Notes under the pieces: model-generated
Databases searched by the model: none
What the model was told of the DNA's origin: nothing
Seen by the model: only the letters and a program-made list of their open reading frames with translations
Made by a program: the position numbers and the translations under genes
Part shown: positions 1 to 64,000 of the stretch, one piece after another
Numbering within the stretch: position 1 is the first letter of the stretch
Layout of the letters: each line of letters begins with the position of its first letter
From: Cryomorphaceae bacterium
GTDB taxonomy: Bacteria; Bacteroidota; Bacteroidia; Flavobacteriales; ECT2AJA-044
DNA length: 64,000 nucleotides
Direction of reading: 5' to 3'
NCBI GenBank assembly: GCA_017798125.1
Contig: CP059070.1
Coordinates: 2,728,001 to 2,792,000 of the forward strand

Positions 1-98
1 ATCAAGAAGGAATAGAGATTCCCTTCCCATATCGGACGGTGGTATACAAAACGGACATCGAAACGGAAAAGGCCGAAACCCGGAAGAATAAGTCATGA
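1..98 (+). CDS. C-terminal end of an MscS-type mechanosensitive channel (partial)
   Basis: An open frame enters from the left edge (first full codon at base 3) and stops at 96-98. The 31 visible residues begin QEGIEIPFPYRTVVYKTD. The stretch GIEIPFP is the characteristic end of the cytoplasmic beta domain of MscS-family mechanosensitive channels, where it is followed by a short charged tail. The membrane part lies outside the window, so subfamily and length cannot be judged. The TGA overlaps the ATG of the corA gene (ATGA), so the two are probably translated from one message; both are ion channels of the inner membrane. Identification rests on one short motif. Confidence 0.65.
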   Translation, partial: QEGIEIPFPYRTVVYKTDIETEKAETRKNKS

Positions 99-1153
99 GC
101 GCCAAGAGAATCAGCTACCTACCCAAGTTCGGTAAGCCGCCCGGATCTGTAGACTACACGGGTGTTCATCGACAGGAACCAGTGCGGATGGACCTGATTC
201 GATACAACAGCGAAGGTGTCGAAATCATACCGCTTCATAGTGTTGAGGAGTTTGATGCGCATTTCCGAGCCGGCGATCGTCACTGGCTAAGGGTTTTTGG
301 TCTGCACGATGCAGATGTTCTTCGTGCCGTAGGCACTCGCTTTAACATTAGCGATCTGGTCTTGGAGGATGTAGCCAACGCACGGCACAGCCCAAAAAGG
401 GAATTGTACGACGACTATGGGCTCTTCATCATGAAGCTCTTCTATCAGAATGACAAGGGGGAGCTTCACACGGAGAATGTCAGTTACCTCCTTCAGAAAA
501 ACGTATTAATCAGCTTTAGTGAGCGGGCGGAAGGACATTATCAGCCCCTTCAAGATCGAATAAAAAAGTCTCGAGGACAGATTCTCGAAGGTGATTTGGA
601 CTATTTGCTCTTCGCCCTGATGGATCTTCTTGCAGACTATACCATACTTTTAATCGACAACCTAAGCGAGGAAATCGACGCCCTCGAAGTCGAAGCGGGT
701 CGAGACCGCAGTGGCCGCATCGTGGAGAGCATTATTCAAAAGAAGCGCGAGATCATCATGTTGCTGCGCAACTTCATACCGCTTCAAGAAATGGTGAACT
801 TGAATCACGAGCAGTTCTCTCTGATCCATCCAGAGAACGAGCCATACTTCGCCGATCTCCGAGGAATGATCAAGGCCAATGTGGGACAGCTTGAATTCCT
901 TCGAGAACTTCTGAGCGACTTGGTGGATATCCATTCCTCCTTGATGGATCACCGCATGAACCGGACCATCTACACCCTGACGTTGATTTCAGCAGTATTC
1001 ATTCCACTGACCTTTATTGCCGGACTCTACGGAATGAACTTTGACAACATGCCAGAACTGCATTACCCCAATGCATACCGCATCACCCTTGGGGTAATGG
1101 GCGTCATTGCCATTGGCATGCTGCTGTACATGAAAAGAAAGAATTGGTTCTAG
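95..1153 (+). CDS. corA: CorA-type magnesium/cobalt transporter
   Basis: 352 residues, a usual length for bacterial CorA. CorA forms a pentameric channel in the inner membrane that takes up Mg2+ and also passes Co2+ and Ni2+. The family signature GMN is at residues 313-315 (YGMNFDNMPEL), directly after the first of two C-terminal membrane helices (about 294-312 and 327-347); the tail is basic (KRKNWF), as expected on the cytoplasmic side. The large N-terminal part is the cytoplasmic funnel with the long stalk helix at about 180-290. The ATG overlaps the stop of the upstream channel gene by ATGA, which fixes the start. The downstream gene is convergent, 6 bp away. Confidence 0.93.
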   Translation: MSAKRISYLPKFGKPPGSVDYTGVHRQEPVRMDLIRYNSEGVEIIPLHSVEEFDAHFRAGDRHWLRVFGLHDADVLRAVGTRFNISDLVLEDVANARHSPKRELYDDYGLFIMKLFYQNDKGELHTENVSYLLQKNVLISFSERAEGHYQPLQDRIKKSRGQILEGDLDYLLFALMDLLADYTILLIDNLSEEIDALEVEAGRDRSGRIVESIIQKKREIIMLLRNFIPLQEMVNLNHEQFSLIHPENEPYFADLRGMIKANVGQLEFLRELLSDLVDIHSSLMDHRMNRTIYTLTLISAVFIPLTFIAGLYGMNFDNMPELHYPNAYRITLGVMGVIAIGMLLYMKRKNWF

Positions 1154-1159
1154 TGAACC

Positions 1160-1582
1160 TTACTTCATTATAGGGCTTTGCATGTCACAAGCTTGAGGAC
1201 AGTTGGTTGCACCTCCAGGAGTGGCAATCATATAGCCCTCGGTGAGATCGCTCCCTGCTTCGGTTGCCACCACCACATTAGACATGTCGCCTTCAGCCGT
1301 TACGCCATAGTAGATTCGTACACCGTCGGCGTCTCCATTTTGAGAGAGCACGTCCTGGGCGGCGGCTACGGCCGTGGAACTAAGTTGGATCGCCTGCAAC
1401 GGGCCATCAACCGATGCTGGGTTGGTTCCAAGGTAATTATCGTGAAGGGCTTTGGCGGTGGTAACACTGATTCCGTCGCCTCCCTCTTGCGGGGTCGCTA
1501 CAGTAAAAGAGTAAATGGCAAATAGGCTGGCACAAGCCAAGACTCCTGCCGTAAATGACTTCATGTGGGGATTGAGTTTCAT
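1160..1582 (-). CDS. small secreted protein of unknown function
   Basis: 140 residues, not assigned to a family. An N-terminal hydrophobic segment (about residues 9-30, after MKLNPHMKSF) looks like a signal peptide, so the protein is probably periplasmic or secreted. The rest is rich in Ala, Gly, Asp and Thr, with two Cys near the end (NCPQACDMQ) that could form a disulfide. Two in-frame ATGs exist, at 1582 and 1564; the second gives a more typical signal peptide (MKSFTAG) and may be the real start. The gene converges on corA with only 6 bp between stops and diverges from the cyclase gene across an 81-bp gap that must hold both promoters. Confidence 0.6.
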   Translation of the reverse strand: MKLNPHMKSFTAGVLACASLFAIYSFTVATPQEGGDGISVTTAKALHDNYLGTNPASVDGPLQAIQLSSTAVAAAQDVLSQNGDADGVRIYYGVTAEGDMSNVVVATEAGSDLTEGYMIATPGGATNCPQACDMQSPIMK

Positions 1583-1663
1583 GAGAACGGGGTTAGGTTG
1601 TTTCCGCTGAAATTACCAAATAATTAGAGGAAATAGAAAAGAGTCCTATTTTTAACCTTGGTC

Positions 1664-3811
1664 ATGAACCTCCAAACAACGTCCAAAATACTCGCGCTAT
1701 TCCTAGTGCTCTGTGCCTTCGGCACGATGGCCCAACAGCGCCCTATGCCCCCCAATCCTTCGTGGGATCAAATCGCGGAAACCTCGATTGAAAACGGCAA
1801 ACTCGACCTCCTAGACCAGAAGGGGCGATGGGTTCGTCAGGGATCCGGAAATCCCGAAACCCAAGACTCCTTGACCCATGTTCTAGCTCAACTTTTTCAG
1901 GAAGACCTCGCGCCCAGGGACTATACACGCTCCATGGAGCTCTACCTCATCAATGGCCCACTGCTGACCCAAAGCCGAGAAGCCTATGGACTCTTGAAAG
2001 ATTGGGAAGAAAACTGCCCCGACTTTCCAGAAAAGACCTGGTATACCTACCGTCTTTATTCCAGACTCTACAACACCACCTACAAGTTTGACTTAGCCCT
2101 AGATGTGGCGGAAAGCGCCTTGAGCGAGGCTCGACGGCTCGGGGACTCCGTACTGGTGGGGCAATCCTACACAAGTCTTGCCCAAATCGCCGAAAACAGC
2201 AACCTAAAAGTGCCTGCGTTAACTTATTTCCTGATTGGAGAGGAGATCATTAAACGCTATGGAACTCCTCGTATGCTCATGAAGCACTACGAAGAGTTGC
2301 GTGACTTTTATGTCCATGCCGATGAATTTGATGAGGCCACACGGATCATGGAAGTTCAACAAGAGCTGTTTGAATCGTCTTCTGAATTTGATCAACTCGA
2401 CGGTGAGTATCTCGCGTATTGGAGTCTCTACATTCCGGTAAGTTCTGGCGCTATTGAAAACTTTAAGCCCCTCATTCGAGATGAAATCCAACGAATCCAA
2501 AAGACCCCATTCACCTATTTGAAGAACGAATACCTTGGTTTTTATCGAACCACGCTTATTCAGCGCGATGACTTTCAGGGAATGCTTGAATTGTATCGAG
2601 ACATTATACCCGAAGAGCTAGAAGTCAACCGTGTCACTGTTCCTCATCGCTATTATCGCTTTATGGCCTACTTCTCAGAAGCGAGAGGAGAAATGGACAG
2701 TGCAGCGTACTACTGGCAAAAGGCAAGTGCCGAAATGTCGCGTCAACCGGACCTGTATTTCAAGACCAACTTCTACATCCGAATGGGCGAGTTTTATGAG
2801 CGCAAGCCAGATTTTGAATTGGCCACAACGTTCTTTGAGCGCGCTATTCAATATGCCAATCAGGTTCAATTTGTTCCTTTTAAACTCAGAGCTGTTGAGG
2901 GGCTCGAGCGCGTGAGTTTGGAGAACGGCAATTATGAATTAGCATATGATTTGGCCGATGAACGAAATGCCCTGGAAGACAGTGTGCAACGCATCAACGA
3001 AAAAGAAAAGTTGGCCTTGGCCGAGGTCCTTCACGACATGCGTCTAGAACAAAGTCGACAAGCCGCCCAATTGAGAACAGAACTCTTGCGATCTCGGAGC
3101 TTTGGATTTGGCTTTGGCCTCTTCGTTTTCTTAAGCGGCCTCATTTTCTTTCAATTCCATCAAACCCGTCGAGAGAAGCGAAGAAGCGAAGAATTGCTGC
3201 TGAATATTCTTCCTGAGGATACCGCAAACGAGCTCAAGGAGCACGGACAAACCACCGCGCGCAAATACGACCACGTTACCATTCTGTTTGCCGATTTTGT
3301 CGGGTTCACAAAGCTCAGTGAAAAGTTGTCTCCAGACGAACTCGTCTCGGAAATCGACAGCTACTTCCGAGCTTTCGACGATATCTGCAAGAACTTCGGC
3401 CTAGAGAAAATTAAAACCATCGGCGATGCTTATTTGGCTGTTGGTGGAATGCCCACGGGCAATACGGCAACCGTCAATGACGTGGTCCGCGCATCTTTAA
3501 AAATGCAAGAGACGGTTGCAGAATTCAACGCCGTGAGGCCCGAAGCGAGCTTGGCACTTCGCATTGGCTTGCACACGGGTGAAGTGGTTGCCGGAGTTGT
3601 TGGTACTATGAAATTCCAATACGATGTTTGGGGTGATGCTGTCAATACTGCAGCTCGTATGGAGCAAAACAGCGAACCGGGAAAAGTGAACATCAGTCAG
3701 TCCACCTTTGAGGCCTTAGATGATTCATTTAAAACGACGCACCGGGGTCAAATTGAAGCGAAGAACAAGGGGCTTCTCGACATGTACTTCGTCGAGTCCG
3801 ATCGTCAGTAG
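1664..3811 (+). CDS. membrane-bound class III adenylate cyclase with TPR-like sensor domain
   Basis: 715 residues from ATG 1664; a TTG six bases earlier (1658) is less likely. Order: signal peptide (about 1-24), a long helical TPR-like region in the periplasm (about 60-450), a coiled coil, one membrane helix (about 480-498), then a class III cyclase domain (about 536-710) in the cytoplasm. Metal-binding aspartates are seen in FADFVGFT (about D544) and TIGDAYL (D588). The purine-selecting residues are Lys584 (KIKTIGD) and Asp (about 654, QYDVWGD), the pair typical of ATP-using enzymes; guanylate cyclases carry Glu and Cys there. The transition-state Asn and Arg are present in VNTAARM. It therefore probably makes cAMP in response to an envelope signal. 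The stop overlaps the convergent acyltransferase gene by 7 bp. Confidence 0.88.
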   Translation: MNLQTTSKILALFLVLCAFGTMAQQRPMPPNPSWDQIAETSIENGKLDLLDQKGRWVRQGSGNPETQDSLTHVLAQLFQEDLAPRDYTRSMELYLINGPLLTQSREAYGLLKDWEENCPDFPEKTWYTYRLYSRLYNTTYKFDLALDVAESALSEARRLGDSVLVGQSYTSLAQIAENSNLKVPALTYFLIGEEIIKRYGTPRMLMKHYEELRDFYVHADEFDEATRIMEVQQELFESSSEFDQLDGEYLAYWSLYIPVSSGAIENFKPLIRDEIQRIQKTPFTYLKNEYLGFYRTTLIQRDDFQGMLELYRDIIPEELEVNRVTVPHRYYRFMAYFSEARGEMDSAAYYWQKASAEMSRQPDLYFKTNFYIRMGEFYERKPDFELATTFFERAIQYANQVQFVPFKLRAVEGLERVSLENGNYELAYDLADERNALEDSVQRINEKEKLALAEVLHDMRLEQSRQAAQLRTELLRSRSFGFGFGLFVFLSGLIFFQFHQTRREKRRSEELLLNILPEDTANELKEHGQTTARKYDHVTILFADFVGFTKLSEKLSPDELVSEIDSYFRAFDDICKNFGLEKIKTIGDAYLAVGGMPTGNTATVNDVVRASLKMQETVAEFNAVRPEASLALRIGLHTGEVVAGVVGTMKFQYDVWGDAVNTAARMEQNSEPGKVNISQSTFEALDDSFKTTHRGQIEAKNKGLLDMYFVESDRQ

Positions 3812-4359
3812 ATCTTGGGGTTATACTGCTCGGGAAAGCGCCCAACCTTATCTCGGTAGAAGTCTTCAATATGGGCCATATCTGTCTCGAAGTCTCCGGT
3901 TGGATAATAGACCGGACCGATGCCTGAAATCTTTTTGTCGTAATTGACATAACCCAACACGATGGGCACCTCGGACTGGACGGCAATGTGATAAAAACCA
4001 GTCTTCCACTTCTCCACCCTACTGCGCGTGCCTTCGGCCGGAACGAGAATAACCATCTCCTCATTTTCCGCGAGAAGCTCCATAGCAAAACCCGTCAGAT
4101 TCCCTCTTCGGCTTCGGTCCACCCCAATGGCACCTGTGGCCCGAAAAATAAATCCGAAAACAGAGCGGGTATAGGTGTCTTTAATGAAGTAGCGCATTCG
4201 GATACCGATGTACCAAAAGGACAAAATAGCAATGGGATAGTCCCAATTGCTAGTGTGGGGCGCGGCCACCATGACCATACGTTTCAAATCACTCGGGACT
4301 TCCCCTGAAATCTTCCAACCGAATAAACCGAGCAAGCTCTTACCTAGCCACTTTTTCAT
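3805..4359 (-). CDS. PlsC-like 1-acyl-glycerol-3-phosphate acyltransferase family protein
   Basis: 184 residues. The acyltransferase HX4D motif is present as HTSNWD (H35, D40), and the second block VPAEGTRSR (about residues 104-112) binds the phosphate of the acceptor. The family transfers acyl groups to lysophospholipids or related lipids at the inner membrane. The protein is shorter than E. coli PlsC (about 245) and lacks a clear N-terminal membrane helix, which is common for the small Bacteroidota members; the acceptor cannot be named from sequence. Its ATG overlaps the stop of the upstream helicase gene by 4 bp (4356-4359), so the pair is an operon. The 3' end overlaps the convergent cyclase gene. 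Confidence 0.82.
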   Translation of the reverse strand: MKKWLGKSLLGLFGWKISGEVPSDLKRMVMVAAPHTSNWDYPIAILSFWYIGIRMRYFIKDTYTRSVFGFIFRATGAIGVDRSRRGNLTGFAMELLAENEEMVILVPAEGTRSRVEKWKTGFYHIAVQSEVPIVLGYVNYDKKISGIGPVYYPTGDFETDMAHIEDFYRDKVGRFPEQYNPKIY

Positions 4360-5771
4360 TCTTCTTCGAAATAATCATCCTTGAATCCGATCAAATATAC
4401 ACGTTCCGTAGCACGCGTTAAGGCTGTATAGAGCCAGCGCAAATAGCCGATATCGGGTTCTCCTCCTGGCAAATAAGCTTGCTCTACAAACACATGCTTC
4501 CACTGACCTCCTTGTGCTTTATGGCACGTGACCGCATAGGCATACTTGACCTGTAAAGCTTGATAATACTCATTTTGCTTGATCTTTTGACGTACCTGAT
4601 ACTTAGAAGGAATGTCGGCGTAGTCTTCCTTGACCGCCTCGTACAGGCGCATGCTGGATTCCCGATCCAAGCTAGGGCCATCTACGGTCAAGGTATCCAA
4701 GAGCAACATCACATCCTGTTCGTCCAAATCTGGATAGTCCACCAAGCGAATGGTCGCCTCAGCGAATCGAAAGCCATACATCTCTTTAATGCGACGGACC
4801 GCCATCACTTCGGCGATATCTCCATTCGCAATGAAGTTCGACCGTTTATTTCCCTCGAGCCAGAAATAGTTGTTCTTGACGACCATCAGGTAATCCCCCG
4901 CACTCAGCTCGGTGTCTTGCCAGCGAATGCGCGCCCGAATTTGTCCGTTGTACAGATTGGCTCTTTTATTGGACCGACAGATCACGACGGTATTGTCTAC
5001 GCCTTCCTCATAGGCTGAATTCAAGGCATCCTCCAATTCGTACCCTTCGCGCAAACGAATAAAATCGGGGAACCCATCCGTCGCAAACTGGGGCTTTTCC
5101 GGTTCGTCAATTTCCACGATTCGGCGCACCTCTGTGGCGTTGAATAGAATTCCCGACTCCAATCTTTGGCGAACGACTTCAGTGAGTCGGTGTTGCGTCA
5201 CATCACGATCATAGCGCGTTGCGAGGTACTCAGGATCCAAGGCCGGGCTTAAATCCGAATGAACGGGTGGAAGCTGAGCTTCATCCCCAATAAAAAGCAG
5301 CTTGCAGTTCACTCCGGAATACACGTACTCGACCAAGTCATCCAAAAGGGAATTCTCACCGATTCCTCCTGTCCCAGTGATCATGGACGCTTCATCCACG
5401 ATAAAGATGGTATTGGTGTGCTTGTTTTCGAGCCGTTCAAAAAAGACCCCACCGTTCTTCGTAACGCGAGGGATGTAAATCTTGCGGTGTATGGTCTGAG
5501 CCGATTTTCCTGAATAAAGGGACATGACCTTTGCCGCACGGCCGGTTGGGGCAAGAAGTACGGTTTTCCGTCGCACCGTAGGTGCAGACAATACGATCGA
5601 CCGAACGGCCGTTGTCTTCCCGGTACCCGCGTATCCCTTGAGGAGAAAGAGGCGCCTTGGATCTAGGTCCAACATGAATTCGGCCAAAAGATCAAGCAAG
5701 GTATCTTGCTCCCGGGTTGGGGTAAATCCAAAGGCTTTTCGGAGCTGTTTTTTCAGGGCGGCGCCCTCCAT
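4356..5771 (-). CDS. RecD-like / Pif1-like superfamily 1B DNA helicase
   Basis: 471 residues. Walker A is GYAGTGKT at 46-53, the DEAS Walker B box at 126-129, GDEAQLPPV at about 168-176, and the C-terminal motifs include YAVTCHKAQGGQW (about 425-437) and YTALTRATERVYLIG (about 450-464), the UvrD_C_2 arrangement of RecD and Dda-type helicases. Such enzymes unwind DNA 5' to 3'. It lacks the N-terminal RecB-binding domain of E. coli RecD, so it is probably a stand-alone helicase of the kind often annotated as an AAA-family or exodeoxyribonuclease V-like ATPase in this phylum. It is the first gene of a two-gene minus-strand operon with the acyltransferase; a TATCTTTG promoter box lies 22 bp upstream. 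Confidence 0.85.
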   Translation of the reverse strand: MEGAALKKQLRKAFGFTPTREQDTLLDLLAEFMLDLDPRRLFLLKGYAGTGKTTAVRSIVLSAPTVRRKTVLLAPTGRAAKVMSLYSGKSAQTIHRKIYIPRVTKNGGVFFERLENKHTNTIFIVDEASMITGTGGIGENSLLDDLVEYVYSGVNCKLLFIGDEAQLPPVHSDLSPALDPEYLATRYDRDVTQHRLTEVVRQRLESGILFNATEVRRIVEIDEPEKPQFATDGFPDFIRLREGYELEDALNSAYEEGVDNTVVICRSNKRANLYNGQIRARIRWQDTELSAGDYLMVVKNNYFWLEGNKRSNFIANGDIAEVMAVRRIKEMYGFRFAEATIRLVDYPDLDEQDVMLLLDTLTVDGPSLDRESSMRLYEAVKEDYADIPSKYQVRQKIKQNEYYQALQVKYAYAVTCHKAQGGQWKHVFVEQAYLPGGEPDIGYLRWLYTALTRATERVYLIGFKDDYFEEE

Positions 5772-5792
5772 AGTTTAACTTTGTGTTAAGCC

Positions 5793-5800
5793 CAAAGATA
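5793..5800 (-). promoter_or_regulatory. -7 promoter box TATCTTTG for the helicase operon
   Basis: On the minus strand TATCTTTG matches the Bacteroidota -7 consensus TAnnTTTG and ends 21 bp before the helicase ATG at 5771. No convincing -33 TTG was found at the expected distance. Confidence 0.45.
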
Positions 5801-5847
5801 GCGCGCTTCAGGGCCTTGAGCCCCAATTTTCGGTTTAAAAAAAATTG

Positions 5848-5855
5848 TAGATTTG
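5848..5855 (+). promoter_or_regulatory. -7 promoter box TAGATTTG for the membrane-protein/DUF3822/rsmD/coaD operon
   Basis: TAGATTTG fits TAnnTTTG and lies 26 bp before the ATG at 5882. A weak TTTTC at about 5827 may serve as the -33 element. A second box, TAACTTTG, occurs at 5776-5783 on the same strand. Confidence 0.45.
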
Positions 5856-5881
5856 CTCCACATCAAATAACCTCTACGTTC

Positions 5882-6478
5882 ATGAGATCGTCCCTCATTA
5901 TCAAAGTAGTTCTCGTTATCGTTGCTCTCGGTCTGTCATACTGGTTGTATGAGATCATTCAAGCACCGATTCGCTTTGAGCAGCAAAAGAACCGCCGCAT
6001 GGAAGTGGTGAAAGAAAAACTCATCTCTATCCGTACTGCACAAGCGGCTTACAAGGAAGTGAACGGTGGCTTCAGCCCCACTTTCGAAGATCTCGTGGCC
6101 TTCTTGGACACTGGAGAATTCACACTTCTACAGCGTCGTGACTCCAGCTACGAAGCGTTCAGCGAACTGTACCAGCAAATGGAGATTCGCGATACCGTGG
6201 TCATTGACACACTCGGTTACAGCTCTATCAAAGACAGCTTGTTCGCTGATTACGACCTAAGCGCACTTCGCACCATTCCATTCTCTGGAGGTGAGGATTT
6301 TGAAATGGACGCTGGACGTTTGGAAAAAGATGGTGGACTGATCGTGCAGGTCTTCATGGCTCGCGCGCCAAAAGAACTTTACCTAAGAGGTTTGGATCGC
6401 ACCCTGATTAAAACGCAGTCGAAAGACTTGCAGGTGGGCTCCATGACCGAAGCATCATTAAATGGTAACTGGCAATAA
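5882..6478 (+). CDS. membrane-anchored protein of unknown function
   Basis: 198 residues from ATG 5882; the open frame runs 99 bp further up, but that extension crosses the promoter region and has no better start. One N-terminal membrane helix (about residues 5-25, LIIKVVLVIVALGLSYWLY) is followed by a charged helix and an extracytoplasmic domain. The helix followed by KLISIRTAQAAYKEVNGGFSP resembles the layout of pseudopilin-like proteins, but no prepilin cleavage site is visible and I do not assign a function. The 3' end overlaps the next gene by 17 bp, so it belongs to the operon that continues to coaD. Confidence 0.7.
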   Translation: MRSSLIIKVVLVIVALGLSYWLYEIIQAPIRFEQQKNRRMEVVKEKLISIRTAQAAYKEVNGGFSPTFEDLVAFLDTGEFTLLQRRDSSYEAFSELYQQMEIRDTVVIDTLGYSSIKDSLFADYDLSALRTIPFSGGEDFEMDAGRLEKDGGLIVQVFMARAPKELYLRGLDRTLIKTQSKDLQVGSMTEASLNGNWQ

Positions 6479-7322
6479 GATTCAGACAGCAACTGACTTT
6501 ATTGATCCAACCCAATTAAGAAACGCTCATCCCAAGCACAGGTCCATCCAGTTTGACTCGGATGGACTTTCTTTTTCAATATTGGACCTGGAACGCAACG
6601 CCTATATCGGTGTGCGCGACTACCGCTTTGACCCAACGGACCGTCCTGCTGAAATCTTGAATAACTACCAGGAGCTTCGAGAACAGGACGAATGGCTCAA
6701 GCAAGACTTCCACAGCGCCAGCTGTGCTTGGAATATTGGCGTCTCAACGCTGATCCCCGATGCTTTGAGTACCGCTGAGTCAGAGCGCAAATTGAGAGAT
6801 CTTGTTCAGCCTTTGCTGGCGACGGATCAACTCGAAAAAGATGAGATTGCCGCTATCGAGGCGCACAATGTGTATACCATCCCGCAAGACGCACAAACGC
6901 AGTTGAAGGCCAGCCGCATCGTTCACGGGAGCACCCCATTTCTCGAAGGTATGTTGCGCATTCATCAAAACGACCCAACCGCACGTGTTCTATTGAACTT
7001 TGAAGAGCGGCATTTCTACATTGTCGTTCTTCAGGATCGCAAACTTCAGCTCTTCAATCGCTTCCCCTTTCAAACAGCGGAAGACTATATCTACTACGTA
7101 CTTTTCACCATGGAGCAGTTGTCCTTGAACCCAGAAGAGGTTCCGGTGACGCTGTACGGCGGAATCGAAAAGAACTCAGCGCTGTACGACATCACCTATA
7201 CCTACGTTCGGCATGTGCATTGGGGCCTACGGCCCGATGGCTTTGTCTACGCACCCATCCTAGACAACCTTGCGGCGCACCAATACTTCGCACTTTTTCA
7301 GCAGTATCTATGCGTATCATAA
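6462..7322 (+). CDS. DUF3822 family protein
   Basis: 286 residues. It resembles the Bacteroidota-restricted DUF3822 family, which has an actin/hexokinase-like look with two related halves, and it sits as usual directly before rsmD and coaD. Its role is not known. The ATG lies 17 bp inside the upstream gene and the stop lies 13 bp inside rsmD, so translation is probably coupled along the operon. Near the C-terminus, the segment WGLRPDG is encoded by a copy of the dispersed palindrome (7223-7239) in which both arms carry a compensating change. Confidence 0.75.
   Translation: MVTGNKIQTATDFIDPTQLRNAHPKHRSIQFDSDGLSFSILDLERNAYIGVRDYRFDPTDRPAEILNNYQELREQDEWLKQDFHSASCAWNIGVSTLIPDALSTAESERKLRDLVQPLLATDQLEKDEIAAIEAHNVYTIPQDAQTQLKASRIVHGSTPFLEGMLRIHQNDPTARVLLNFEERHFYIVVLQDRKLQLFNRFPFQTAEDYIYYVLFTMEQLSLNPEEVPVTLYGGIEKNSALYDITYTYVRHVHWGLRPDGFVYAPILDNLAAHQYFALFQQYLCVS
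7223..7239 (+). repeat. dispersed palindrome, compensated variant (copy 1)
   Basis: GGGCCTACGGCCCGATG. Compared with the main form GGCCCTACGGGCCGATG, one C in the left arm is G and the paired G in the right arm is C, so the stem is kept. It lies inside the DUF3822 gene and is read in the same frame as the ALRAD copies (GLRPD). Confidence 0.5.
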
Positions 7323-7843
7323 GCGGAGAATATCGAGGGCGCAGAATTACAGCGCCCAACAACCTGCCTGTTCGACCCACAACCGATCGAGCCAAGGAAG
7401 CATTGTTCAATATTCTCGGACATCGATTGGATTTTGAAGACACGAAGGCGCTCGACTTCTTTGCGGGTATTGGAAGCATCACCCTCGAGCTCATCTCCAG
7501 AGGCTGTCCTGATGTTACTGCCGTGGACAAGCATCGCGACTGTGTGAACTTCATTCAAAAAACGGCCTCGGAATTAGGTATGGAGGGGCTCAAAGCCATT
7601 CGATCAGACGTATTCGTCTTTACAGAACGGACACCCGAGCGCTATAACTTCATCTTCGCTGATCCCCCGTATGACCTCATGCGCAGTGGAGAACTGGCGG
7701 AGCGAATTTTGGAAAGAGGCCTTTTGGAAGCCAATGGGCTCTTGGTCATTGAACACAGCGACGAAGAGGATTTGAGCAGCGTGAAGGGCTTCACCGAACA
7801 CCGCAGATACGGCCATGTGAATTTCTCTATCTTTGAGATATGA
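7310..7843 (+). CDS. rsmD: 16S rRNA (guanine966-N2)-methyltransferase RsmD
   Basis: 177 residues from ATG 7310 (MRIISGEYRGRRI), the standard RsmD beginning; the open frame extends 90 bp upstream over the DUF3822 gene and that part is not coding. Motifs: VRPTTDRAKEALFNIL (about 23-38), the SAM-binding block ALDFFAGIGSITLE (about 49-62), and the catalytic FADPPYD (about 114-120) typical of N2-guanine methyltransferases. It modifies G966 of 16S rRNA on the assembling 30S subunit. It overlaps DUF3822 by 13 bp and coaD by 4 bp (ATGA); rsmD-coaD is a widely conserved pair. Confidence 0.93.
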   Translation: MRIISGEYRGRRITAPNNLPVRPTTDRAKEALFNILGHRLDFEDTKALDFFAGIGSITLELISRGCPDVTAVDKHRDCVNFIQKTASELGMEGLKAIRSDVFVFTERTPERYNFIFADPPYDLMRSGELAERILERGLLEANGLLVIEHSDEEDLSSVKGFTEHRRYGHVNFSIFEI

Positions 7844-8295
7844 GTCGTATCGCCGTCTTCCCAGGAAGTTTTGATCCCATTACCAATGGGCATGTGGACA
7901 TCGTGCAAAGAGCTGTAGGGCTTTTTGACAAGATCATTATTGCCGTGGGCCAGAACGCTCAAAAGAAGTACATGTTTACCCGCGAGCAGCGCGTTACCTA
8001 CATCAAAAACGCCTTTGAAGGAGTTGATGAAATTGAAGTGATGGACTTTGAGGGGTTGACGGTAGACTTCTGTCGCTCCGTAGGAGCTCGATACCTCCTA
8101 CGAGGATTGCGGAATCCGGCTGATTTTGAATTCGAAAAGGCGATCGCTCAAGCCAACCGCATGATGGATCATCAATTGGAGACTGTATTTCTTCTGACCG
8201 ATCCAGAGTTCGCCGCCATCAGCAGCAGCATAGTCCGCGACGTATACCGCAATGGAGGTGACGTTTCTATGTTTGTGCCCGTAACAATCGGCTGA
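7840..8295 (+). CDS. coaD: phosphopantetheine adenylyltransferase
   Basis: 151 residues, close to the family length of about 160. CoaD moves AMP from ATP to 4'-phosphopantetheine, the fourth step of coenzyme A synthesis, as a cytoplasmic hexamer. The nucleotidyltransferase motif TNGH is at 15-18 within FPGSFDPITNGH, and the second signature AISSSIVRDVYRNGGDV is near residue 126. The last step of the pathway (coaE) is also in this window at 58.5 kb. The start overlaps the rsmD stop. The last 29 bp overlap the 3' end of the convergent Nudix gene, a longer antisense overlap than is usual here. Confidence 0.95.
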   Translation: MSRIAVFPGSFDPITNGHVDIVQRAVGLFDKIIIAVGQNAQKKYMFTREQRVTYIKNAFEGVDEIEVMDFEGLTVDFCRSVGARYLLRGLRNPADFEFEKAIAQANRMMDHQLETVFLLTDPEFAAISSSIVRDVYRNGGDVSMFVPVTIG

Positions 8296-8848
8296 TGTTC
8301 GCATAAGTGTTGGCGTGCACTTCTGGCCAGCGATCTCGATTCATCCAAAGTACTTCTTCGATGTCCTCTTCTACTTGAGGAATCAAAGACTGCTGACCGC
8401 TACTGGTCATGGCGTACCAATGCGTTTTCTTCAACACGGGCTTTCCCTTTATGCGATAGGTATGGTACGTGGGAAATACGGGTGACCCCAAGGTCAAGTC
8501 GTTCACACCACACTCCTCCTCTACTTCTCTAATTGCGGACTCTTCAGGGGTTTCTCCTTTTTCCATTTTTCCTTTAGGCAGATCCCACTTTCCCCAGCGC
8601 TTGATCACCAGCAACTCATTATTGGGGTTGAATACGAGTCCACCAGCGGCTTCCACCCAATTAAAAAGCGCCTTAAAGACACTCCACAGATGCTCCACAT
8701 CCCCTTCAAACTCAGCGCGTTCTATTCTTCCATTCTCCAGGTCCTCAAAGGCCTTTTTAAGCGCAGTACTTAACCCGTTATTTTCATGTTCAGAAATCGG
8801 CCCTGACTTGAGCAGGAGCGGGCGATCATTGACAAAAACTTCATACAT
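8267..8848 (-). CDS. Nudix hydrolase
   Basis: 193 residues. The Nudix box GX5EX7REUXEEXGU is complete at 93-115 (GKMEKGETPEESAIREVEEE, then CGV). Such enzymes hydrolyse nucleoside diphosphates linked to another moiety; the substrate cannot be read from the motif. An N-terminal extension of about 65 residues precedes the fold, beginning MYEVFVNDRPLLL. The motif order and the GKWDLPKGKME start resemble the group of putative (di)nucleoside polyphosphate hydrolases found next to pyrE in Bacteroidota. The gene diverges from pyrE with only 8 bp between the start codons and converges on coaD with a 29-bp overlap. Confidence 0.88.
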   Translation of the reverse strand: MYEVFVNDRPLLLKSGPISEHENNGLSTALKKAFEDLENGRIERAEFEGDVEHLWSVFKALFNWVEAAGGLVFNPNNELLVIKRWGKWDLPKGKMEKGETPEESAIREVEEECGVNDLTLGSPVFPTYHTYRIKGKPVLKKTHWYAMTSSGQQSLIPQVEEDIEEVLWMNRDRWPEVHANTYANISRLLRAQT

Positions 8849-8851
8849 TTG
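8844..8851 (+). promoter_or_regulatory. -7 promoter box TACATTTG in front of pyrE
   Basis: TACATTTG matches TAnnTTTG, overlaps the start codon of the divergent Nudix gene and ends 5 bp before the pyrE ATG at 8857. Transcription from it would begin at or next to the ATG, giving a leaderless or nearly leaderless message. No -33 TTG is seen at the normal spacing. Confidence 0.4.
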
Positions 8852-8856
8852 AACCC

Positions 8857-9498
8857 ATGATTTTAGACCGTGAAGCGGCCAAGAAAACGGCCGAATTTCT
8901 CCTGCAAATTAAGGCAATTAAACTCCAACCCAGTGACCCCTTCACTTGGGCTTCTGGTTGGAAATCACCCATCTACTGCGACAACCGGTTGAGCTTGAGC
9001 TATCCGCCCATACGCACCTACTTGCGCGATGAGATGGCCAAAGCCATACTTACCCAGTACGGTACGCCCAACGTTATTGCTGGAGTAGCTACAGGTGCCA
9101 TTGCCATCGGCGCCTTGGTTGCTGAGAAATTGAACTTGCCCTTTGTCTACATCCGAAGCAAGTCAAAAGCTCATGGCCGTCAAAACCAAATTGAAGGACA
9201 TTTGGAACGCGGTCAAAACGTGGTCATCATTGAGGACCTCATCAGTACCGGTATGAGTAGCTTGGCGGCCTATGGAGCATTGAAAGAAGCAGAAGCCAAC
9301 ATCATGGGAATGGCCGCTATTTTCACCTACGGATTCGATGTTGCGAAACAAAACTTCGAGGATGCGGGTTGTGACTTGGTGACCTTGAGCGATTACCACC
9401 ACTTGCTGGAACGTGCAGAAGAATTGGATTATGTACGTGATAATGAGCTCGAGACCTTAAAGGAATGGCGCACCGCCCCGGATCAGTGGGGTCAATAA
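8857..9498 (+). CDS. pyrE: orotate phosphoribosyltransferase
   Basis: 213 residues, the normal length. PyrE joins orotate and PRPP to give orotidine 5'-phosphate in pyrimidine synthesis. The PRPP-binding motif VVIIEDLISTGMSS is at 122-135, the flexible catalytic loop KAHGRQNQIEG at 104-114, and the orotate-binding segment FTWASGWKSPIYCDNR at about 29-44. A SRPBCC-domain gene follows after 10 bp, an arrangement common in Flavobacteriales, so the two are probably cotranscribed. The start lies 8 bp from the divergent Nudix start. Confidence 0.95.
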   Translation: MILDREAAKKTAEFLLQIKAIKLQPSDPFTWASGWKSPIYCDNRLSLSYPPIRTYLRDEMAKAILTQYGTPNVIAGVATGAIAIGALVAEKLNLPFVYIRSKSKAHGRQNQIEGHLERGQNVVIIEDLISTGMSSLAAYGALKEAEANIMGMAAIFTYGFDVAKQNFEDAGCDLVTLSDYHHLLERAEELDYVRDNELETLKEWRTAPDQWGQ

Positions 9499-9508
9499 TT
9501 TGGGAACT

Positions 9509-9895
9509 ATGAAAATTGAAAGCAATGTGGTCCGAATCGCAAAATCGGACCGTGAACTCTTCGAATTCTTCAGTGTGATGGAGAATTTTGGCAAGCTCAT
9601 GCCAGACGATGTACAGCTTTTTGAAGCGCGAGAAGACGGATTCAAATTTGCGCTAAAAGGCATGCCAGAAGTGAAGCTCAAAAAAGAGTCTGAAGAACCC
9701 AACAAGCGCATTGAGTTGGGGTCTGCCGGATCGGTTCCCTTCAAACTCATTGGCGAAATCAACGCCGTTAGTGAAAATGAAAGCGATGTTCAGCTTTTCT
9801 TCACCGGTAACTTCAACCCCATGTTGAAAATGATGGTCGAGCGCCCCTTGAAAAGCTTTATTGGCAAGCTCGAAGAAAAACTGGCCACCCTCTAA
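9509..9895 (+). CDS. SRPBCC (START/Bet v1-like) domain protein
   Basis: 128 residues from ATG 9509; a TTG at 9500 is also in frame but less likely. The pattern of an N-terminal strand with a conserved helix (SDRELFEFFSVMENFGKLMP) followed by strands and a long C-terminal helix (MLKMMVERPLKSFIGKLEEKL) matches the helix-grip SRPBCC fold that binds hydrophobic ligands. The family accompanies pyrE in many Bacteroidota, but no biochemical role is known. The stop at 9895 abuts the convergent birA stop at 9896. Confidence 0.75.
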   Translation: MKIESNVVRIAKSDRELFEFFSVMENFGKLMPDDVQLFEAREDGFKFALKGMPEVKLKKESEEPNKRIELGSAGSVPFKLIGEINAVSENESDVQLFFTGNFNPMLKMMVERPLKSFIGKLEEKLATL

Positions 9896-10639
9896 CTAGA
9901 GGAACTTTACCTCCTTAAAAGCATAAGGACGTTGTTGTCCATCTTGGTCGCGAAGAATGAGTCGACCAGAGGGCTCTACTCCTACGATGACGGCCTTAAA
10001 GGGTCCGCGATCATCCTCGTAGGAAAACCAACCCGCGTTCCGGTGCAAGACCTTGAAATAGTCCGCGCGAAGATCGCGCTTGGAATGCCGGATCTGCAGG
10101 TAACGTGCTTCCAAGTAAGAGAAGATCTTTTGAAGCTCTTGACGCGGATTGTATTGCTCCCTTGTCAATCGGTACAACGATGTCGCATCAGGAAGATTCG
10201 ACGGAAATCGCCGTTGATTCAAATTGATCCCAATGCCGATGATGGACTGCCCTATCAGCGTTCCTTTGAGCTGATTCTCAATCAATATCCCCGCGACCTT
10301 TTTACCGTCAATAAGGAGGTCATTCGGCCATTTTATCCGCACCCCATCAACGCGCTCTGACAAATAGTCATAGAGGGCCAAACTCACTGCTTTGTTCAGG
10401 CGAAACTGGTCGGTTGCCGGGAGGAAATGGGGGTATAAAACCAAGCTAAAGGTCAGGCTTTCAGCGGGTTTACTATACCACTCGTTATTGACTTGGCCCC
10501 GTCCCGACGTCTGATTCGGAGTATAAATTACCGTCCCCTCTGGAACATTTTGATCGCGCAACACCTTTAGGGCATAACTATTGGTGGAGTCTAGTTGCTC
10601 GTGCTCAATGAGGGTGCGGCCAACAAATAGTGGATTCAT
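9896..10639 (-). CDS. birA: biotin--[acetyl-CoA-carboxylase] ligase
   Basis: 247 residues. It attaches biotin through biotinyl-AMP to the biotin carrier domain of carboxylases. Seen motifs: STNSYA (about 18-23) at the active-site entrance, the biotinyl-AMP loop GRGQVNNEW (about 46-54; the classical form is GRGRxGRxW), and KWPNDLLIDGKKVAGILIE (about 99-117). The N-terminal DNA-binding domain of E. coli BirA is absent, so it is a monofunctional ligase and not a repressor. It diverges from rsfS across a 95-bp gap holding a dispersed palindrome at 10665; birA-rsfS-ftsH is a standard Bacteroidota order. Confidence 0.93.
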   Translation of the reverse strand: MNPLFVGRTLIEHEQLDSTNSYALKVLRDQNVPEGTVIYTPNQTSGRGQVNNEWYSKPAESLTFSLVLYPHFLPATDQFRLNKAVSLALYDYLSERVDGVRIKWPNDLLIDGKKVAGILIENQLKGTLIGQSIIGIGINLNQRRFPSNLPDATSLYRLTREQYNPRQELQKIFSYLEARYLQIRHSKRDLRADYFKVLHRNAGWFSYEDDRGPFKAVIVGVEPSGRLILRDQDGQQRPYAFKEVKFL

Positions 10640-10664
10640 TGATGTACAATGGTTTAGAACCGTG

Positions 10665-10685
10665 CATCGGCCCGTAGGGCGAAAA
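10665..10685 (-). repeat. dispersed palindrome, intergenic copy (copy 2)
   Basis: The plus strand reads CATCGGCCCGTAGGGCGAAA, so the element points to the minus strand (TTTCGCCCTACGGGCCGATG). It lies between the divergent birA and rsfS starts. It matches the other copies except for one outer stem base. Confidence 0.6.
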
Positions 10686-10734
10686 CTTTGGGACCCACAA
10701 ATTCGTTAACTTCGTACGTTAAACAAAACATTGA

Positions 10735-11106
10735 ATGAAAAACCCCCAAGGACCAGATTCAGAACAGCTGGTAGAGGTTATTGTCAAAGGGATCGAAGAG
10801 AAAAAAGGTCAAAACGTAACCATCATGGACTTGCGCGAAATCGAGCATGCCGTGACGGATTTTTTTGTGATCTGTGACGGTAATTCGAATACGCAAGTCA
10901 AAGCGATTGCAGACAGCATTGAAGAAGAGGTGCGCAAGGGGCTCAATGATAAGCCTTGGCACAAGGAAGGTAAAGAAGAGAGCGAGTGGGTACTCCTGGA
11001 CTACGTAAATGTAGTCGCCCACGTATTTCAACGCCCCATCCGGGAATTTTACAACATAGAGGAATTGTGGGGCGATGCGGAAATCCGCGAGATAGAAGTG
11101 AACTAA
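10735..11106 (+). CDS. rsfS: ribosome silencing factor RsfS
   Basis: 123 residues, the usual length of the RsfS/Iojap family. RsfS binds protein L14 on the 50S subunit and blocks subunit joining when nutrients are scarce. The family core VTDFFVICDGNSNTQVKAIA (about 39-58) and the WHKEGKEESEWVLLDYVNVVAHVF block (about 79-104) are intact. It is the first gene of the run rsfS-ftsH-LUD-DUF2007-cdsA, with ftsH starting 3 bp after its stop. A TTTG at 10687-10690 and TAACTTCG at 10707-10714 may form its promoter, with one mismatch in the -7 box and a short spacer. Confidence 0.94.
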   Translation: MKNPQGPDSEQLVEVIVKGIEEKKGQNVTIMDLREIEHAVTDFFVICDGNSNTQVKAIADSIEEEVRKGLNDKPWHKEGKEESEWVLLDYVNVVAHVFQRPIREFYNIEELWGDAEIREIEVN

Positions 11107-11109
11107 GCA

Positions 11110-13176
11110 ATGGCAGAAAACAAAGACGATAATCAACTCAATAAGTTGCGCGAACAGTTTCAGCGCAACCAGAATGGAAATGGCGGAGAAGGCGGAGGAT
11201 CGCCCAAACGTCGATTCAATTTCTATTGGATCTACGCCATCATTTTCTTGTTCTTCATCGGCATTCAGCTCTTCAGCGGCATGTATGCCAACCTACAGAA
11301 TACAAACTACCGCGATTTTGAGGGCTTCTTGGCCGGAAATGAAGTAGAAAAGGTAGTCATCGTGAACAACGAGAAGGCCGAAATCTACATCCGAAAAGAT
11401 GCCTTGTCTGAATCGAAGTTCGAAGAAGTACGCGATCAGCCTTTTGGCGGTGGAGTGAACGAGGGACCGCACTACGTCTTCAACATTGGTACGGTTGAAG
11501 AATTCAACAAAAAGCTAGAAGAATATCAGGAGGAGGAATCTCCGGTGATCGTGGAATACACCAAGCGCGAAAACGTCTGGGGCGATATCCTAAGCTGGGT
11601 CTTCCCGATCGTCATCATGGTGGCAATCTGGATCTTCATCATGCGTCGTATGAGCGGAGGTGGAGCCGGTGGAGGTCAAATCTTCAATATTGGCAAGTCC
11701 AAAGCGACCTTGTTTGATCAGAACAACAACGTGAAGGTTACCTTCAAAGACGTCGCTGGTTTGGAAGGCGCAAAAGAAGAGGTGCAAGAAATTGTCGACT
11801 TCTTGAAGAACCCAACCAAATACACCAACCTGGGAGGTAAAATTCCCAAGGGAGCTCTTCTCGTAGGACCCCCAGGAACAGGTAAAACCCTCTTGGCGAA
11901 AGCCGTGGCCGGAGAAGCCAAAGTGCCTTTCTTCAGCTTAAGTGGTTCTGATTTCGTTGAGATGTTCGTGGGTGTTGGTGCAAGCCGTGTACGTGACTTG
12001 TTCAAGCAAGCGAAAGAAAAGGCTCCAGCCATCATCTTCATCGATGAAATTGATGCTGTCGGTCGCAGTCGTGGACGTTCTCAGATGACGGGAGCCAACG
12101 ATGAACGCGAAAATACCCTGAACGCCCTTTTGACGGAAATGGACGGTTTCGGAACCGACACGAATGTAATTGTACTGGCGGCTACCAACCGTGCCGATGT
12201 ACTCGACCGCGCACTAATGCGTGCAGGACGTTTCGATCGTCAGATTCACGTGGACTTACCCGACTTGGCAGAACGTAAAGAGATTTTCGACGTGCACTTG
12301 CGCCCGCTGAAAATTAGCAAAGAGCTTGATATCGACTTTTTGGCTCGTCAAACGCCAGGATTCAGCGGAGCAGATATCGCCAACGTTTGTAACGAAGCGG
12401 CATTGGTCGCTGCCCGTAAAGGCAAGAAGGTTGTGGAACGTCAGGACTTCTTGGATGCCGTTGACCGAATCATCGGTGGACTAGAAAAGAAGAATAAGCT
12501 CATCTCGGACGAAGAGAAGAAAACCATCGCGTTCCACGAAGCGGGTCATGCGACCGTAAGTTGGCTGTTGGAACACGCGGCTCCACTGGTAAAGGTGACC
12601 ATCATTCCGCGGGGACGGAGCCTCGGTGCAGCTTGGTATTTGCCTGAGGAGCGCAGCATTACGCGTACCGAGCAGATGCTCGATGAAATGTGCGCCACTA
12701 TGGGAGGTCGTGCGGCTGAAAAAGTCATGTTTGACAAAATCAGTACGGGTGCCTTGAGTGATTTGGAAAAAGTGACCAAGCAGGCTCAAGCCATGGTTAC
12801 CATCTACGGACTGAACGATAAGATTGGAAATGTAACCTATTACGATTCCAGCGGTCAATCGGACTATAATTTTGGAAAGCCTTATTCGGAAAAGACCGCT
12901 GAGCTGATTGACTCAGAAGTCAAATCGCTCATTGAGAATCAATATGACCGAGCAATTGATTTGCTCGAGAACAATAAGGATAAACTTATTAAATTAGCGG
13001 AGAAGCTGCTTGAAGAGGAAGTCATCTTTAAAGAGGACCTCGAAGATATCTTCGGAAAACGACCTTGGAACAAAGAAGAAGAGGTCAAGGTAGAATCGAA
13101 CGGACACGAAGCACCTGCCGAGTCACCAAAGCCCGAAGCCCAAGACGAGCAGCCCGAAGTGGAGAAAGAAGTATGA
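11110..13176 (+). CDS. ftsH: ATP-dependent zinc metalloprotease FtsH
   Basis: 688 residues. FtsH is a hexameric inner-membrane AAA+ protease that degrades unassembled membrane proteins and regulators. Two membrane helices flank a periplasmic domain (about 38-58 and 155-177). Walker A GPPGTGKT is at 253-260, the Walker [13 protein letters not shown] follows at about 307-318, the second region of homology contains [20 protein letters not shown], and the zinc motif HEAGH is at 476-480, with the third ligand expected in [10 protein letters not shown] (about 547-556). The C-terminal tail is long and acidic. The Bacteroidota protein carries a Gln/Asn-rich N-terminal cytosolic extension. The stop overlaps the ATG of the LUD gene (ATGA). 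Confidence 0.97.
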
Positions 13177-13808
13177 GTAAAGGGTCCTTTGGAGGAGCAT
13201 TCAAACGAATCAAGGACGCCCTGAGCGGCAAGCCAGCCCAGGGGAATGATACCGCCTCCGCTAAAGGAAACAAATACCTAGAGCCCGAAAAGGGTCCGCT
13301 AGACGTACAATTTGCCCGTGAGTTCACAGAAGCTACGGGCAAATTTTTGTATTGCGAGCACGAAGCTGAGCTCGTAGAAAGTCTCCACAGACTATCCTTA
13401 GAATACAATTGGACTACGGTATTCGCTCGTGAAGACGAGCTGGCCTCTATCTTGCAGCGGGCCAACATCGATTTCGACACGGAAGATCGAAATGCCGACG
13501 CCTTTGTAAGCACCTGTGCCTTCTTGAGCGCCTACGACGGAGGAATTGTCGTCTCCTCCACACAAACCGGCGGAGAAAAACTCAATTGCTTTCCTTCAAC
13601 CCATATTGTGATCGCGTACACTTCTCAGTTGCACAAAAACCTCAGTGAAGGTATGCGCTGGTTCAAGAGCCAGAGCGAGGATATTCCCTCCAACATCACA
13701 ACAGTTCAAGTAAATAAGATTGAGAATACGAGCGGTATTCGAAGAGAATACGACCCCGCTGTACATCACGACGTTTTCTTACTTTTAGTGGAAGATCAAG
13801 CGACATGA
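13173..13808 (+). CDS. LUD (LutC/YkgG-like) domain protein
   Basis: 211 residues from ATG 13173, which overlaps the ftsH stop. The central and C-terminal part, with the DAFVSTCAFLSAYDGGIVVSS and CFPSTHIVIAYTSQL blocks, fits the LUD domain shared with LutC/YkgG proteins of lactate utilisation. LutA and LutB partners are absent, and the position between ftsH and cdsA is the fixed one in Bacteroidota, so a general role linked to envelope or ribosome functions is as likely as lactate oxidation. The function is unknown. The stop overlaps the DUF2007 gene by 4 bp. Confidence 0.78.
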   Translation: MSKGSFGGAFKRIKDALSGKPAQGNDTASAKGNKYLEPEKGPLDVQFAREFTEATGKFLYCEHEAELVESLHRLSLEYNWTTVFAREDELASILQRANIDFDTEDRNADAFVSTCAFLSAYDGGIVVSSTQTGGEKLNCFPSTHIVIAYTSQLHKNLSEGMRWFKSQSEDIPSNITTVQVNKIENTSGIRREYDPAVHHDVFLLLVEDQAT

Positions 13809-14005
13809 GTGAACTGATTCAAGTATACACGACGGACCAAGAATATCAAGCCAACCTCGTTTCGGACAAGCTTCGCGAGGCCGGAATTGAGCCTTTCCAA
13901 CTCAATAAACGAGACAGCATGTACCCCATTGGGTATGTTGAAATCAAGGTAGCGGCAAACGATGTGGAGCGCGCACGTGCTCTTATCGAGGAAAGCGGTC
14001 TATGA
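13805..14005 (+). CDS. DUF2007 small protein (putative signal-transducing protein)
   Basis: 66 residues. The fold pattern, a strand (LIQVYTT), a helix (EYQANLVSDKLREAGI), a middle strand pair ending in YVEIKV, and a final helix (DVERARALIEES), is that of DUF2007, a small ACT/GlnB-like domain. No ligand is established. It overlaps its neighbours by 4 bp on each side, which strongly supports it as a real gene despite its size. Confidence 0.8.
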   Translation: MSELIQVYTTDQEYQANLVSDKLREAGIEPFQLNKRDSMYPIGYVEIKVAANDVERARALIEESGL

Positions 14006-14802
14006 AAGATATGGTCGTCCGAGGACTCTCCGGAGTCCTTTATGTTGGTGCCGTTTGGGCCAGCTTGTGGTACGGCCCAACAAGTGCGTATCTCCTATTT
14101 CTATTTTTTCTAGCGGTTGGACTTTACGAAATGCAAGGAATCCTTGGTGATCAACCGAGGTCTTGGTGGCTCATCGCCGTACCTGCACTCTGGTATGCCT
14201 CCAGCGTTGCCGAACAGTACGGCTGGTCCGATGCTCGCCTCTACTACCCCATTGTCCTCTTTGTGTGGTTCGGAAGTCTCCTATTTCGAAAATCCAAGAC
14301 CATTACAGAAGACCTGACCCGAATAGGTGCCCTTTTCCTCTACCCTACGTTGAGCTTTTACCTCTTACCTCAAGTCCTTGGCGGACCTGACAACTGGAAA
14401 CCATTTCTGGTCCTAGGCGCCTTCCTGATGATTTGGACCAACGACACCTTCGCCTACATGACGGGGCGATTCTTCGGCAAGCGCCCCTTAGCCCCGAACA
14501 TCAGTCCCAATAAAACCATCGAAGGACTGCTTGGAGGAGTCCTCTTTCTGATGCTCTTAGCCTACAACCTCCACCTCATTTTCCCACAAAATTCCCAAGC
14601 CTTTTGGATCGGTTTTGGCCTCCTCATTGGCGCCACCAGCAACATTGGAGACTTGTTCGAATCTTGGCTGAAACGCAGGCGGGGCGTTAAAGACAGCGGC
14701 GCCATTATGCCCGGACACGGAGGAGTACTAGATCGGCTTGACAGCTTCATTTTCTCCATCCCCTTCATCTACGTTTACTGTCGCCTAGCGACTGGTTTAT
14801 AA
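14002..14802 (+). CDS. cdsA: phosphatidate cytidylyltransferase
   Basis: 266 residues, mostly membrane helices. CdsA makes CDP-diacylglycerol from CTP and phosphatidate, the precursor of all phospholipids. The family signature runs near the C-terminus (about 212-240): SNIGDLFESWLKRR followed by GVKDSGAIMPGHGGVLDRLD, with the metal-binding Asp residues present. Earlier, WTNDTFAYMTGRFFGKRPLAPNISPNKTIEG also matches the family. It closes the rsfS-ftsH run. Its TAA is part of a TAACTTTG promoter box for the next gene. Confidence 0.95.
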   Translation: MKDMVVRGLSGVLYVGAVWASLWYGPTSAYLLFLFFLAVGLYEMQGILGDQPRSWWLIAVPALWYASSVAEQYGWSDARLYYPIVLFVWFGSLLFRKSKTITEDLTRIGALFLYPTLSFYLLPQVLGGPDNWKPFLVLGAFLMIWTNDTFAYMTGRFFGKRPLAPNISPNKTIEGLLGGVLFLMLLAYNLHLIFPQNSQAFWIGFGLLIGATSNIGDLFESWLKRRRGVKDSGAIMPGHGGVLDRLDSFIFSIPFIYVYCRLATGL

Positions 14803-14831
14803 CTTTGGCACAGTCTTGGAACTATCCAAGA
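14800..14831 (+). promoter_or_regulatory. promoter box TAACTTTG and 5'-UTR hairpin of the adhesin-like lipoprotein operon
   Basis: TAACTTTG (14800-14807) fits TAnnTTTG and shares its TAA with the cdsA stop. Seven bases on, TCTTGGA-ACTA-TCCAAGA (14814-14831) forms a perfect 7-bp stem with a four-base loop, close to the predicted transcription start and 13 bp before the ATG. Such a hairpin could protect the 5' end of the mRNA. Confidence 0.45.
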
Positions 14832-14844
14832 CAAATCCAGAACC

Positions 14845-15567
14845 ATGAAACGCTTTATACTCTTTACCCTATCAATTTGCGCCTACGGCGCGATGTTTAC
14901 TTCCTGCGAAGACGCCTTCTGCGTCCAAGGATCAGGAGATGTGGAAATTCGCGACATCTTCGTCGAAGACTTCAGCGGAATTGAAAACCGTACCGTCATC
15001 GACATATACCTGACCCAGAGCTCAGACCCAAGCGGAATTGTTGAAGCTCGAGGTCAAAGCAACGTCCTTGATCAATTGGACATCACGGTGATTCAAGGAG
15101 TCTTGGTCATTGACAACAGAGAGTGCTTTTACACCGATGAGCAATTGGTCCTCTACATCGACGTTGATCAATTGGAAGAAATCCACCTCTACGGAAGCGG
15201 TGACGTATTCGGTGTTGGCGTCTTTGAAGTGGACGATATAGAACTGGACCTCAACGGCTCCGGTGATGTCGATCTAGAACTTTTGGCAGACGATATCGAA
15301 ACCGAGATTCGAGGATCCGGTGATATACGACTCCAAGGCGAAGCCGATTCTCATGACCTGCGCATCAGCGGCTCAGGAGATGTTGAAGCCTTTGGACTGT
15401 GGACCGAAGAAAGTGATGTGCGCATCTCCGGATCCGGAAGTGCGGAAGTCTATGCAGAAGACGTTCTCGATGTCGTCATCACTGGAAGTGGTTCCGTATA
15501 TTACAAGGGTTATCCGGACCTGAATGTCACCATTACAGGAAGCGGGTCCCTAATCAACGACAACTAA
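14845..15567 (+). CDS. lipoprotein with head-GIN/DUF2807 beta-solenoid domain
   Basis: 240 residues. An N-terminal signal with Cys at about 21 (FTSC) suggests a lipoprotein. The rest is a repetitive right-handed beta-helix in which Gly-Ser-Gly-[Asp/Ser] recurs about every 20 residues (at least nine times: GSGDVE, GSGDVF, GSGDVD, GSGDIR, GSGSAE, GSGSVY, GSGSLI and others), the pattern of DUF2807/head-GIN domain proteins. These are thought to be envelope or surface proteins; no ligand is known. It begins a plus-strand run of six genes. A second, differently patterned solenoid protein lies at 54.9 kb in a sigma-factor operon. Confidence 0.82.
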   Translation: MKRFILFTLSICAYGAMFTSCEDAFCVQGSGDVEIRDIFVEDFSGIENRTVIDIYLTQSSDPSGIVEARGQSNVLDQLDITVIQGVLVIDNRECFYTDEQLVLYIDVDQLEEIHLYGSGDVFGVGVFEVDDIELDLNGSGDVDLELLADDIETEIRGSGDIRLQGEADSHDLRISGSGDVEAFGLWTEESDVRISGSGSAEVYAEDVLDVVITGSGSVYYKGYPDLNVTITGSGSLINDN

Positions 15568-15569
15568 GC

Positions 15570-16076
15570 ATGAAACGACCTCAAGCCGGCGAATTTGCCG
15601 ACTTCTACGCTGGATACATCGACCTCGTCACCGAGGGCAACGGTATCCAAGCCCTAAGAGATTCAAAAAGAGAAGCAAAGGAACTTTGGAAATCCTGGCC
15701 TATTAACCGCCAGGACTTTTCCTATGCTCCTGGAAAGTGGACACCAAAGGACTTGGTGCAGCACCTCATCGATGCAGAACGCGTCTTTGCCTACCGGGCT
15801 ATGCGCTTTGGACGAGAGGACGCTACAGACCTACCGGGCTTTGACCACAATGCCTTTGTCGATAGTGCTCGCGCATCGGAAAGAAGTTGGCAAGACCTCA
15901 TTGATGAGTTTGAAGCGACCCGTGAATCGACCATTCATTTGTTTGAATCCTTAGGCGATCGCGAAGAGCTGAGCGGCACAGCGAACGGTTCACGCATGAG
16001 CTTACGGGGGCTTTGCTATGTGGTCTCCGGACATTTGCGTCATCACCTCAACATTATGAAAGAACGCTATCTATGA
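15570..16076 (+). CDS. DinB/YfiT-like four-helix metal-binding family protein
   Basis: 168 residues. Helical pattern with APGKWTPKDLVQHLIDAERVFAYRAMRF (about 52-79) and a C-terminal LCYVVSGHLRHHLNIMKERY (about 148-167). The His residues in QHLIDAE and in GHLRHHLN match the three-His metal site of the DinB superfamily. Members include thiol-dependent transferases and proteins of unknown role; nothing here points to a DNA-damage function. It starts 2 bp after the solenoid gene and its TGA overlaps the ATG of the next gene. Confidence 0.82.
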   Translation: MKRPQAGEFADFYAGYIDLVTEGNGIQALRDSKREAKELWKSWPINRQDFSYAPGKWTPKDLVQHLIDAERVFAYRAMRFGREDATDLPGFDHNAFVDSARASERSWQDLIDEFEATRESTIHLFESLGDREELSGTANGSRMSLRGLCYVVSGHLRHHLNIMKERYL

Positions 16077-16876
16077 AATCAAGTCACGAAATCGACTACG
16101 CCATCTTTGGAGAAGAAATGCAGGCGGTTCGCTTGGAACTCGATCAGGATGAAACCGTACTGGCCGAAGCCGGGAGTCTTATGATGATGGACGGAACGGT
16201 CGAAATGAACACCATTTTTGGAGATGGTTCTGGAAAATCTCAGACCATCATGGACAAACTGTTCTCCGCCGGAAAACGCGTGTTAACCGGTGAGCGACTC
16301 TTTATGACCACCTACACGCATCGAGGACCTGGGAAAGCACACGTTACCTTTGCCGCTCCTTATCCCGGAAAGGTCATTCCTATGGATTTGAGTCAGTTGG
16401 ACCACAAAATCATCTGCCAGAAAGATGCCTTCTTGGCGGCGGCCAAAGGCGTTCATATTGGAATTGAATTTCAGCGCCGACTCGGTGTAGGGTTCTTTGG
16501 CGGCGAAGGGTTCATCATGCAAAAGCTCGAAGGCGACGGAATGGCCTTCGTTCACGCGGGAGGAACTGTGGTCGAAAAAACCCTACTCCCCGGTGAAACC
16601 CTCAAAGTAGATACGGGCTGTTTGGTGGCTTTTACATCGCGAATCGACTACAATATTGAAACCGTCAAGGGAATTCGCAACGCCTTCTTCGGCGGAGAGG
16701 GCCTTTTCTTAGCACGTCTGACCGGGCCGGGAAAGGTTTGGATTCAGAGTATACCCTTCAGTCGATTGGCCGAACGCGTCTTTGCCGCAGCACCAAGTCA
16801 AGGTGGAAAACGCAAAGGCGAAGGTTCCATCCTCGGTGGAATAGGTGATTTGTTGGACGGAGATAATTCGTTCTAA
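16073..16876 (+). CDS. AIM24 / TIGR00266 family protein
   Basis: 267 residues from ATG 16073 (overlapping the DinB stop); an in-frame upstream extension is not coding. Features of the TIGR00266/AIM24 family are clear: EIDYAIFGEEMQAVRLELDQDETVLAEAGSLMMM at the N-terminus, the central GKVIPMDLS and DAFLAAAKGV blocks, and the glycine-rich FFGGEG repeats (about 143 and 205). The fold is a double-stranded beta helix resembling the tryptophan RNA-binding attenuator protein. Its function in bacteria is unknown; the yeast relative acts in mitochondrial inner-membrane organisation. Confidence 0.85.
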   Translation: MKSSHEIDYAIFGEEMQAVRLELDQDETVLAEAGSLMMMDGTVEMNTIFGDGSGKSQTIMDKLFSAGKRVLTGERLFMTTYTHRGPGKAHVTFAAPYPGKVIPMDLSQLDHKIICQKDAFLAAAKGVHIGIEFQRRLGVGFFGGEGFIMQKLEGDGMAFVHAGGTVVEKTLLPGETLKVDTGCLVAFTSRIDYNIETVKGIRNAFFGGEGLFLARLTGPGKVWIQSIPFSRLAERVFAAAPSQGGKRKGEGSILGGIGDLLDGDNSF

Positions 16877-16877
16877 G

Positions 16878-17360
16878 ATGCGTACCCTATTACTTTCCAC
16901 CGCCCTACTTTTCTTCACTGCTTGCCAAAACTCCCCGGCGGCAGAGGAGCAGTCTACATCCGATATATCCGTCGAGGTGAGCACTGTCGATGCCGAGGCT
17001 ACCGAAGCTGAGCTGAGGAACATCATGGACGGGCAAATTGAATCCTGGAACTCGGGTGACATAGACGGATTTATGTCGGCCTACTGGGAAAATGAGCGCA
17101 TGACCTTTATCGGTTCACGCGGATTGACATACGGCTGGCAACTCACCTTGGACAACTACAAGCGCGCCTATCCAGACCGAGCCGCTATGGGTGAGCTCGA
17201 GTTTACTCTGATGGAGATGAACGCATTGGGAGCGGAACACTTCCACACCATTGGAATGTGGCAGCTCAATCGCGAACAAGACACCCTTTCAGGTTGGTTC
17301 AACTTGGTCTGGGAAAAGAAAGAAGAAGGCTGGAAGATCATTTCCGATCATTCCTCCTAA
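16878..17360 (+). CDS. NTF2-like (DUF4440/SnoaL-like) lipoprotein
   Basis: 160 residues from ATG 16878, one base after the previous stop. A lipoprotein signal is visible (LLFFTAC, Cys at about 17). The mature part begins with a helix carrying IMDGQIESWNSGDIDGFMSAYWENERMTFIG, then strands ending in FNLVWEKKEEGWKIISDHSS, the cone-like NTF2 fold. The WKI[IV]xDHSS ending is typical of DUF4440 proteins. Secreted members have no agreed function; some bind small ligands. It is part of the 14.8-18.7 kb operon. Confidence 0.8.
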   Translation: MRTLLLSTALLFFTACQNSPAAEEQSTSDISVEVSTVDAEATEAELRNIMDGQIESWNSGDIDGFMSAYWENERMTFIGSRGLTYGWQLTLDNYKRAYPDRAAMGELEFTLMEMNALGAEHFHTIGMWQLNREQDTLSGWFNLVWEKKEEGWKIISDHSS

Positions 17361-17369
17361 ATTCGCTTC

Positions 17370-18335
17370 ATGCGCGTTTCCGGTTTTACCTTCGTCAAGA
17401 ACGCTACTCAGCTCTTTATTCCCGCCAAAGAGGCCATCGCCAGTGTTCTCCCGCTGGTCGATGAATTCGTAGTCGCCCTAGGAAAGGGCGATGCGAACGA
17501 CCAAACGCGAGCAGAGATTGAATCCCTTCGAGACCCCAAGATTCGTATCATCGAAACCGAATGGGATCTGGCGAACTACCCCAAAAACACCGTTTTCGCT
17601 CGCGAGACCGACAAAGCCAAGGAAGCCTGCACGGGAGACTGGCTCGTCTACATTCAATGCGATGAGGCCATCCATGAAAAATACCACGAGACCATTCGCG
17701 CGGCCATGGAGCGGCATCATGATGACTCCGAAGTTGAGGGCCTTTTATTCAACTACGTTCATTTCTGGGGAGACTTTGACCACTACCACGACGGGCACAC
17801 ATGGTACCGCAGGGAAGTTCGGATCATTCGGAACGACCCCAAAATCCACTCCTGGAAAGACGCTCAGAGTTTTCGATACTATGACGGGAACTTCGACTAC
17901 AGCTATGAGGCCTACCAAAGCAAAGAAGGCAACCGCAAATTAAATGTAGTGGCCCTACGGGCCGATGTCTACCACTACGGCTATGTCCGCCCCCCGCACC
18001 TGATGTCGGCCAAGCGCCGATCCAACAGCCGCAGCTACCACGGGGATCAGAAAAGTGAAGAGCTCTTAAAGGACTTACCGGCGGCATTCGACTACGGCCC
18101 CATGCAACACATTCCCAAATTTGAGGGCACGCACCCTGCTGTGATGAAGGACTGGCTATCCAAATTTGATTGGGCTGATCAACTTCAGTGGTCCGGCAGT
18201 GTAAATCCCGAACGGCTCAAGCACAAGCACGAGCGCACCAAGTACCGCTTGATCACCTGGTTTGAACGAAACGTTGTTGGACATCCGATCATGCAGTTTG
18301 AAAACTTCAATATCCTCCGCAAGGACAGGGGGTGA
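17370..18335 (+). CDS. glycosyltransferase family 2-like protein
   Basis: 321 residues. The start MRVSGFTFVKNATQL, with EAIASVLPLVDEFVVALGKGDANDQT and the later VYIQCDEAIHE, fits a GT-A fold, with QCDE in the place of the usual DxD. The protein lacks a membrane segment, so it acts at the cytoplasmic face; donor and acceptor are unknown. The piece VVALRADVYHYG (about 191-202) is encoded by a perfect copy of the dispersed palindrome. It follows the NTF2-like gene by 9 bp. Confidence 0.78.
   Translation: MRVSGFTFVKNATQLFIPAKEAIASVLPLVDEFVVALGKGDANDQTRAEIESLRDPKIRIIETEWDLANYPKNTVFARETDKAKEACTGDWLVYIQCDEAIHEKYHETIRAAMERHHDDSEVEGLLFNYVHFWGDFDHYHDGHTWYRREVRIIRNDPKIHSWKDAQSFRYYDGNFDYSYEAYQSKEGNRKLNVVALRADVYHYGYVRPPHLMSAKRRSNSRSYHGDQKSEELLKDLPAAFDYGPMQHIPKFEGTHPAVMKDWLSKFDWADQLQWSGSVNPERLKHKHERTKYRLITWFERNVVGHPIMQFENFNILRKDRG
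17951..17967 (+). repeat. dispersed palindrome inside glycosyltransferase gene (copy 3)
   Basis: GGCCCTACGGGCCGATG, the exact main form. Read on the coding strand as gcc-cta-cgg-gcc-gat it encodes ALRAD. The five-base arms GGCCC/GGGCC surround TAC. Confidence 0.7.
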
Positions 18336-18358
18336 AGTGAATTCCCTACTTTGTGTCC

Positions 18359-18697
18359 ATGAGTCCCGAAGAACGTCAAGAAGTAACTACCAAAATCAAA
18401 GAGGCCTTGGAACAGGTCCGGGAAGAAATTGCCCGATTGCGTGAATTGACAAAGCCGATTGCTCCAGAAAACGCCATTGGCCGCGTTTCACGGATGGACG
18501 CCATCAACAATAAATCCGTCAATGAAGCGGCGCTCCGAAAAGCGGTGGCTCGTTTTCGCGGTTTGGAAAGTGCGCTGGGACGCGTGGATGAAGATCATTT
18601 TGGGCGCTGTCGCAGTTGCGGAGATGAAATCCCGACGGGGCGCTTACTCTTGTTGCCGGAAAGTGTGTTGTGTGTGCAGTGTGCATCGCGCCGTTGA
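18359..18697 (+). CDS. DksA/TraR-family C4 zinc-finger protein
   Basis: 112 residues from ATG 18359; a GTG at 18353 is in frame too. An N-terminal coiled-coil helical part is followed by the zinc finger with C84, C87, C105 and C108 (CRSCGDE and CVQC). In DksA-type proteins such a finger supports binding in the secondary channel of RNA polymerase. This protein keeps a coiled coil of about 70 residues but lacks the classical DxxDxA tip motif, so a direct DksA role is not certain. A TACTTTG lies 8 bp before the ATG and may be its own promoter box. Confidence 0.82.
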   Translation: MSPEERQEVTTKIKEALEQVREEIARLRELTKPIAPENAIGRVSRMDAINNKSVNEAALRKAVARFRGLESALGRVDEDHFGRCRSCGDEIPTGRLLLLPESVLCVQCASRR

Positions 18698-18710
18698 GGC
18701 GCAAAACCGA

Positions 18711-19199
18711 TTACTTACTTCGACTCTTAAAGCTCCAAATCAACTTGAATTTGGCGATTTCATCACCCTTTTCGTCTCGGCCGATGCTGTGGCAGACCAC
18801 GGTTTGAGGTATCCCTGTGTCTACAGCCTCTTGGACCTTTTCCGTAAAGGAAGCGCCGCAAGGGCAGGTAAAAGTGACTTTTCCGGAGGCCTTTTTTAAG
18901 AACTCAGCCTCCAAGCCCACCACCAACATACTCACGCCAGGTTTGCGCTTGTAGATCTCACGCATCGCCATGACCCCAGTAGATAGCTCAGCCGCCATCG
19001 CCTGAACGGCAAAATACACGCTCTGAAAGGGGTTCTTGACCCAGTATTTGTACTTGAACTCGACGACACATTCTTTCTCCGTTAAAGAGGTGACCCTCAA
19101 ACCAGCCAGCCAGGCCATGGGCAGGGACTTCAAAAAGAACAATCGCAGTTTAAATGGGCTCAGCGCAATCGCCTCAAACTCTTTTCCTCGTGGGTTCAT
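18711..19199 (-). CDS. DUF4442 hotdog-fold (thioesterase-like) protein
   Basis: 162 residues from ATG 19199 (MNPRGKEFEAIALSPFKLRLF); the open frame extends to 19307, across the promoter of the divergent NADH dehydrogenase. The pattern, with LRVTSLTEKECVVEFKYKYWVKNPFQSVYFAVQAMAAELSTGV at about 33-75, is that of DUF4442, a hotdog-fold family related to PaaI thioesterases. No catalytic residue can be named and the substrate is unknown. Its stop lies 13 bp from the convergent stop of the zinc-finger gene. Confidence 0.78.
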   Translation of the reverse strand: MNPRGKEFEAIALSPFKLRLFFLKSLPMAWLAGLRVTSLTEKECVVEFKYKYWVKNPFQSVYFAVQAMAAELSTGVMAMREIYKRKPGVSMLVVGLEAEFLKKASGKVTFTCPCGASFTEKVQEAVDTGIPQTVVCHSIGRDEKGDEIAKFKLIWSFKSRSK

Positions 19200-19239
19200 G
19201 GGATGTAAAGGTGTAGAAATTCGATTAAGTTCACAATGC

Positions 19240-19270
19240 TTGCTTCTCGAGCGCCCCGTGACTACCTTTG
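19240..19270 (+). promoter_or_regulatory. promoter of the type II NADH dehydrogenase gene
   Basis: A -33 TTG at 19240-19242 and a -7 TACCTTTG at 19263-19270, separated by 20 bp, fit the Bacteroidota consensus TTTG-N19-20-TAnnTTTG. The -7 box ends 17 bp before the ATG at 19288. Confidence 0.65.
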
Positions 19271-19287
19271 CGTCAAATACTTTCGCT

Positions 19288-20550
19288 ATGAATATCCCCG
19301 AAAGCAATCACCCCAGAGTCGTCATAATTGGCGGCGGATTCGGCGGTCTCATGGTGGCGAAGTCCCTCAAGAACAAACCCTTCCAGGTCGTCTTGCTCGA
19401 CCGTCACAACTACCACACTTTTCAACCTCTTCTCTATCAAGTGGCCACAGCCGGGCTTGAGCCGGATTCTATTGCCCATCCGCTGAGAACCATCTTCACG
19501 GGATACAAGAATATTTTCTTCCGCATGGCGGAAGTGGAGCGCTTGAACACTTCTGACAAGCGCATCGAGACCAGTATTGGATCTTTGGATTACGATCACC
19601 TGGTCATTGCCACGGGAAGCGAAACCAACTTCTTCGGCATGGAGAGCATCAAGCAACAGAGCATGCCCATGAAGAGCATCCCTGAGGCGCTCAACTTGCG
19701 CTCTTTAATGCTCCAGAACTTTGAAGCAGCACTTTTGACAGACGACCTGAAAAAGCGAGAAGCTTTGATGAACTACGTCATAGTGGGTGCTGGGCCTACT
19801 GGAGTGGAACTCGCTGGAGCCTTGGCAGAATTGAAAAGACATGTTCTTCCTCACGATTATCCGGATCTCGACATTCGTCGCATGAGTATTCACTTGGTTG
19901 AAGCTTCGCCTCGGGTGCTAGCCGCGATGAGCGAGACCAGTTCCAATAAGGCTTTAGATTACCTTCTAAAACTTGGCGTGCAAGTTTGGACCAGCACTAT
20001 GGTCAAAGAGTACGACGGTCAAACCGTTATTACGAACAACAAACCACTTCCAGCCAGTACCTTGATTTGGGCAGCCGGAGTTAAGGGATCATTCCCCGGA
20101 GGTTTAGACGCCGACAAGGTTGTGGGTGGACGAATCCGCGTGGATGCCTATAATCGCGTGGAAGGCATGGAGAATGTCTACGCCATTGGTGATGTAGCAG
20201 TCATGATCGATGAAGAACATCCCAAGGGACATCCGATGCTGGCGCAAGTAGCCATTCAGCAAGGTACGCTCCTCGGGAAGAATTTATTGCGCGAAAGAAA
20301 AGGACAATCACCCGTTGGCTTCAAGTACAATGACCTGGGTTCCATGGCCACGGTTGGTCGAAATTTAGCTGTCGTAGATCTCCCTCGCATGAAGGTTCAA
20401 GGCTTCTTTGGTTGGGCCATTTGGATGGGAGTGCATTTAGTCTCCCTGATCGGATTCCGAAACAAGGTTATTACGCTGTTCAATTGGATCTGGAATTACT
20501 TGAAGTACGATCGCGGAGTCCGCTTGATTATTCGCCCATATAAGAAGTAA
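19288..20550 (+). CDS. ndh: type II NADH:quinone oxidoreductase
   Basis: 420 residues from ATG 19288, just after a good promoter; the open frame runs 252 bp further up over the divergent gene and is not coding there. FAD-binding GGGFGG is at 15-20, followed by DRHNYHTFQPLLYQVATAGLEP, which is typical of NDH-2. A second Rossmann motif for NADH, VGAGPTGVELAG, is at about 168-179, and the C-terminal FAD site is YAIGDVAVM (about 295-303). A C-terminal amphipathic and hydrophobic part (FFGWAIWMGVHLVSLIGF) attaches it to the membrane. It passes electrons from NADH to menaquinone without pumping. The stop overlaps the next gene by one base. Confidence 0.92.
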   Translation: MNIPESNHPRVVIIGGGFGGLMVAKSLKNKPFQVVLLDRHNYHTFQPLLYQVATAGLEPDSIAHPLRTIFTGYKNIFFRMAEVERLNTSDKRIETSIGSLDYDHLVIATGSETNFFGMESIKQQSMPMKSIPEALNLRSLMLQNFEAALLTDDLKKREALMNYVIVGAGPTGVELAGALAELKRHVLPHDYPDLDIRRMSIHLVEASPRVLAAMSETSSNKALDYLLKLGVQVWTSTMVKEYDGQTVITNNKPLPASTLIWAAGVKGSFPGGLDADKVVGGRIRVDAYNRVEGMENVYAIGDVAVMIDEEHPKGHPMLAQVAIQQGTLLGKNLLRERKGQSPVGFKYNDLGSMATVGRNLAVVDLPRMKVQGFFGWAIWMGVHLVSLIGFRNKVITLFNWIWNYLKYDRGVRLIIRPYKK

Positions 20551-21410
20551 TGATCAAGAATTACCTTTCCCTCATTAAGTTCAGCCACACGGTCTTTGCT
20601 CTTCCCTTTGCGTTGATCGGATACTTCTACGCCGTTTGGAGTACACCAGCGGAATTCAGTTGGCGACTACTGGGCTTGGTCTTGTTGTGCATGGTCTTTG
20701 TCCGCTCGGCGGCCATGGCGTTTAATCGATATCTGGATCGGGATATTGATTCGGCAAATCCAAGAACGGCTGCTGTTCGTGAAATCCCGCGAGGCATTAT
20801 TTCGCCCCGATCAGCCCTGCTCTTTGTGATCGCCAATAGCGTTTTATTCATGGTGGTGACTTATTTAATCAATCCACTGGTTTTCTACCTCTCACCGGTT
20901 GCGCTGTTTATCACCTTGGGATACAGCTACACGAAACGGTTCACAGCTTTGTGTCACTTGGTTTTGGGCTTGGGCTTGAGCTTGGCGCCCGTTGGTGCCT
21001 ACTTAGCTGTGACCGCCGAATTTGCTTGGGTACCGGTTTGGTTTGGTATAGCCGTCTTGACCTGGGTAGGAGGCTTTGACATTATCTACAGCCTACAAGA
21101 CGACGAATTTGATCGAGAGCAGCAACTTCACAGTATTCCCGTACTCTTAAAACGCCCGCGCGCTTTAAAACTGGCTTCTTTACTTCACGTAGTGACGGCT
21201 ACTTGTCTGGGAATTGCCGGTTGGCAGGGCAATTTCGCTTGGTTTTATTGGGCGGGATACGTGTTTTTTGTCCTTATGCTGCTGAGACAGCACCTGTTGG
21301 TCAGCCCGACGGATTTATCAAAGGTGAACATAGCCTTTATGACCACAAACGGCATTGCCTCGGTGGTCTTTGGGCTTATGGTTATCCTCGACCTCTTCCT
21401 ATATCGCTGA
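20550..21410 (+). CDS. UbiA-family prenyltransferase (menaquinone type)
   Basis: 286 residues, nine predicted membrane helices. The two Asp-rich motifs of UbiA enzymes are present: NRYLDRDID at 59-67 and SLQDDEFDRE at about 181-190, each binding the polyprenyl diphosphate through Mg2+. The sequence resembles the UbiA-like group (TIGR01475, MqnP type) used for menaquinone synthesis by the futalosine route rather than MenA, but this choice is an inference. Its ATG overlaps the ndh TAA; both make or use membrane quinone. Confidence 0.85.
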   Translation: MIKNYLSLIKFSHTVFALPFALIGYFYAVWSTPAEFSWRLLGLVLLCMVFVRSAAMAFNRYLDRDIDSANPRTAAVREIPRGIISPRSALLFVIANSVLFMVVTYLINPLVFYLSPVALFITLGYSYTKRFTALCHLVLGLGLSLAPVGAYLAVTAEFAWVPVWFGIAVLTWVGGFDIIYSLQDDEFDREQQLHSIPVLLKRPRALKLASLLHVVTATCLGIAGWQGNFAWFYWAGYVFFVLMLLRQHLLVSPTDLSKVNIAFMTTNGIASVVFGLMVILDLFLYR

Positions 21411-21479
21411 GAGCCAATCCATAAAAATTGAGTATTTTCGCCCCGAAACCTAATCGCCTTACATGCTAGCACCCTTCTA

Positions 21480-22613
21480 ATGGACCGCCAAGTCGACATC
21501 AATATTGCCGATCTGGAGCGGGAGTATCTCGAGTTTCCCCATCAGGCCATACATGAGCCTCCGGTGGCTTCACGGCGCCTTACGAAACTTTGGAACTGGG
21601 AATTCTGGCCTTGGCACCTGGTTTATATCCCCGTATACTTCCAGAGCATTGCTTGGGCCATTAAAGCTCGAAATCCGTTTTACTTTGCCCTTTCAAATCC
21701 CGGCTTCAAGTATGGTGGCATGTTCGGTGAAGACAAGTGGAATATCTACTCACGCTTGCCTAAACACCTCTATCCGAAGAGCTTTTTGTGGAATAATTTA
21801 AAGGGAGAACGAGATTTCCGTTGGTGGTTTACGCACAATCAGTTGGAGTTCCCTCTAATCGCTAAACCTAACCGCGGAGAACGTGGAAACGGCGTGCGCA
21901 TTCTGCACGATTGGGACGAAGTGCTGGCCTATCGTAAGCAGGCTTCATTTGACCTCATCGTCCAAGAGTTTGTGGATTTACCTTGGGAGATCGGCATCTT
22001 CTACTACCGCTTACCCCACGAAAAGCAAGGACGAATCAGTTCAGTTGTCGTGAAGCATTTCACTAGACTAAAAGGTGATGGAGAGAGCTCAGTATCCGAT
22101 CTGATTCGAAACCACCCCCGCCTTCGCTTTTTTGAAAAGGAACTGTTCAAACAGCACAAGAACCATTGGTACGATGTGCCGAAAAAGGATGAAGACTACA
22201 GCTTAGTCCGTCTAGGTAACCACAGTAAAGGGGTCATCTTCTTGGATGGGAAGAATATGGTCAACAAACAGTTGGTTGAAAAAATAGACGAAGTTTCCCA
22301 AGGCATTGATGGCTTCTTTTATGGACGATACGACATCAAGTGCAAGAGCCTTGAAGATCTTTATGCTGGTCGCTTCTGCATTATTGAGCTGAACGGAGCC
22401 ATGTCGGAACCCGGTCATATTTATCACCCTTGCGCATCTCTTAAAGATGGTTTGTACAGCTTGCTGCATCACCACAAGGTGATCTACAAGATTGCCAAAG
22501 AAAATAGGGCAGCCGGTTACAGCTACCCTAAGTTCTTTAAGAGTCTTCGTGATTTTAGAGCCTACCTTAAGTACAATAAGTACCTTCAGGCTTGGCAGAA
22601 GAAAACCAGTTAA
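21480..22613 (+). CDS. ATP-grasp domain protein
   Basis: 377 residues. The segment FPLIAKPNRGERGNGVRILHDWDEVLAY (about 119-146) and LIVQEFVDLPWEIGIFYYR, with the later DIKCKSLEDLYAGRFCIIELNGAMSEPGHIYHP, give the Lys, Glu and metal ligands of an ATP-grasp ligase fold. Homologues are often called D-alanine--D-alanine ligase by domain similarity, but the protein lacks the usual N-terminal Ddl domain and instead has a hydrophobic, Trp-rich N-terminal region (about 35-65) that may touch the membrane. A carboxylate-amine ligase role is likely; the substrates are unknown. Its last 4 bp overlap the convergent HiPIP gene. Confidence 0.72.
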   Translation: MDRQVDINIADLEREYLEFPHQAIHEPPVASRRLTKLWNWEFWPWHLVYIPVYFQSIAWAIKARNPFYFALSNPGFKYGGMFGEDKWNIYSRLPKHLYPKSFLWNNLKGERDFRWWFTHNQLEFPLIAKPNRGERGNGVRILHDWDEVLAYRKQASFDLIVQEFVDLPWEIGIFYYRLPHEKQGRISSVVVKHFTRLKGDGESSVSDLIRNHPRLRFFEKELFKQHKNHWYDVPKKDEDYSLVRLGNHSKGVIFLDGKNMVNKQLVEKIDEVSQGIDGFFYGRYDIKCKSLEDLYAGRFCIIELNGAMSEPGHIYHPCASLKDGLYSLLHHHKVIYKIAKENRAAGYSYPKFFKSLRDFRAYLKYNKYLQAWQKKTS

Positions 22614-23017
22614 GATGTTTGCTTGGCCGTCCAGCTGATGCAATATCCCGCTTCAGCAACCGCACCATTAGCAAATAACTGGCATCCACCACAACTACCT
22701 TCAAATTTATCGGGCTGGTAAAACTGACAGTTGAGACAGTTCTCACCTTCCTTCTCGCTTACGGCAACGTATTTAAGACTGTTGCGCGTGCTCAAATCAT
22801 TTTCATCCAAGTCCGCATTGTAGGACTCGCAAGGATCCGCAGCTGCTTCAGGCTTGGGTTTTGGCTTGGGTGGAGGTGGTGGTTGCGCACCGCTTCCACT
22901 GTCTCCTGCTCCTGAATCTCCTCCCCCGCACGCAGCGAGTAAAGTAGTGCCGGCTACCGCAGTTAGGCCAAAAATCCCGGCTTTCTTCAAAAATTCTTTA
23001 CGACTGAGTTTTTCCAT
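22610..23017 (-). CDS. high-potential iron-sulfur protein-like lipoprotein
   Basis: 135 residues. The N-terminus SRKEFLKKAG with a hydrophobic stretch is Tat-like, and C30 in LLAAC forms a lipobox. A Pro/Lys linker (46-57) leads to the C-terminal domain with C94, C97, C112 and C126; CLNCQ, GGCQLF and YCISW match the [4Fe-4S] ligands of HiPIPs. C109 and C63 are extra. HiPIPs are periplasmic one-electron carriers. A lipid anchor would place this one at the membrane, where it could serve a quinone-linked chain. An inverted repeat sits directly in front of the gene. Confidence 0.82.
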   Translation of the reverse strand: MEKLSRKEFLKKAGIFGLTAVAGTTLLAACGGGDSGAGDSGSGAQPPPPPKPKPKPEAAADPCESYNADLDENDLSTRNSLKYVAVSEKEGENCLNCQFYQPDKFEGSCGGCQLFANGAVAEAGYCISWTAKQTS

Positions 23018-23027
23018 GGCGCCATGT

Positions 23028-23044
23028 ATTTAGTTATGCTAAAT
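23028..23044. promoter_or_regulatory. inverted repeat ATTTAG-N5-CTAAAT upstream of the HiPIP gene
   Basis: ATTTAG (23028-23033) and CTAAAT (23039-23044) are perfect inverted halves spaced by five bases, 11 bp before the HiPIP ATG. The position suits an operator or a 5'-UTR hairpin. No regulator is identified. Confidence 0.35.
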
Positions 23045-23119
23045 GTACTACTGGTCAAGGTTTGCGCGAAGTAAATCGTTCATTCTCAATGAAATTTATA
23101 GTCGGTCCAGATAAAAAAA

Positions 23120-23163
23120 TAGTACTTTGTATTGCATAGTACCATCTTATGTTTATATATTTG
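23120..23163 (+). promoter_or_regulatory. promoter and putative PadR operator of the small-protein/PadR/PspC operon
   Basis: A -7 box TATATTTG (23156-23163) matches TAnnTTTG and ends 20 bp before the ATG at 23184; a TTG at 23132-23134 is the likely -33 with a 21-bp spacer. Two direct copies of TAGTAC lie at 23120-23125 and 23137-23142, on both sides of the -33 element. Their position and the PadR gene in the operon suggest autoregulation. Confidence 0.5.
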
Positions 23164-23183
23164 CATAACAAAGTTCTATATAA

Positions 23184-23495
23184 ATGAAATCTCTAGGTGC
23201 ATTTGTGATTAAAATCGTTCTCCCCCTCGGGGCAGGTTTCTTGCTTTGGCAAGGAGCGCGAATGGTCAGCCCATCTGTTTATGGGAGCACTACTTCTATC
23301 ACTCCGGCGGTAGAGGACACTCAGTCGATTTCAACATCTGAACAGGAATTGGTGGGTCGAGTAAGCATCGTGCCGCAAGGCACTGAAGCTATTGAGCCTA
23401 TCCAACGTCTAAGAAAAACCTCGGCATCTCCAAAGGATCGTGCGGCTTCGGTTGTCACTTTGGGATGGGGATACCGAACAACAGAAGCCCAATGA
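23184..23495 (+). CDS. small membrane-anchored protein, first gene of a PadR/PspC operon
   Basis: 103 residues, family unknown. It has one N-terminal hydrophobic segment (about 5-24, GAFVIKIVLPLGAGFLLWQG) and a polar tail rich in Ser, Thr and Glu that probably faces the periplasm. Its TGA overlaps the ATG of the PadR gene (ATGA), and it directly follows the regulated promoter, so it is very likely part of the same stress-response unit. Confidence 0.65.
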   Translation: MKSLGAFVIKIVLPLGAGFLLWQGARMVSPSVYGSTTSITPAVEDTQSISTSEQELVGRVSIVPQGTEAIEPIQRLRKTSASPKDRAASVVTLGWGYRTTEAQ

Positions 23496-23836
23496 AAATT
23501 GAAAACACAAAAGCACAGATGCGCAAAGGGGTTCTGGAGTATTGCATCCTGTCCATCCTCAAGAATGGGGATCAGTATGCTTCCGGAATCATCGAAGCGC
23601 TGAAGTCGGCCAAAATGATTGTGGTGGAAGGGACCCTATATCCCCTTCTGACTCGATTGAAAAACGCCGACTTGCTCAGCTACCGCTGGGAAGAATCAAC
23701 TTCGGGACCACCCCGGAAGTACTACGCCTTAACCGATTCCGGCGAGGCCTTTTTGAAGGAGCTCGATCTGACCTGGAACGACCTTGTAAAAGCAGTACAA
23801 CTGACCACCCAATCAAAAACCTCAAACGATGAATAA
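23492..23836 (+). CDS. PadR-family transcriptional regulator
   Basis: 114 residues from ATG 23492, overlapping the upstream stop. The winged-helix sequence QMRKGVLEYCILSILKNGDQYASGIIEALKSA, then EGTLYPLLTRLKNADLLSYRWEESTSGPPRKYYALTDSGEAFL, matches PadR proteins closely. It belongs to the short subgroup without the long C-terminal domain. In Bacteroidota such regulators are commonly paired with PspC-domain genes and are thought to repress their own operon. The 3' end overlaps the PspC gene by 8 bp. Confidence 0.92.
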   Translation: MKIENTKAQMRKGVLEYCILSILKNGDQYASGIIEALKSAKMIVVEGTLYPLLTRLKNADLLSYRWEESTSGPPRKYYALTDSGEAFLKELDLTWNDLVKAVQLTTQSKTSNDE

Positions 23837-25577
23837 GACAGTCAACATTAATTTAGCAGGAATCATCTTCCACGTTGATGAAGATGCTTACGGTCGCTTG
23901 AGCGATTACCTGCAGGCCTTGAAAGCGAAGTTCGCTGGAGAGCCCGGTGGTGACGAGATCATTGCCGATGTAGAAGCCCGTATGGCTGAGCTGTTTCAAA
24001 GTCGTACTGGGGATTCCAAACAAGTCATTACCCGTGTGGACGTAGACGAGGTCATTGCCGTTCTCGGTGAGCCAGAAGACTACGAAGACGTGGAGGAAGA
24101 TGGTCCTAGTGCAAAGAGCTACGAGGAGACTTCATCTTCGAGCTCCTCTTCGGGTTCGAGCGACCGCAAACGCCGCAGAAGGATCTTCCGTAATCCCGAT
24201 GATGCCATCATTGGTGGTGTTGCTGGAGGACTTGGAGCATACTTGAACATCGATCCGGTGTTTGTGCGCTTGATCTTTGTTCTCTCCTTCTTCGGATGGG
24301 GAACCGGATTCCTACTCTACTTGGTTTTGTGGATTATTATTCCCGAAGCGCGCAGTACCGCTGAAAAGCTGGAAATGCGAGGGGAAGACGTCAATCTGAA
24401 CAACATCGAAAAGTCCATTAAGGAAGAAATCGACAGTTTGAAGAATCGTCTGAATGATCTGGGCAGTGATGCTGGAAAAACAGCTCGTCGCGGAGCTTCA
24501 GCCTCTAAGAGAGGAATCGATAAAATCGTCGACCTATTCTTGGCGATCCTCCGAGTCTTTGTAAAACTGGTCTTGGCCATCATTGGCTTCTCGCTCATCA
24601 TCACGGCCATTACCATCATCATAGCCCTTACCGGAGCGATGTTCGGCGCCAGCATGTGGTTCGTCTCCTGGCCGGATCCAGGCCTTGCCGGAATTGGATT
24701 CATGCAGGTACAAGACTTACTCTTCATTGACAATGGACACTTCTGGCTAACCGCTAGTGGACTCCTATTGGTTGTCTTGGTTCCACTGATCAGTATCGTG
24801 GCCCTTGGTGCTCGATTGCTCTTTAAAGTGCCTAAAATGAGCCGCATGACCAATACGACCCTGTCCATTCTATTCGGTGTGGGTATGATCCTGACCATCA
24901 TTGGAGCCATCCGATTAGGTGTTGACTTTGACGATGGAGGGCGATACACTACTGAACTGGACGTTCCTTTGGTTGAAGGACCCATTCAGATCGTCGGGGG
25001 CACAGACGATATCTCGGATATGCTGCAGTACGACCGCAGTGTCTTCATGGACATCACAGAAGACCGGATCCACACGCGCAACGTACACTTTGACATCGAG
25101 CGTGCGGCTGGTGCTACAGCGAAGCTCCAGATTCGTCAATATGCTCGCGGAAGCAATAAATGGGAGGCGCGGAAGCGTGCAGAGCAGATTACCTATGACG
25201 CAGTCATTGACAGCGGAAGAATTGAGCTGCCGAACCATTTGAATTTCTCTATCGATGAGAAATGGCGCAATCAGGAGTTGTACATCACGCTCTACCTTCC
25301 TAAAGGAGCCAGTGTCTACCTGAACGAATCGGCAATCTCCGTGATTGATGACATTGACAATACCACAAACACCTGGGATTGGGATATGGTCAATCATACC
25401 TGGATGATGAACAACCAAGGACTCTCTTGTATGGATTGTACCTGGACGGAAGAAGAGCAAGAAGGATTCCGTGAAGGTTTTAACAACGACGAAGAAGAGT
25501 ACATGGAGTACGAGGACAAAGATTGGGGCGACGGTGAGCACAATTGGGAGTCCGAAGACTGGGACGAAGAAATGTAA
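23829..25577 (+). CDS. PspC-domain membrane protein
   Basis: 582 residues. The N-terminal part (1-90) resembles a small alpha/beta domain often called HAAS-like, with DEDAYGRLSDYLQALK and EIIADVEARMAELF. After a Ser-rich linker comes the PspC domain (about 116-178: RIFRNPDDAIIGGVAGGLGAYLNIDPVFVRL, then two helices), three further membrane segments (about 238-263, 305-330, 350-365) and a C-terminal periplasmic or cytoplasmic beta-rich region ending in a highly acidic tail. PspC proteins in E. coli sense membrane damage together with PspA. No PspA or PspB is seen here. Confidence 0.87.
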   Translation: MNKTVNINLAGIIFHVDEDAYGRLSDYLQALKAKFAGEPGGDEIIADVEARMAELFQSRTGDSKQVITRVDVDEVIAVLGEPEDYEDVEEDGPSAKSYEETSSSSSSSGSSDRKRRRRIFRNPDDAIIGGVAGGLGAYLNIDPVFVRLIFVLSFFGWGTGFLLYLVLWIIIPEARSTAEKLEMRGEDVNLNNIEKSIKEEIDSLKNRLNDLGSDAGKTARRGASASKRGIDKIVDLFLAILRVFVKLVLAIIGFSLIITAITIIIALTGAMFGASMWFVSWPDPGLAGIGFMQVQDLLFIDNGHFWLTASGLLLVVLVPLISIVALGARLLFKVPKMSRMTNTTLSILFGVGMILTIIGAIRLGVDFDDGGRYTTELDVPLVEGPIQIVGGTDDISDMLQYDRSVFMDITEDRIHTRNVHFDIERAAGATAKLQIRQYARGSNKWEARKRAEQITYDAVIDSGRIELPNHLNFSIDEKWRNQELYITLYLPKGASVYLNESAISVIDDIDNTTNTWDWDMVNHTWMMNNQGLSCMDCTWTEEEQEGFREGFNNDEEEYMEYEDKDWGDGEHNWESEDWDEEM

Positions 25578-25601
25578 GACAGACATCGTACATTTAGCCG
25601 C

Positions 25602-28475
25602 ATGATGCGGAAGATCCTAATAGCCCTGTGTTGGTTGCCCTTTGGGGGCCTAGCACAGGGCTATTTTCAGCAGCGGGTTGACCATGTCATGGACGTTCAT
25701 TTTGACCACGATGCGGAAGAACTTCGCGGCTTTGACTCCATGACCTATGTGAACGAGAGCCCGGACACCCTTCATGAAGTCTACATGCACCTTTGGCCCA
25801 ATGCGTATCAAGGGGATCACACCGCTCTTGGGAAGCAAATGCTGGAGGATCGGGATACCTACTTACACTTTAATGAGGACGTGCGAGGCTCCATTGATTC
25901 TGTGGCCTTTACCGTGAACGGTGTGAACGTCGCTTACAGTGAAGTCGACGGAAATCCAGACGTGGTTCGATTTGACTTTCCCGAACCTCTTTTACCAGGG
26001 GACTCCGTTATCATCGAGACCCCATTTCGCGTGAACTTGCCTGACGGTAGAGTCAGCCGGATGGGTGTTTTAAAACACTCCGTTATGGCAACCCAGTGGT
26101 ACCCCAAACCAGCCGTGTACGATAGAGACGGCTGGCACCCAATGCCCTACTTGAACCAAGGTGAATTCTACAGTGAATTCGGTTCATTTGATGTAACGGT
26201 TCACCTCGACACCTCGTACACCCTAGCGGCTACAGGACGCCCAGTACATCATGAGATAGACGGTGCCCAACAAACGTATCGCTTTAGACAAGATAGCATT
26301 CACGACTTTGCCTGGTTTGCGGATCAACGTTGGCAGGTGCTTCACGACAGTGTCCAGCTTCCCTGGAGTGATCGCTGGGTCCACACATGGGCTTACTATA
26401 CCCCTAGAAACGAAACACTCTGGCAGAGTGCCTCGGAATACCTCAAGGATGCTACTTACTATTATTCACTATGGAATGGAGACTATCCATACGAACATGT
26501 GATTGCAGTGGATGGAACCATAGCGGCCGGTGGTGGAATGGAATACCCCATGATCACCATCATTGGCAATGAAAACAGCGCTCGGAGTCTAGAGACGGTT
26601 ATCATGCACGAAGTCGGGCACAATTGGTTTTATGGCGTGCTCGGTAGCAACGAGCGCGATCATGCCTGGATGGATGAGGGAATCAATACGGCGAATGAAA
26701 TTCGGTACATCAAAACCAAGTATCCCGAAAGGGAGATCGTTGATATCGACTCGCGTTTGGTCGACAAGATCAAAAAATGGTTTGACCTTGAAGGCTACGA
26801 CGTATTTGACGCCAACTATCTTCCTTATTTATTCAGTGCTCGTTTTGGGGTGGATCAGGCGATTGAAACGTCCTCCGAAGATTTCAATTCTCTGAACTAC
26901 GGGGCCATTGTCTATTCTAAGACAGGGCTCGTCTTTGAATACCTCCGCCACTATTGGGGCGACTCTTTGTACGATGCTGGGATGCGAGCGTATTACGATC
27001 GCTGGCAGTTCAAACATCCCCGGCCCGACGATCTGCAAGAGGTCCTCGAAGACGTCAGTGGCGAATCCCTGAATTGGCTGTTTGCTGATTTGATTGAGTC
27101 AAACCTTCAGGTGGACTACAAAGTCAAAAAAGTCTCCAAGAACGAGGTGACCGTTCGTAACCGTACGGCCTTACAAGTGCCCTACTCTGCTAGTCTGATC
27201 AAGGGTGATCAAGAAGTGAAGCGGATTTGGATGCCTCCTATGGTCAAAGACACCACTTGGTCACTGCCGGATGTCGATTTCGATGCCGTGCGGATTGATG
27301 CACCAGAAGAGCTCATTGAAGAATTCAGGCACAATAACCTCTGGCGTTCAGAAGGGCTTCTGAAAAAGGTAGAACCCATTAAGCTTCAATTCTATGGCAG
27401 TCTGGATCGGCCCGAAAAGACACAGATTTACTGGTCCCCCATGCTGAGTTGGAATAACTACGATAAATTCTTGGTCGGTTTCGCGGTGTACAACGCCAAC
27501 GTACCCGTCAAGCCTTTTCAGTACCGAATTGCGCCTATGTATAGCATAGGCCAAGGAACCCTGAACGGAGCGGGTCACTCTACAATAACCAAGTATTTTG
27601 ACGACGGGGTCTTTCAATACATCCGGCTTGGCGTCTACGGCCGACACTTTAGCTACGATACAGATCTAACCTATACGCGTCTAACGACAGCATTGAACGT
27701 CCAGTTTCGCAGACCCTATCCTCGAAGTCCCTACAGCCACTCCCTGCGCGTTCGAAACGTGTCGGTATGGCGTGAACTACCAACAATAGCTGAACCTCCT
27801 GTCACTGTAGACTTGGCAAACAGCAACTACTCAATTTTAGATTTTCGCTACCGACTAGACAACCAGCATGTCCTTCACCCTTGGCAAGTTTTCTTCGACA
27901 CTCAATTTGCCACGGGCTTTGTCAAGAGCTATGTCGACGCCACCTTCCAATGGCAGATCCGCAAAGGAAGTCGTCTACAATGGCGCAACTACCTCGGTTG
28001 GTTTTGGCGCAATGAATATCCGTCCTCCGGATCCTACTACAACTTCGGACTGAGCAACACGCCTGACTACCTTTTCGAACTCTACTTTCTGGGCCGATCG
28101 GAGGATGATGGATTCTTAAGCCGTCAGTTTTTTGTTCAAGATGGGGGCCTGAAGTACGATACCCGATCCACGGTCAATGCATTTTTGGCGAGTTCCACCG
28201 TGCAATACCCCATTTGGCGCTTCTTTCAAGTCTACGTGGAGGGCGCCTACACGTCGAATCAATTTAGCACTGGACCAAACGAGAATCTCTTTCACTACGG
28301 AGCTGGCCTTTCCCTGCGCTTCATTCCCGACTTCGTTGAGCTCTATTTCCCTGTGGCCTACGGGAATAGTGAAGAAGGCCTCCGAGACGGAGTCAATCCC
28401 TTCGGCGATTTTCGCTTCGTCCTCGATCTGCGGCTCGATGAAATCTACCGCCGCCTCTCCCAAGGACTTTATTAA
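25602..28475 (+). CDS. M1-family zinc metallopeptidase with long C-terminal beta-rich region
   Basis: 957 residues with a signal peptide (MMRKILIALCWLPFGGLAQG). The M1 zinc site is HEVGH at 336-340 with the third ligand Glu359 (WMDEG), and an exopeptidase-like GGGMEYP is at about 308-314, Tyr replacing the usual Asn. M1 enzymes remove N-terminal residues from peptides. The catalytic part ends near residue 530. The remaining 400 residues are rich in Tyr, Phe and Trp in alternating strands (for example FRRPYPRSPYSHSLRVRN) and end YRRLSQGLY, which suggests a beta-barrel or outer-membrane-associated domain. It stands alone, 24 bp after the PspC gene, and ends before a hairpin terminator. Confidence 0.88.
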   Translation: MMRKILIALCWLPFGGLAQGYFQQRVDHVMDVHFDHDAEELRGFDSMTYVNESPDTLHEVYMHLWPNAYQGDHTALGKQMLEDRDTYLHFNEDVRGSIDSVAFTVNGVNVAYSEVDGNPDVVRFDFPEPLLPGDSVIIETPFRVNLPDGRVSRMGVLKHSVMATQWYPKPAVYDRDGWHPMPYLNQGEFYSEFGSFDVTVHLDTSYTLAATGRPVHHEIDGAQQTYRFRQDSIHDFAWFADQRWQVLHDSVQLPWSDRWVHTWAYYTPRNETLWQSASEYLKDATYYYSLWNGDYPYEHVIAVDGTIAAGGGMEYPMITIIGNENSARSLETVIMHEVGHNWFYGVLGSNERDHAWMDEGINTANEIRYIKTKYPEREIVDIDSRLVDKIKKWFDLEGYDVFDANYLPYLFSARFGVDQAIETSSEDFNSLNYGAIVYSKTGLVFEYLRHYWGDSLYDAGMRAYYDRWQFKHPRPDDLQEVLEDVSGESLNWLFADLIESNLQVDYKVKKVSKNEVTVRNRTALQVPYSASLIKGDQEVKRIWMPPMVKDTTWSLPDVDFDAVRIDAPEELIEEFRHNNLWRSEGLLKKVEPIKLQFYGSLDRPEKTQIYWSPMLSWNNYDKFLVGFAVYNANVPVKPFQYRIAPMYSIGQGTLNGAGHSTITKYFDDGVFQYIRLGVYGRHFSYDTDLTYTRLTTALNVQFRRPYPRSPYSHSLRVRNVSVWRELPTIAEPPVTVDLANSNYSILDFRYRLDNQHVLHPWQVFFDTQFATGFVKSYVDATFQWQIRKGSRLQWRNYLGWFWRNEYPSSGSYYNFGLSNTPDYLFELYFLGRSEDDGFLSRQFFVQDGGLKYDTRSTVNAFLASSTVQYPIWRFFQVYVEGAYTSNQFSTGPNENLFHYGAGLSLRFIPDFVELYFPVAYGNSEEGLRDGVNPFGDFRFVLDLRLDEIYRRLSQGLY

Positions 28476-28487
28476 CATATTTTTTAG

Positions 28488-28570
28488 GGCAAGAACATAA
28501 TGTGCCCCAAAATTCCCCGTTATCATATCACCTATGTGAATAGGCGCATGGGTAACTGGGTTTGGTTAGA
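28488..28570 (+). ncRNA. candidate structured RNA or 3'-UTR element (weak)
   Basis: Non-coding stretch between the M1 peptidase stop and the terminator at 28571. It contains the hairpin CCTAT-GTGA-ATAGG (28531-28544), and GTGCCCC at 28502-28508 can pair with the left arm GGGGCA of the terminator, giving a mutually exclusive fold. A short open frame starting ATGGGTAACTGGGTTTGG (28548) carries two Trp codons but has no visible ribosome site. No -7 box is convincing (TATTTTTT at 28478), so it may simply be the 3' UTR. Confidence 0.25.
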
Positions 28571-28604
28571 GGGGCAATCGCGAGGTTGTCCCTTTCTTTT
28601 TTCT
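28571..28604 (+). terminator. intrinsic terminator after the M1 peptidase gene
   Basis: GGGGCAA (28571-28577) pairs with TTGTCCC (28586-28592) across an 8-base loop, with one G-T pair, followed by a T-rich run (TTTCTTTTTTCTTT). Confidence 0.7.
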
Positions 28605-28632
28605 TTGTGATTTAGCCTTTTCGGAGCCTCCC

Positions 28633-28652
28633 TTTGGCCCTACGGGCCGATG
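28633..28652 (+). repeat. dispersed palindrome, intergenic copy (copy 4)
   Basis: TTTGGCCCTACGGGCCGATG, the complete main form, 7 bp beyond the stop of the minus-strand radical SAM gene and 29 bp after the terminator of the plus-strand gene. It could serve as the transcription end for the radical SAM operon, but it has no T run on that strand. Confidence 0.7.
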
Positions 28653-28659
28653 CTTGGCC

Positions 28660-29676
28660 TCAGAACGTCTGGCAATTCTTGCACAGCTCCAGCTCTGACT
28701 TCCGCCCCGCATCCAGTAGATCTAGATATCTTCTTCGTTCTGGAGAACGATAAATTCCCCACAAATCATTGGTCAGAATATTCCCAACTACCCCTTTTGA
28801 GTTCAAATCATTGCAGCACACGGTAACGTCCCCGTTCGGCAACCAAATCATTTGACGAAGCAAGAGATCGCATCCGCGTCCTTTTAGATTTTTGACTGCT
28901 TCGCCTTCGATGGCAACTTCTCCCCCCCAATCGTGTAATCGGCGCATTTCGTGGTGATCAAAGGCTTCGGCAAGTTCGACGAATTCGGGGTGCATCCAAG
29001 AATAGTCAAGGGCCTTGGGCTCGGGAACAATAGTGATTCCATAGACACGAACAGCTCGAGCACCTTGGTGGGCATATTGTGTGAAAAACTTGACGTTGTC
29101 GTAGAACTTATCCCACTTTGCGTTTACGCGTAGATTCTCAAAATCCTCTGGCGTTCCGCCATCCAAGCTAAATCCCACTTCATCGACTAGGCCTTCATCA
29201 ATAATTTCTCGGGCTAGCTTTTCCCTTAAGAGCATTCCATTGGTCAACATCGAGACCTTCGGAAAGTCTATACCCCTGGAGCGTGCTCTTTCCCGGTACT
29301 CCTTGATGATTCGGAGCATATCTAAGCGTTTAGGATGAAGTAAAGTCTCACCACCATTGTACAACTGAAATTTATGCACGCTGTGGAATCGCTCATCTTC
29401 CAAGAAATTATCGAGAAAACGTCTTAGGATTAACGGAGACATGGAAACCTTTGGCTTCAGGTGATCTAAAGCACAAAACTGACACCTCAGATTACACGCA
29501 GAGTGAAATTCTAAGCTGATTTCTTTAATGCTCACTCGCGTATCGTTACCAGGCCATCGGTAATACCATCGGTATTGAGCACGATTATTCCATTCCTGTG
29601 CTTTTTTGAGCACCGGCCAAACAACAGGATGTTCGTAGTATCGAGCCTTCAGTCGCTCGCGAATGGACGTTTCCAT
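28660..29676 (-). CDS. radical SAM/SPASM domain protein
   Basis: 338 residues. The radical SAM cluster CX3CX2C is C61, C65, C68 (ACNLRCQFC). The C-terminal SPASM-like part has Cys in GRGCDLLL, VTVCCNDLN and ELCKNCQTF, which could bind one further cluster; the last three residues fall right at the stop. Such enzymes start radical reactions, often peptide or sugar modification. No precursor peptide gene or transporter lies beside it, so the substrate is unknown. It follows the MoxR gene after 45 bp and ends the guaB-to-radical-SAM run on the minus strand. Confidence 0.85.
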   Translation of the reverse strand: METSIRERLKARYYEHPVVWPVLKKAQEWNNRAQYRWYYRWPGNDTRVSIKEISLEFHSACNLRCQFCALDHLKPKVSMSPLILRRFLDNFLEDERFHSVHKFQLYNGGETLLHPKRLDMLRIIKEYRERARSRGIDFPKVSMLTNGMLLREKLAREIIDEGLVDEVGFSLDGGTPEDFENLRVNAKWDKFYDNVKFFTQYAHQGARAVRVYGITIVPEPKALDYSWMHPEFVELAEAFDHHEMRRLHDWGGEVAIEGEAVKNLKGRGCDLLLRQMIWLPNGDVTVCCNDLNSKGVVGNILTNDLWGIYRSPERRRYLDLLDAGRKSELELCKNCQTF

Positions 29677-29721
29677 GATCTCAAAGTTCCGACCTCTAGA
29701 AGGTCTAAACCATGAGATATA

Positions 29722-30684
29722 TCAGAATAGGGAGGTAATAATTTGCTCTTCGCTAATCCCCTCTGCTTCGGCCTTGTAGTTCTTGACAATACGGTGTCGG
29801 AGAATGGCAAAAGCAACAGCTCGTACATCCTCTTGGTCAGGAGCGTACTTTCCATTAATGGCTGCATGCGCCTTTGCTCCTAGAATCAAGTTCTGAGAGG
29901 CGCGCGGACCCGCTCCCCAGCTCAAGTACTTCTTCACCATCTCAGGAGCTGCCTCTTCGGCTGGGCGAGTACTGCTCGCCAGGCGAACCGCGTATTCCAA
30001 AACATTATCACTCACGGGAATACGACGAATCAGATCCTGAATTCGAATGATTTCTTCGGCAGACAAAACATGTCCAACTTCAGCTCGGTAATCGCTGGTC
30101 GTATTTTTGACGATCTGCACTTCTTCTTCAAAACTTGGATACTCAACCTTGATGTTGAACATGAAACGGTCCAACTGCGCTTCGGGCAGTGGGTAGGTAC
30201 CTTCCTGCTCAATTGGGTTTTGCGTCGCAAGTACGAAGAAGGGCTCATCCAACTTGTAGCGATGACCTCCCGCGGTCACTGCTTTTTCCTGCATAGCCTC
30301 CAGAAGGGCTGATTGCGTTTTAGGTGGAGTTCGGTTAATCTCATCCGCCAAAATAATGTTGGCGAACAAGGGTCCCTTGACAAATTTGAAGTGTCTATCC
30401 TCTCCAAGGATTTCACTTCCAATAATGTCACTTGGCATCAAATCCGGAGTGAACTGAATTCGGTTGAAAGACAATCCCAATGCCTCGGCAATGGTATTGA
30501 CCAAAAGGGTCTTAGCCAAACCAGGAACTCCAACAAGCAAACAGTGCCCTTTGCTGAAGATGCTGATGATGACATCGCGAACGACTTCATCTTGGCCGAC
30601 AATTACTTTTCCTATTTCCTTCTTGAGTTCGGCGTATTGGCCGACCAATGCATCTACTGCGGCAACATCAGAGTTGTTCGACAT
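29722..30684 (-). CDS. MoxR-family AAA+ ATPase
   Basis: 320 residues. Walker A GVPGLAKT is at 52-59, Walker B LADEINRTPPKTQSALLEAMQE at about 111-132, and the MoxR-specific ATQNPIEQEGTYPLPEAQLDRFMF at about 153-176. MoxR ATPases work as chaperones that insert metals or assemble complexes, usually with DUF58 and von Willebrand domain partners. Here no such partner is adjacent. Instead it follows surA by 2 bp, an order that recurs in Bacteroidota, and may act on envelope proteins. Confidence 0.93.
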   Translation of the reverse strand: MSNNSDVAAVDALVGQYAELKKEIGKVIVGQDEVVRDVIISIFSKGHCLLVGVPGLAKTLLVNTIAEALGLSFNRIQFTPDLMPSDIIGSEILGEDRHFKFVKGPLFANIILADEINRTPPKTQSALLEAMQEKAVTAGGHRYKLDEPFFVLATQNPIEQEGTYPLPEAQLDRFMFNIKVEYPSFEEEVQIVKNTTSDYRAEVGHVLSAEEIIRIQDLIRRIPVSDNVLEYAVRLASSTRPAEEAAPEMVKKYLSWGAGPRASQNLILGAKAHAAINGKYAPDQEDVRAVAFAILRHRIVKNYKAEAEGISEEQIITSLF

Positions 30685-30686
30685 GC

Positions 30687-32048
30687 TTATAGATCGTTCT
30701 TGGTCCAGTTGTACTGGAAATTACATTCATAACTGTTGGGCATCACACGCACATAGGTATCGTCCAAACGGTCCGATACCCAATCCGTGGTGATTTCCTG
30801 CTGTTTCTTACCGGTGGCCATCATTTGCAAACGCTGGTAGTCATCTTTCAGGTTGGCCCGGTGGGGCTCCGAACGGCTAATGAGCTGTACCAAACGAAAT
30901 CCCTGCTTACCATTGGGCGTTTGGTAGTTAATCGGCCCGGCAATCTCGCCCACATTCACTTCTTCAATGGTGAAATAAACCGAGCGGTCCAATTCGGAGA
31001 TCTCAAACTTGGTATCCGCTGTGGCCGGATTCACCATAAGTCCCCCGTTGTTTTTGGTATCCGTATCATCAGAGTATTCCATTGCGGCCTCCTCAAAGCT
31101 CAAAATTCCGTCATTGATAATGACCTTCAGACTATCCAAAAAGTTCTGGGCTTCCTGTAAATCTTGAGGGCTTATTTTAGGTACAATCAAAATGTGGCGC
31201 ACGTCGATCTCCTGCCCTCTTTTGGCCTCCAATTGGCAGACATGGTATCCGAATTGGGTTTCGAAAACGTCGCTAACCTCGCCTGGCTGGAGCGCAAAGG
31301 CTACTCCCTCAAACTCCTTGACAAACTGGCCGCGTTTTACCCCTTCATACAATCCTCCGTTCTTCGAAGAACCGGGGTCCTCGGAATAGAGGATGGCCAT
31401 GGTTGAAAACTTGGAACCGTTGGCAATACGTTCTTTGATCTGTCTCAGCTCTTCAATAGCGTCCGTCTTCGCTTCTTCCCGTACTTCAGGAAACTTGACG
31501 ATCTGAGCTACCTCGACTTCCGGAATTGATGAGGGAAGGCTATCTCTGGGGATGTCCCGGTAAAACTTACGCACCTCGCCTGGAGTAACCTCAACTTCGC
31601 CCACGACTTCACCTTGCATGCGCTGAGCCGTCAATTGACTCTTCATCGAAGAACGCATTTCCTCTTTAATCTCAACGATGGACTGCCCGTAAAACTCTTC
31701 GAGTTTCTGGATACCCCCAATTTGAGCCTCGAGCATGGACAAACGGCGATCCATTTCGGATTCCACTTGTTCGTCAGAGATGATAATAGAGTCAATCTCT
31801 GCCTGATTTAATAGGAGCTTTTCAAACATCAAATCTTCAAATACCTGACATTTGGATAAGGCGGTCTCTGCAATACCCTGCTGTTGATACTGAAGATACT
31901 GCGCTTCTACATCCGAACGGAGTACTTTGTAACCGCCGACAACGGCGACCACCTGGTCAATAACTTCCCCAGTGGGCTGGGCCCATCCGGCCGTGGAGGC
32001 CGATAAAAACAATACCAAAAAGGCCTTAATCGTAGATCTCAAACTCAT
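30687..32048 (-). CDS. SurA-like periplasmic peptidyl-prolyl isomerase/chaperone
   Basis: 453 residues with a signal peptide ending SAGWAQP. The N-terminal chaperone part begins VVAVVGGYKVLRSDVEAQYLQ (about 32-52). Two parvulin-type domains follow (about 175-270 and 280-400), recognised by FSTMAILYSEDPGSSKNGG and VRHILIVPKISPQDLQEAQ. Such proteins guide outer-membrane proteins through the periplasm. Its start lies 23 bp inside the 3' end of the upstream lipoprotein gene, and the MoxR gene starts 2 bp after its stop. It is one of three folding factors in a row. Confidence 0.88.
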   Translation of the reverse strand: MSLRSTIKAFLVLFLSASTAGWAQPTGEVIDQVVAVVGGYKVLRSDVEAQYLQYQQQGIAETALSKCQVFEDLMFEKLLLNQAEIDSIIISDEQVESEMDRRLSMLEAQIGGIQKLEEFYGQSIVEIKEEMRSSMKSQLTAQRMQGEVVGEVEVTPGEVRKFYRDIPRDSLPSSIPEVEVAQIVKFPEVREEAKTDAIEELRQIKERIANGSKFSTMAILYSEDPGSSKNGGLYEGVKRGQFVKEFEGVAFALQPGEVSDVFETQFGYHVCQLEAKRGQEIDVRHILIVPKISPQDLQEAQNFLDSLKVIINDGILSFEEAAMEYSDDTDTKNNGGLMVNPATADTKFEISELDRSVYFTIEEVNVGEIAGPINYQTPNGKQGFRLVQLISRSEPHRANLKDDYQRLQMMATGKKQQEITTDWVSDRLDDTYVRVMPNSYECNFQYNWTKNDL

Positions 32049-32877
32049 TCCTTTTCTGCGCGTCTTCGTATAAACGATTTTCCATCTCTTTTATTAGGTC
32101 CAGTTTGCGCTGGTGCAAGATAATGTTCTCGATGGTAGGGCGCACGTACTCCAAGGGCGAAAAACTGTCGGTCACCTTGTAGTCCTCAATGTGAATAAAA
32201 TACACCGCTGTTGAATCTTCAATCTCCACATATTCGTTCGCGCGTAAAAACTGCTCTTGATTATACGTCTGCAAGGGAACGCGAAGCACCAAATCCATAA
32301 ACGAAATCCAAGTAGTATCGCTCATATACCGCTCTTGTGCGAAGTCCAGAGCAAACTGCTGACGCTTTTCTATATCGGTCTCGCGACGCGAACGAAACCA
32401 ACGTCTAAAATCACTCAGCTTTGGCGTTGCCGGATCAAATTTGTAGTACTCCGCACGAACAATGTTCTCTTTGAGCTCAAAATTATCCTGGTTTTCCTGA
32501 TAGTACTCTTCTACCTGAGATTCCGTGATCACCGTATCCAGATACTCGGCGATTAGCTTCTTTTCATAGAGTGAACGAACCAAGCTATTTCTGTACTCTT
32601 CAACGAGGCGATCCACATCCTTCTCATTCTCGCTCAAATTGAGCTCTGCTTTTTGAAGCACAAGGCGTTTCCGAGCCCAATTGTAAATGTAGTTGTAGGC
32701 GATCGCAGCGCTGTCCTCGGGACTTAGGTCATCGGACAGTACTTCGTCCAAATCGGTGCGAAGCAAGTATTCCTCTCCTACACGTGCTATGGCATCCGAA
32801 TGGTCCGTTCCTTCAAACAAGGTACAGGATACCGTACTCAGACAAACACAGGCGATAAAAAAGGAGAGTATCCGCAT
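32026..32877 (-). CDS. SurA-N-like lipoprotein without a parvulin domain
   Basis: 283 residues. A lipobox Cys at about 18 (LSTVSC) marks a lipoprotein. The sequence has the SurA-type N-terminal chaperone pattern (AIARVGEEYLLRTDLDEVL, then DTVITESQVEEYYQENQDNFELKENIVRAEYYKF), but I see no parvulin domain. It sits between two peptidyl-prolyl isomerases with a 1-bp overlap upstream and a 23-bp overlap downstream. It is likely a foldase partner that lost, or never had, the catalytic domain. Confidence 0.75.
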   Translation of the reverse strand: MRILSFFIACVCLSTVSCTLFEGTDHSDAIARVGEEYLLRTDLDEVLSDDLSPEDSAAIAYNYIYNWARKRLVLQKAELNLSENEKDVDRLVEEYRNSLVRSLYEKKLIAEYLDTVITESQVEEYYQENQDNFELKENIVRAEYYKFDPATPKLSDFRRWFRSRRETDIEKRQQFALDFAQERYMSDTTWISFMDLVLRVPLQTYNQEQFLRANEYVEIEDSTAVYFIHIEDYKVTDSFSPLEYVRPTIENIILHQRKLDLIKEMENRLYEDAQKRNEFEIYD

Positions 32878-34805
32878 TACTGGACGTGTTCGAGGACCAT
32901 CGGGAAGACTTCATAGCTGTAGGTCGCGCGAAGTTCCTCAATCCACTGCTCTTCCAACTGACGTTGGTAGTCCGAAATGATAATGCCCTTGGACTCATTG
33001 AGTTCCTTTGGCATTGGCTCCAACAACTCTAGGACTTCAAATACTTGGTAACCTCTATCCGTCTTCTCCACTGGGCTTAAACCGACCTTCCAATCTTCGG
33101 CTTTACCCGGGAATTCGGCACTGGTGTACAGTCCTTCTTCGACTTGATATGGAAGTTCGCTATCAGCATTGAGCTTTCCAGCGATCCACTCTGTGGTCTT
33201 CCCCTTTTCAAGATATTTGAGCATTTTCGCGGCCACTTTTTCATCGTTCGCTGTATGAACTTTCATCCGCGCGCGCTTAGGCCACATGTACTTCATCTTA
33301 TTGGCCTCATAATAAGCCTCTAGACCAGCCGTGTCTTTGACAGCCTTAGACCAAACCTCATCATCCATGAGCTCAAACAACAAGATTCCATCACGGTACT
33401 CTTTGTACAAAAGCTTGAACTCTGGGTATTTCTCCTCTAGGTGATCGTTCTCATACGACATCACTGCCTTTTCAGAGAAGTTTTTGAAGGCAACGCGAAG
33501 CATGGTTTCCTTATCTTGATTTAAATCCGCTGAAAACTGGAGCTTTCCAAGGTACTCAGCAAAATCAGACTGAAGCAATACGGTATCGGCGAAAGTCAAT
33601 ACCGGACGCGTGTAACCGGCCATGATTTCGGGTTTCCAGGCTCTTCGATAAAATGATTCATCGACTAGCTGCTCAAAAACCACCAAATTCTTCTCCTCTA
33701 CTTCAGGGGCATATTCTGCCATCAATCGGTCAATAACGACTCGTTGACTTTTTTGTGCACGTACGTCCCCTTTAATTTTTCTTCGAACTTCGAATTCATC
33801 CTCTTCTCGGCTGGGCGGTCCTTTGACATCCATGAGACGAATGATGTGATAGCCAAACTGCGTGCGAACAGGTTCGCTTACTTGGCCAACGGAATCCAGC
33901 GAGAACGCTCCTTCCTCAAATTCTTCAACCATGACTCCAGACCCAAACCATCTCAGCTCACCTCCCGCACTAGCAGAGGTCTTGTCGTCCGAATACTGTA
34001 CCGCTAGGGCTGAAAAATCCTCTCCGGAAACTGCTTTCTGATATACTTCGTCGGCTTTTCTTTTAGCCGTGTTCCAAGCAGCCGTATCTCCTTCTTCTAC
34101 TTGAATGAGGATATGAGCAACTTTGCGCTGTCCTCGAGCCGGGCGGCTATCCGTGATCTCGATTAAGTGAAATCCAAAGCGCGTACGAATAGGCATGCTT
34201 ACCTCACCCACCGGGGTGTTGAACGCGGCAGACTCAAAAGGGTATACCATATAAAGCGCTGTAAAGTAACCCAGATCCCCTCCGTTATCCTTTACGGATG
34301 GATCCTCACTGTATCTGCGCGCCATGCTCTCGAAGTCAGTACCCGCCAGGATGCGTTTACGAACCTCAACTGCCTGATTGTACACCCGCAGTGTATCTTC
34401 AGGTGTGGCATTTTCATTTACAGAAAAGAGTATGTGACGTGCGCGGATTTCTTTTTGATAGCGCTCAAAGGCTTCGTCAACCAAGGCTTCGGTAACTTCC
34501 GCGTCGTTCAAATACGGACGAGCAAGGTCTTTGCGATATCCTTTGAGTTCACGCTTGAATCGAGGCATGGTATCCAATCCAGCCTCTTCGGCAGCCAATA
34601 CCTTTAATTTGAAGTTAATGAAGAGCTCTAGGTATTCCTCTGGCGTTTTTACTTCTGCCGTTGGCGTATTCCTGTTCTTATTGTAGACGTGTTCAAATTC
34701 AGCCAAATAAATACTGTCTGATTCAAGAATCATCAACAGCGAATCATTCTGTGCAAAAGTGCTTCCTATACTGAAAATGAAAAGTAGTGCAACGAGTTGC
34801 TTCAT
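32877..34805 (-). CDS. peptidyl-prolyl isomerase with two parvulin domains (PpiC/SurA-like)
   Basis: 642 residues with a signal peptide (MKQLVALLFIFSIGSTFAQ). Two parvulin domains are clear: ARHILFSVNENATPEDTL to FGFHLIEITD (about 122-220) and AHILIQVEEGDTAAWN to FGYHIIRLMD (about 227-330), each with the NGG/AGG and FGYHxI blocks. A long helical C-terminal part (about 380-640) is probably a chaperone domain. It starts 25 bp downstream of guaB and overlaps the lipoprotein gene by 1 bp. Confidence 0.9.
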   Translation of the reverse strand: MKQLVALLFIFSIGSTFAQNDSLLMILESDSIYLAEFEHVYNKNRNTPTAEVKTPEEYLELFINFKLKVLAAEEAGLDTMPRFKRELKGYRKDLARPYLNDAEVTEALVDEAFERYQKEIRARHILFSVNENATPEDTLRVYNQAVEVRKRILAGTDFESMARRYSEDPSVKDNGGDLGYFTALYMVYPFESAAFNTPVGEVSMPIRTRFGFHLIEITDSRPARGQRKVAHILIQVEEGDTAAWNTAKRKADEVYQKAVSGEDFSALAVQYSDDKTSASAGGELRWFGSGVMVEEFEEGAFSLDSVGQVSEPVRTQFGYHIIRLMDVKGPPSREEDEFEVRRKIKGDVRAQKSQRVVIDRLMAEYAPEVEEKNLVVFEQLVDESFYRRAWKPEIMAGYTRPVLTFADTVLLQSDFAEYLGKLQFSADLNQDKETMLRVAFKNFSEKAVMSYENDHLEEKYPEFKLLYKEYRDGILLFELMDDEVWSKAVKDTAGLEAYYEANKMKYMWPKRARMKVHTANDEKVAAKMLKYLEKGKTTEWIAGKLNADSELPYQVEEGLYTSAEFPGKAEDWKVGLSPVEKTDRGYQVFEVLELLEPMPKELNESKGIIISDYQRQLEEQWIEELRATYSYEVFPMVLEHVQ

Positions 34806-34830
34806 CGTAAATCCTGAATTTGTTTATTGA

Positions 34831-36351
<1,521 letters not shown>

Positions 36352-39300
36352 CTAGCGAATTAGAGTAAGGGTTCCTGCGTTTCTAACACTTTGATCATCA
36401 AAGCTATACTCGATAACGTAGGAGTAGATTCCCAGCGGCATGTCCTCCCCATTGAAGGTCCCATCCCAACCAACAGTAGCGTCCGTACTTTCGAATAATA
36501 ACCCACCCCATCGATCGTAAATCCGCATGGAATAAGTCAAGTCATCCGGAACGACCCCGCTTGGCCTAAAGACCTGATTCTCAGGAATCCAACCGCCGGG
36601 ATGGAAGGCGTTCGGAATAAAGAGTAATGGTTCTCTTTCAATACAGAGTATATTCGATCGACTTACCTCCATAAATCCAAGAGGATTATCTGGCCCCTCA
36701 ATAGCTACTACGAAGTAGCAATATTCATTAAGAGCTTCCGAACTATTCCCAGCGAAATCATCCGAATAGCTGGTGGTACTAGGAGGAAGTAAGGCTTCTA
36801 AGGTGGCCGTGTTGGGATCAACAAGATATCGGTAGACTTCATAACCGGCGATTGGCCCAGCCCATCCTTCATAGGTGTTCCACAGAAGCTGATTGGCATC
36901 CAAGCCGCCTGGTAGGGACTCCAAATAAATTGTTCGACTCGTATTGCTCGTAGCCAATACGTCTCCGCACGTATCAATAGCGGCAACTCTATAAAAGTAG
37001 CTCCGGGTATTGGGCAGTGAGCTCAAATCGGTCAAATCGAACAAATCTAGCCCGGGCGTTAAGCCGATAGTTGATACGGGGGCAAATGGACCTGTAACAA
37101 CATTGCTGCGCTCTAATCGCAGAGAGCTCACGGCAGAAGCGGTATCCAAGTACACCTGAAATTCATTCCAAGTACTGGTGACATCCACCGTGGCAAAAGT
37201 CATGTATTGAAAAGCTGGTGCTTCTGTAGCAGACACAGTTACACATACTCTGTTCGATCGAGCAGTGACTCCACCCGGACCTTGAGCCTCAACATAATAG
37301 CACAGGCTATCCCCAGGAAGGAAATTCACATCTTCCCATGTCAAAGCACCGGCTGGAAGCGGAGTCGGACTGTAAGTCGAACCATTCAAAGAGGTATATA
37401 ATTCGTACGAATTGACCGTAAATCCTTCATAGGAATTCCACGATAAAACGTTCGTCGTATCGCAAGAGAATACATCCACATTAAGATGTACAGTGCGGTG
37501 TTGCGCCGATACTGGAGAACGATTCCCGCAGCTATCTACTACGGCCACCCCATAGATCTCGTACTCATTAGAAGCATTGCTGTTGGGGTTTTGATAATCC
37601 GTTTGATTCAAATCAAAGACCGTATCTATGGGAAGCCATGCGGCATTTACCTCGTCAAAAAGATAAATGATGTAGAATTCGGCATCTATGGTGGTCGTGC
37701 CTTGATATCCAATATGAGCCAATCCATTGCTAGAATTCACCGATGCAGAATCCACCGAAATAGCCGTCGGCGCATCGAGATCTTCTAGAACGACAGACGC
37801 TTCATTGGAATTGGACATACACTGAACGCTGGCATCCCAAATCTCAATCCGATAGTTAACGGGCTCAGAGCACACAGGGAATAGATCGTCATAATTCGTG
37901 TTTTGAGTACTGTCAATCACGGTCCAAGTCCCCACGGGGTACTCCCGGAGTACTCTATATAATCCTGCTGACGCTGGCAATGGATTTAGCGGCGCGTTCC
38001 AAGTAAGCTGGGCCGTAGCTCCACCCGGAGCAACAGTGGCTGATAGCAAGATGGGCGAAATCGTATCACTCCAGAAGGAAGGGACTCCACACGAATCCAA
38101 AGAGCGAACAAAATAGCGCCCCCCAGAGAAGCCGTTTGGATTGAGGTAGCTATTTGAAGACGCCCCAAACACTGTATCCAATACAGGAAAACCATTACCC
38201 ACACTATCTTCATAGAATACCAAGTAATTGGACAAGTTGGTTGTATCGGGCGGAAAATCCCAAGTGATTTGCACGCCAGCAGTAGAATCAAATTGGACAC
38301 ATCTGGGTTGCGGTGGCGGCACAGAATCACTCTCAACGACAATGGCTACTGTGATGTAGTTGATTCCAGGAATTGGACAAAAATCGTCCGTTACTTTAAA
38401 GACGAACCGGTGTGTAGAAATGGTCTGACAGCCCAGAACTGTACTTAGATGTGCACACGTTGGCGTCCAATTGAAGGTCGTTCCTACCAGGCCAATATTG
38501 GTCTGAGGCAGTGGTGGATTTAATGTAGCACACGGCGGTTCAAAACAGTTTGGCCCCAATTGACCACCTACCGCGGTCATTTCAATCGCCTGAAGAGTAC
38601 CGTTCGGATGAAGGTCAGCGTCAATAGCATTCACCGTGAAGGAAATGGGCTGACCTAGAGATACTGTATCTACAAAATAGGTGGGAGTCACTTGTGTGAA
38701 CCCCGCTCCGTTAAAAGTTATTTGAGGTGCATCATTTACGGGACTGCCCGCACCTCCAGCGGGTGGGCATGAACCGCTGAAGAGTGTTTGATGATCGCGA
38801 AAAACTTCACTCACCTTTTGTCCACACCTCCACGACTCAATCTTGATGCAGCTTACGTAGTTACCCGCTGTATAATTCAGCATACTTATGGCGCCTGACT
38901 CATGGTCAATAGACGCACCCGTGTTATTGGGATTCTGCGCAGGACCTGGATAGGGGTCATCAAAGGCATATCCTCCAGAAAAGGTAACCGCCGCAGGAGG
39001 CCATGTTCCTGGAGATTCATCCAGGGTGGGTGCCCAATCAAAGTACAAGGAATCAAGGTCTCGATCCGAACCGAGCGGATTCATGGTGACAAAATACCCC
39101 GTACAGAGCGAGGTGGCCGGACGAGCTAAGAAATCAGGCGAATTGTCGTAGCAGTTTGAAGCATCAACTGGGTTCGTAGCCCCCGGCAAGGTGTAGGGAT
39201 ACATTACGGCGCGTAGGCTTTGGCCCCAACTTCCAGGATTTGTGATGTTGGTAATCGACGTATTTCGACAGCACTGCTCCCATGAGAAAACCCACCCTTG

Positions 39301-39663
39301 AGGAGGTGGAGACCCGGAAAGGGTAATAGGTGAGCTTTGATAAATAAACTCTTCCACAGCACCTAGGGAATTTGCGCTACAGGAGAGTTGTTGCGTGGAA
39401 TCGACACATGTGGGTGAAATATCCGTTGCGGAAGCTTGGACAATGGGTATAAAGCTGAGGTTGGGATTGTTATACACATTAATCCCACTCACAAAGAATA
39501 AGTTCGGACACTGTACACAACAGTCCCGGTAAATCTTTACCCGAAAAATATATTCTCCATTGCTGTTGCATTCCCACGTAATCTCGCCCCCCATGATATG
39601 GAAAGCTTCAGCGGGAACGGACAAAGTAAGGGTCAACAGCAGCAGGATAGCAAATCGTAGCAC
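36352..39663 (-). CDS. giant T9SS-exported protein with type B sorting domain (gliding-motility-associated C-terminus)
   Basis: 1103 residues. A signal peptide (about 1-20, ending VPAEA) is followed by HIMGGEITWECNSNGEYIFRVKIYRDC, the N-terminal module typical of a Bacteroidota surface-protein family. The middle has several fibronectin type III-like beta-sandwich units. The last 89 residues (about 1015-1103) are a type B sorting domain: FIPNAFHPG, MRIYDRWGGLLFES, GWDGTFNGEDMPLGIYSY and a TLIR end, which direct export by the type IX secretion system to the cell surface. It is a tandem paralogue of the gene upstream. Adhesion or matrix functions are likely but unproven. Confidence 0.85.
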   Translation of the reverse strand: MLRFAILLLLTLTLSVPAEAFHIMGGEITWECNSNGEYIFRVKIYRDCCVQCPNLFFVSGINVYNNPNLSFIPIVQASATDISPTCVDSTQQLSCSANSLGAVEEFIYQSSPITLSGSPPPQGWVFSWEQCCRNTSITNITNPGSWGQSLRAVMYPYTLPGATNPVDASNCYDNSPDFLARPATSLCTGYFVTMNPLGSDRDLDSLYFDWAPTLDESPGTWPPAAVTFSGGYAFDDPYPGPAQNPNNTGASIDHESGAISMLNYTAGNYVSCIKIESWRCGQKVSEVFRDHQTLFSGSCPPAGGAGSPVNDAPQITFNGAGFTQVTPTYFVDTVSLGQPISFTVNAIDADLHPNGTLQAIEMTAVGGQLGPNCFEPPCATLNPPLPQTNIGLVGTTFNWTPTCAHLSTVLGCQTISTHRFVFKVTDDFCPIPGINYITVAIVVESDSVPPPQPRCVQFDSTAGVQITWDFPPDTTNLSNYLVFYEDSVGNGFPVLDTVFGASSNSYLNPNGFSGGRYFVRSLDSCGVPSFWSDTISPILLSATVAPGGATAQLTWNAPLNPLPASAGLYRVLREYPVGTWTVIDSTQNTNYDDLFPVCSEPVNYRIEIWDASVQCMSNSNEASVVLEDLDAPTAISVDSASVNSSNGLAHIGYQGTTTIDAEFYIIYLFDEVNAAWLPIDTVFDLNQTDYQNPNSNASNEYEIYGVAVVDSCGNRSPVSAQHRTVHLNVDVFSCDTTNVLSWNSYEGFTVNSYELYTSLNGSTYSPTPLPAGALTWEDVNFLPGDSLCYYVEAQGPGGVTARSNRVCVTVSATEAPAFQYMTFATVDVTSTWNEFQVYLDTASAVSSLRLERSNVVTGPFAPVSTIGLTPGLDLFDLTDLSSLPNTRSYFYRVAAIDTCGDVLATSNTSRTIYLESLPGGLDANQLLWNTYEGWAGPIAGYEVYRYLVDPNTATLEALLPPSTTSYSDDFAGNSSEALNEYCYFVVAIEGPDNPLGFMEVSRSNILCIEREPLLFIPNAFHPGGWIPENQVFRPSGVVPDDLTYSMRIYDRWGGLLFESTDATVGWDGTFNGEDMPLGIYSYVIEYSFDDQSVRNAGTLTLIR

Positions 39664-39700
39664 TGACCTCAGTATTTGCCTTCAAGATACGGAAAAGCAC

Positions 39701-39726
39701 AAAAAAACCCCGCCGAGGCGGGGTTT
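39701..39726 (-). terminator. intrinsic terminator between the two T9SS genes
   Basis: AAACCCCGCC-GA-GGCGGGGTTT (39705-39726) is a perfect hairpin followed, on the minus strand, by a T7 run (plus strand A run from 39701). It terminates the 39744-43091 gene before the downstream paralogue, so the paralogue must have its own promoter in about 35 bp. Confidence 0.9.
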
Positions 39727-39743
39727 CAACACTTTTCTTGTAC

Positions 39744-42700
39744 TTATCGAATCAAAGTTACATAACCGGAGTATCGAATAGCCTCATCAGCACCTTCTGG
39801 TAGGTATTCAATGGCATAAGTATAAACTCCTCCTGGCATATCTTCACCTTCAAAGGTACCATCCCATCCAATGGTGGAATCCGTGGTGTAGAATACTTCT
39901 TTACCCCAACGATCAAATACGCGCATTTCATACGGATATTGGTCTACAAAGAGTGCCGAAGGTTTGAAGACTTGATTCTCCGGAATTGAACTCAATGGAT
40001 TGAAGGCGTTCGGGATAAACATTCTAGGATTCTGCTCCACACACGTCAAGTTGGACGTGCTCAGCTCCAGGAATCCATATACATTTCCTGCTCCTTCAAT
40101 CGCCTCCACATAGTAGCAGAACTGTCCATTTCCTTGTTGGCCTAAGAAGGTGGTATTCAAGTTATCGATCCAAGTGGTTGTATTACCCGGAACGTTCGCC
40201 AACGGAGTCATATTCGGAATACCGTCAATCCAACGATAAATGTTGTAGGATTCTACCCCACCATCCCAGTAACGATATGCGTTCCAAGATAGCTCATTAG
40301 TCAGATTCGCATTTGCGACAACATCGAGGTGAATGGTATTGGAAGTGTCCGAAATCAACACATCAGCTCCACAATCATCCACAGCAACAACGCGGTAGTA
40401 ATATTCCTGCAGATTGAAATTGGCGGTAAGATCTTGGAATTGAATCTCGGAACCGGTTAAAGGCTGAGGTACCAAGCCAACTTGAGAATAAGGGCCGGCC
40501 AATCCAAAGGATCGTTCAATTCGATGTTCAATAACGTCAGCAACCGTATCCACATAGACTTCCATGTCGACCAAGTTGGCCGTGATATCCACAGTCACAA
40601 ACTTCATGTACTCCCACTGAGGCGCTAAAGGAGCGTCAGCAAATATGCACAGCTGATTCGATCGGGAAGTCTCCGCCCCAGTTCCAACCGCTTCAATGTA
40701 GTAGCAGTAGCTGCTGAAAGGAGTTAAGTTCGCATGCAAAAAAGTCGTATCACCAGCAACGGTCGTTCCAAGCAACGTTACTGGACCGCTATTCTCACTG
40801 ACATAGATATTGTACGAAGCCATTGGGAAACCTACATAGCTGGTCCACCACAAACTGTCCGCATAAGCACATGCATCGAGCTCGTTACTCAAATGCATAG
40901 TGGTTTGAATACTCGAAACAGGGGAGCGATTATCACAACTATCTACGACGGCCACACCATAGGATTCAGGTCCATTGGCCGCATTACTATTGAGGTTGAC
41001 GTAGGTAGTTTGAGATAAATCAAACACAGTATCGATGGGGTTCCACGCCGAATTAATCGCATCCCACGTGTAAATAATGTAGTATACCGCATCCGTTGCT
41101 GTAGTCGCTTGGTATGAAATACTTGCCAAGTTATTGTTGATATCCACCGTGGCGCTGTCCGCGGGACTCACATTAGGAGGAGTCAAATCAGCCAATTGCG
41201 CTCCGTCCACATTTGATTGAGAATTACAGTTTCTCGACGTATCCTGAGTCTCTACTCGGTAATTGATGAATTCATTGCACAAGTTCACTGTATCAGAATA
41301 AGCAGTCGTTTGTGTTGAATCAAGCAATGACCAAGTACCCGCAGGGAATTCGCGGTAGATGTAGTAGTATCCCGTTGACGTAGCTGGTAGCCCACCCGGG
41401 AAAGGAGAGTTCCACGTCAAGTTCGCAACTGAACCTGGAGGTGGTGCTGCAACGGTAAGCTCAATCGGAGAAATGGTATCATTTGGTTGTGATAAGAAGC
41501 CACAACCGGTTGATTGACGTACAATATAATTTCCTCCACCAGGTGCACCAACGTGGGTAAACGTGTTCACGGTAGGATCGGGTATGGTTCCAATCTGACC
41601 ATATCCCCCACCCCCAACGGGTTGATGGTAGATGATATACTCATTAAATACCAGTCCGGTATCCAATGGTGGCGTCCAGTCCAGTTCCACATCTCCGTTG
41701 GCCAACGTTCGAATACACTTCACTTCAGCAGGGTCGCTCACCCCAGGAAGAACGGTTACCTGGAAAGTACCATAGAAAAATGCAGGTGCATTACAGAAGT
41801 CATCGGAAGCCCGGAGAAGGAAAGTATAGGTATTGCTCGAAGCACATGCATTGCTGTAGTTCAAGTTGGAACAATCCGTATTCCACGTAAATGTCGTTGC
41901 CGAACCAATGGGATTCGTAATCGGTGTTGCCGGATTCAACGTAGCACACGGAGGCTGCAAACAGCCCGTAGTGGTGCTTGTAAATCCTGCCCCAAACTGA
42001 GCCCCAGAAGCTAGGATGGTTACGTTCTGGATTGGACTTGGGGTACCCGCAGGCTGAGGATCAAAGTCCGAAGCTTGCATGTTAAACGTTACCGTTTGTC
42101 CTGCAAATACAGTATCCACAAACAAGGATGGAGTCACCGGCGTAAAGGTCGAAGCCGAGATGGTCACCTGAGGCGGGTTATTCGTCAAACCACCAGGAAG
42201 GCCCGGACAGTCCGCACCACCTAGATAGGTCGTCTGAAGATCACGGAAGACCTCAGCAATTTTTTGACCGCATCGCCATGCTTCAACTCGAACCACACTC
42301 ACGTATGATCCTGGAGTATAATTGGTCAAACTCACTTCACCCGAATTGTTGTTCAGGGTTGCGCCAGTATTGTTGGCATTTTGCGTTGGTCCTGGAAATG
42401 GGCTATTGAAAGAATATCCAGCGACAAAGGTAAAGGCTGTTGCTGGCCAAGGATTGTCCCGAAGTGGTTGATCCCAATCGTAGTAGAGGGAATCCAAATC
42501 CGAGTCAAATGCGTTCTGGTTGTAGGTAAATGGGAAACCCGTACAAAGCACCGTAGCTGGACTTTCCAGGAAAATTGGCGAGCTATCGTAGCAAGGATCG
42601 GCTGGGTTCGCATTCGGTGCACCGACAGGTGTATATGGATACATGATCGCGCGAAGCGTGTGACCTGTAGAACCTCCACCGGTCAGAATCAGGTTGTCAA

Positions 42701-43091
42701 TGGCTCCGTTGCGGCAGCAATCGTCCCAGGTAAACACCCAGCCGTTCGCTGGCGGCGTACCTGTAAGTGTAACCGGGTTTGAGATGTATACGTACTCCTC
42801 CGCTGAACCAGCTGTTGGATTCGAACACGGAAATCCACAGGGTGGTGAAATATCGGTTTGAGAAATGAAATTACAGATGATAGTGTTAGGGAATGATCCG
42901 TAGTTCCAAATGTTCAGGGTTTGTGCTGATGTTTGCCCAGGAATACCGTTACAATCACGGTAAACTTTCAGGGTGAAAACATACTGACCATTGGCCTGAC
43001 ATTCCCAAGTAATTTCTCCTCCCATAATGTGAGAAGCAGAGGCTCCTGTCCAAAGGAAGACCGAGGCCAACAAAACGAGTAGTTTCTTCAT
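39744..43091 (-). CDS. giant T9SS-exported protein with type B sorting domain, tandem paralogue
   Basis: 1115 residues from ATG 43091 (MKKLLVLLASVFLW); an upstream in-frame extension of nine residues is not needed. Signal peptide about 1-20, then SHIMGGEITWECQANGQYVFTLKVYRDCNG as in the paralogue, an Asn/Pro/Thr-rich middle with fibronectin-like repeats, and the type B sorting domain at about 1025-1115 (FIPNAFNPLSSIPENQVF, MRVFDRWGKEVFY, GWDGTFEGEDMPGGVYTY, VTLIR). It shares the whole domain order with the downstream gene, so the pair arose by duplication. A hairpin terminator separates them. Confidence 0.85.
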   Translation of the reverse strand: MKKLLVLLASVFLWTGASASHIMGGEITWECQANGQYVFTLKVYRDCNGIPGQTSAQTLNIWNYGSFPNTIICNFISQTDISPPCGFPCSNPTAGSAEEYVYISNPVTLTGTPPANGWVFTWDDCCRNGAIDNLILTGGGSTGHTLRAIMYPYTPVGAPNANPADPCYDSSPIFLESPATVLCTGFPFTYNQNAFDSDLDSLYYDWDQPLRDNPWPATAFTFVAGYSFNSPFPGPTQNANNTGATLNNNSGEVSLTNYTPGSYVSVVRVEAWRCGQKIAEVFRDLQTTYLGGADCPGLPGGLTNNPPQVTISASTFTPVTPSLFVDTVFAGQTVTFNMQASDFDPQPAGTPSPIQNVTILASGAQFGAGFTSTTTGCLQPPCATLNPATPITNPIGSATTFTWNTDCSNLNYSNACASSNTYTFLLRASDDFCNAPAFFYGTFQVTVLPGVSDPAEVKCIRTLANGDVELDWTPPLDTGLVFNEYIIYHQPVGGGGYGQIGTIPDPTVNTFTHVGAPGGGNYIVRQSTGCGFLSQPNDTISPIELTVAAPPPGSVANLTWNSPFPGGLPATSTGYYYIYREFPAGTWSLLDSTQTTAYSDTVNLCNEFINYRVETQDTSRNCNSQSNVDGAQLADLTPPNVSPADSATVDINNNLASISYQATTATDAVYYIIYTWDAINSAWNPIDTVFDLSQTTYVNLNSNAANGPESYGVAVVDSCDNRSPVSSIQTTMHLSNELDACAYADSLWWTSYVGFPMASYNIYVSENSGPVTLLGTTVAGDTTFLHANLTPFSSYCYYIEAVGTGAETSRSNQLCIFADAPLAPQWEYMKFVTVDITANLVDMEVYVDTVADVIEHRIERSFGLAGPYSQVGLVPQPLTGSEIQFQDLTANFNLQEYYYRVVAVDDCGADVLISDTSNTIHLDVVANANLTNELSWNAYRYWDGGVESYNIYRWIDGIPNMTPLANVPGNTTTWIDNLNTTFLGQQGNGQFCYYVEAIEGAGNVYGFLELSTSNLTCVEQNPRMFIPNAFNPLSSIPENQVFKPSALFVDQYPYEMRVFDRWGKEVFYTTDSTIGWDGTFEGEDMPGGVYTYAIEYLPEGADEAIRYSGYVTLIR

Positions 43092-43221
43092 AGGTAGACG
43101 CTTCTGATAACCAGGCAAGCTGTAAAGTTAATTATTTGTAATCCTTTAACCTAAAGCTCTGCCCTGAGCTGTTTCATGATCGGTTTTCAAGACAAACGCA
43201 AGAATTGCTCAAATCGTTGGT

Positions 43222-44460
43222 TTAGGTCCACATCCAGATTAAAAAGAATGCAGAAAAAAGACTTAATAATACGACTCCAACCCACCCGTAGATTCGCCAG
43301 CCCACGCCGAGACGGCCATCTCCCGTGACTTCTTCCCCAGTCATGGCCCGAAGGTTCAAATAAGCGATAACCGGAGCAAAAACGAAGCTCAAGGTTGTCG
43401 CAAAATCCACAAGTGACTTCAACGATGTAACAAAGGCGAAAATGATCAGATAGCTCCCTCCTGCAAGCACCAGAAGAAAAGCTGGGTCAAACTGCCGGGG
43501 AAGCGGTTTATCTCGGAGTTGTAGGGATATTTCACGGAGGGTTCTGGCATATCCATCAAATACCGTAACCGTCGTAGACAACATGACGGTAAAGGCCGAA
43601 AGAGCAATCACCCACCTAAATTCTTCACCCAGGCTAAAGGTATATAAGGAAACGATTTGATCCGCAAACGCCACCGCAGAGCTCGAAAACTCAGTTCCCG
43701 TTCCGTACATCAAATAAGCGCCAAGGGACAAGAAGCAGAGCGCCAAGACCGCTGAAATTAGATAGCCAATGCGAAACTCGACCAGCACCTCTCGAACGGT
43801 CGGTCGGTAACCGGTCTGACGAATCCTGGCCAAGGTCCACAGGCTATTCCAAACGGAAAGATCCACGGCCGTAGGCATCCAGCCCATAAGGGCAATCGTA
43901 AAGGCAAGGGTTGAATGTTCCCAGAAGCCCGGCGCCTCAACGGCGCGATGGTCCACTACCGGTCCGTGAATCATCGTCAGCACAAATACAGCAACCGTAC
44001 TTAATAGAAGAAAAATAGAAACCACTTTCATCAGCCCATCCAAGGCATTGAACCTCCCGATCAGCAATAGCGCAACAACTGCAAGAAAGAGCAGACCGGT
44101 CATATTGGCCATGGAAATGGACAGTCCCAGTAGATTATTCAAGATTCCGGCACAGACAAAACTGACCGCAGCGGTAACGGCAAACATGGAGCCCAGTGTT
44201 ATGAAGAGGTAGACGTAAACCGCCCATCGGCCTACTCTCCGATACCCCGCCAACAGCGAAGTCCCGGTGGAAACGGCATATCGAGAACCGAACTCGAAGA
44301 ATGGAAATTTAATCACATTGGCCAACAAGACGGCTCCGACCAGCAAAAAGCCGTAGGTCGCTCCGGCACGAGTACTCTGGACCAAGTGACTCACGCCTAT
44401 CGCAGCGGAGGCAAAGAGTATTCCCGGACCTAGCGTCTTGAGAAAATTCTGAAGTTTCAC
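43222..44460 (-). CDS. Nramp-family transporter lacking the DPGN motif
   Basis: 412 residues with about eleven membrane helices. The start is GTG 44460, which overlaps the TGA of the upstream gene (GTGA); the open frame extends to 44514 but that part lies in the neighbour. The first helix reads GPGILFASAAIGVSHLVQSTRAGA, so the DPGN metal-binding motif of Nramp transporters is replaced by GVSH. Helix 6 carries GWMPTAVDLSVW, where MPxH would be expected. Such Nramp-like proteins are unlikely to move Mn2+ or Fe2+ in the standard way; some non-canonical relatives carry Mg2+ or other cations. The substrate is open. Confidence 0.78.
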   Translation of the reverse strand: MKLQNFLKTLGPGILFASAAIGVSHLVQSTRAGATYGFLLVGAVLLANVIKFPFFEFGSRYAVSTGTSLLAGYRRVGRWAVYVYLFITLGSMFAVTAAVSFVCAGILNNLLGLSISMANMTGLLFLAVVALLLIGRFNALDGLMKVVSIFLLLSTVAVFVLTMIHGPVVDHRAVEAPGFWEHSTLAFTIALMGWMPTAVDLSVWNSLWTLARIRQTGYRPTVREVLVEFRIGYLISAVLALCFLSLGAYLMYGTGTEFSSSAVAFADQIVSLYTFSLGEEFRWVIALSAFTVMLSTTVTVFDGYARTLREISLQLRDKPLPRQFDPAFLLVLAGGSYLIIFAFVTSLKSLVDFATTLSFVFAPVIAYLNLRAMTGEEVTGDGRLGVGWRIYGWVGVVLLSLFSAFFLIWMWT

Positions 44461-45413
44461 GAGGAGCTCGCCATTTGGCCTATGCAACGGCAGGCTTCTT
44501 TGAACTCGGTCCAAATTTGATTGACAATTTCCGCGGCTGGCTTAATATCGCGAATGTGGCCGCTCACCTGACCGATCTCCAATTCACCTTCGTCCAAATC
44601 TCCTTCGAACATACCTCGTTTCGCTCGTGCTCTGCCGAGAATTTCTTTGAGCTCGTCCACCGAAGCGCACCTGGAATAGGCCTCTTGAATGTCGTTGAAG
44701 AACTTATTTCGAATGAGCCGAACGGGTGCGAGCTCCTTTAGGGTTAAGGTGGTCGCTCCTTCAGGCGCTTCCACTACAGTATTCTTGAAGTTGACATGCG
44801 CCGAGCTCTCCTCAGAGGCAACAAATCGGCTTCCCACTTGGACTCCTTCGGCACCAAGGCAGAATACAGCGGCCATGGCATTTCCATCTCCAATGCCTCC
44901 CGCAGCAATGACTGGAATGTCTAAGGCAGCCTTTACCATGGGAATCAAGCAAAGGGTCGTTGTCTCCTCCCGGCCATTATGACCTCCGGCCTCAAAGCCC
45001 TCGGCAACAACCGCATCCACTCCTGCCTCTTGGGCCTTCAGTGCAAACCGGACATTGCTGACGACGTGAATGACTTTGATTCCTTTGCTCTTGAGGTGGG
45101 CCGTCCAGGTTTTTGGATTTCCGGCAGAAGTGAATACAACTTGTACACCTTCTTCAACAATGATCTCCATGAGTTGATCGATGTCCGGATAAAGCATCGG
45201 GACGTTGACCCCAAAGGGTTTATCGGTGGCCGCTTTGCACCTTTGAATATGGGTACGCAGAATATCGGGATACATACTCCCGGCTCCTATAATGCCCAAA
45301 CCACCAGCATTGCTGACCGCGCTGGCCAATTCCCATCCCGAACACCAGATCATTCCGGCTTGGATGATCGGCAATTCAATTCCTAAAAGTTGGGTGATTC
45401 TATTGTCCTCCAT
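44457..45413 (-). CDS. nitronate monooxygenase / FabK-like flavin oxidoreductase
   Basis: 318 residues. The TIM-barrel FMN site shows in LPIIQAGMIWCSGWELASAVSNAGGLGIIGAGSM (about 14-47), VVAEGFEAGGHNG (about 135-147), and IAAGGIGDGNAMAAVFCLGAEGVQVGSRFVASEE (about 169-202). The His of AGGHNG matches the catalytic His of nitronate monooxygenases; the FabK enoyl reductase branch has a very similar sequence, so the exact reaction is open. It overlaps the subtilase gene by 14 bp and its TGA overlaps the GTG of the Nramp gene. Confidence 0.85.
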   Translation of the reverse strand: MEDNRITQLLGIELPIIQAGMIWCSGWELASAVSNAGGLGIIGAGSMYPDILRTHIQRCKAATDKPFGVNVPMLYPDIDQLMEIIVEEGVQVVFTSAGNPKTWTAHLKSKGIKVIHVVSNVRFALKAQEAGVDAVVAEGFEAGGHNGREETTTLCLIPMVKAALDIPVIAAGGIGDGNAMAAVFCLGAEGVQVGSRFVASEESSAHVNFKNTVVEAPEGATTLTLKELAPVRLIRNKFFNDIQEAYSRCASVDELKEILGRARAKRGMFEGDLDEGELEIGQVSGHIRDIKPAAEIVNQIWTEFKEACRCIGQMASSS

Positions 45414-47034
45414 GTCTTCGGATCACTTTTTTAACCTCCTGACGCTCGCCATTGGCCCACCATTCCAAAAGGTAGACACCGGCCGGCAGGTCGGAAGGTA
45501 AAGATAACCGAAGATAATAGTCGCCTCCAAAAGCCACATCGGAGATTCGTTGACCGTGAATGGTCGAGAGGCGAAAGACCGCATCTGATGAAACCGGTCC
45601 ACTCAGCACAATATTCAATTCGTTGACAAAGGGGTTCGGAAAAACATTCCAAGGATCCCGCACCACAGCTAAGCTGTCCGTAGCGTTCAACAACAGCTCA
45701 TAAGCCAATCCGTAATCTGGTATCCCATAGCCCATCTCATTGTTGGGTCTTTGAGCTAAGTGCGCACTGGCTTCAACCGCCTTCATCACCTTCCAGTTGC
45801 TGTGTTCGGGTAGTCTTCCCCACAGAGCGGCCGTCATTCCCGTGATCACCGGAGCTGAAAAACTGGTTCCATTCCCACGAGCAGTTCCTCCATTCAACGT
45901 GGCGATGGTAGCCTGCTCCCCAAGGGCAGTGACGTTCGGTTTGATACGTCCGTCATAAGTGGGACCCACGGAGCTAAACGAAGCGTATTCCTCATCTCGA
46001 TTGACGGCACCAATGGAAAAAACGGAGTCTCCATCGGCCGGAGCACCCATGTATCGCCATGAGCTCTGCGCGTAGTTCCCGTTGCTATTGACCACCAAAA
46101 TCCCTTTACTGGCAGCCATATCTGCCCCTCGCGTTACGATGGTCGTGTTGCCGTCCATGTCTTCATAGGTGTAGCCCACATCCCCGTCGAACCGAGTATA
46201 GCCTAGACTCGAATTGATCAAATCTGCTCCGGCGGAGTCCGCCCATTCCGCACCGGCCACCCAATTGTCTTCTTCCACCATCGTTTCTGATCCTGTATCT
46301 TCCGTTCGGGCAAGGAGGTAATTTGCATCTGGAGCCGTTCCAATCATTACGCCGGGCTCATTAGCGGCCATTATACTCCATACAAAGGTCCCATGAGTGC
46401 TGGAAACGTAGACGGAATCGCCTCCGTCCACAAAATCTTTAACGCCCACCAATCGACCAGATTCTCGGACATGATCAAAAACAGCCATGCCTTCTGCACC
46501 GAAGAAACCGCCGTCTAAGACAGCTATGGTCATGCCTTCACCGCGATACCCTGCTGCATGAAGGCCCAACCCGTTAATCATCTCAATTTGCTGAAGCGCA
46601 TCTCCATAATCCGCATCGCTGGAGCCGAATGCCTTGGACGGAGGAAGGTCCTCATCACCGAGCTCATAGCTCCATTGACGAACCGGTTCTACTCGATCAA
46701 CAAAATCGGGAAGGTTACGCCGGTTCCAGCGCTGAAAGGCATCATCTGCGCGGACGGATACCGCATTGAGCCAATGGCTGTGCTGGACGATTTGGAGTCC
46801 ATCGGCCCGTAGGGCCAAAATATAGTCCTCGAAAACGGGAAGATCAGAAGCCGTCCACGAAATGTTCTGCCGCTCGCGGCGCTCGATGGCTCGGTCCGAA
46901 TAGTGATCGGTTACCCGTTCGATGCGGTCCGCGACGGGACCTCGATCGCTGAAGAAGATCCACATTTTACCTGAATCCTGCGCTCCAACGATGGACGCGG
47001 CACTCAAGGCCAGAATGAGGAACCAACTTTTCAT
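45400..47034 (-). CDS. T9SS-exported subtilisin-like serine protease
   Basis: 544 residues. Signal peptide ends ASIVGAQ (about 1-19); an N-terminal prodomain-like segment follows, then an S8 catalytic domain with Asp174 (AVLDGGFF), His214 (STHGTF), the oxyanion region NSNGN (about 316-320) and Ser391 (GNGTSFSAPV). The last 85 residues (NVFPNPFVNELNIVL, then LPAGVYLLEWW and VKKVIRR) form a type A sorting domain for T9SS export. The prodomain piece LALRADG (73-79) is encoded by a copy of the dispersed palindrome. The gene abuts mnmA upstream (47034/47035). Confidence 0.92.
   Translation of the reverse strand: MKSWFLILALSAASIVGAQDSGKMWIFFSDRGPVADRIERVTDHYSDRAIERRERQNISWTASDLPVFEDYILALRADGLQIVQHSHWLNAVSVRADDAFQRWNRRNLPDFVDRVEPVRQWSYELGDEDLPPSKAFGSSDADYGDALQQIEMINGLGLHAAGYRGEGMTIAVLDGGFFGAEGMAVFDHVRESGRLVGVKDFVDGGDSVYVSSTHGTFVWSIMAANEPGVMIGTAPDANYLLARTEDTGSETMVEEDNWVAGAEWADSAGADLINSSLGYTRFDGDVGYTYEDMDGNTTIVTRGADMAASKGILVVNSNGNYAQSSWRYMGAPADGDSVFSIGAVNRDEEYASFSSVGPTYDGRIKPNVTALGEQATIATLNGGTARGNGTSFSAPVITGMTAALWGRLPEHSNWKVMKAVEASAHLAQRPNNEMGYGIPDYGLAYELLLNATDSLAVVRDPWNVFPNPFVNELNIVLSGPVSSDAVFRLSTIHGQRISDVAFGGDYYLRLSLPSDLPAGVYLLEWWANGERQEVKKVIRRHGGQ
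46800..46820 (-). repeat. dispersed palindrome inside the subtilase gene (copy 5)
   Basis: The plus strand reads CATCGGCCCGTAGGGCCAAA. On the coding (minus) strand it encodes ALRAD, residues 74-78 of the protease, in the prodomain. Confidence 0.7.
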
Positions 47035-48231
47035 TTATTCGCTGATGACACCAGAGCCGATCAGTTCGTCGCCAATGTACCAGGCGGCGAATTGGCCAGG
47101 GGTGATGGCGCTTTGCTTCTCGTCAAAAATCACATACAACCCGTGGTCGCGCATGTAGAGCGTTGCTCCGCGAAGGGGTTGACGATAGCGGAAACGGGCA
47201 TCGACCCGTAGCTCTTCACCCGGAGCCAGACGCAAATCCTCGCGTACCCAGTGCACCTCTTCGGTTTTGATGAAGAGACCGGCCCGCCAAAGGCCAGGGT
47301 GCTCGTGGCTTTGTCCTGTGTAGATCACGTTCTCATCTACATCTGTCCCCACCACAAAGAGCGGTTCCGCCGTACCTCCCACGGCCAAGCCTTTTCGCTG
47401 ACCAATGGTGAAGTAATGTGCTCCGGAATGCTCGCCCACTACTTTTCCATCACGTCGCTCGTACCGGAAGGGTTTGCTTTGATGAGCTAACCACGCATCG
47501 CGATCCTCATCAGAAGGCTCTGTCCCCTCGGCATATACTTCGGCATCTGGAGCGATCTCCAAAATTTCTCCCGTTTTGGGCTTGAGCTGCTGTTGTAAAA
47601 AGTCAGGAAGACGAACCTTACCGATAAAGCAAAGGCCTTGGGAGTCCTTCTTCTCCGCAGTCACAAGGTCCAGTTCTTTAGCCAAACGTCGCACTTCGGG
47701 TTTTTCCAAATGGCCAATGGGGAAAAGGGCCTTCGAAAGCTGCTCTTGACTGAGTTGACAAAGGAAATAGCTTTGGTCCTTATTCGGATCTTGACCCTTA
47801 AGTAGATGATGTACGGGCTGACCCGCCTTGTCCAGCGTCGTGATCTTGCGGCAGTAGTGCCCGGTTGCCACAAAATCGGCATTGAGCTTCATGGCCGCTT
47901 TCAAAAAGGTGTCAAACTTGATTTCGCGGTTGCACAAGACATCTGGATTCGGCGTTCTTCCATGCTCGTATTCGTAGAACATGTAGTCCACAATTCGCTC
48001 CTTGTACTCTTCGCTCAAGTCAATGACCTGAAAGGGAATACCGAGCTTTTCAGCGACCAACATGGCGTCGTTCGAATCCTCCACCCAGGGGCATTCGGCA
48101 TCGATGATCACACTGTCATCTACCCAATTGCGCATAAACAGTCCGATCACCTCATGCCCTTGCTCAATGAGCAAATGCGCCGCAACGCTGCTGTCCACGC
48201 CTCCACTAAGTCCTACTACTACTCTTGCCAT
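47035..48231 (-). CDS. mnmA: tRNA-specific 2-thiouridylase MnmA
   Basis: 398 residues, normal length. MnmA puts sulfur on U34 of glutamate, lysine and glutamine tRNAs. The PP-loop [10 protein letters not shown] is at 7-16, and the two catalytic cysteines are C100 (NPDVLCNRE) and C201 (SQGLCFIGK). The gene overlaps the upstream MORN-repeat gene by 1 bp and abuts the subtilase gene downstream. Confidence 0.96.
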
Positions 48232-48917
48232 TACAAATCCTCCGCTTCTATTTCCTTTCCGCGGTCATACAATACCTTACGGACGGGCTTTTTGTTCTCA
48301 TAGAAGATCCACCATCCGTCCTTCTCACCTTGATAATACTTGCCCTTCGAGTCCATATCCCCCGTTGGATTATAGTATTCAGCCACTCCCGCTAAGGCTC
48401 CATGATCATAAGTGCCTGCGGCACGAAGCGTACCATCGTCGTAATAGATTCGCCAATCTCCATGGAGTTCACCCATCTCGTAATGCGTGATCTCCGCAAC
48501 TGCACTGTCCGTGTAGAAGGAGTACTGTTTTCCGTCCTGAACTCCGTCCACATAATGCTCCTGGGAGACAAAGTTCCCGCGCGCATCCCAGTAATTCCAC
48601 TGACCAATTTTGAAGGTATCCACGTAGCTTCCTTGCGCAAAGAGTTTTCCGGTAACGTGATACATGGTCGCATAGCAGTCCCCTGGCCCTACGCCGTACT
48701 CTTTGACCGCAGCTTTGGCCCCATCGGGATAATAAAAGGTGAACGTACCAACTTCTTCGCCATGCTCAAAGGTGCCCTCATAGCGAACTCCTCCGTCCTT
48801 GAAATTCTTTTTCCAGGGACCGTGACGACGGCCTTCAGCATCGAGTTCGTTGAAACTCGGCTGCGCGCAAATCCATCCGCCCGTGAGGGCGAAAAATAAG
48901 GTGATGAAGTGCTTCAT
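48231..48917 (-). CDS. secreted MORN/YwqK-like repeat protein
   Basis: 228 residues from ATG 48917 (a GTG at 48923 is also in frame). A signal peptide (about 1-20, ending GGWICAQ) is followed by a chain of MORN-like repeats: [56 protein letters not shown], and several more, with the Gly-x-W/Y-x-x-Y-x-x-D/G pattern. It falls in the group labelled YwqK antitoxin-like, but no toxin gene is near and the protein is secreted, so that name would mislead. The signal-peptide DNA (48874) resembles the dispersed palindrome. Confidence 0.78.
48874..48895 (-). repeat. dispersed palindrome, compensated variant in a signal-peptide region (copy 6)
   Basis: Coding strand TTTTCGCCCTCACGGGCGGA and onward (TG): stems CGCCC and GGGCG around TCAC, with a one-base insertion and one swapped base pair relative to the main form. 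Confidence 0.4.
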
Positions 48918-48941
48918 TTTCACCGTGCAAAGATACGGAAA

Positions 48942-49706
48942 CTACTTGGTGCAGAAGTAGATGATCTCTCGTCCGGGCAATGCGTAGTAACGCTGCTTTT
49001 CGGGACCGAGCTCCTCTAAGAATTGGTCTTCCTTCACGTTGAAGCCCGCCTTGGCCAAACGCTTACCGTAGTCTCTACCGTACAAACGCACGTGATCGCT
49101 TTGCCAGTATACGCGCTCCCGTTCTTTGGGATCCGTAATGGTAGGATCTTCCAAGGTCTCTTCGCGATCGTAGTCTTGTGGCACCTGCATAATGGCCCAT
49201 CCACCCGGCTTGAGGACCCGGTGAATTTCGCTCATACATTTGATGTCGTCGTCTACATGCTCCATTACGTGATTGCACACGACAACGTCAAAACTATTCT
49301 CTGGAAAAGGAATGTCGTGAATGTCCATCTTGACCTTGGCCAAGGGACTTTCGATGTCCGCCGTCACGTATTCAATGTTAGGTGCTTCTTCGAAGTGATC
49401 CATGAAGCAGAGCTCTGGAGCAACGTGCAAGAAGCGTACTTCTTCTGAAAAGAGGTTGGTCTTTTCTTTAAAGTAGAGCCAAAGGAGTCGGTGACGTTCT
49501 AATGAAAGACTGTCTGGACAGAGTGCATTATCTCTTGGCTTCAATCGTCCGTAGGGCAAAAACTTGCGGTAGGTGCGGCCATTGACCGGACACATGACGT
49601 TGTTTCCACGATAAAAAACGGAAATAACCCGAAGCCCAATGTGGCTCACGCGCTGTAAATGCTTGCGGGGCACATATCGGATCAACCAAGAGATGATTTT
49701 TTTCAT
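48942..49706 (-). CDS. class I SAM-dependent methyltransferase
   Basis: 254 residues from ATG 49706; a TTG at 49715 lies just upstream. The N-terminal part holds a short Cys-containing stretch (MCPVNGRTYRKFLPYGRLKPRDNALCPDSLSLERHRLLW), a known feature of a group of methyltransferases in polysaccharide clusters. The methyltransferase domain follows: RFLHVAPE, ADIESPLAKVKMDIHDIPFPENSFDVVVCNHVMEHVDDD (about 139-177) and HRVLKPGGWAIMQVP. The substrate is unknown; its neighbours are two glycosyltransferases, suggesting a glycan or lipid-linked target. Confidence 0.85.
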   Translation of the reverse strand: MKKIISWLIRYVPRKHLQRVSHIGLRVISVFYRGNNVMCPVNGRTYRKFLPYGRLKPRDNALCPDSLSLERHRLLWLYFKEKTNLFSEEVRFLHVAPELCFMDHFEEAPNIEYVTADIESPLAKVKMDIHDIPFPENSFDVVVCNHVMEHVDDDIKCMSEIHRVLKPGGWAIMQVPQDYDREETLEDPTITDPKERERVYWQSDHVRLYGRDYGKRLAKAGFNVKEDQFLEELGPEKQRYYALPGREIIYFCTK

Positions 49707-49739
49707 AAGGCGCAAAAATACAAAAGATTAGGGGCTTTA

Positions 49740-50750
49740 TTAGCCTCGGTAGGTCTCTGCCCATTCAAGGTATTTAGCCTCTTTCATGGTCCAGCGCTTC
49801 CAGAGCGAAAAGGCAACGCCGGTGCCATAACCGTACATTTGAATGGCCGTTGTGACGAGTGACAGCAGGCCTACGACAATGGATCTGTTTTTCACCGTAG
49901 CATCTAGGAATACGAGTAAAAAGTAGATCAGGTAAGATCCTAACATCCAGGGCTCACTTATAATTGCGCCGAGTACCGCCAATACGAATCCGGCCGTGAA
50001 GGCCGTAGGAATCAAAAAGAAAGGCTTAAACGTATCGGGATACATCGTGGAAATAACGATGCGCACAAAGCCGAAGCGATATACCTGACGTTTGTACTGA
50101 CTCAAGCTCGTTCTTCTCTTGTGGTACACAAAAGCCTCTGAGATAAGGGCCGTCTGGAAACCACCTTTGATGATTTCAATGGCCAAGATCATGTCTTCGC
50201 CCGGGTGAAGTCGAGTATCGGGAAAACCACCCATCTGCTCGTACACTTTGCGCGAAAACCCGAGATTAAAGGATCGAGGATGAAACTTATCCACCTGTTT
50301 TTTTCCTCCGCGAATCCCACCAGTAGTGAGAAAGCTGGTCAGACTATAGCTGATGGATTTTTGTAGTGTATTAAAGCTCTTATCGGCCATGTCTGGCCCT
50401 CCAAAAGCCTGTACATCAGGATGCTCCGTAAGATAGCGTCGTACCTCCGCCACATAATGTGAGGGAAGAATGCAGTCGGAATCAACAAAGAGAAAATAAT
50501 CTCCCGAAGCGCGTTCGATACCGTAGTTTCGGGCGATGGACGGACCGGCGTTTTCCTTGTAGAAGTAGTGGATGTCCAGGTCATCGCTGTATTTTTCGAC
50601 GACGTGCTTGCTGTCGGAATCGCTTCCGTCCTCCACCAGAATTAATTCGAAATCAGGATCGGTCTGGGTCTTTAAACTGGAAAGAAGTTCCTCGACCTCA
50701 TCCGGTCGGTTGTATACCGGAACAATAAATGAAAGCCTCAAAGTACTCAT
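49740..50750 (-). CDS. family 2 glycosyltransferase with membrane helices
   Basis: 336 residues from ATG 50750 (MSTLRLSFIVPVYN); the open frame extends 135 bp upstream over the next gene and is not coding there. GT-A motifs: IVPVYNRPDEVEELL (about 8-22), LVEDGSDSDSK (about 36-46), the DxD-like FLFVDSDCILP (about 86-96) and HPGEDMILAIEI. Two or three hydrophobic segments follow (about 240-310). It starts 2 bp after the upstream glycosyltransferase stop. It probably builds a cell-surface glycan at the inner membrane. Confidence 0.86.
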   Translation of the reverse strand: MSTLRLSFIVPVYNRPDEVEELLSSLKTQTDPDFELILVEDGSDSDSKHVVEKYSDDLDIHYFYKENAGPSIARNYGIERASGDYFLFVDSDCILPSHYVAEVRRYLTEHPDVQAFGGPDMADKSFNTLQKSISYSLTSFLTTGGIRGGKKQVDKFHPRSFNLGFSRKVYEQMGGFPDTRLHPGEDMILAIEIIKGGFQTALISEAFVYHKRRTSLSQYKRQVYRFGFVRIVISTMYPDTFKPFFLIPTAFTAGFVLAVLGAIISEPWMLGSYLIYFLLVFLDATVKNRSIVVGLLSLVTTAIQMYGYGTGVAFSLWKRWTMKEAKYLEWAETYRG

Positions 50751-50752
50751 GG

Positions 50753-51706
50753 CTACCAGCCGAGCTTTTGCCCAATGTTGTACTGACTGCGCTCTCTGTT
50801 GTTCTGATGCACCATCTCGGCAATGAAGCCCGCCAGAAACAGAAGTGTTCCAAGAATCATGGTCGTCAACGCAATGAAAAACCAAGGGTTATCGGTCACC
50901 AATCCCGGTTTTAGTCCGGCATTAAGTGCCCATAATTTATACCCTCCAATCCAGCCGGAAGCCACAAATCCTATGAAGAACATGATGCTTCCCAAGAGCC
51001 CAAAGAAGTGCATTGGACGCTTTCCAAAGCGCGAAACGAAATACAGCGATAGTAGATCCAAGTAGCCATTGACAAAGCGGTCCAGGCCGAACTTGGTTCT
51101 GCCATACTTCCGCTCTTGGTGGTGAACGACCTTCTCTGTAATCTTCGCAAAACCAGCGTTCTTCGCTAAAAAAGGAATATAGCGGTGCATTTCCCCGTAG
51201 ACCTCGACATTCTTGACCACATCATTTCGATAGCTCTTAAGTCCACAATTGAAATCGTGGAGTTGAATGCCACTGATTCGACGTGTCGCCCAATTAAAGA
51301 GCTTCGTTGGAATGGTCTTGCTGATGGGGTCCTTGCGCTTTTTCTTCCAACCACTCACAAGGTCGTATCCGTCCTCAGTGATCATGCGCATCAATTCCGG
51401 AATCTCGTCAGGACTATCCTGTAAATCGGCGTCCATCGTAATAACGACTCCGCCTTCAGCCATGCCAAAGCCTTCATTCAAGGCTGCGGACTTTCCGTAG
51501 TTTCGGCGAAACTTGATTCCTTTTACACCAGGAAATTCGGAGCGCAATTCCTCAATTACGGCCCAGGAATTATCGGTTGATCCATCATCCACAAAAATGA
51601 CTTCATAAGTGACGCCATGTTCAACGCAAACGCGGTCAATCCAGGCCGTCAATTCGGGCAAGGATTCCGCCTCATTCAATAAGGGAACAACAATGGATAA
51701 GTCCAA
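50753..51706 (-). CDS. GtrB/DPM1-like polyprenyl-phosphate glycosyltransferase
   Basis: 317 residues. GT2 features: MDLSIVVPLLNEAESLPELT, IFVDDGSTDNSW (about 38-49), TMDADLQDSPDEI (about 91-103), and EGFGMAEGG, followed by QLHDFNCGLKSYR and two C-terminal helices (about 235-255 and 275-300). This layout is that of enzymes that move a sugar from a nucleotide to undecaprenyl phosphate. The following glycosyltransferase gene starts 2 bp after its stop; DUF4199 precedes it by 11 bp. Confidence 0.88.
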   Translation of the reverse strand: MDLSIVVPLLNEAESLPELTAWIDRVCVEHGVTYEVIFVDDGSTDNSWAVIEELRSEFPGVKGIKFRRNYGKSAALNEGFGMAEGGVVITMDADLQDSPDEIPELMRMITEDGYDLVSGWKKKRKDPISKTIPTKLFNWATRRISGIQLHDFNCGLKSYRNDVVKNVEVYGEMHRYIPFLAKNAGFAKITEKVVHHQERKYGRTKFGLDRFVNGYLDLLSLYFVSRFGKRPMHFFGLLGSIMFFIGFVASGWIGGYKLWALNAGLKPGLVTDNPWFFIALTTMILGTLLFLAGFIAEMVHQNNRERSQYNIGQKLGW

Positions 51707-51717
51707 TCGAGTGTTTT

Positions 51718-52284
51718 TTAGTCTTCGCTACCTTCAGTAGTACCAGCATCCATGAATTCAGGTGCCTTTTTCTTGGTAAAGGCCGCGATAATTAATGCCA
51801 ATACCCCGTAAAATATAAGGGCCATACCGAAACCTTTAATCTGGTTGCCAAAGCTGAATTGACCACCCTTTGACTCCATGGTTTCGATTTGTTGAGTAAT
51901 CGTCTCTTCAGGAGCGCCCATACGCTCCATCATGCCAACAGTACTTTCCAAAATAGCTTGGTTCAATTCCTCGGCAAACCCAGGGTCGATGACGTTGAAC
52001 ATGAGAATATTAAATACCGTACTGATCAATCCCGCCAAAAAGAGGATGAGGAAACTGACGGTAAAGGCATCTTTAAACGACATGAATCCGTCTTGCGTTC
52101 CTTTGTACTTGTTCGTTCCTACAACGGTAATCACAATTCCGACTGCGGCAATGGCCAATCCAATATACCAGGTCGTAAACAGGCTGGTTGAACCGGTAAT
52201 GTAACCGATTAACGTATACAGAATTCCAATACCAGCACTAATGAGTGCATAATTAATGGCGATCTTTTTCATGTCTTGATTCAT
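51718..52284 (-). CDS. DUF4199 membrane protein
   Basis: 188 residues with four membrane helices (about 8-28, 37-57, 72-96, 148-168) and a charged middle section. The arrangement and NYALISAGIGILYTLIGYI fit DUF4199, a Bacteroidota family of unknown function usually found directly before a family 2 glycosyltransferase, as here. It is the first of nine packed minus-strand genes (52284 to 43222); a TATATTTG promoter box lies 25 bp upstream. Confidence 0.82.
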   Translation of the reverse strand: MNQDMKKIAINYALISAGIGILYTLIGYITGSTSLFTTWYIGLAIAAVGIVITVVGTNKYKGTQDGFMSFKDAFTVSFLILFLAGLISTVFNILMFNVIDPGFAEELNQAILESTVGMMERMGAPEETITQQIETMESKGGQFSFGNQIKGFGMALIFYGVLALIIAAFTKKKAPEFMDAGTTEGSED

Positions 52285-52308
52285 GGTCGGGAGGTTTGTT
52301 TAGTAGGG

Positions 52309-52316
52309 CAAATATA
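52309..52316 (-). promoter_or_regulatory. -7 promoter box TATATTTG of the nine-gene minus-strand run
   Basis: Minus strand TATATTTG (plus strand CAAATATA) is a full TAnnTTTG match, 24 bp before the DUF4199 ATG, and faces away from the SRP RNA promoter at 52331. Confidence 0.5.
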
Positions 52317-52330
52317 ACCAACTATTTCCG

Positions 52331-52338
52331 TACCTTTG
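52331..52338 (+). promoter_or_regulatory. -7 promoter box TACCTTTG of the SRP RNA gene
   Basis: TACCTTTG fits TAnnTTTG and ends 9 bp before the first base of the SRP RNA. No clear -33 TTG is found at 19-20 bp. Confidence 0.6.
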
Positions 52339-52347
52339 CGCCCTTAA

Positions 52348-52445
52348 GGGGCAAGTCTCGTACGGCCAGCTCCCTCTGAATCCCCCAGGACCGGAAGGTA
52401 GCAAGGGTAAGAGGTTGTAGCGGCGCGATGCGAGTAGCTTGCTCC
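52348..52445 (+). ncRNA. ffs: signal recognition particle RNA (bacterial small type)
   Basis: About 98 bases. The ends pair (GGGGCAAG at 52348-52355 with CTTGCTCC at 52438-52445) to close the rod. The conserved apical domain is seen as CCCCCAGGACCGGAAGGTAG then CAAGGGTAAGAGG, with the GGAAGGTAGCAAGGG internal loop where Ffh binds and the GGAA tetraloop. It guides membrane-protein ribosomes to the inner membrane with Ffh and FtsY. A T7 run (52446-52452) follows directly as terminator. Confidence 0.93.
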
Positions 52446-52452
52446 TTTTTTT
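52446..52452 (+). terminator. T-run terminator of the SRP RNA
   Basis: Seven Ts follow the closing stem of the SRP RNA, which itself serves as the terminator hairpin. Confidence 0.6.
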
Positions 52453-52469
52453 ATTAGCTTCGAAAAGCC

Positions 52470-53114
52470 ATGTCCAACGTACCCGAAATAACCCTATTCG
52501 GCACCTTGATTCAAGAGCCTACTACAGTCCTTACGGATTGGCTCATCACGCTTTTCACCTGGAGCTTTGCCCTTCGATTGAACCGCAAGGGAGGAAAGCT
52601 CAACAGGATGTACGCCCTCTTTTTCATTTTCATGGGCCTCTCCACTTTTGCCGGAGGCATTGCTCACGCGTTTAATTACGAATTTGGTCGTTCTTTTCAT
52701 CGGTTCCCATGGGCACTCAATGCTATTGCTATCTGGCTCTTTATGCTGGCCTCAAATATGTACTTCCGCGATCGGGGTATTAATCGAGTGTGGGAATGGA
52801 CTCCTCACCTCTTTTTGGCCGCTTTTTTAACGTCCATTTTTACGACGTTAAATTTTGCTGTAGTTGGGATTTTCACCGCCGTCGGCATATTGGGATATGT
52901 ACTTCCCCTGCATCTAAAACACAACCGTCCCTCGGCGGGCAAACGCGAGTTTTTCCTCGGACTGGGCTTTTTGATCGCATCCGCCCTGGTCGCCGCACTC
53001 AAGTTGGCTCCATCCCCATGGTTCAACCACAACGATATTGGCCATCTTCTGATGATTGCCGCTTTACATCAATTCTATTTACGAGCAAAAATTCAAGCAG
53101 CAGATGCGCCTTGA
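52470..53114 (+). CDS. multi-pass membrane protein of unknown function (DUF6962-like)
   Basis: 214 residues with about seven hydrophobic helices. Features: TVLTDWLITLFTWSFALRLNRKG, FFIFMGLSTFAGGIAHAF and the later GHLLMIAALHQFYLRAK, with several His and Trp residues in or near membranes. The pattern resembles DUF6962, which has no known function. The gene starts 17 bp after the SRP RNA T run; the next gene, transaldolase, has its own promoter box just beyond the stop. Confidence 0.7.
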   Translation: MSNVPEITLFGTLIQEPTTVLTDWLITLFTWSFALRLNRKGGKLNRMYALFFIFMGLSTFAGGIAHAFNYEFGRSFHRFPWALNAIAIWLFMLASNMYFRDRGINRVWEWTPHLFLAAFLTSIFTTLNFAVVGIFTAVGILGYVLPLHLKHNRPSAGKREFFLGLGFLIASALVAALKLAPSPWFNHNDIGHLLMIAALHQFYLRAKIQAADAP

Positions 53115-53119
53115 GTTTC

Positions 53120-53127
53120 TATCTTTG
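53120..53127 (+). promoter_or_regulatory. -7 promoter box TATCTTTG upstream of the transaldolase gene
   Basis: TATCTTTG matches TAnnTTTG and ends 23 bp before the ATG at 53151. No -33 element is clear. Confidence 0.45.
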
Positions 53128-53150
53128 CATCAATACTTAAAACCCCATTC

Positions 53151-53807
53151 ATGAAGTTCTTCATCGACACCGCAAATCTCGACCAAATCCGTGAAGCTCA
53201 GGACCTCGGAATTCTGGACGGCGTAACCACTAATCCATCTTTGATGGCCAAGGAGGGTATTACTGGTCAGGACAACATCATCCAACACTATGTTGATATT
53301 TGCGACATCGTTGATGGAGACGTCAGTGCCGAAGTTGTGGCCACGGACTTTGATGGAATCGTACGTGAAGGAGAAGCCCTAGCAGCACTGCATGATCAAA
53401 TTGTTGTTAAAGTGCCCATGATTCGTGAAGGTGTTAAAGCCATTAAGCACTTTTCAGACAACGGAATTAAAACCAACTGCACTCTAATTTTCAGCGCCTC
53501 ACAAGCCTTGTTGGCCGCAAAAGCAGGTGCATCCTATGTAAGTCCATTCTTGGGACGCTTGGACGACATCAGCAATGATGGACTTCAATTGATCGAAGAA
53601 ATCCGCATCATTTTTGACAACTACGGCTACGAAACGGAAATATTGGCCGCAAGTATTCGTCATCCGCTACACATCAAAGATTGCGCGATGATTGGAGCGG
53701 ACGTGATTACTTCTCCTTTGAGCGCAATTGCCGCCTTGTTCAAGCACCCACTGACAGACATTGGGCTCGAAAAATTCTTGGCAGACCACGCCAAAGGGAA
53801 TTCGTAA
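53151..53807 (+). CDS. transaldolase of the small FSA/TalC type
   Basis: 218 residues. The fructose-6-phosphate aldolase/transaldolase fold is clear from [27 protein letters not shown], and the Schiff-base Lys87 in IVVKVPM. F133 in SPFLGRLDD is at the position where E. coli FsaA has Tyr131 and transaldolases have Phe, so transaldolase activity is the better guess; this relies on recalled comparisons. It would serve the non-oxidative pentose phosphate pathway. A lipoprotein gene starts 5 bp after the stop. Confidence 0.9.
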
Positions 53808-53812
53808 AAAGC

Positions 53813-54190
53813 ATGTTACGCTCTTTCTTCATTGGCCTCCTCCTTCTTCTGGTTTTGTCGGGGTGTGGGAATGAAGAGCAGTCCGCGGCATCCACCGAAG
53901 AACAAATCGAAATCCTAGCCTTTGACTCGGAGCTCTGGAGCACTTGGGAAAAGGGTCAATACCCCTACCGTCCGTCTATGCTTGACGCTGTGATGGAAAT
54001 GGACAGTCTACGATATCTGAAGGAGACAGAAATCACTGAGGTCTTGGGGCAACCTGATCGTCAAACGGAAGGACATCTATACTACCGTATTTCCGATACT
54101 AAGTTGGTCACTTGGACCTTACATGCCCAAACTCTTGTGATCGTTCTTGAAGGGGATACCGGTAGGCACAAGATGCTCATTCACGAGTAA
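53813..54190 (+). CDS. small lipoprotein of unknown function
   Basis: 125 residues from ATG 53813; the open frame extends back over the transaldolase gene, which is not coding there. The signal ends in LVLSGC (Cys about 17), a good lipobox. The mature part has no recognised domain but holds ITEVLGQPDRQTEGHLYYRI, reminiscent of SmpA/BamE-like proteins. It is the last gene before a structured gap at 54.2 kb. Confidence 0.72.
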   Translation: MLRSFFIGLLLLLVLSGCGNEEQSAASTEEQIEILAFDSELWSTWEKGQYPYRPSMLDAVMEMDSLRYLKETEITEVLGQPDRQTEGHLYYRISDTKLVTWTLHAQTLVIVLEGDTGRHKMLIHE

Positions 54191-54230
54191 GGCAGTTTTC
54201 GTTTCTCCTCAAAATGAACTAGCTTAAGGA

Positions 54231-54260
54231 GTCCGTTCGCATTCCGCGAAGGAAGCGGAC
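54231..54260. repeat. nested inverted repeat in the gap before the YciO-like gene
   Basis: GTCCG-TTCGC-ATTCC-GCGAA-GGAAG-CGGAC: an inner stem TTCGC/GCGAA (54236-54250) inside an outer GTCCG/CGGAC, with GGAAG as a one-sided bulge that could instead pair with ATTCC. No T run follows, so a role in mRNA ends or regulation is uncertain. Confidence 0.35.
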
Positions 54261-54281
54261 ATCCCTAACCCACATCTTGCC

Positions 54282-54905
54282 ATGTCAGAACTCCTCAAGA
54301 TCTACCCGGAGAATCCACACGACAGCGCCATTAACAAAGTAGTCGATGCACTTCGCAGAGGCGGCATTGTCATTGTTCCGACGGATTCGGTATACGCTTT
54401 CGCGTGTGACTTAAGTCAAACCAAGGCCATGGAAAAACTTGCTCAACTGAAGGGCACGCGTCTAGAAGAGGCGAATTTTTCCATCGTTTTCAATGACTTG
54501 ACCATGCTTTCCGATTATACTCGGCCCATCCCTACTTCGGTCTTCAAGCTATTGAAACGCACCCTGCCAGGACCGTATACGTACATCATGAACGCCACAA
54601 ATAAGATCCCCAAGCTCTTCCATCACAAAAAGAAGACCGTCGGGATTCGTATTCCGGATAACGGAGTACCATTGGCCATTGTACAAGCTCTTGGCAATCC
54701 AATCGCAGTAAGTTCCATTCACGATCCCGACAATGTGGTGGAATACACAACTGATCCAGAATTGATTCACGAGCGCTATGCGCGTATGGTTGAGATTACC
54801 ATTAATGGAGGTATTGGGGACAATGAGCCCTCAACCATCATTGACTGCACCGGAAATGAACCGACCCTCATCCGGGAAGGAAAAGGGTCGGTTGCTGAGT
54901 TGTAA
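54282..54905 (+). CDS. Sua5/YciO/YrdC family protein, YciO-like
   Basis: 207 residues. The fold is that of threonylcarbamoyl-AMP synthases, with IVIVPTDSVYAFACDLSQTKAMEKLAQLKG (about 30-59), PGPYTYIMNATNKIPKLF (about 97-114) and VGIRIPDNGVPLAIVQALG (about 122-140). The KxR substrate motif of TsaC/Sua5 is not seen; the EEANFSIVFNDL and following PGPYTYI blocks match YciO better. Whether it makes tRNA t6A is therefore uncertain. Near the stop, AACCGACCC and GGGTCGGTT (54859-54893) form a perfect 9-bp inverted repeat. Confidence 0.85.
   Translation: MSELLKIYPENPHDSAINKVVDALRRGGIVIVPTDSVYAFACDLSQTKAMEKLAQLKGTRLEEANFSIVFNDLTMLSDYTRPIPTSVFKLLKRTLPGPYTYIMNATNKIPKLFHHKKKTVGIRIPDNGVPLAIVQALGNPIAVSSIHDPDNVVEYTTDPELIHERYARMVEITINGGIGDNEPSTIIDCTGNEPTLIREGKGSVAEL
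54859..54893. repeat. 9-bp inverted repeat at the end of the YciO-like gene
   Basis: AACCGACCC (54859-54867) and GGGTCGGTT (54885-54893), spaced by 17 bases, inside the last codons. Such a stem 12 bp before the stop could slow or end transcription, but no T run follows. Confidence 0.4.
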
Positions 54906-54940
54906 GCTTAGTTGGTCCTTATTCGACCTCTTTCCCGCTT

Positions 54941-55879
54941 TTATCGCCAGGAAATATTGAAGTCGCTGTGCTGAACGGACGTCCTGATGATCGGCGCCGC
55001 CTCATCATTGACCGTAATTCGGTATTCCTCGCTATTGAATCCTGTTTCTTTCTCTTGGATCTTCATTCCTGAAGCCCCATCCACGTCGGAGAAGCTCGCT
55101 TTAATTTCCATCCGCATGCGGGCTTGTTCATTTATGCTGAGCTCAAAATCAGAGAAGTCAACATCAAGGTCCATGGCATCCCATTCAACGCCCGCTACAT
55201 CGAGGTTGAAATCACTGTGCTGCACCCGAAGGTCTCCAATCATCTTTTCGACGCGCTCAATCTCCACATCACTGAATTTCACATCCAACTCTAAGGCTTT
55301 GATGTTCTCGGCAATGAAATCACTGTGTTGAATTTCTGCATTGAGACCGTTGATGTTCTTGGCAAAACCGTCGCCAAAAGCCAACTCGATTTCATTCTGC
55401 TCATGACTCCATCCCGATACACGGAAGTCCCCATGCTGCACATCGAGTCGTGTTGGACCGTAGCGATCCTCTACGAATACATCTCCAAAGGAATTGCGGA
55501 TTTCGACTTGAGTAGATTGCGGTACACGCACTTCATAGTCGATCGAGAATTTCTCGATTTTATTTCCGCAGTTGCAGTCGTTCTTCGTCTCGGCAACAAC
55601 TCGATCGCCATTGACTGAGAATTTCACATCCATCTTTTCGAAGGCTTCGTTCACTGCGCGATCTGATTTTCCTTCAACGGTAATCTTCACTTCGATTTCG
55701 ATTGAATTTCCCGGGTAATCGGTCAACTGAACATCACCAAAGCTATTTCGAATAAAGAGCTCTCCACTGGAACCCACGTCAAAGGATTTCTCGATGGTCC
55801 GCTCCAGGTACTGTGCCCATAGAAAGGTAGGCATCAGAGCTAGAGCGAGAAGTAGTGTTGTGTGTTTAAGCGTTTTCAT
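54941..55879 (-). CDS. secreted beta-solenoid protein (DUF4097-like) of an ECF sigma operon
   Basis: 312 residues with a signal peptide (about 1-22, ending LWAQ). The mature protein is a regular series of short steps with F-[SG]-D-[VF], about every 20-30 residues: NSFGDVQL, NSFGDVFV, QHGDFRV, AFGDGFA, QHSDFIA, KFSDVEI, QHSDFNL, DFSDFEL, SFSDVDG, QHSDFNI. This is a DUF4097-type right-handed solenoid. It is the last gene of the sigma/anti-sigma unit and overlaps it by 14 bp. It may be the envelope sensor or effector of that system. Confidence 0.8.
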   Translation of the reverse strand: MKTLKHTTLLLALALMPTFLWAQYLERTIEKSFDVGSSGELFIRNSFGDVQLTDYPGNSIEIEVKITVEGKSDRAVNEAFEKMDVKFSVNGDRVVAETKNDCNCGNKIEKFSIDYEVRVPQSTQVEIRNSFGDVFVEDRYGPTRLDVQHGDFRVSGWSHEQNEIELAFGDGFAKNINGLNAEIQHSDFIAENIKALELDVKFSDVEIERVEKMIGDLRVQHSDFNLDVAGVEWDAMDLDVDFSDFELSINEQARMRMEIKASFSDVDGASGMKIQEKETGFNSEEYRITVNDEAAPIIRTSVQHSDFNISWR

Positions 55880-56453
55880 TTCCGTAGTTTTTCTGTTCGT
55901 TCAAGGTTTGGAGTTGGTTGGTCAGTGCTTCCAGCACATCAATGCGATCACGATAATTTTCGATCATAGCATTGATTACGCGTTCGTCACTGTAGTTTCG
56001 AGCCAAGGCCTTGGCCAGCTCTTCATAGGCTTCTTCTAATTCGTCCAATTCGGTGAAATAACTCTGCAGGATATAGTCTTCTGCACCTGGCATTTGTTGC
56101 ACTTCTTCCTTCTTGGCCAAAATGGTCCGTCGGTAGTAATCTTCCACTTGAGCCATTTCGCTCGACACCTCCTCGAGGTACATGTTCTGGTCTCCGACAA
56201 TCTTTTCTTCCACGGGAACCAAACTGTAGTTCTGGTAAACGAATACAGCTCCGAAAATCACTACCGCGGCGGCGGCTGTATAGGCGATCTTCATTAGGCC
56301 CTGACGGGCCGATGAGCGCGTAGATTCGTTCTCCTCAGCGGCTTGCTTACCCTGTAACTTTTGTTCGAAGCGGTTGCGGTGCCCGAGAGGTGGGCGGTCC
56401 CGATCAAAGGACTCTTGTTGCTCCCGAATGAAATCTTCTAACTTATCCGACAT
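55866..56453 (-). CDS. membrane protein in the anti-sigma factor position
   Basis: 195 residues. The N-terminal 50 residues are soluble and charged (MSDKLEDFIREQQESFDRDRPPLGHRNRFEQKL), followed by one membrane helix (about 56-74) and an extracytoplasmic helical part. It overlaps the sigma-factor gene by 11 bp and the solenoid gene by 14 bp, the usual place for an anti-sigma factor, but I see no zinc-binding ZAS motif (HX3CX2C), so the assignment is by position and topology. The DNA at 56297-56314 is a copy of the dispersed palindrome. Confidence 0.68.
   Translation of the reverse strand: MSDKLEDFIREQQESFDRDRPPLGHRNRFEQKLQGKQAAEENESTRSSARQGLMKIAYTAAAAVVIFGAVFVYQNYSLVPVEEKIVGDQNMYLEEVSSEMAQVEDYYRRTILAKKEEVQQMPGAEDYILQSYFTELDELEEAYEELAKALARNYSDERVINAMIENYRDRIDVLEALTNQLQTLNEQKNYGNENA
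56297..56314 (+). repeat. dispersed palindrome with one-base insertion (copy 7)
   Basis: GGCCCTGACGGGCCGATG, the main form with one extra base in the loop. It is in the opposite orientation to its host gene, unlike the ALRAD copies, and reads SARQGL on the coding strand. Confidence 0.55.
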
Positions 56454-57006
56454 GATGACGTTCTGTTAAAATATGCTTCAGTTTGTTTTTTGCTCGTGCA
56501 AACTGCGACCGACTCGTTCCTGGATCAATACACAAGATTTGCGCTATTTCTTCGTGGTCGTAACCTTCAAGTAGGTACAGACTCAATATCATTTTATATC
56601 CACCTGGTAGCGCATCAATAGCTCGATGGACCTGTTCCACCTGATACGTTCCTCGGTCATCTTCAGCTTCGGCTACGGGTTGAAGGATCGTCTCTTCTGT
56701 GCTGATCCATTCAATTTCTCTTTTCTTGATACGATCCAAACACTGATGAACCACAATCTTTTTGAGCCAGGCTCCGAACGTCACTCCTCCTGAGAATTGA
56801 TCGAGTCGATCAAAGGCCTTCATAAAGGCCTCTTGCATGGCATCTTCCGCGTCTGTCTCGTCATTCAGGAGTCGCTTGCAGGTGTTGTACATGGCCCGTG
56901 CATATCGGTCGTACAGCTCCATCATCGCGCGCTGATCCCCATTGCGACACTGCTCAATCAAGTAATCCTTTGGATCCAAGGGAGGTCTTTTCGGTTCGGT
57001 TTTCAT
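56443..57006 (-). CDS. ECF-type RNA polymerase sigma factor
   Basis: 187 residues. Region 2 is seen in LYDRYARAMYNTCKRLLNDETDAEDAMQEAFMKAFDRLDQFSGG (about 26-69) and region 4 in GGYKMILSLYLLEGYDHEEIAQILCIDPGTSRSQFARAKNKLKHIL (about 131-176). It belongs to the extracytoplasmic function group and is the first gene of a three-gene unit with a membrane protein and a solenoid protein. An ECF-type promoter (AAC-N16-CGTC) directly upstream points to autoregulation. Confidence 0.92.
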   Translation of the reverse strand: MKTEPKRPPLDPKDYLIEQCRNGDQRAMMELYDRYARAMYNTCKRLLNDETDAEDAMQEAFMKAFDRLDQFSGGVTFGAWLKKIVVHQCLDRIKKREIEWISTEETILQPVAEAEDDRGTYQVEQVHRAIDALPGGYKMILSLYLLEGYDHEEIAQILCIDPGTSRSQFARAKNKLKHILTERHHVG

Positions 57007-57014
57007 AATAAAAA

Positions 57015-57048
57015 GACGAGCGGCCTTTCCAAGCGTTGCATCGCTCGT
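57015..57048 (-). promoter_or_regulatory. ECF-type autopromoter overlapping a terminator-like hairpin
   Basis: On the minus strand AAC (57037-57035) and CGTC (57018-57015) are separated by 16 bases, the spacing of ECF promoters. The predicted start falls a few bases before the sigma-factor ATG at 57006. The same DNA folds as ACGAGCG (57048-57042) with CGCTCGT (57022-57016), 19-base loop, followed by TTTTT, like an intrinsic terminator for the upstream nnr gene. Confidence 0.55.
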
Positions 57049-57068
57049 GATAATTTTTCAAAAAAAAG

Positions 57069-58556
57069 TTAGAGTTCGGCAAAGGCCTGTCCAAAATATT
57101 CCGGCAGATCCGTAGCCAAAAGGCTCTCTTCACTCTGGTCGGCAAGTGCCAGTTCAGCTGCTCTACCATGCAGATATACACCCATGATCGCCGCTTCAGC
57201 AACACCGTATCCCTGTGCACGCAAACCCGTGAGCAAACCCGTGAGCACATCTCCACTCCCACCAGTTGCGAGCCCTGAATGACCGGTACTGTTGAAATAC
57301 ATCTCTCCATTGGGCAGAGCCGTCGCTGTGTAGGCTCCTTTCAAGACTAAAACGCATTGATGGCGGGCAGCGAACTCCAATGCCGCGTCATATTGATCTG
57401 GCCCGGGGCTCACCCCGCTCAAGCGAGCGAACTCGCCTGGATGCGGGGTTAGAATAGGCATCTGTTGACAAAAAGAAAGCCAGGTCAGGTTTTCCGCGAG
57501 AATATTCAGAGCATCCGCATCAAAAACCAATGGAACGCTGGCTTGACGAATCAGGTTTTGAAGCATGTGGGAGGTGTCCTCATCCTGTCCAATGCCAGGA
57601 CCAACGCCAATAGCCGTATATCGATCCAATTGTGGTAGATCGCTGAGATGTTCGGGCAAGGGGTCAAAGACACCCATAGCTTCTGGAACACTAGATGGCC
57701 ATATCAGCTCCGCGGAGCCAGGAAGGTATCCAGTAAGTAGTCCTACTCCGCTTCGAAGGGCTCCGCGAGCACTCATGATGGCGGCACCGAGTGTACCACG
57801 AGCCCCAGCGGCCAATAAGGCATGGCCAAATCGGTTCTTGTGCGCAAAACTGGGACGCTCTCGATATCGCTGCGCCACCCAATAGTGATCCACAAAGTAG
57901 TTCGGAGTCAGTACTTCATCTTCGTATTGAGCATCCAAGTCGATGTCAATCAATTCAAAGGGGCCGCATAGGGGGCCGCTGTCGGGCAAGAGTAGCGCTC
58001 GCTTGGGCCACTGAAAGGTCAAAGTAGCATCGGCCCGTAGGGCCAAACTCAGGTCATTTTCGCGGTTGTCGTCTGCAAAAATTCCGGTCGGCACATCAAC
58101 GGCAATTGTAAAGCGACGATCCCGATTAAGTGCTTGACATACTTCGGCGAGGAAGCCGTCCAAAGGCTGACTAAGGCCAGATCCGAGAATGGCATCGATG
58201 CGTATGCGATCCGGCTCGTCCCCTTCAGGCCGATCATCAGACGACCAAGTCTCAAACGCGTTCAGCTTGGATAAGTTGGTTTCGAAATCAGGACTTCCCG
58301 TTGTGCGATGCTGAATCACGACCACGCGAACGTCGTAGTCCGCCGACCTGAGTTGGCGGGCAATGGCCAAGCCATCTCCTCCATTGTTGCCCATCCCGCA
58401 GTAGATGGTAAATGGGGTATTGGGGTCAAAGATCTCGGTGAGTCGATCGGTGATCCCTGCGGCAGCGCGCTCCATGAGATCAATGGACGAAATAGGCTCT
58501 CGTTCTATAGTGAGCCGATCGGCCTCACGAATTTGCTCGACGGATAAAATCTTCAT
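57069..58556 (-). CDS. nnr: bifunctional NAD(P)H-hydrate epimerase/dehydratase
   Basis: 495 residues, two domains. The N-terminal YjeF_N epimerase (about 1-215) has IYCGMGNNGGDGLAIARQL (about 51-69), and the C-terminal ADP-dependent dehydratase (about 225-495) has GLLTGY, VGPGIGQDEDTS, LTPHPGEFARL and the catalytic GGSGDVLTGLLTGL (about 433-446). Together they repair NADHX and NADPHX. The epimerase part carries the piece LALRADATLTF, coded by a copy of the dispersed palindrome. The gene overlaps coaE by 32 bp. Confidence 0.93.
   Translation of the reverse strand: MKILSVEQIREADRLTIEREPISSIDLMERAAAGITDRLTEIFDPNTPFTIYCGMGNNGGDGLAIARQLRSADYDVRVVVIQHRTTGSPDFETNLSKLNAFETWSSDDRPEGDEPDRIRIDAILGSGLSQPLDGFLAEVCQALNRDRRFTIAVDVPTGIFADDNRENDLSLALRADATLTFQWPKRALLLPDSGPLCGPFELIDIDLDAQYEDEVLTPNYFVDHYWVAQRYRERPSFAHKNRFGHALLAAGARGTLGAAIMSARGALRSGVGLLTGYLPGSAELIWPSSVPEAMGVFDPLPEHLSDLPQLDRYTAIGVGPGIGQDEDTSHMLQNLIRQASVPLVFDADALNILAENLTWLSFCQQMPILTPHPGEFARLSGVSPGPDQYDAALEFAARHQCVLVLKGAYTATALPNGEMYFNSTGHSGLATGGSGDVLTGLLTGLRAQGYGVAEAAIMGVYLHGRAAELALADQSEESLLATDLPEYFGQAFAEL
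58028..58047 (-). repeat. dispersed palindrome inside nnr (copy 8)
   Basis: Plus strand CATCGGCCCGTAGGGCCAAA. The coding (minus) strand encodes ALRAD in the N-terminal epimerase domain of Nnr. Confidence 0.7.
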
Positions 58557-59115
58557 GCAAGGCCAAAATTTGCGGCAGTACCAAGTGGTGACCGTCGTTA
58601 TTGATTTCGTGTTGACTGTGCGCCCTCCGCTCTTCCTCGCTCCACTGACGCGCCATGCGCTGACGTATCTCCGGCGCAGTCAGGCCATCGCGCTTCATGA
58701 CGCGTTCCAAGCGAACTTCCACCGGAGCACTGACCAGGATGACTTCATCCAGTGTCAAATGCGATCCAGACTCAAACATGATGGCGGCCTCCTTCAATAC
58801 ATACGGCGTGTTTTGCTTCTCCAACCAGGCGTAAAAATCTCTGCCTACGGCAGGATGCACGAGCTTATTCAAAGCTTCTAATAGCGCTTGGTTGTTGAAG
58901 ACGCGTTCGGCAATCCACGGGCGGTTCAATCGACCATCCGTGTAGGCTTCTTCTCCGAGCAATTGGATGACCTGTTCTTTGAGAAGGGCGTCTTCGAGAT
59001 AGAGAGCCTTAGCTCTCGAATCGGCATCGTAGATAGGGATTCCCAAGTTCTGAAAGACCCGCGCAATGGTGCTCTTGCCCGATCCAATACCGCCTGTGAG
59101 CCCTACCTTGATCAT
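58525..59115 (-). CDS. coaE: dephospho-CoA kinase
   Basis: 196 residues. CoaE phosphorylates the ribose of dephospho-CoA with ATP, the last step in CoA synthesis. P-loop GGIGSGKST is at 8-16, then VFQNLGIPIYDADSRAKALY and the lid region VRLERVMKRDGLTAPEIRQRMARQWS. The gene overlaps ybbR by 4 bp and nnr by 32 bp; the set yajC-ybbR-coaE is standard in Bacteroidota. Its 3' extension into nnr is normal in length. Confidence 0.95.
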   Translation of the reverse strand: MIKVGLTGGIGSGKSTIARVFQNLGIPIYDADSRAKALYLEDALLKEQVIQLLGEEAYTDGRLNRPWIAERVFNNQALLEALNKLVHPAVGRDFYAWLEKQNTPYVLKEAAIMFESGSHLTLDEVILVSAPVEVRLERVMKRDGLTAPEIRQRMARQWSEEERRAHSQHEINNDGHHLVLPQILALHEDFIRRANS

Positions 59116-60098
59116 TTGCGGAGGATTAAGAATTCAACGCGCTCGGGTTCGGTTCGTACTATTTCCGCAACATCTGGAATCGTAGTCCAAGTAGGTCGAA
59201 CGCGGTCTCCAGTCGTCTTGGTGATTTGCTGATATTCGACCACCGCCGTAAAATCGGCCGCGGACAGTTCTTGATATCGCGATAGTGGTACTCGGCAAAT
59301 GGCCTTGACGCGCGGAGGAAAAAGGCGCAGACCCAAGGAATCCGGAAGGCCCAACATCTGGACGGGTATTTCGTAGGCGACTTCGGTAAACTCTTCAACG
59401 GGCAATAGAACTTCGACTTCAGAAGGGCTGAAGCGCAAGGTGCTGTCGAGAGCGGCCAGTTTGAGCGTCGCGCGAAGCGTGTCTTCTACATTTTGAACGT
59501 TCCAGGATTCGGTCAGAGCGCGACTCAAAGTGTCCATTACCTCGCTTCGGCCCGAAACTTTGACTGATGGCGGATCAATAATGACTTCAGAGGTCGCTCC
59601 AAAGCCCGTTTTGAAGGCGATGGCCAGGTCAACCTCTACGGGAAGCGGCTTATCGGCCCGCAGGGCAAAAGGAAAAAATAAGGTATCCGGATAAACGGAG
59701 AGGACATTGACCGAACCCGAGAGTTCGTCGGACAATCCGGTTCGGAACTCGCTCAACTGGATGTAGGCGCGCTGCTTTTCGCTGCGCCGTTGGCGCAATT
59801 CAACCCGGTCAAAATCCAGAACCAAGTTGTTTCGATTCCGGTATCGATATCCCAAGAGGTCAAATCCGTAGCCTTCTACTTCAAGAGTAATGGTGGGCGC
59901 TTGGTCCAAAAGCCAGATTCGATCATCAGGAAGGTGCTCATATTGAATCGGAAGATCTATAACCGCCGTGTAGGTCCGTGAGAGTTTACTCAGAATCCAG
60001 AACAGCGACGAAAGGGCCAAGCAGAAGATGAAAATGGACCGCTTGCGATCGTCTTGAATCAAGCGAGTTAATGGATTTCGAAGTGCGGAGGCGGCCAT
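59112..60098 (-). CDS. YbbR/CdaR-like domain protein
   Basis: 328 residues. One N-terminal membrane helix (about 20-42, KRSIFIFCLALSSLFWILSKLS) precedes tandem YbbR-like beta domains, recognised by PIQYEHLPDDRIWLLDQAPTITLEVEG, DLAIAFKTGFG and PPSVKVSGRSEVMDTL. In Firmicutes, CdaR (YbbR) controls the diadenylate cyclase CdaA; no cdaA is seen here. The piece FALRADKPLPVEV is coded by a palindrome variant at 59651. It follows the yajC terminator. Confidence 0.85.
   Translation of the reverse strand: MAASALRNPLTRLIQDDRKRSIFIFCLALSSLFWILSKLSRTYTAVIDLPIQYEHLPDDRIWLLDQAPTITLEVEGYGFDLLGYRYRNRNNLVLDFDRVELRQRRSEKQRAYIQLSEFRTGLSDELSGSVNVLSVYPDTLFFPFALRADKPLPVEVDLAIAFKTGFGATSEVIIDPPSVKVSGRSEVMDTLSRALTESWNVQNVEDTLRATLKLAALDSTLRFSPSEVEVLLPVEEFTEVAYEIPVQMLGLPDSLGLRLFPPRVKAICRVPLSRYQELSAADFTAVVEYQQITKTTGDRVRPTWTTIPDVAEIVRTEPERVEFLILRK
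59651..59670 (-). repeat. dispersed palindrome variant inside ybbR (copy 9)
   Basis: Plus strand TATCGGCCCGCAGGGCAAAA; the coding (minus) strand encodes FALRAD in frame. One loop base differs from the main form (GCA rather than GTA) and one outer pair is lost. Confidence 0.55.
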
Positions 60099-60108
60099 AG
60101 GATAAAAA

Positions 60109-60139
60109 TAAAAAAACGAGCCCAGCAGAGGGGCTCGTT
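60109..60139 (-). terminator. intrinsic terminator after yajC
   Basis: AACGAGCCC (60115-60123) pairs with GGGCTCGTT (60131-60139) through a 7-base loop; on the minus strand a T run (A run at 60109-60116) follows. It separates yajC from ybbR, so ybbR needs its own start or read-through. Confidence 0.88.
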
Positions 60140-60164
60140 CTTTAGAAACCTTATGTAGAATCGC

Positions 60165-60518
60165 TTATGCGTCCTTCTTCTCTTCGACTTTCTTGGTGTC
60201 CTTCTTGTTGGACTTCTTGTCGTCGGTCTTTAGGTATTGGGCGCTCAACTCTTTACTGATGGCCGCTTTTTCCATTTTGATCTTGATCCCGTTCTGGACT
60301 TCCAGAGTAACGGTGGTATCCGTCATCTCTGAGATTTTTCCGTGAAGTCCACCGTTGGTCACGACCCGCTGACCTTTGCGAATTTCTCCGCGGAAGTTCT
60401 TCTCATCTTTCTGACGCTTCATCTGTGGTCGAATCATAAAGAAATAGAAGACCACAATGATGAGAAGGAAGGGTAAAAACCCGCCAAATCCTCCTCCTGC
60501 TGCTTGCAATAGAATCAT
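60165..60518 (-). CDS. yajC: preprotein translocase accessory subunit YajC
   Basis: 117 residues, typical of Bacteroidota YajC. One membrane helix (about 12-31, FGGFLPFLLIIVVFYFFMIRP), then the soluble part QMKRQKDEKNFRGEIRKGQRVVTNGGLHGKISE, and a Lys/Asp-rich tail. It works with SecDF at the Sec translocon. It starts 1 bp after the DUF1573 gene. A strong hairpin terminator follows. Confidence 0.94.
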   Translation of the reverse strand: MILLQAAGGGFGGFLPFLLIIVVFYFFMIRPQMKRQKDEKNFRGEIRKGQRVVTNGGLHGKISEMTDTTVTLEVQNGIKIKMEKAAISKELSAQYLKTDDKKSNKKDTKKVEEKKDA

Positions 60519-60519
60519 C

Positions 60520-61047
60520 TTACTCCGCAGCTTGAGGCACCATTACCTCAGAAGTAATCTGAAGTACTTTGGTGTTAGGAGTTGTGTTGGCCACGATGGT
60601 CACAGACTTTTGCTGTTTTCCTTGGCGACCCTTGCTGTCAAAGCTCACGGCAATTTCTCCCGTTTCACCTGGAGCAATAGGCTCGTTTGGCCAATCTGGT
60701 ACAGTACAACCACAGCTTCCGCGAGCACTCGTAATGATCAATGGAGAATCCCCAGTGTTGGTAAAGGTAAAGACTGTTTCAGCCTTAGTTCCTTGCTCAA
60801 TTTGACCGAAATCGTGAAACTCACGATCGAATGAGAAGACTGGTGTGCCTTCTGTATCCACGATGTCCACGTTGGTTTGTTGCGCTTGCTCGTTCATTAC
60901 GGGCTGAACCTCTGGGGTGCTTGCCGCCGGAGTTTCTGTAACTACTGGAGTAGCGTTTCCGTTTTCTACACGGTTCGATGCTTTCTCTCCGCAAGAGATC
61001 ATCATCAAACCCGCTCCTGCCACTAGGGCCAAAGTCTTGATATTCAT
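60520..61047 (-). CDS. DUF1573 lipoprotein
   Basis: 175 residues. The signal ends in MMISC (Cys about 19), a lipobox-like site. After an acidic Thr/Pro linker, the DUF1573 domain shows as DREFHDFGQIEQGTKAETVFTFTNTGDSPLIITSARGSCGCTVPDWP (about 75-120), with the Cys pair CGC; the fold is immunoglobulin-like (ASH-like). Its role is unknown. It always sits between nusB and yajC in this phylum. It starts 12 bp after nusB. Confidence 0.88.
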   Translation of the reverse strand: MNIKTLALVAGAGLMMISCGEKASNRVENGNATPVVTETPAASTPEVQPVMNEQAQQTNVDIVDTEGTPVFSFDREFHDFGQIEQGTKAETVFTFTNTGDSPLIITSARGSCGCTVPDWPNEPIAPGETGEIAVSFDSKGRQGKQQKSVTIVANTTPNTKVLQITSEVMVPQAAE

Positions 61048-61059
61048 TGTCTACTGGAT

Positions 61060-62004
61060 TTATTCAATTAAACCGCGGCCCAATTTCCGTAATTCGCCGC
61101 TATCTTTCAATTCTGCCACCAATTTATCTAGGATTCCATTGATGAAGACTTTACTCTTATTCGTGCTGAAGTCCTTCGATAACTCGATGTACTCATTCAT
61201 ACTCACTTTGACGGGAATGGTTTCGAAATAAAGGAATTCCGCCAATGCGAGTTTCATCAACAGGATGTCCATCTGCGCAATGCGCTCCATTTCCCAATTC
61301 TTGGCCTTTTCGGCTATCATCTCCTCGAATCGCTCGCTCTGCGTGACGGCCTTTCGAAGCAATTCTGTGGCAAAGTCCTTGTCGTCCACATCTCGATACA
61401 AGGGCTCTATAGCCTTCGTAGCTCCCGCTTGAGGTTTGAGCGCTTGAAGGGTGCGTACAACCGCACTGTTGACCAATGCTAAATCCTCCACCCAGTAGAT
61501 GCTCTTCTCCTCCAAGATTTCGTGCAGCGTTTCATTTCCGGCTACACACGCCGTATACACGTCTACCAGAAAATCACGATGTCCTTTATAGGTCTCTTCT
61601 TCCCGCTCCATGTACGCACTGTACAGCTCGGTCTCGCGGATGGTCTTAAAGAGTCCTCGAACGAACTCTCGCTGATCACTCCAGTTGACCGCGTGCGACT
61701 GACTGTATTGACGAAGGCTATCGCTCCCAATCAGATCCAACAATGCCGGATTCTCTACAAATTTGAGGTTAGGGTGAAGATCCTCATGGGTGGGCAGTTT
61801 CTTCCGTTTGCCGTCTTCAATGCGCTCCTCGGCCAAACGGTGAAAGGATATGAGCAGCTCAAGCATCAAGGCGTAGAGATCGTAAATGCGATCCATGGAG
61901 CGCATTAACTCATTCTCGGCACGAGACAACTCCTCCCCTTCTTTGTTGTAAAAGGCGTAAAGTGCTTGAAGAACACGAATTCGGATGAAGCGTCTGTTGA
62001 CCAT
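61060..62004 (-). CDS. nusB: transcription antitermination factor NusB
   Basis: 314 residues, nearly twice the E. coli length because of an N-terminal extension of about 150 residues that is normal in Bacteroidota. The beginning MVNRRFIRIRVLQALYAFYNKE and the C-terminal NusB core (about 175-300, with ILLMKLALAEFLYFETIPVKVSMNEYIELSKDFSTNKSKVFINGILDKL) are clear. NusB binds boxA RNA with S10 to support rRNA transcription. It starts 7 bp after the dehydrogenase gene and leads the nusB-DUF1573-yajC set. Confidence 0.92.
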   Translation of the reverse strand: MVNRRFIRIRVLQALYAFYNKEGEELSRAENELMRSMDRIYDLYALMLELLISFHRLAEERIEDGKRKKLPTHEDLHPNLKFVENPALLDLIGSDSLRQYSQSHAVNWSDQREFVRGLFKTIRETELYSAYMEREEETYKGHRDFLVDVYTACVAGNETLHEILEEKSIYWVEDLALVNSAVVRTLQALKPQAGATKAIEPLYRDVDDKDFATELLRKAVTQSERFEEMIAEKAKNWEMERIAQMDILLMKLALAEFLYFETIPVKVSMNEYIELSKDFSTNKSKVFINGILDKLVAELKDSGELRKLGRGLIE

Positions 62005-62010
62005 GTGGTT

Positions 62011-63099
62011 TTATCGGTTTTCGTCGATGCGTTTTTGCGCAAGTTGCAATGCGGCGTGAGCTGTAGGAATCCCCTTTGTTTCTGAAAGGCGAAGAATATC
62101 CAAGGTCGTATCGTAAATCTTCTCCGTCTTGCGCAATGCCTCTGCTCTATCGAATTTTTCGATTTCGGAGTAGACATTAATCAAACCACCGGCGTTGATT
62201 AAAAAGTCCGGCGCGTAGATAATACCGCGATTCATCAAGGCTTTTCCGTGGCGGTCTTCTTCGGCCAATTGGTTATTCGCAGCACCAGCTATCACCGAGC
62301 AATTCAGGCGCTCCAAAGTATTGTCGTTAACGGTAGCACCAAGAGCACATGGAGCGTAAATGTCGATATCTAGGTCGTACACACCATCGCCCATTTGTAC
62401 TTCAGCTCCATATTTCGTTGCAACATCGGCCAACTTGTCCTCATTGATGTCTGAGATAATGACGTGAGCCCCTTCCTCTGTCAAGTGTTTGACGAGGTTT
62501 TGCCCGACAGCACCGATTCCCTGAACCAGAACTTTGCGACCCTTTAGGTCTTGAGTGCCCCACTTATAGGTAGCTGCAGCTTTAAGCCCCATGAAAACGC
62601 CATAGGCCGTCACGGGAGAAGGGTTTCCACTTCCGCCCATGGATTCCGGAATTCCGGTCACGTGATCTGTAACAGATTTGACCACTTCCATGTCGTGCGT
62701 GGTCATCCCGACATCCTCTGCCGTAATGTATTTTCCACCTAAGCTGTCGACAAATCGTCCGAAAGCGCGCATTAAATCATCGGTTTTGTCCTTTGATGCA
62801 TCACCGATGATCACCGCCTTACCACCACCTAGATTTAGTCCACTTATGGACGCTTTAAAGGTCATCCCTCTGGACAATCGCAATACGTCTCGAAGTGCAG
62901 CGGATTCGTCGGTATAGTTCCACATACGCGTACCACCCAAAGCTGGGCCCAATACCGTATTATGAATACCAATAATGGTCTTCAGACCAGTCGCTTCATC
63001 GCGACCGAAAACCACTTGCTCATGCCCCATGCGGTCGATACGACCGAACACCAGCTCGCCGTCGCGATCTGTAGGCACTTCTTGCGCTAAATTCTTCAT
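62011..63099 (-). CDS. leucine/phenylalanine/valine-type amino-acid dehydrogenase
   Basis: 362 residues. The family core RGMTFKASISGLNLGGGKAVIIGD holds Lys82 and the catalytic Lys94, and the NAD+ fold has VLVQGIGAVGQNLVKHL (about 192-208). Such enzymes deaminate branched-chain or aromatic amino acids. The closest named relative in Bacillus is leucine dehydrogenase, but substrate preference cannot be read here. Promoter box TAGTTTTG at 63184 faces this gene. The divergent ABC exporter starts 120 bp away. Confidence 0.9.
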   Translation of the reverse strand: MKNLAQEVPTDRDGELVFGRIDRMGHEQVVFGRDEATGLKTIIGIHNTVLGPALGGTRMWNYTDESAALRDVLRLSRGMTFKASISGLNLGGGKAVIIGDASKDKTDDLMRAFGRFVDSLGGKYITAEDVGMTTHDMEVVKSVTDHVTGIPESMGGSGNPSPVTAYGVFMGLKAAATYKWGTQDLKGRKVLVQGIGAVGQNLVKHLTEEGAHVIISDINEDKLADVATKYGAEVQMGDGVYDLDIDIYAPCALGATVNDNTLERLNCSVIAGAANNQLAEEDRHGKALMNRGIIYAPDFLINAGGLINVYSEIEKFDRAEALRKTEKIYDTTLDILRLSETKGIPTAHAALQLAQKRIDENR

Positions 63100-63183
63100 A
63101 ACTTTGATCTTTTTGTGTAGGAGAACGTTCCCCTTAGCATATCGCTCAAAAGGGTCCGTTTATTTCGCTTGTGTAGAGCGCTG

Positions 63184-63191
63184 CAAAACTA
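63184..63191 (-). promoter_or_regulatory. -7 promoter box TAGTTTTG of the dehydrogenase-nusB run
   Basis: On the minus strand TAGTTTTG (plus strand CAAAACTA) fits TAnnTTTG, about 85 bp before the dehydrogenase ATG. The distance implies a 5' UTR of about 75 bases. Confidence 0.4.
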
Positions 63192-63218
63192 ACCCTATTT
63201 TCACTCGATACCAAACGC

Positions 63219-64000
63219 ATGAAGGCGCTCGCCCACCTCAATAAATACTTCTGGAAGTACAAGTGGCGCTTCCTTTTGGGAGTTATTTTCGTCATCATTT
63301 CGAACGTTTTCTCCTTGGTCCCAGCTCGGATGGTTCGCCAAGGATTTGATACGGTTAGCGAAGCCATCAAAGCTTTTCAAGAAAATGCTCTTGGCGCGGA
63401 CGTAGGGGATCTCCAACGCACGCTATTGACCTATGGGCTGATTGTCATCGGCACTGCGCTGGCTCAAGGCATTTTTATGTTCTTCATGAGGCAGACCATC
63501 ATTGTCATGTCTCGCTTTATTGAGTTTGATCTGAAAAATGAAATTTTCAAGCAGTACCAGGCACTGACCATCTCCTTTTACAAGAGAAACAGCACGGGTG
63601 ATCTCATGAACCGAATAAGTGAGGACGTTTCACAAGTCCGAATGTACTTAGGGCCCGCCATCATGTATTCGATCAACGTCTTCTCACAACTCGTATTGGT
63701 CATCGGCTCAATGCTTCTAGTCAATGTGGAGTTGACGATCTACGCCTTACTACCGATGCCTATACTAAGTGTGGCCATTTACTACGTGAGCAAGGAAATC
63801 AACACGCGATCGGAAAGGGTACAACGGCAATTATCTGCACTTTCCACCTTTGTGCAAGAGAATTTTTCGGGAATTCGAGTGCTCAAATCGTACGCTCGCG
63901 AAGATCGATCTGCCATCGATTTTGATCGTGAGGCGTTGACCTACAGAGACCGCTCGCTGGATTTGGTCAAAGTCAATGCCTTGTTTTTCCCTCTAATGAT
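63219..64000 (+). CDS. ABC exporter, N-terminal membrane part (partial)
   Basis: About 260 codons from ATG 63219 to the window end. The start is MKALAHLNKYFWKYKWRFLLG; hydrophobic helices and the type I exporter signatures ISFYKRNSTGDLMNRISEDVSQVRMYLGPA and SALSTFVQENFSGIRVLKSYARE are visible. It resembles MsbA-like half transporters for lipids or drugs. The nucleotide-binding domain lies beyond the edge. It diverges from the dehydrogenase operon. Substrate unknown. Confidence 0.88.
   Translation, partial: MKALAHLNKYFWKYKWRFLLGVIFVIISNVFSLVPARMVRQGFDTVSEAIKAFQENALGADVGDLQRTLLTYGLIVIGTALAQGIFMFFMRQTIIVMSRFIEFDLKNEIFKQYQALTISFYKRNSTGDLMNRISEDVSQVRMYLGPAIMYSINVFSQLVLVIGSMLLVNVELTIYALLPMPILSVAIYYVSKEINTRSERVQRQLSALSTFVQENFSGIRVLKSYAREDRSAIDFDREALTYRDRSLDLVKVNALFFPLM

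Follow-up and report, generated by a model that had tools for sequence, protein, structure and literature searches.

Dispersed 5-bp DNA hairpins that change their letters and keep their pairing in a Cryomorphaceae genome: candidate sites for a hairpin-reading factor

Results

The repeat is defined by folding

A short palindrome dispersed through the genome of this Cryomorphaceae bacterium is a DNA motif defined by its folding and not by fixed letters, and its copies are constrained to a hairpin. We estimate that this bacterium and its sister species carry about 700–850 copies each, and the way in which the copies have evolved makes it very probable that a putative trans-acting factor recognizes them as DNA hairpins.

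On one strand the family reads as a T-rich flank, NNNCC-T(N1-3)C-GGN'N'N' and an unpaired GAT(G), and on the opposite strand as CATC, a 5-bp stem with a GNA, GNNA or GNNNA loop, and an A-rich stretch. The stem consists of exactly 5 Watson-Crick pairs, the two loop-proximal ones being C-G, and the loop runs from T to C (G to A on the other strand) and is mostly 3–5 nt long. One foot carries the unpaired GAT(G) and the other is T-rich, with an AT-rich flank on the T side; the tag strand mostly shows CATC, and also TATC or AATC, and most loops of 4 nt fit GNRA when read on the CATC strand. Pairing is nearly absolute. In all, 516 stems were perfect against six with the middle pair broken, G.T wobble was not favoured, and a sixth pair was excluded, a C standing beyond the stem in 1 of 225 elements in this genome and 7 of 389 in the sister species. 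Structure is conserved and letters vary, with 25 different outer-arm triplets in this genome. The 17-base repeat noted earlier is real, but it is one form within a larger hairpin family, and the paired stem changes described for it are supported by covarying arms. A formal covariation score was excluded from the evidence, as its rows were preselected for perfect pairing and the score is circular.

When the general rule was applied to the window, the 64-kb stretch of DNA analysed here, it gave 17 strict elements and two 4-bp variants (Table 1). All nine places listed in the earlier note were recovered, and the list was an undercount; the copy put at 28633 begins at 28636, and at 10665 and 59651 only the four inner pairs form.

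Table 1. Hairpin elements in the 64-kb window
Hairpin and tail	Position	Strand	Context
GTGCC-TAC-GGCAC + GAAG	320..336	-	Antisense in ORF 95-1153; strict rule
GTGCC-TTC-GGCAC + GATG	1713..1729	+	Near N-terminus, adenylate-cyclase-domain protein (1658-3811)
GGGCC-TAC-GGCCC + GATG	7223..7239	+	Encodes GLRPD in DUF3822 protein
CGCCC-TAC-GGGCC + GATG	10665..10681	-	Variant with 4 inner pairs; intergenic
GCGCC-TAC-GGCGC + GATG	14879..14895	+	Overlooked in the earlier note
GGCCC-TAC-GGGCC + GATG	17951..17967	+	Encodes ALRAD; noted earlier as glycosyltransferase, without Pfam match
GCGCC-TCAAC-GGCGC + GATG	18684..18702	-	5-nt loop
GTGCC-TTGC-GGCAC + GATG	23366..23383	-	4-nt loop; intergenic
GGCCC-TAC-GGGCC + GATG	28636..28652	+	Intergenic, convergent genes either side
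CGGCC-TCCAC-GGCCG + GATG	31984..32002	-	5-nt loop; near N-terminus, PPIC/SurA-like protein
GCGCC-TCAAC-GGCGC + GATG	43932..43950	+	5-nt loop; antisense in weak Nramp-like gene
GGCCC-TAC-GGGCC + GATG	46800..46816	-	Encodes ALRAD in subtilase
GTGCC-TGC-GGCAC + GAAG	48412..48428	+	Antisense in MORN-repeat gene 48231-48923
CGCCC-TCAC-GGGCG + GATG	48874..48891	-	4-nt loop; near N-terminus, MORN-repeat gene 48231-48923
CGGCC-TTCAC-GGCCG + GATT	49987..50005	-	5-nt loop
GGCCC-TGAC-GGGCC + GATG	56297..56314	+	4-nt loop; antisense in ORF 55866-56453
GGCCC-TAC-GGGCC + GATG	58028..58044	-	Encodes ALRAD in NAD(P)HX dehydratase/epimerase (Nnr)
CTGCC-TAC-GGCAG + GATG	58841..58857	+	Antisense in ORF 58525-59115
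TGCCC-TGC-GGGCC + GATA	59651..59667	-	Variant with 4 inner pairs; ALRAD frame, YbbR-domain protein

Copies are numerous in two genomes

Perfect stems numbered 225 in 864 kb sampled from this genome and 389 in 1,139 kb from the sister species, with 0–1 in scrambled controls, a density of about 260–340 copies per Mb; a count of perfect 5-bp stems gave 214 and 132, again against 0–1 in controls. The exact string GGCCCTACGGGCC occurs 92 times in the whole genome and its reversed pattern once, and the 17-mer at up to three mismatches 324 times against 6 for the control. In the window, 8 matches at up to three mismatches compare with 0.12 predicted by shuffles, which bears out the original impression of a frequency above chance. 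Chance, codon usage and composition are ruled out by the scrambled-tail, loop and reversed-pattern controls.

In the sample from this genome, 175 of the 225 hairpins lie wholly inside genes (about 80% in genes) and 41 are intergenic. The palindrome had been described as tolerated in frame inside unrelated genes, and this was supported. The common frame giving ALRAD or GLRPD is correct for the copies named; family-wide, however, the hairpins of the 864 kb occupy all six frames, with 117 copies on the plus and 108 on the minus strand of the sample. Inside genes, 168 hairpins are in sense and 130 in antisense orientation. Replichore orientation, the criterion for Chi sites, showed no bias, and a Chi-like site was rejected as no strand bias was found. 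An intrinsic terminator was also rejected by direct reading: the T run precedes the hairpin on its 5' side and the opposite strand ends in A, so that on neither strand does a U run come after the hairpin. Spacing is slightly over-regular (cv 0.83 versus 0.92 ± 0.05 simulated). Density is uneven with gene G+C, almost no copies lying in genes below 47% G+C, and long hairpin-free gaps exist (e.g. 31984-43931 in the window). As a recombination hot-spot signature, nothing was seen around the hairpins beyond a mild regional rise in G+C.

Hairpins arise by substitution in place

The earlier note had read the palindrome as probably a spreading element comparable to Rickettsia palindromic elements but much shorter, and had proposed to check whether ALRAD is a gap-flanked insertion. 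The reading as an inserted element did not survive alignment. In the protein encoded at 17370-18335, ALRAD faces VKAEI or LKAYI-type residues without a gap in 23 relatives. At the DNA level, 67 sites have no hairpin in the sister species; 61 of them align gap-free, and the other six show no clean empty site. These gap-free protein and DNA alignments rule out an insertion, and we conclude from the 61 sites that hairpins arise by substitution in place. The shared ALRAD peptide is a side effect of the frame that best tolerates GCC CTA CGG GCC GAT, not a conserved inserted peptide.

Among 58 sites alignable between the two species, 40 are still hairpins at a flank identity of 70%, and at 15 of these 40 the arms have changed yet remain complementary, against 10 single broken pairs with loop and tail intact. 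Loop preference differs between the species (GTA/GTGA versus GCA/GCGA/GAGA), both genome-wide and at orthologous sites, where the loop changed from TAC to TGC 10 times and never in reverse.

The motif is confined to one genus. A search for GGCCCTRCGGGCC in 395 genomes of the class found strong enrichment in this genus alone, the next best genome having 13 copies, and general hairpins in samples of 20 other genomes were at background level. Counting with a covariance model, as had been proposed, gave at least 137 matches each in this genome and the sister species and 0–3 in each of 58 further genomes from the order. Genome G431 yielded many candidates, which were due to runs of N and high G+C. 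Among IMG/VR viral contigs there was one exact 17-mer in all; in the literature the exact string was not found, nor anything matching on dispersed hairpin repeats or Rickettsia elements.

Discussion

Since the two species use unlike loop "dialects" and pairing is kept despite changes of letter, our data suggest a protein that reads folded DNA, and the motif implies a putative hairpin-reading DNA-binding system. A genus-specific trans-acting factor would recognize the hairpin where the DNA is single-stranded or extruded, perhaps on the strand CATC-stem-GNA-stem-A-rich, and its action on the sites would be what preserves them. Promoters of the phage N4 virion RNA polymerase are DNA hairpins, with 5–7 bp and a loop of 3 nt, that are recognized in single-stranded form; they number a handful in a phage, against hundreds of chromosomal sites here, and serve as an analogy only. 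We give about even odds to the broader proposal of a genome-wide signal in DNA shape, made of hundreds of in-place-evolving, exactly 5-bp hairpins with a GNA/GNRA-type loop and an unpaired tag, whose putative reader has drifted in specificity between the sister species. If true, this would amount to a code for self-DNA or genome maintenance that is read as hairpins, and no described counterpart of it was found.

To our knowledge, the motifs that mark whole genomes, such as uptake sequences, Chi and HIP1, have a fixed sequence, whereas palindromic repeats such as REP and Rickettsia palindromic elements get to their sites by insertion. A motif selected as a folded DNA shape, which alters encoded proteins in place at hundreds of loci and whose dialects drift between sister species, combines features of both classes and passes the tests of neither. 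HIP1 of cyanobacteria is likewise a highly iterated palindrome across the genome and has been studied in relation to methyltransferases, but it is one fixed 8-mer, GCGATCGC, whereas the arms here vary freely and stay complementary (PMC4390886).

The hairpin may serve as a self-DNA mark in DNA exchange or recombination, our best guess at its job. It would act in the manner of DNA uptake sequences, marked DNA being favoured and the motif spreading by drive, but would be recognized as a hairpin. Neisseriaceae DNA uptake sequences and their dialects resemble our family in lying on both strands, in coding and intergenic DNA, and in forming lineage-specific dialects; they number hundreds to thousands of copies, against hundreds here, and are a fixed string, unlike a motif whose letters vary and whose pairing stays (PMC3630211). 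One Flavobacteriaceae species favours its own DNA in transformation (PMC7965970), and ComEC and DprA are present. Uptake sequences go with type IV pilus machinery, however, and no type IV pilus/T2SS ATPase (PF00437) matched above the cut-off in either genome; with no secretin found in this genome (one in the sister species), the known uptake route is missing. A self mark predicts depletion in recently acquired DNA, yet genes without a detected sister orthologue were not hairpin-poor, on small numbers, and a motif driven in this way, being prone to drift, would not seem to require pairing as strict as that seen here. We regard the self-mark function as rather unlikely, and the full statement, recognition sites of a genus-specific factor that work as a self-DNA mark, as plausible though somewhat short of an even chance.

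Genome maintenance would be a rival explanation, in which a protein of replication restart, of priming or of the nucleoid binds the hairpins on either strand and each site is under direct selection, with no drive. Strict pairing, conservation at 40 of 58 sites, equal use of both strands, the slightly over-regular spacing and the AT-rich T-side flank would all fit. The dependence of density on gene G+C, the long gaps and the confinement to one genus argue against it, and we know of no such protein with hundreds of hairpin sites; we consider it unlikely.

It is less likely still that the tagged hairpin is a REP-like single-stranded DNA substrate of an HUH (Y1) transposase, or of a lost or highly diverged descendant of one. 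The anatomy is that of GTAG- and CGTC-tagged REPs, whose short stem varies by complementary changes, whose loop is short and which bear four unpaired nucleotides at one foot; these reach hundreds of copies, some intragenic; CGTC-tagged REPs moreover occur without a dedicated transposase, and RPE-4 and RPE-6 of Rickettsia have been classed among them (PMC3733652). Here, by contrast, the tag is CATC, neither GTAG nor CGTC, and the stem exactly 5 bp; most copies lie in genes, where tagged REPs are predominantly extragenic, and they are gained by substitution, where REPs spread by insertion. GTAG-class REPs have an associated Y1 transposase, but neither genome had a PF01797 match, even when E values up to 10 were allowed, and the PF03432 relaxase is absent. 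Rickettsia palindromic elements share the in-frame palindromes within unrelated proteins, but are insertions, and our sites are gap-free.

Hairpin-templated mutation, in which template switching rewrites one arm from the other and so yields perfect palindromes and paired changes with no reader protein, would account for the excess of 15 compensated unique sites over 10 single broken pairs and for the genome-wide rarity of broken inner pairs. It leaves the fixed C-C/G-G pairs, the T..C loop, the GAT tail, the excluded sixth pair and the species dialects unexplained, and we consider it highly improbable. An RNA-level element, a transcribed hairpin with a GNA/GNRA loop on the CATC strand that is bound or cleaved in mRNA, is just as improbable: the CATC-strand 4-nt loops are mostly GNRA and between tandem genes the CATC strand is the mRNA strand 28:7, a bias that may partly reflect start-codon annotation because GATG contains ATG, but inside genes the mRNA has the sequence of the non-CATC strand in a slight majority of cases (168:130), and the use of both orientations and the lack of tolerance for G.U on either strand disfavour an RNA structure. 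For the reader of DNA hairpins that we prefer, the 22-nt oligonucleotide GCATCGGCCCGTAGGGCCAAAA is a ready bait.

An abundant DNA hairpin restricted to one genus

The nine palindrome places listed in the earlier note were all present in the window, and eight of them were recovered with the 17-mer at up to three mismatches, against 0.12 matches expected from shuffles. A count across the host genome (G000; 2.84 Mb, single contig) bore out the claim that the repeat exceeds chance: GGCCCTACGGGCC occurred exactly 92 times versus once for the reversed control, and the 17-mer at up to three mismatches gave 324 matches versus 6. In the sister species (G001), the sole sister genome found and the whole of our same-genus comparison, the latter values were 179 and 9. 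Paired changes were frequent among the 17-mer variants (GGGCC/GGCCC, GACCC/GGGTC, GCCCC/GGGGC and GTCCC/GGGAC).

In a count of all perfect 5-bp hairpins across 864 kb from G000 and 400 kb from G001, made with no assumed loop or tail, the tail GATG stood out, as did the loops TAC, TGC, TTC, TCAC and TCAAC. Under a strict rule, NNNCC-T(N1-3)C-GGN'N'N' followed by GATG, GATA, GATT or GAAG, G000 had 214 perfect 5-bp stems where two scrambled controls had 0 and 1; the corresponding figures for G001 were 132, with 1 and 0 in the controls. Relaxing the tail and loop rule slightly yielded 225 elements in 864 kb of G000 and 389 in a larger sample, 1,139 kb, of G001; with ~30% and ~45% of the respective genomes read directly, extrapolation gives ~740 and ~850 copies per genome. 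The window holds 17 elements plus two variants with four inner pairs. The opposite (CATC) strand reads CATC, stem, a G-N-A, G-NN-A or G-NNN-A loop closed by C-G, stem and an A-rich stretch; loops of the GNA and GNNA types, when closed by C-G, are known to form unusually stable DNA mini-hairpins. The T-side flank was AT-rich over ~40 bp in G000.

Among 395 genomes of the class, GGCCCTRCGGGCC was strongly enriched in this genus only, and the general hairpin was at background in samples of 20 other genomes. With a 21-position covariance model, 58 further genomes of the order gave 0-3 matches, versus at least 137 in each of G000 and G001. Relatives of one window protein indicate an affiliation with Flavobacteriales.

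Pairing of the stem

Because the hairpin set was drawn for perfect pairing, the 516 perfect stems found ahead of a GAT tail in the pooled genomes are to be read by their contrast with controls and the scarcity of near-misses, not by a covariation score. With the rest of the stem intact, a single broken pair occurred 6 times at the middle position, 16 at the third and 75 at the outermost, and the outer arm in G000 took 25 different triplets. G.T wobbles were not favoured over other mismatches. The base outside the stem that faces the G of GATG was C in only 1/225 elements of G000 and 7/389 of G001, which excludes a sixth pair and requires GAT to remain unpaired.

Origin by substitution in place

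The earlier note had read the repeat as a spreading element accepted in frame, which our alignments contradict. In the window protein compared with 23 relatives, the residues opposite ALRAD included VKAEI and LKAYI, and the alignment had no gap there. Fifty-eight G000 elements could be aligned in G001, and 40 were still hairpins at 70% flank identity; in 15 of these 40, the orthologous sites to which our compensation counts are confined, the arms had changed yet stayed complementary (for example, CGGCC/GGCCG to CTGCC/GGCAG and TTGCC/GGCAA to CTGCC/GGCAG). At hairpin-less orthologous sites, taken in both directions, the core aligned gap-free in 61 of 67, and the other six had the look of ordinary divergence, none resembling a clean empty site. 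Core identity at the gap-free sites was 0.61-0.73 versus 0.70-0.71 in the flanks, indicating that copies differ by a few substitutions and not by wholesale replacement.

Strand, reading frame and gene context

Elements inside genes, as called by a simple codon-usage caller, had the T-loop strand sense in 168 cases and antisense in 130; all six reading frames were used, and no replichore bias was found. Loop choice bends to the reading frame. In one antisense frame a TAC loop would create TAG, and there TAC occurred in 0/14 elements and TGC in 11/14; TAC was the dominant loop in the remaining five frames. The frame encoding ALRAD carried the rare codon CTA in 40/45 copies (background, 2,019 of 15,324 CTN codons). 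Three-nucleotide loops made up 43/50 intergenic and gene-edge copies versus 101/175 in genes (p = 0.0002), which suggests an unconstrained optimum close to TTTTGGCCCTACGGGCCGATGC, with longer loops as accommodations to coding constraint.

Element density between and within genes was 0.80 versus 0.23 per kb in G000, and 0.41 versus 0.35 per kb in G001. It rose from 0.024 per kb in the lowest quintile of gene G+C to 0.466 per kb in the highest, more steeply than we would expect from base composition alone. Stretches with element-free low-G+C genes were perhaps recently acquired; in a GC-matched test, genes without a detected G001 orthologue were not poorer in elements.

Between tandem genes of both genomes, the CATC-GNA strand was the mRNA strand for 28/35 elements, a bias to which start-codon calls may contribute since GATG contains ATG. 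Many elements lay in or just past N-terminal hydrophobic, signal-peptide-like stretches, a placement that fits their T-rich 5' flank. The string shared by three intergenic elements suggests a local duplication of that stretch.

Locations of individual features (L numbers denote stretches read)
Sequence	Position	Feature
G000, contig C1	2728001-2792000	window
Window	17370-18335	protein aligned with 23 relatives
Window	31984-43931	12-kb element-free gap; two large ORFs (1103 and 1124 aa)
Window	1713, 31984, 48874	elements at N-terminal hydrophobic stretches
L076	18989	same
L084	11698	same
L085	3278	same
L093	18421	same
L091	13354, 14497, 17299	intergenic elements; common downstream string gatgctcaagcgc...
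L070	1-18000	low-G+C genes (0.37-0.42), no elements inside
L091	11600-19400	same
L059	8200-16200	same
G001, contig C119	1425-1922	secretin on small contig; no counterpart in G000
G000, contig C1	515997-516013	exact element ~285 bp upstream of dprA match

Dialects of the two species

On the CATC strand, the second triloop base was T in 103/144 elements of G000 and C in 117/211 of G001, and the main tetraloops were GTGA/GTAA and GCGA/GAGA/GCAA, respectively. The outer pair was G-C in 195/225 elements of G000; in G001 it was G-C in 184/389 and C-G in 171/389. At orthologous sites, TAC in G000 faced TGC in G001 ten times and the reverse never occurred. Elements of G001 also carried a weak consensus, GCAACT, at +6 to +11 past the stem, which was not seen in G000.

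A proposed reader and possible function

Taken together, the compensated hairpin, its unpaired tag, its indifference to strand and frame, its gain by substitution and the genome-wide change in loop preference suggest that a trans-acting factor reads the folded DNA. The job we favour, tentatively, is that of a self-DNA mark, which would be read as a hairpin. Self-marking is plausible for the order by analogy, because Riemerella columbina (Flavobacteriaceae) is transformed preferentially by its own DNA (PMC7965970). This reading is closely followed by a genome-maintenance site. The motif resembles uptake-sequence dialects in its dynamics (PMC3630211) and tagged REPs in its anatomy (PMC3733652), but it fails defining tests of both. 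Searches for a reader protein found none: profile searches of G000 and G001 gave no Y1 transposase (PF01797), and the PF03432 relaxase was also absent. No PilB/PilT-type ATPase scored above cut-off in either genome and no secretin was found in G000. ComEC and DprA, both widespread proteins, were present; the element upstream of the dprA match is possibly a coincidence.
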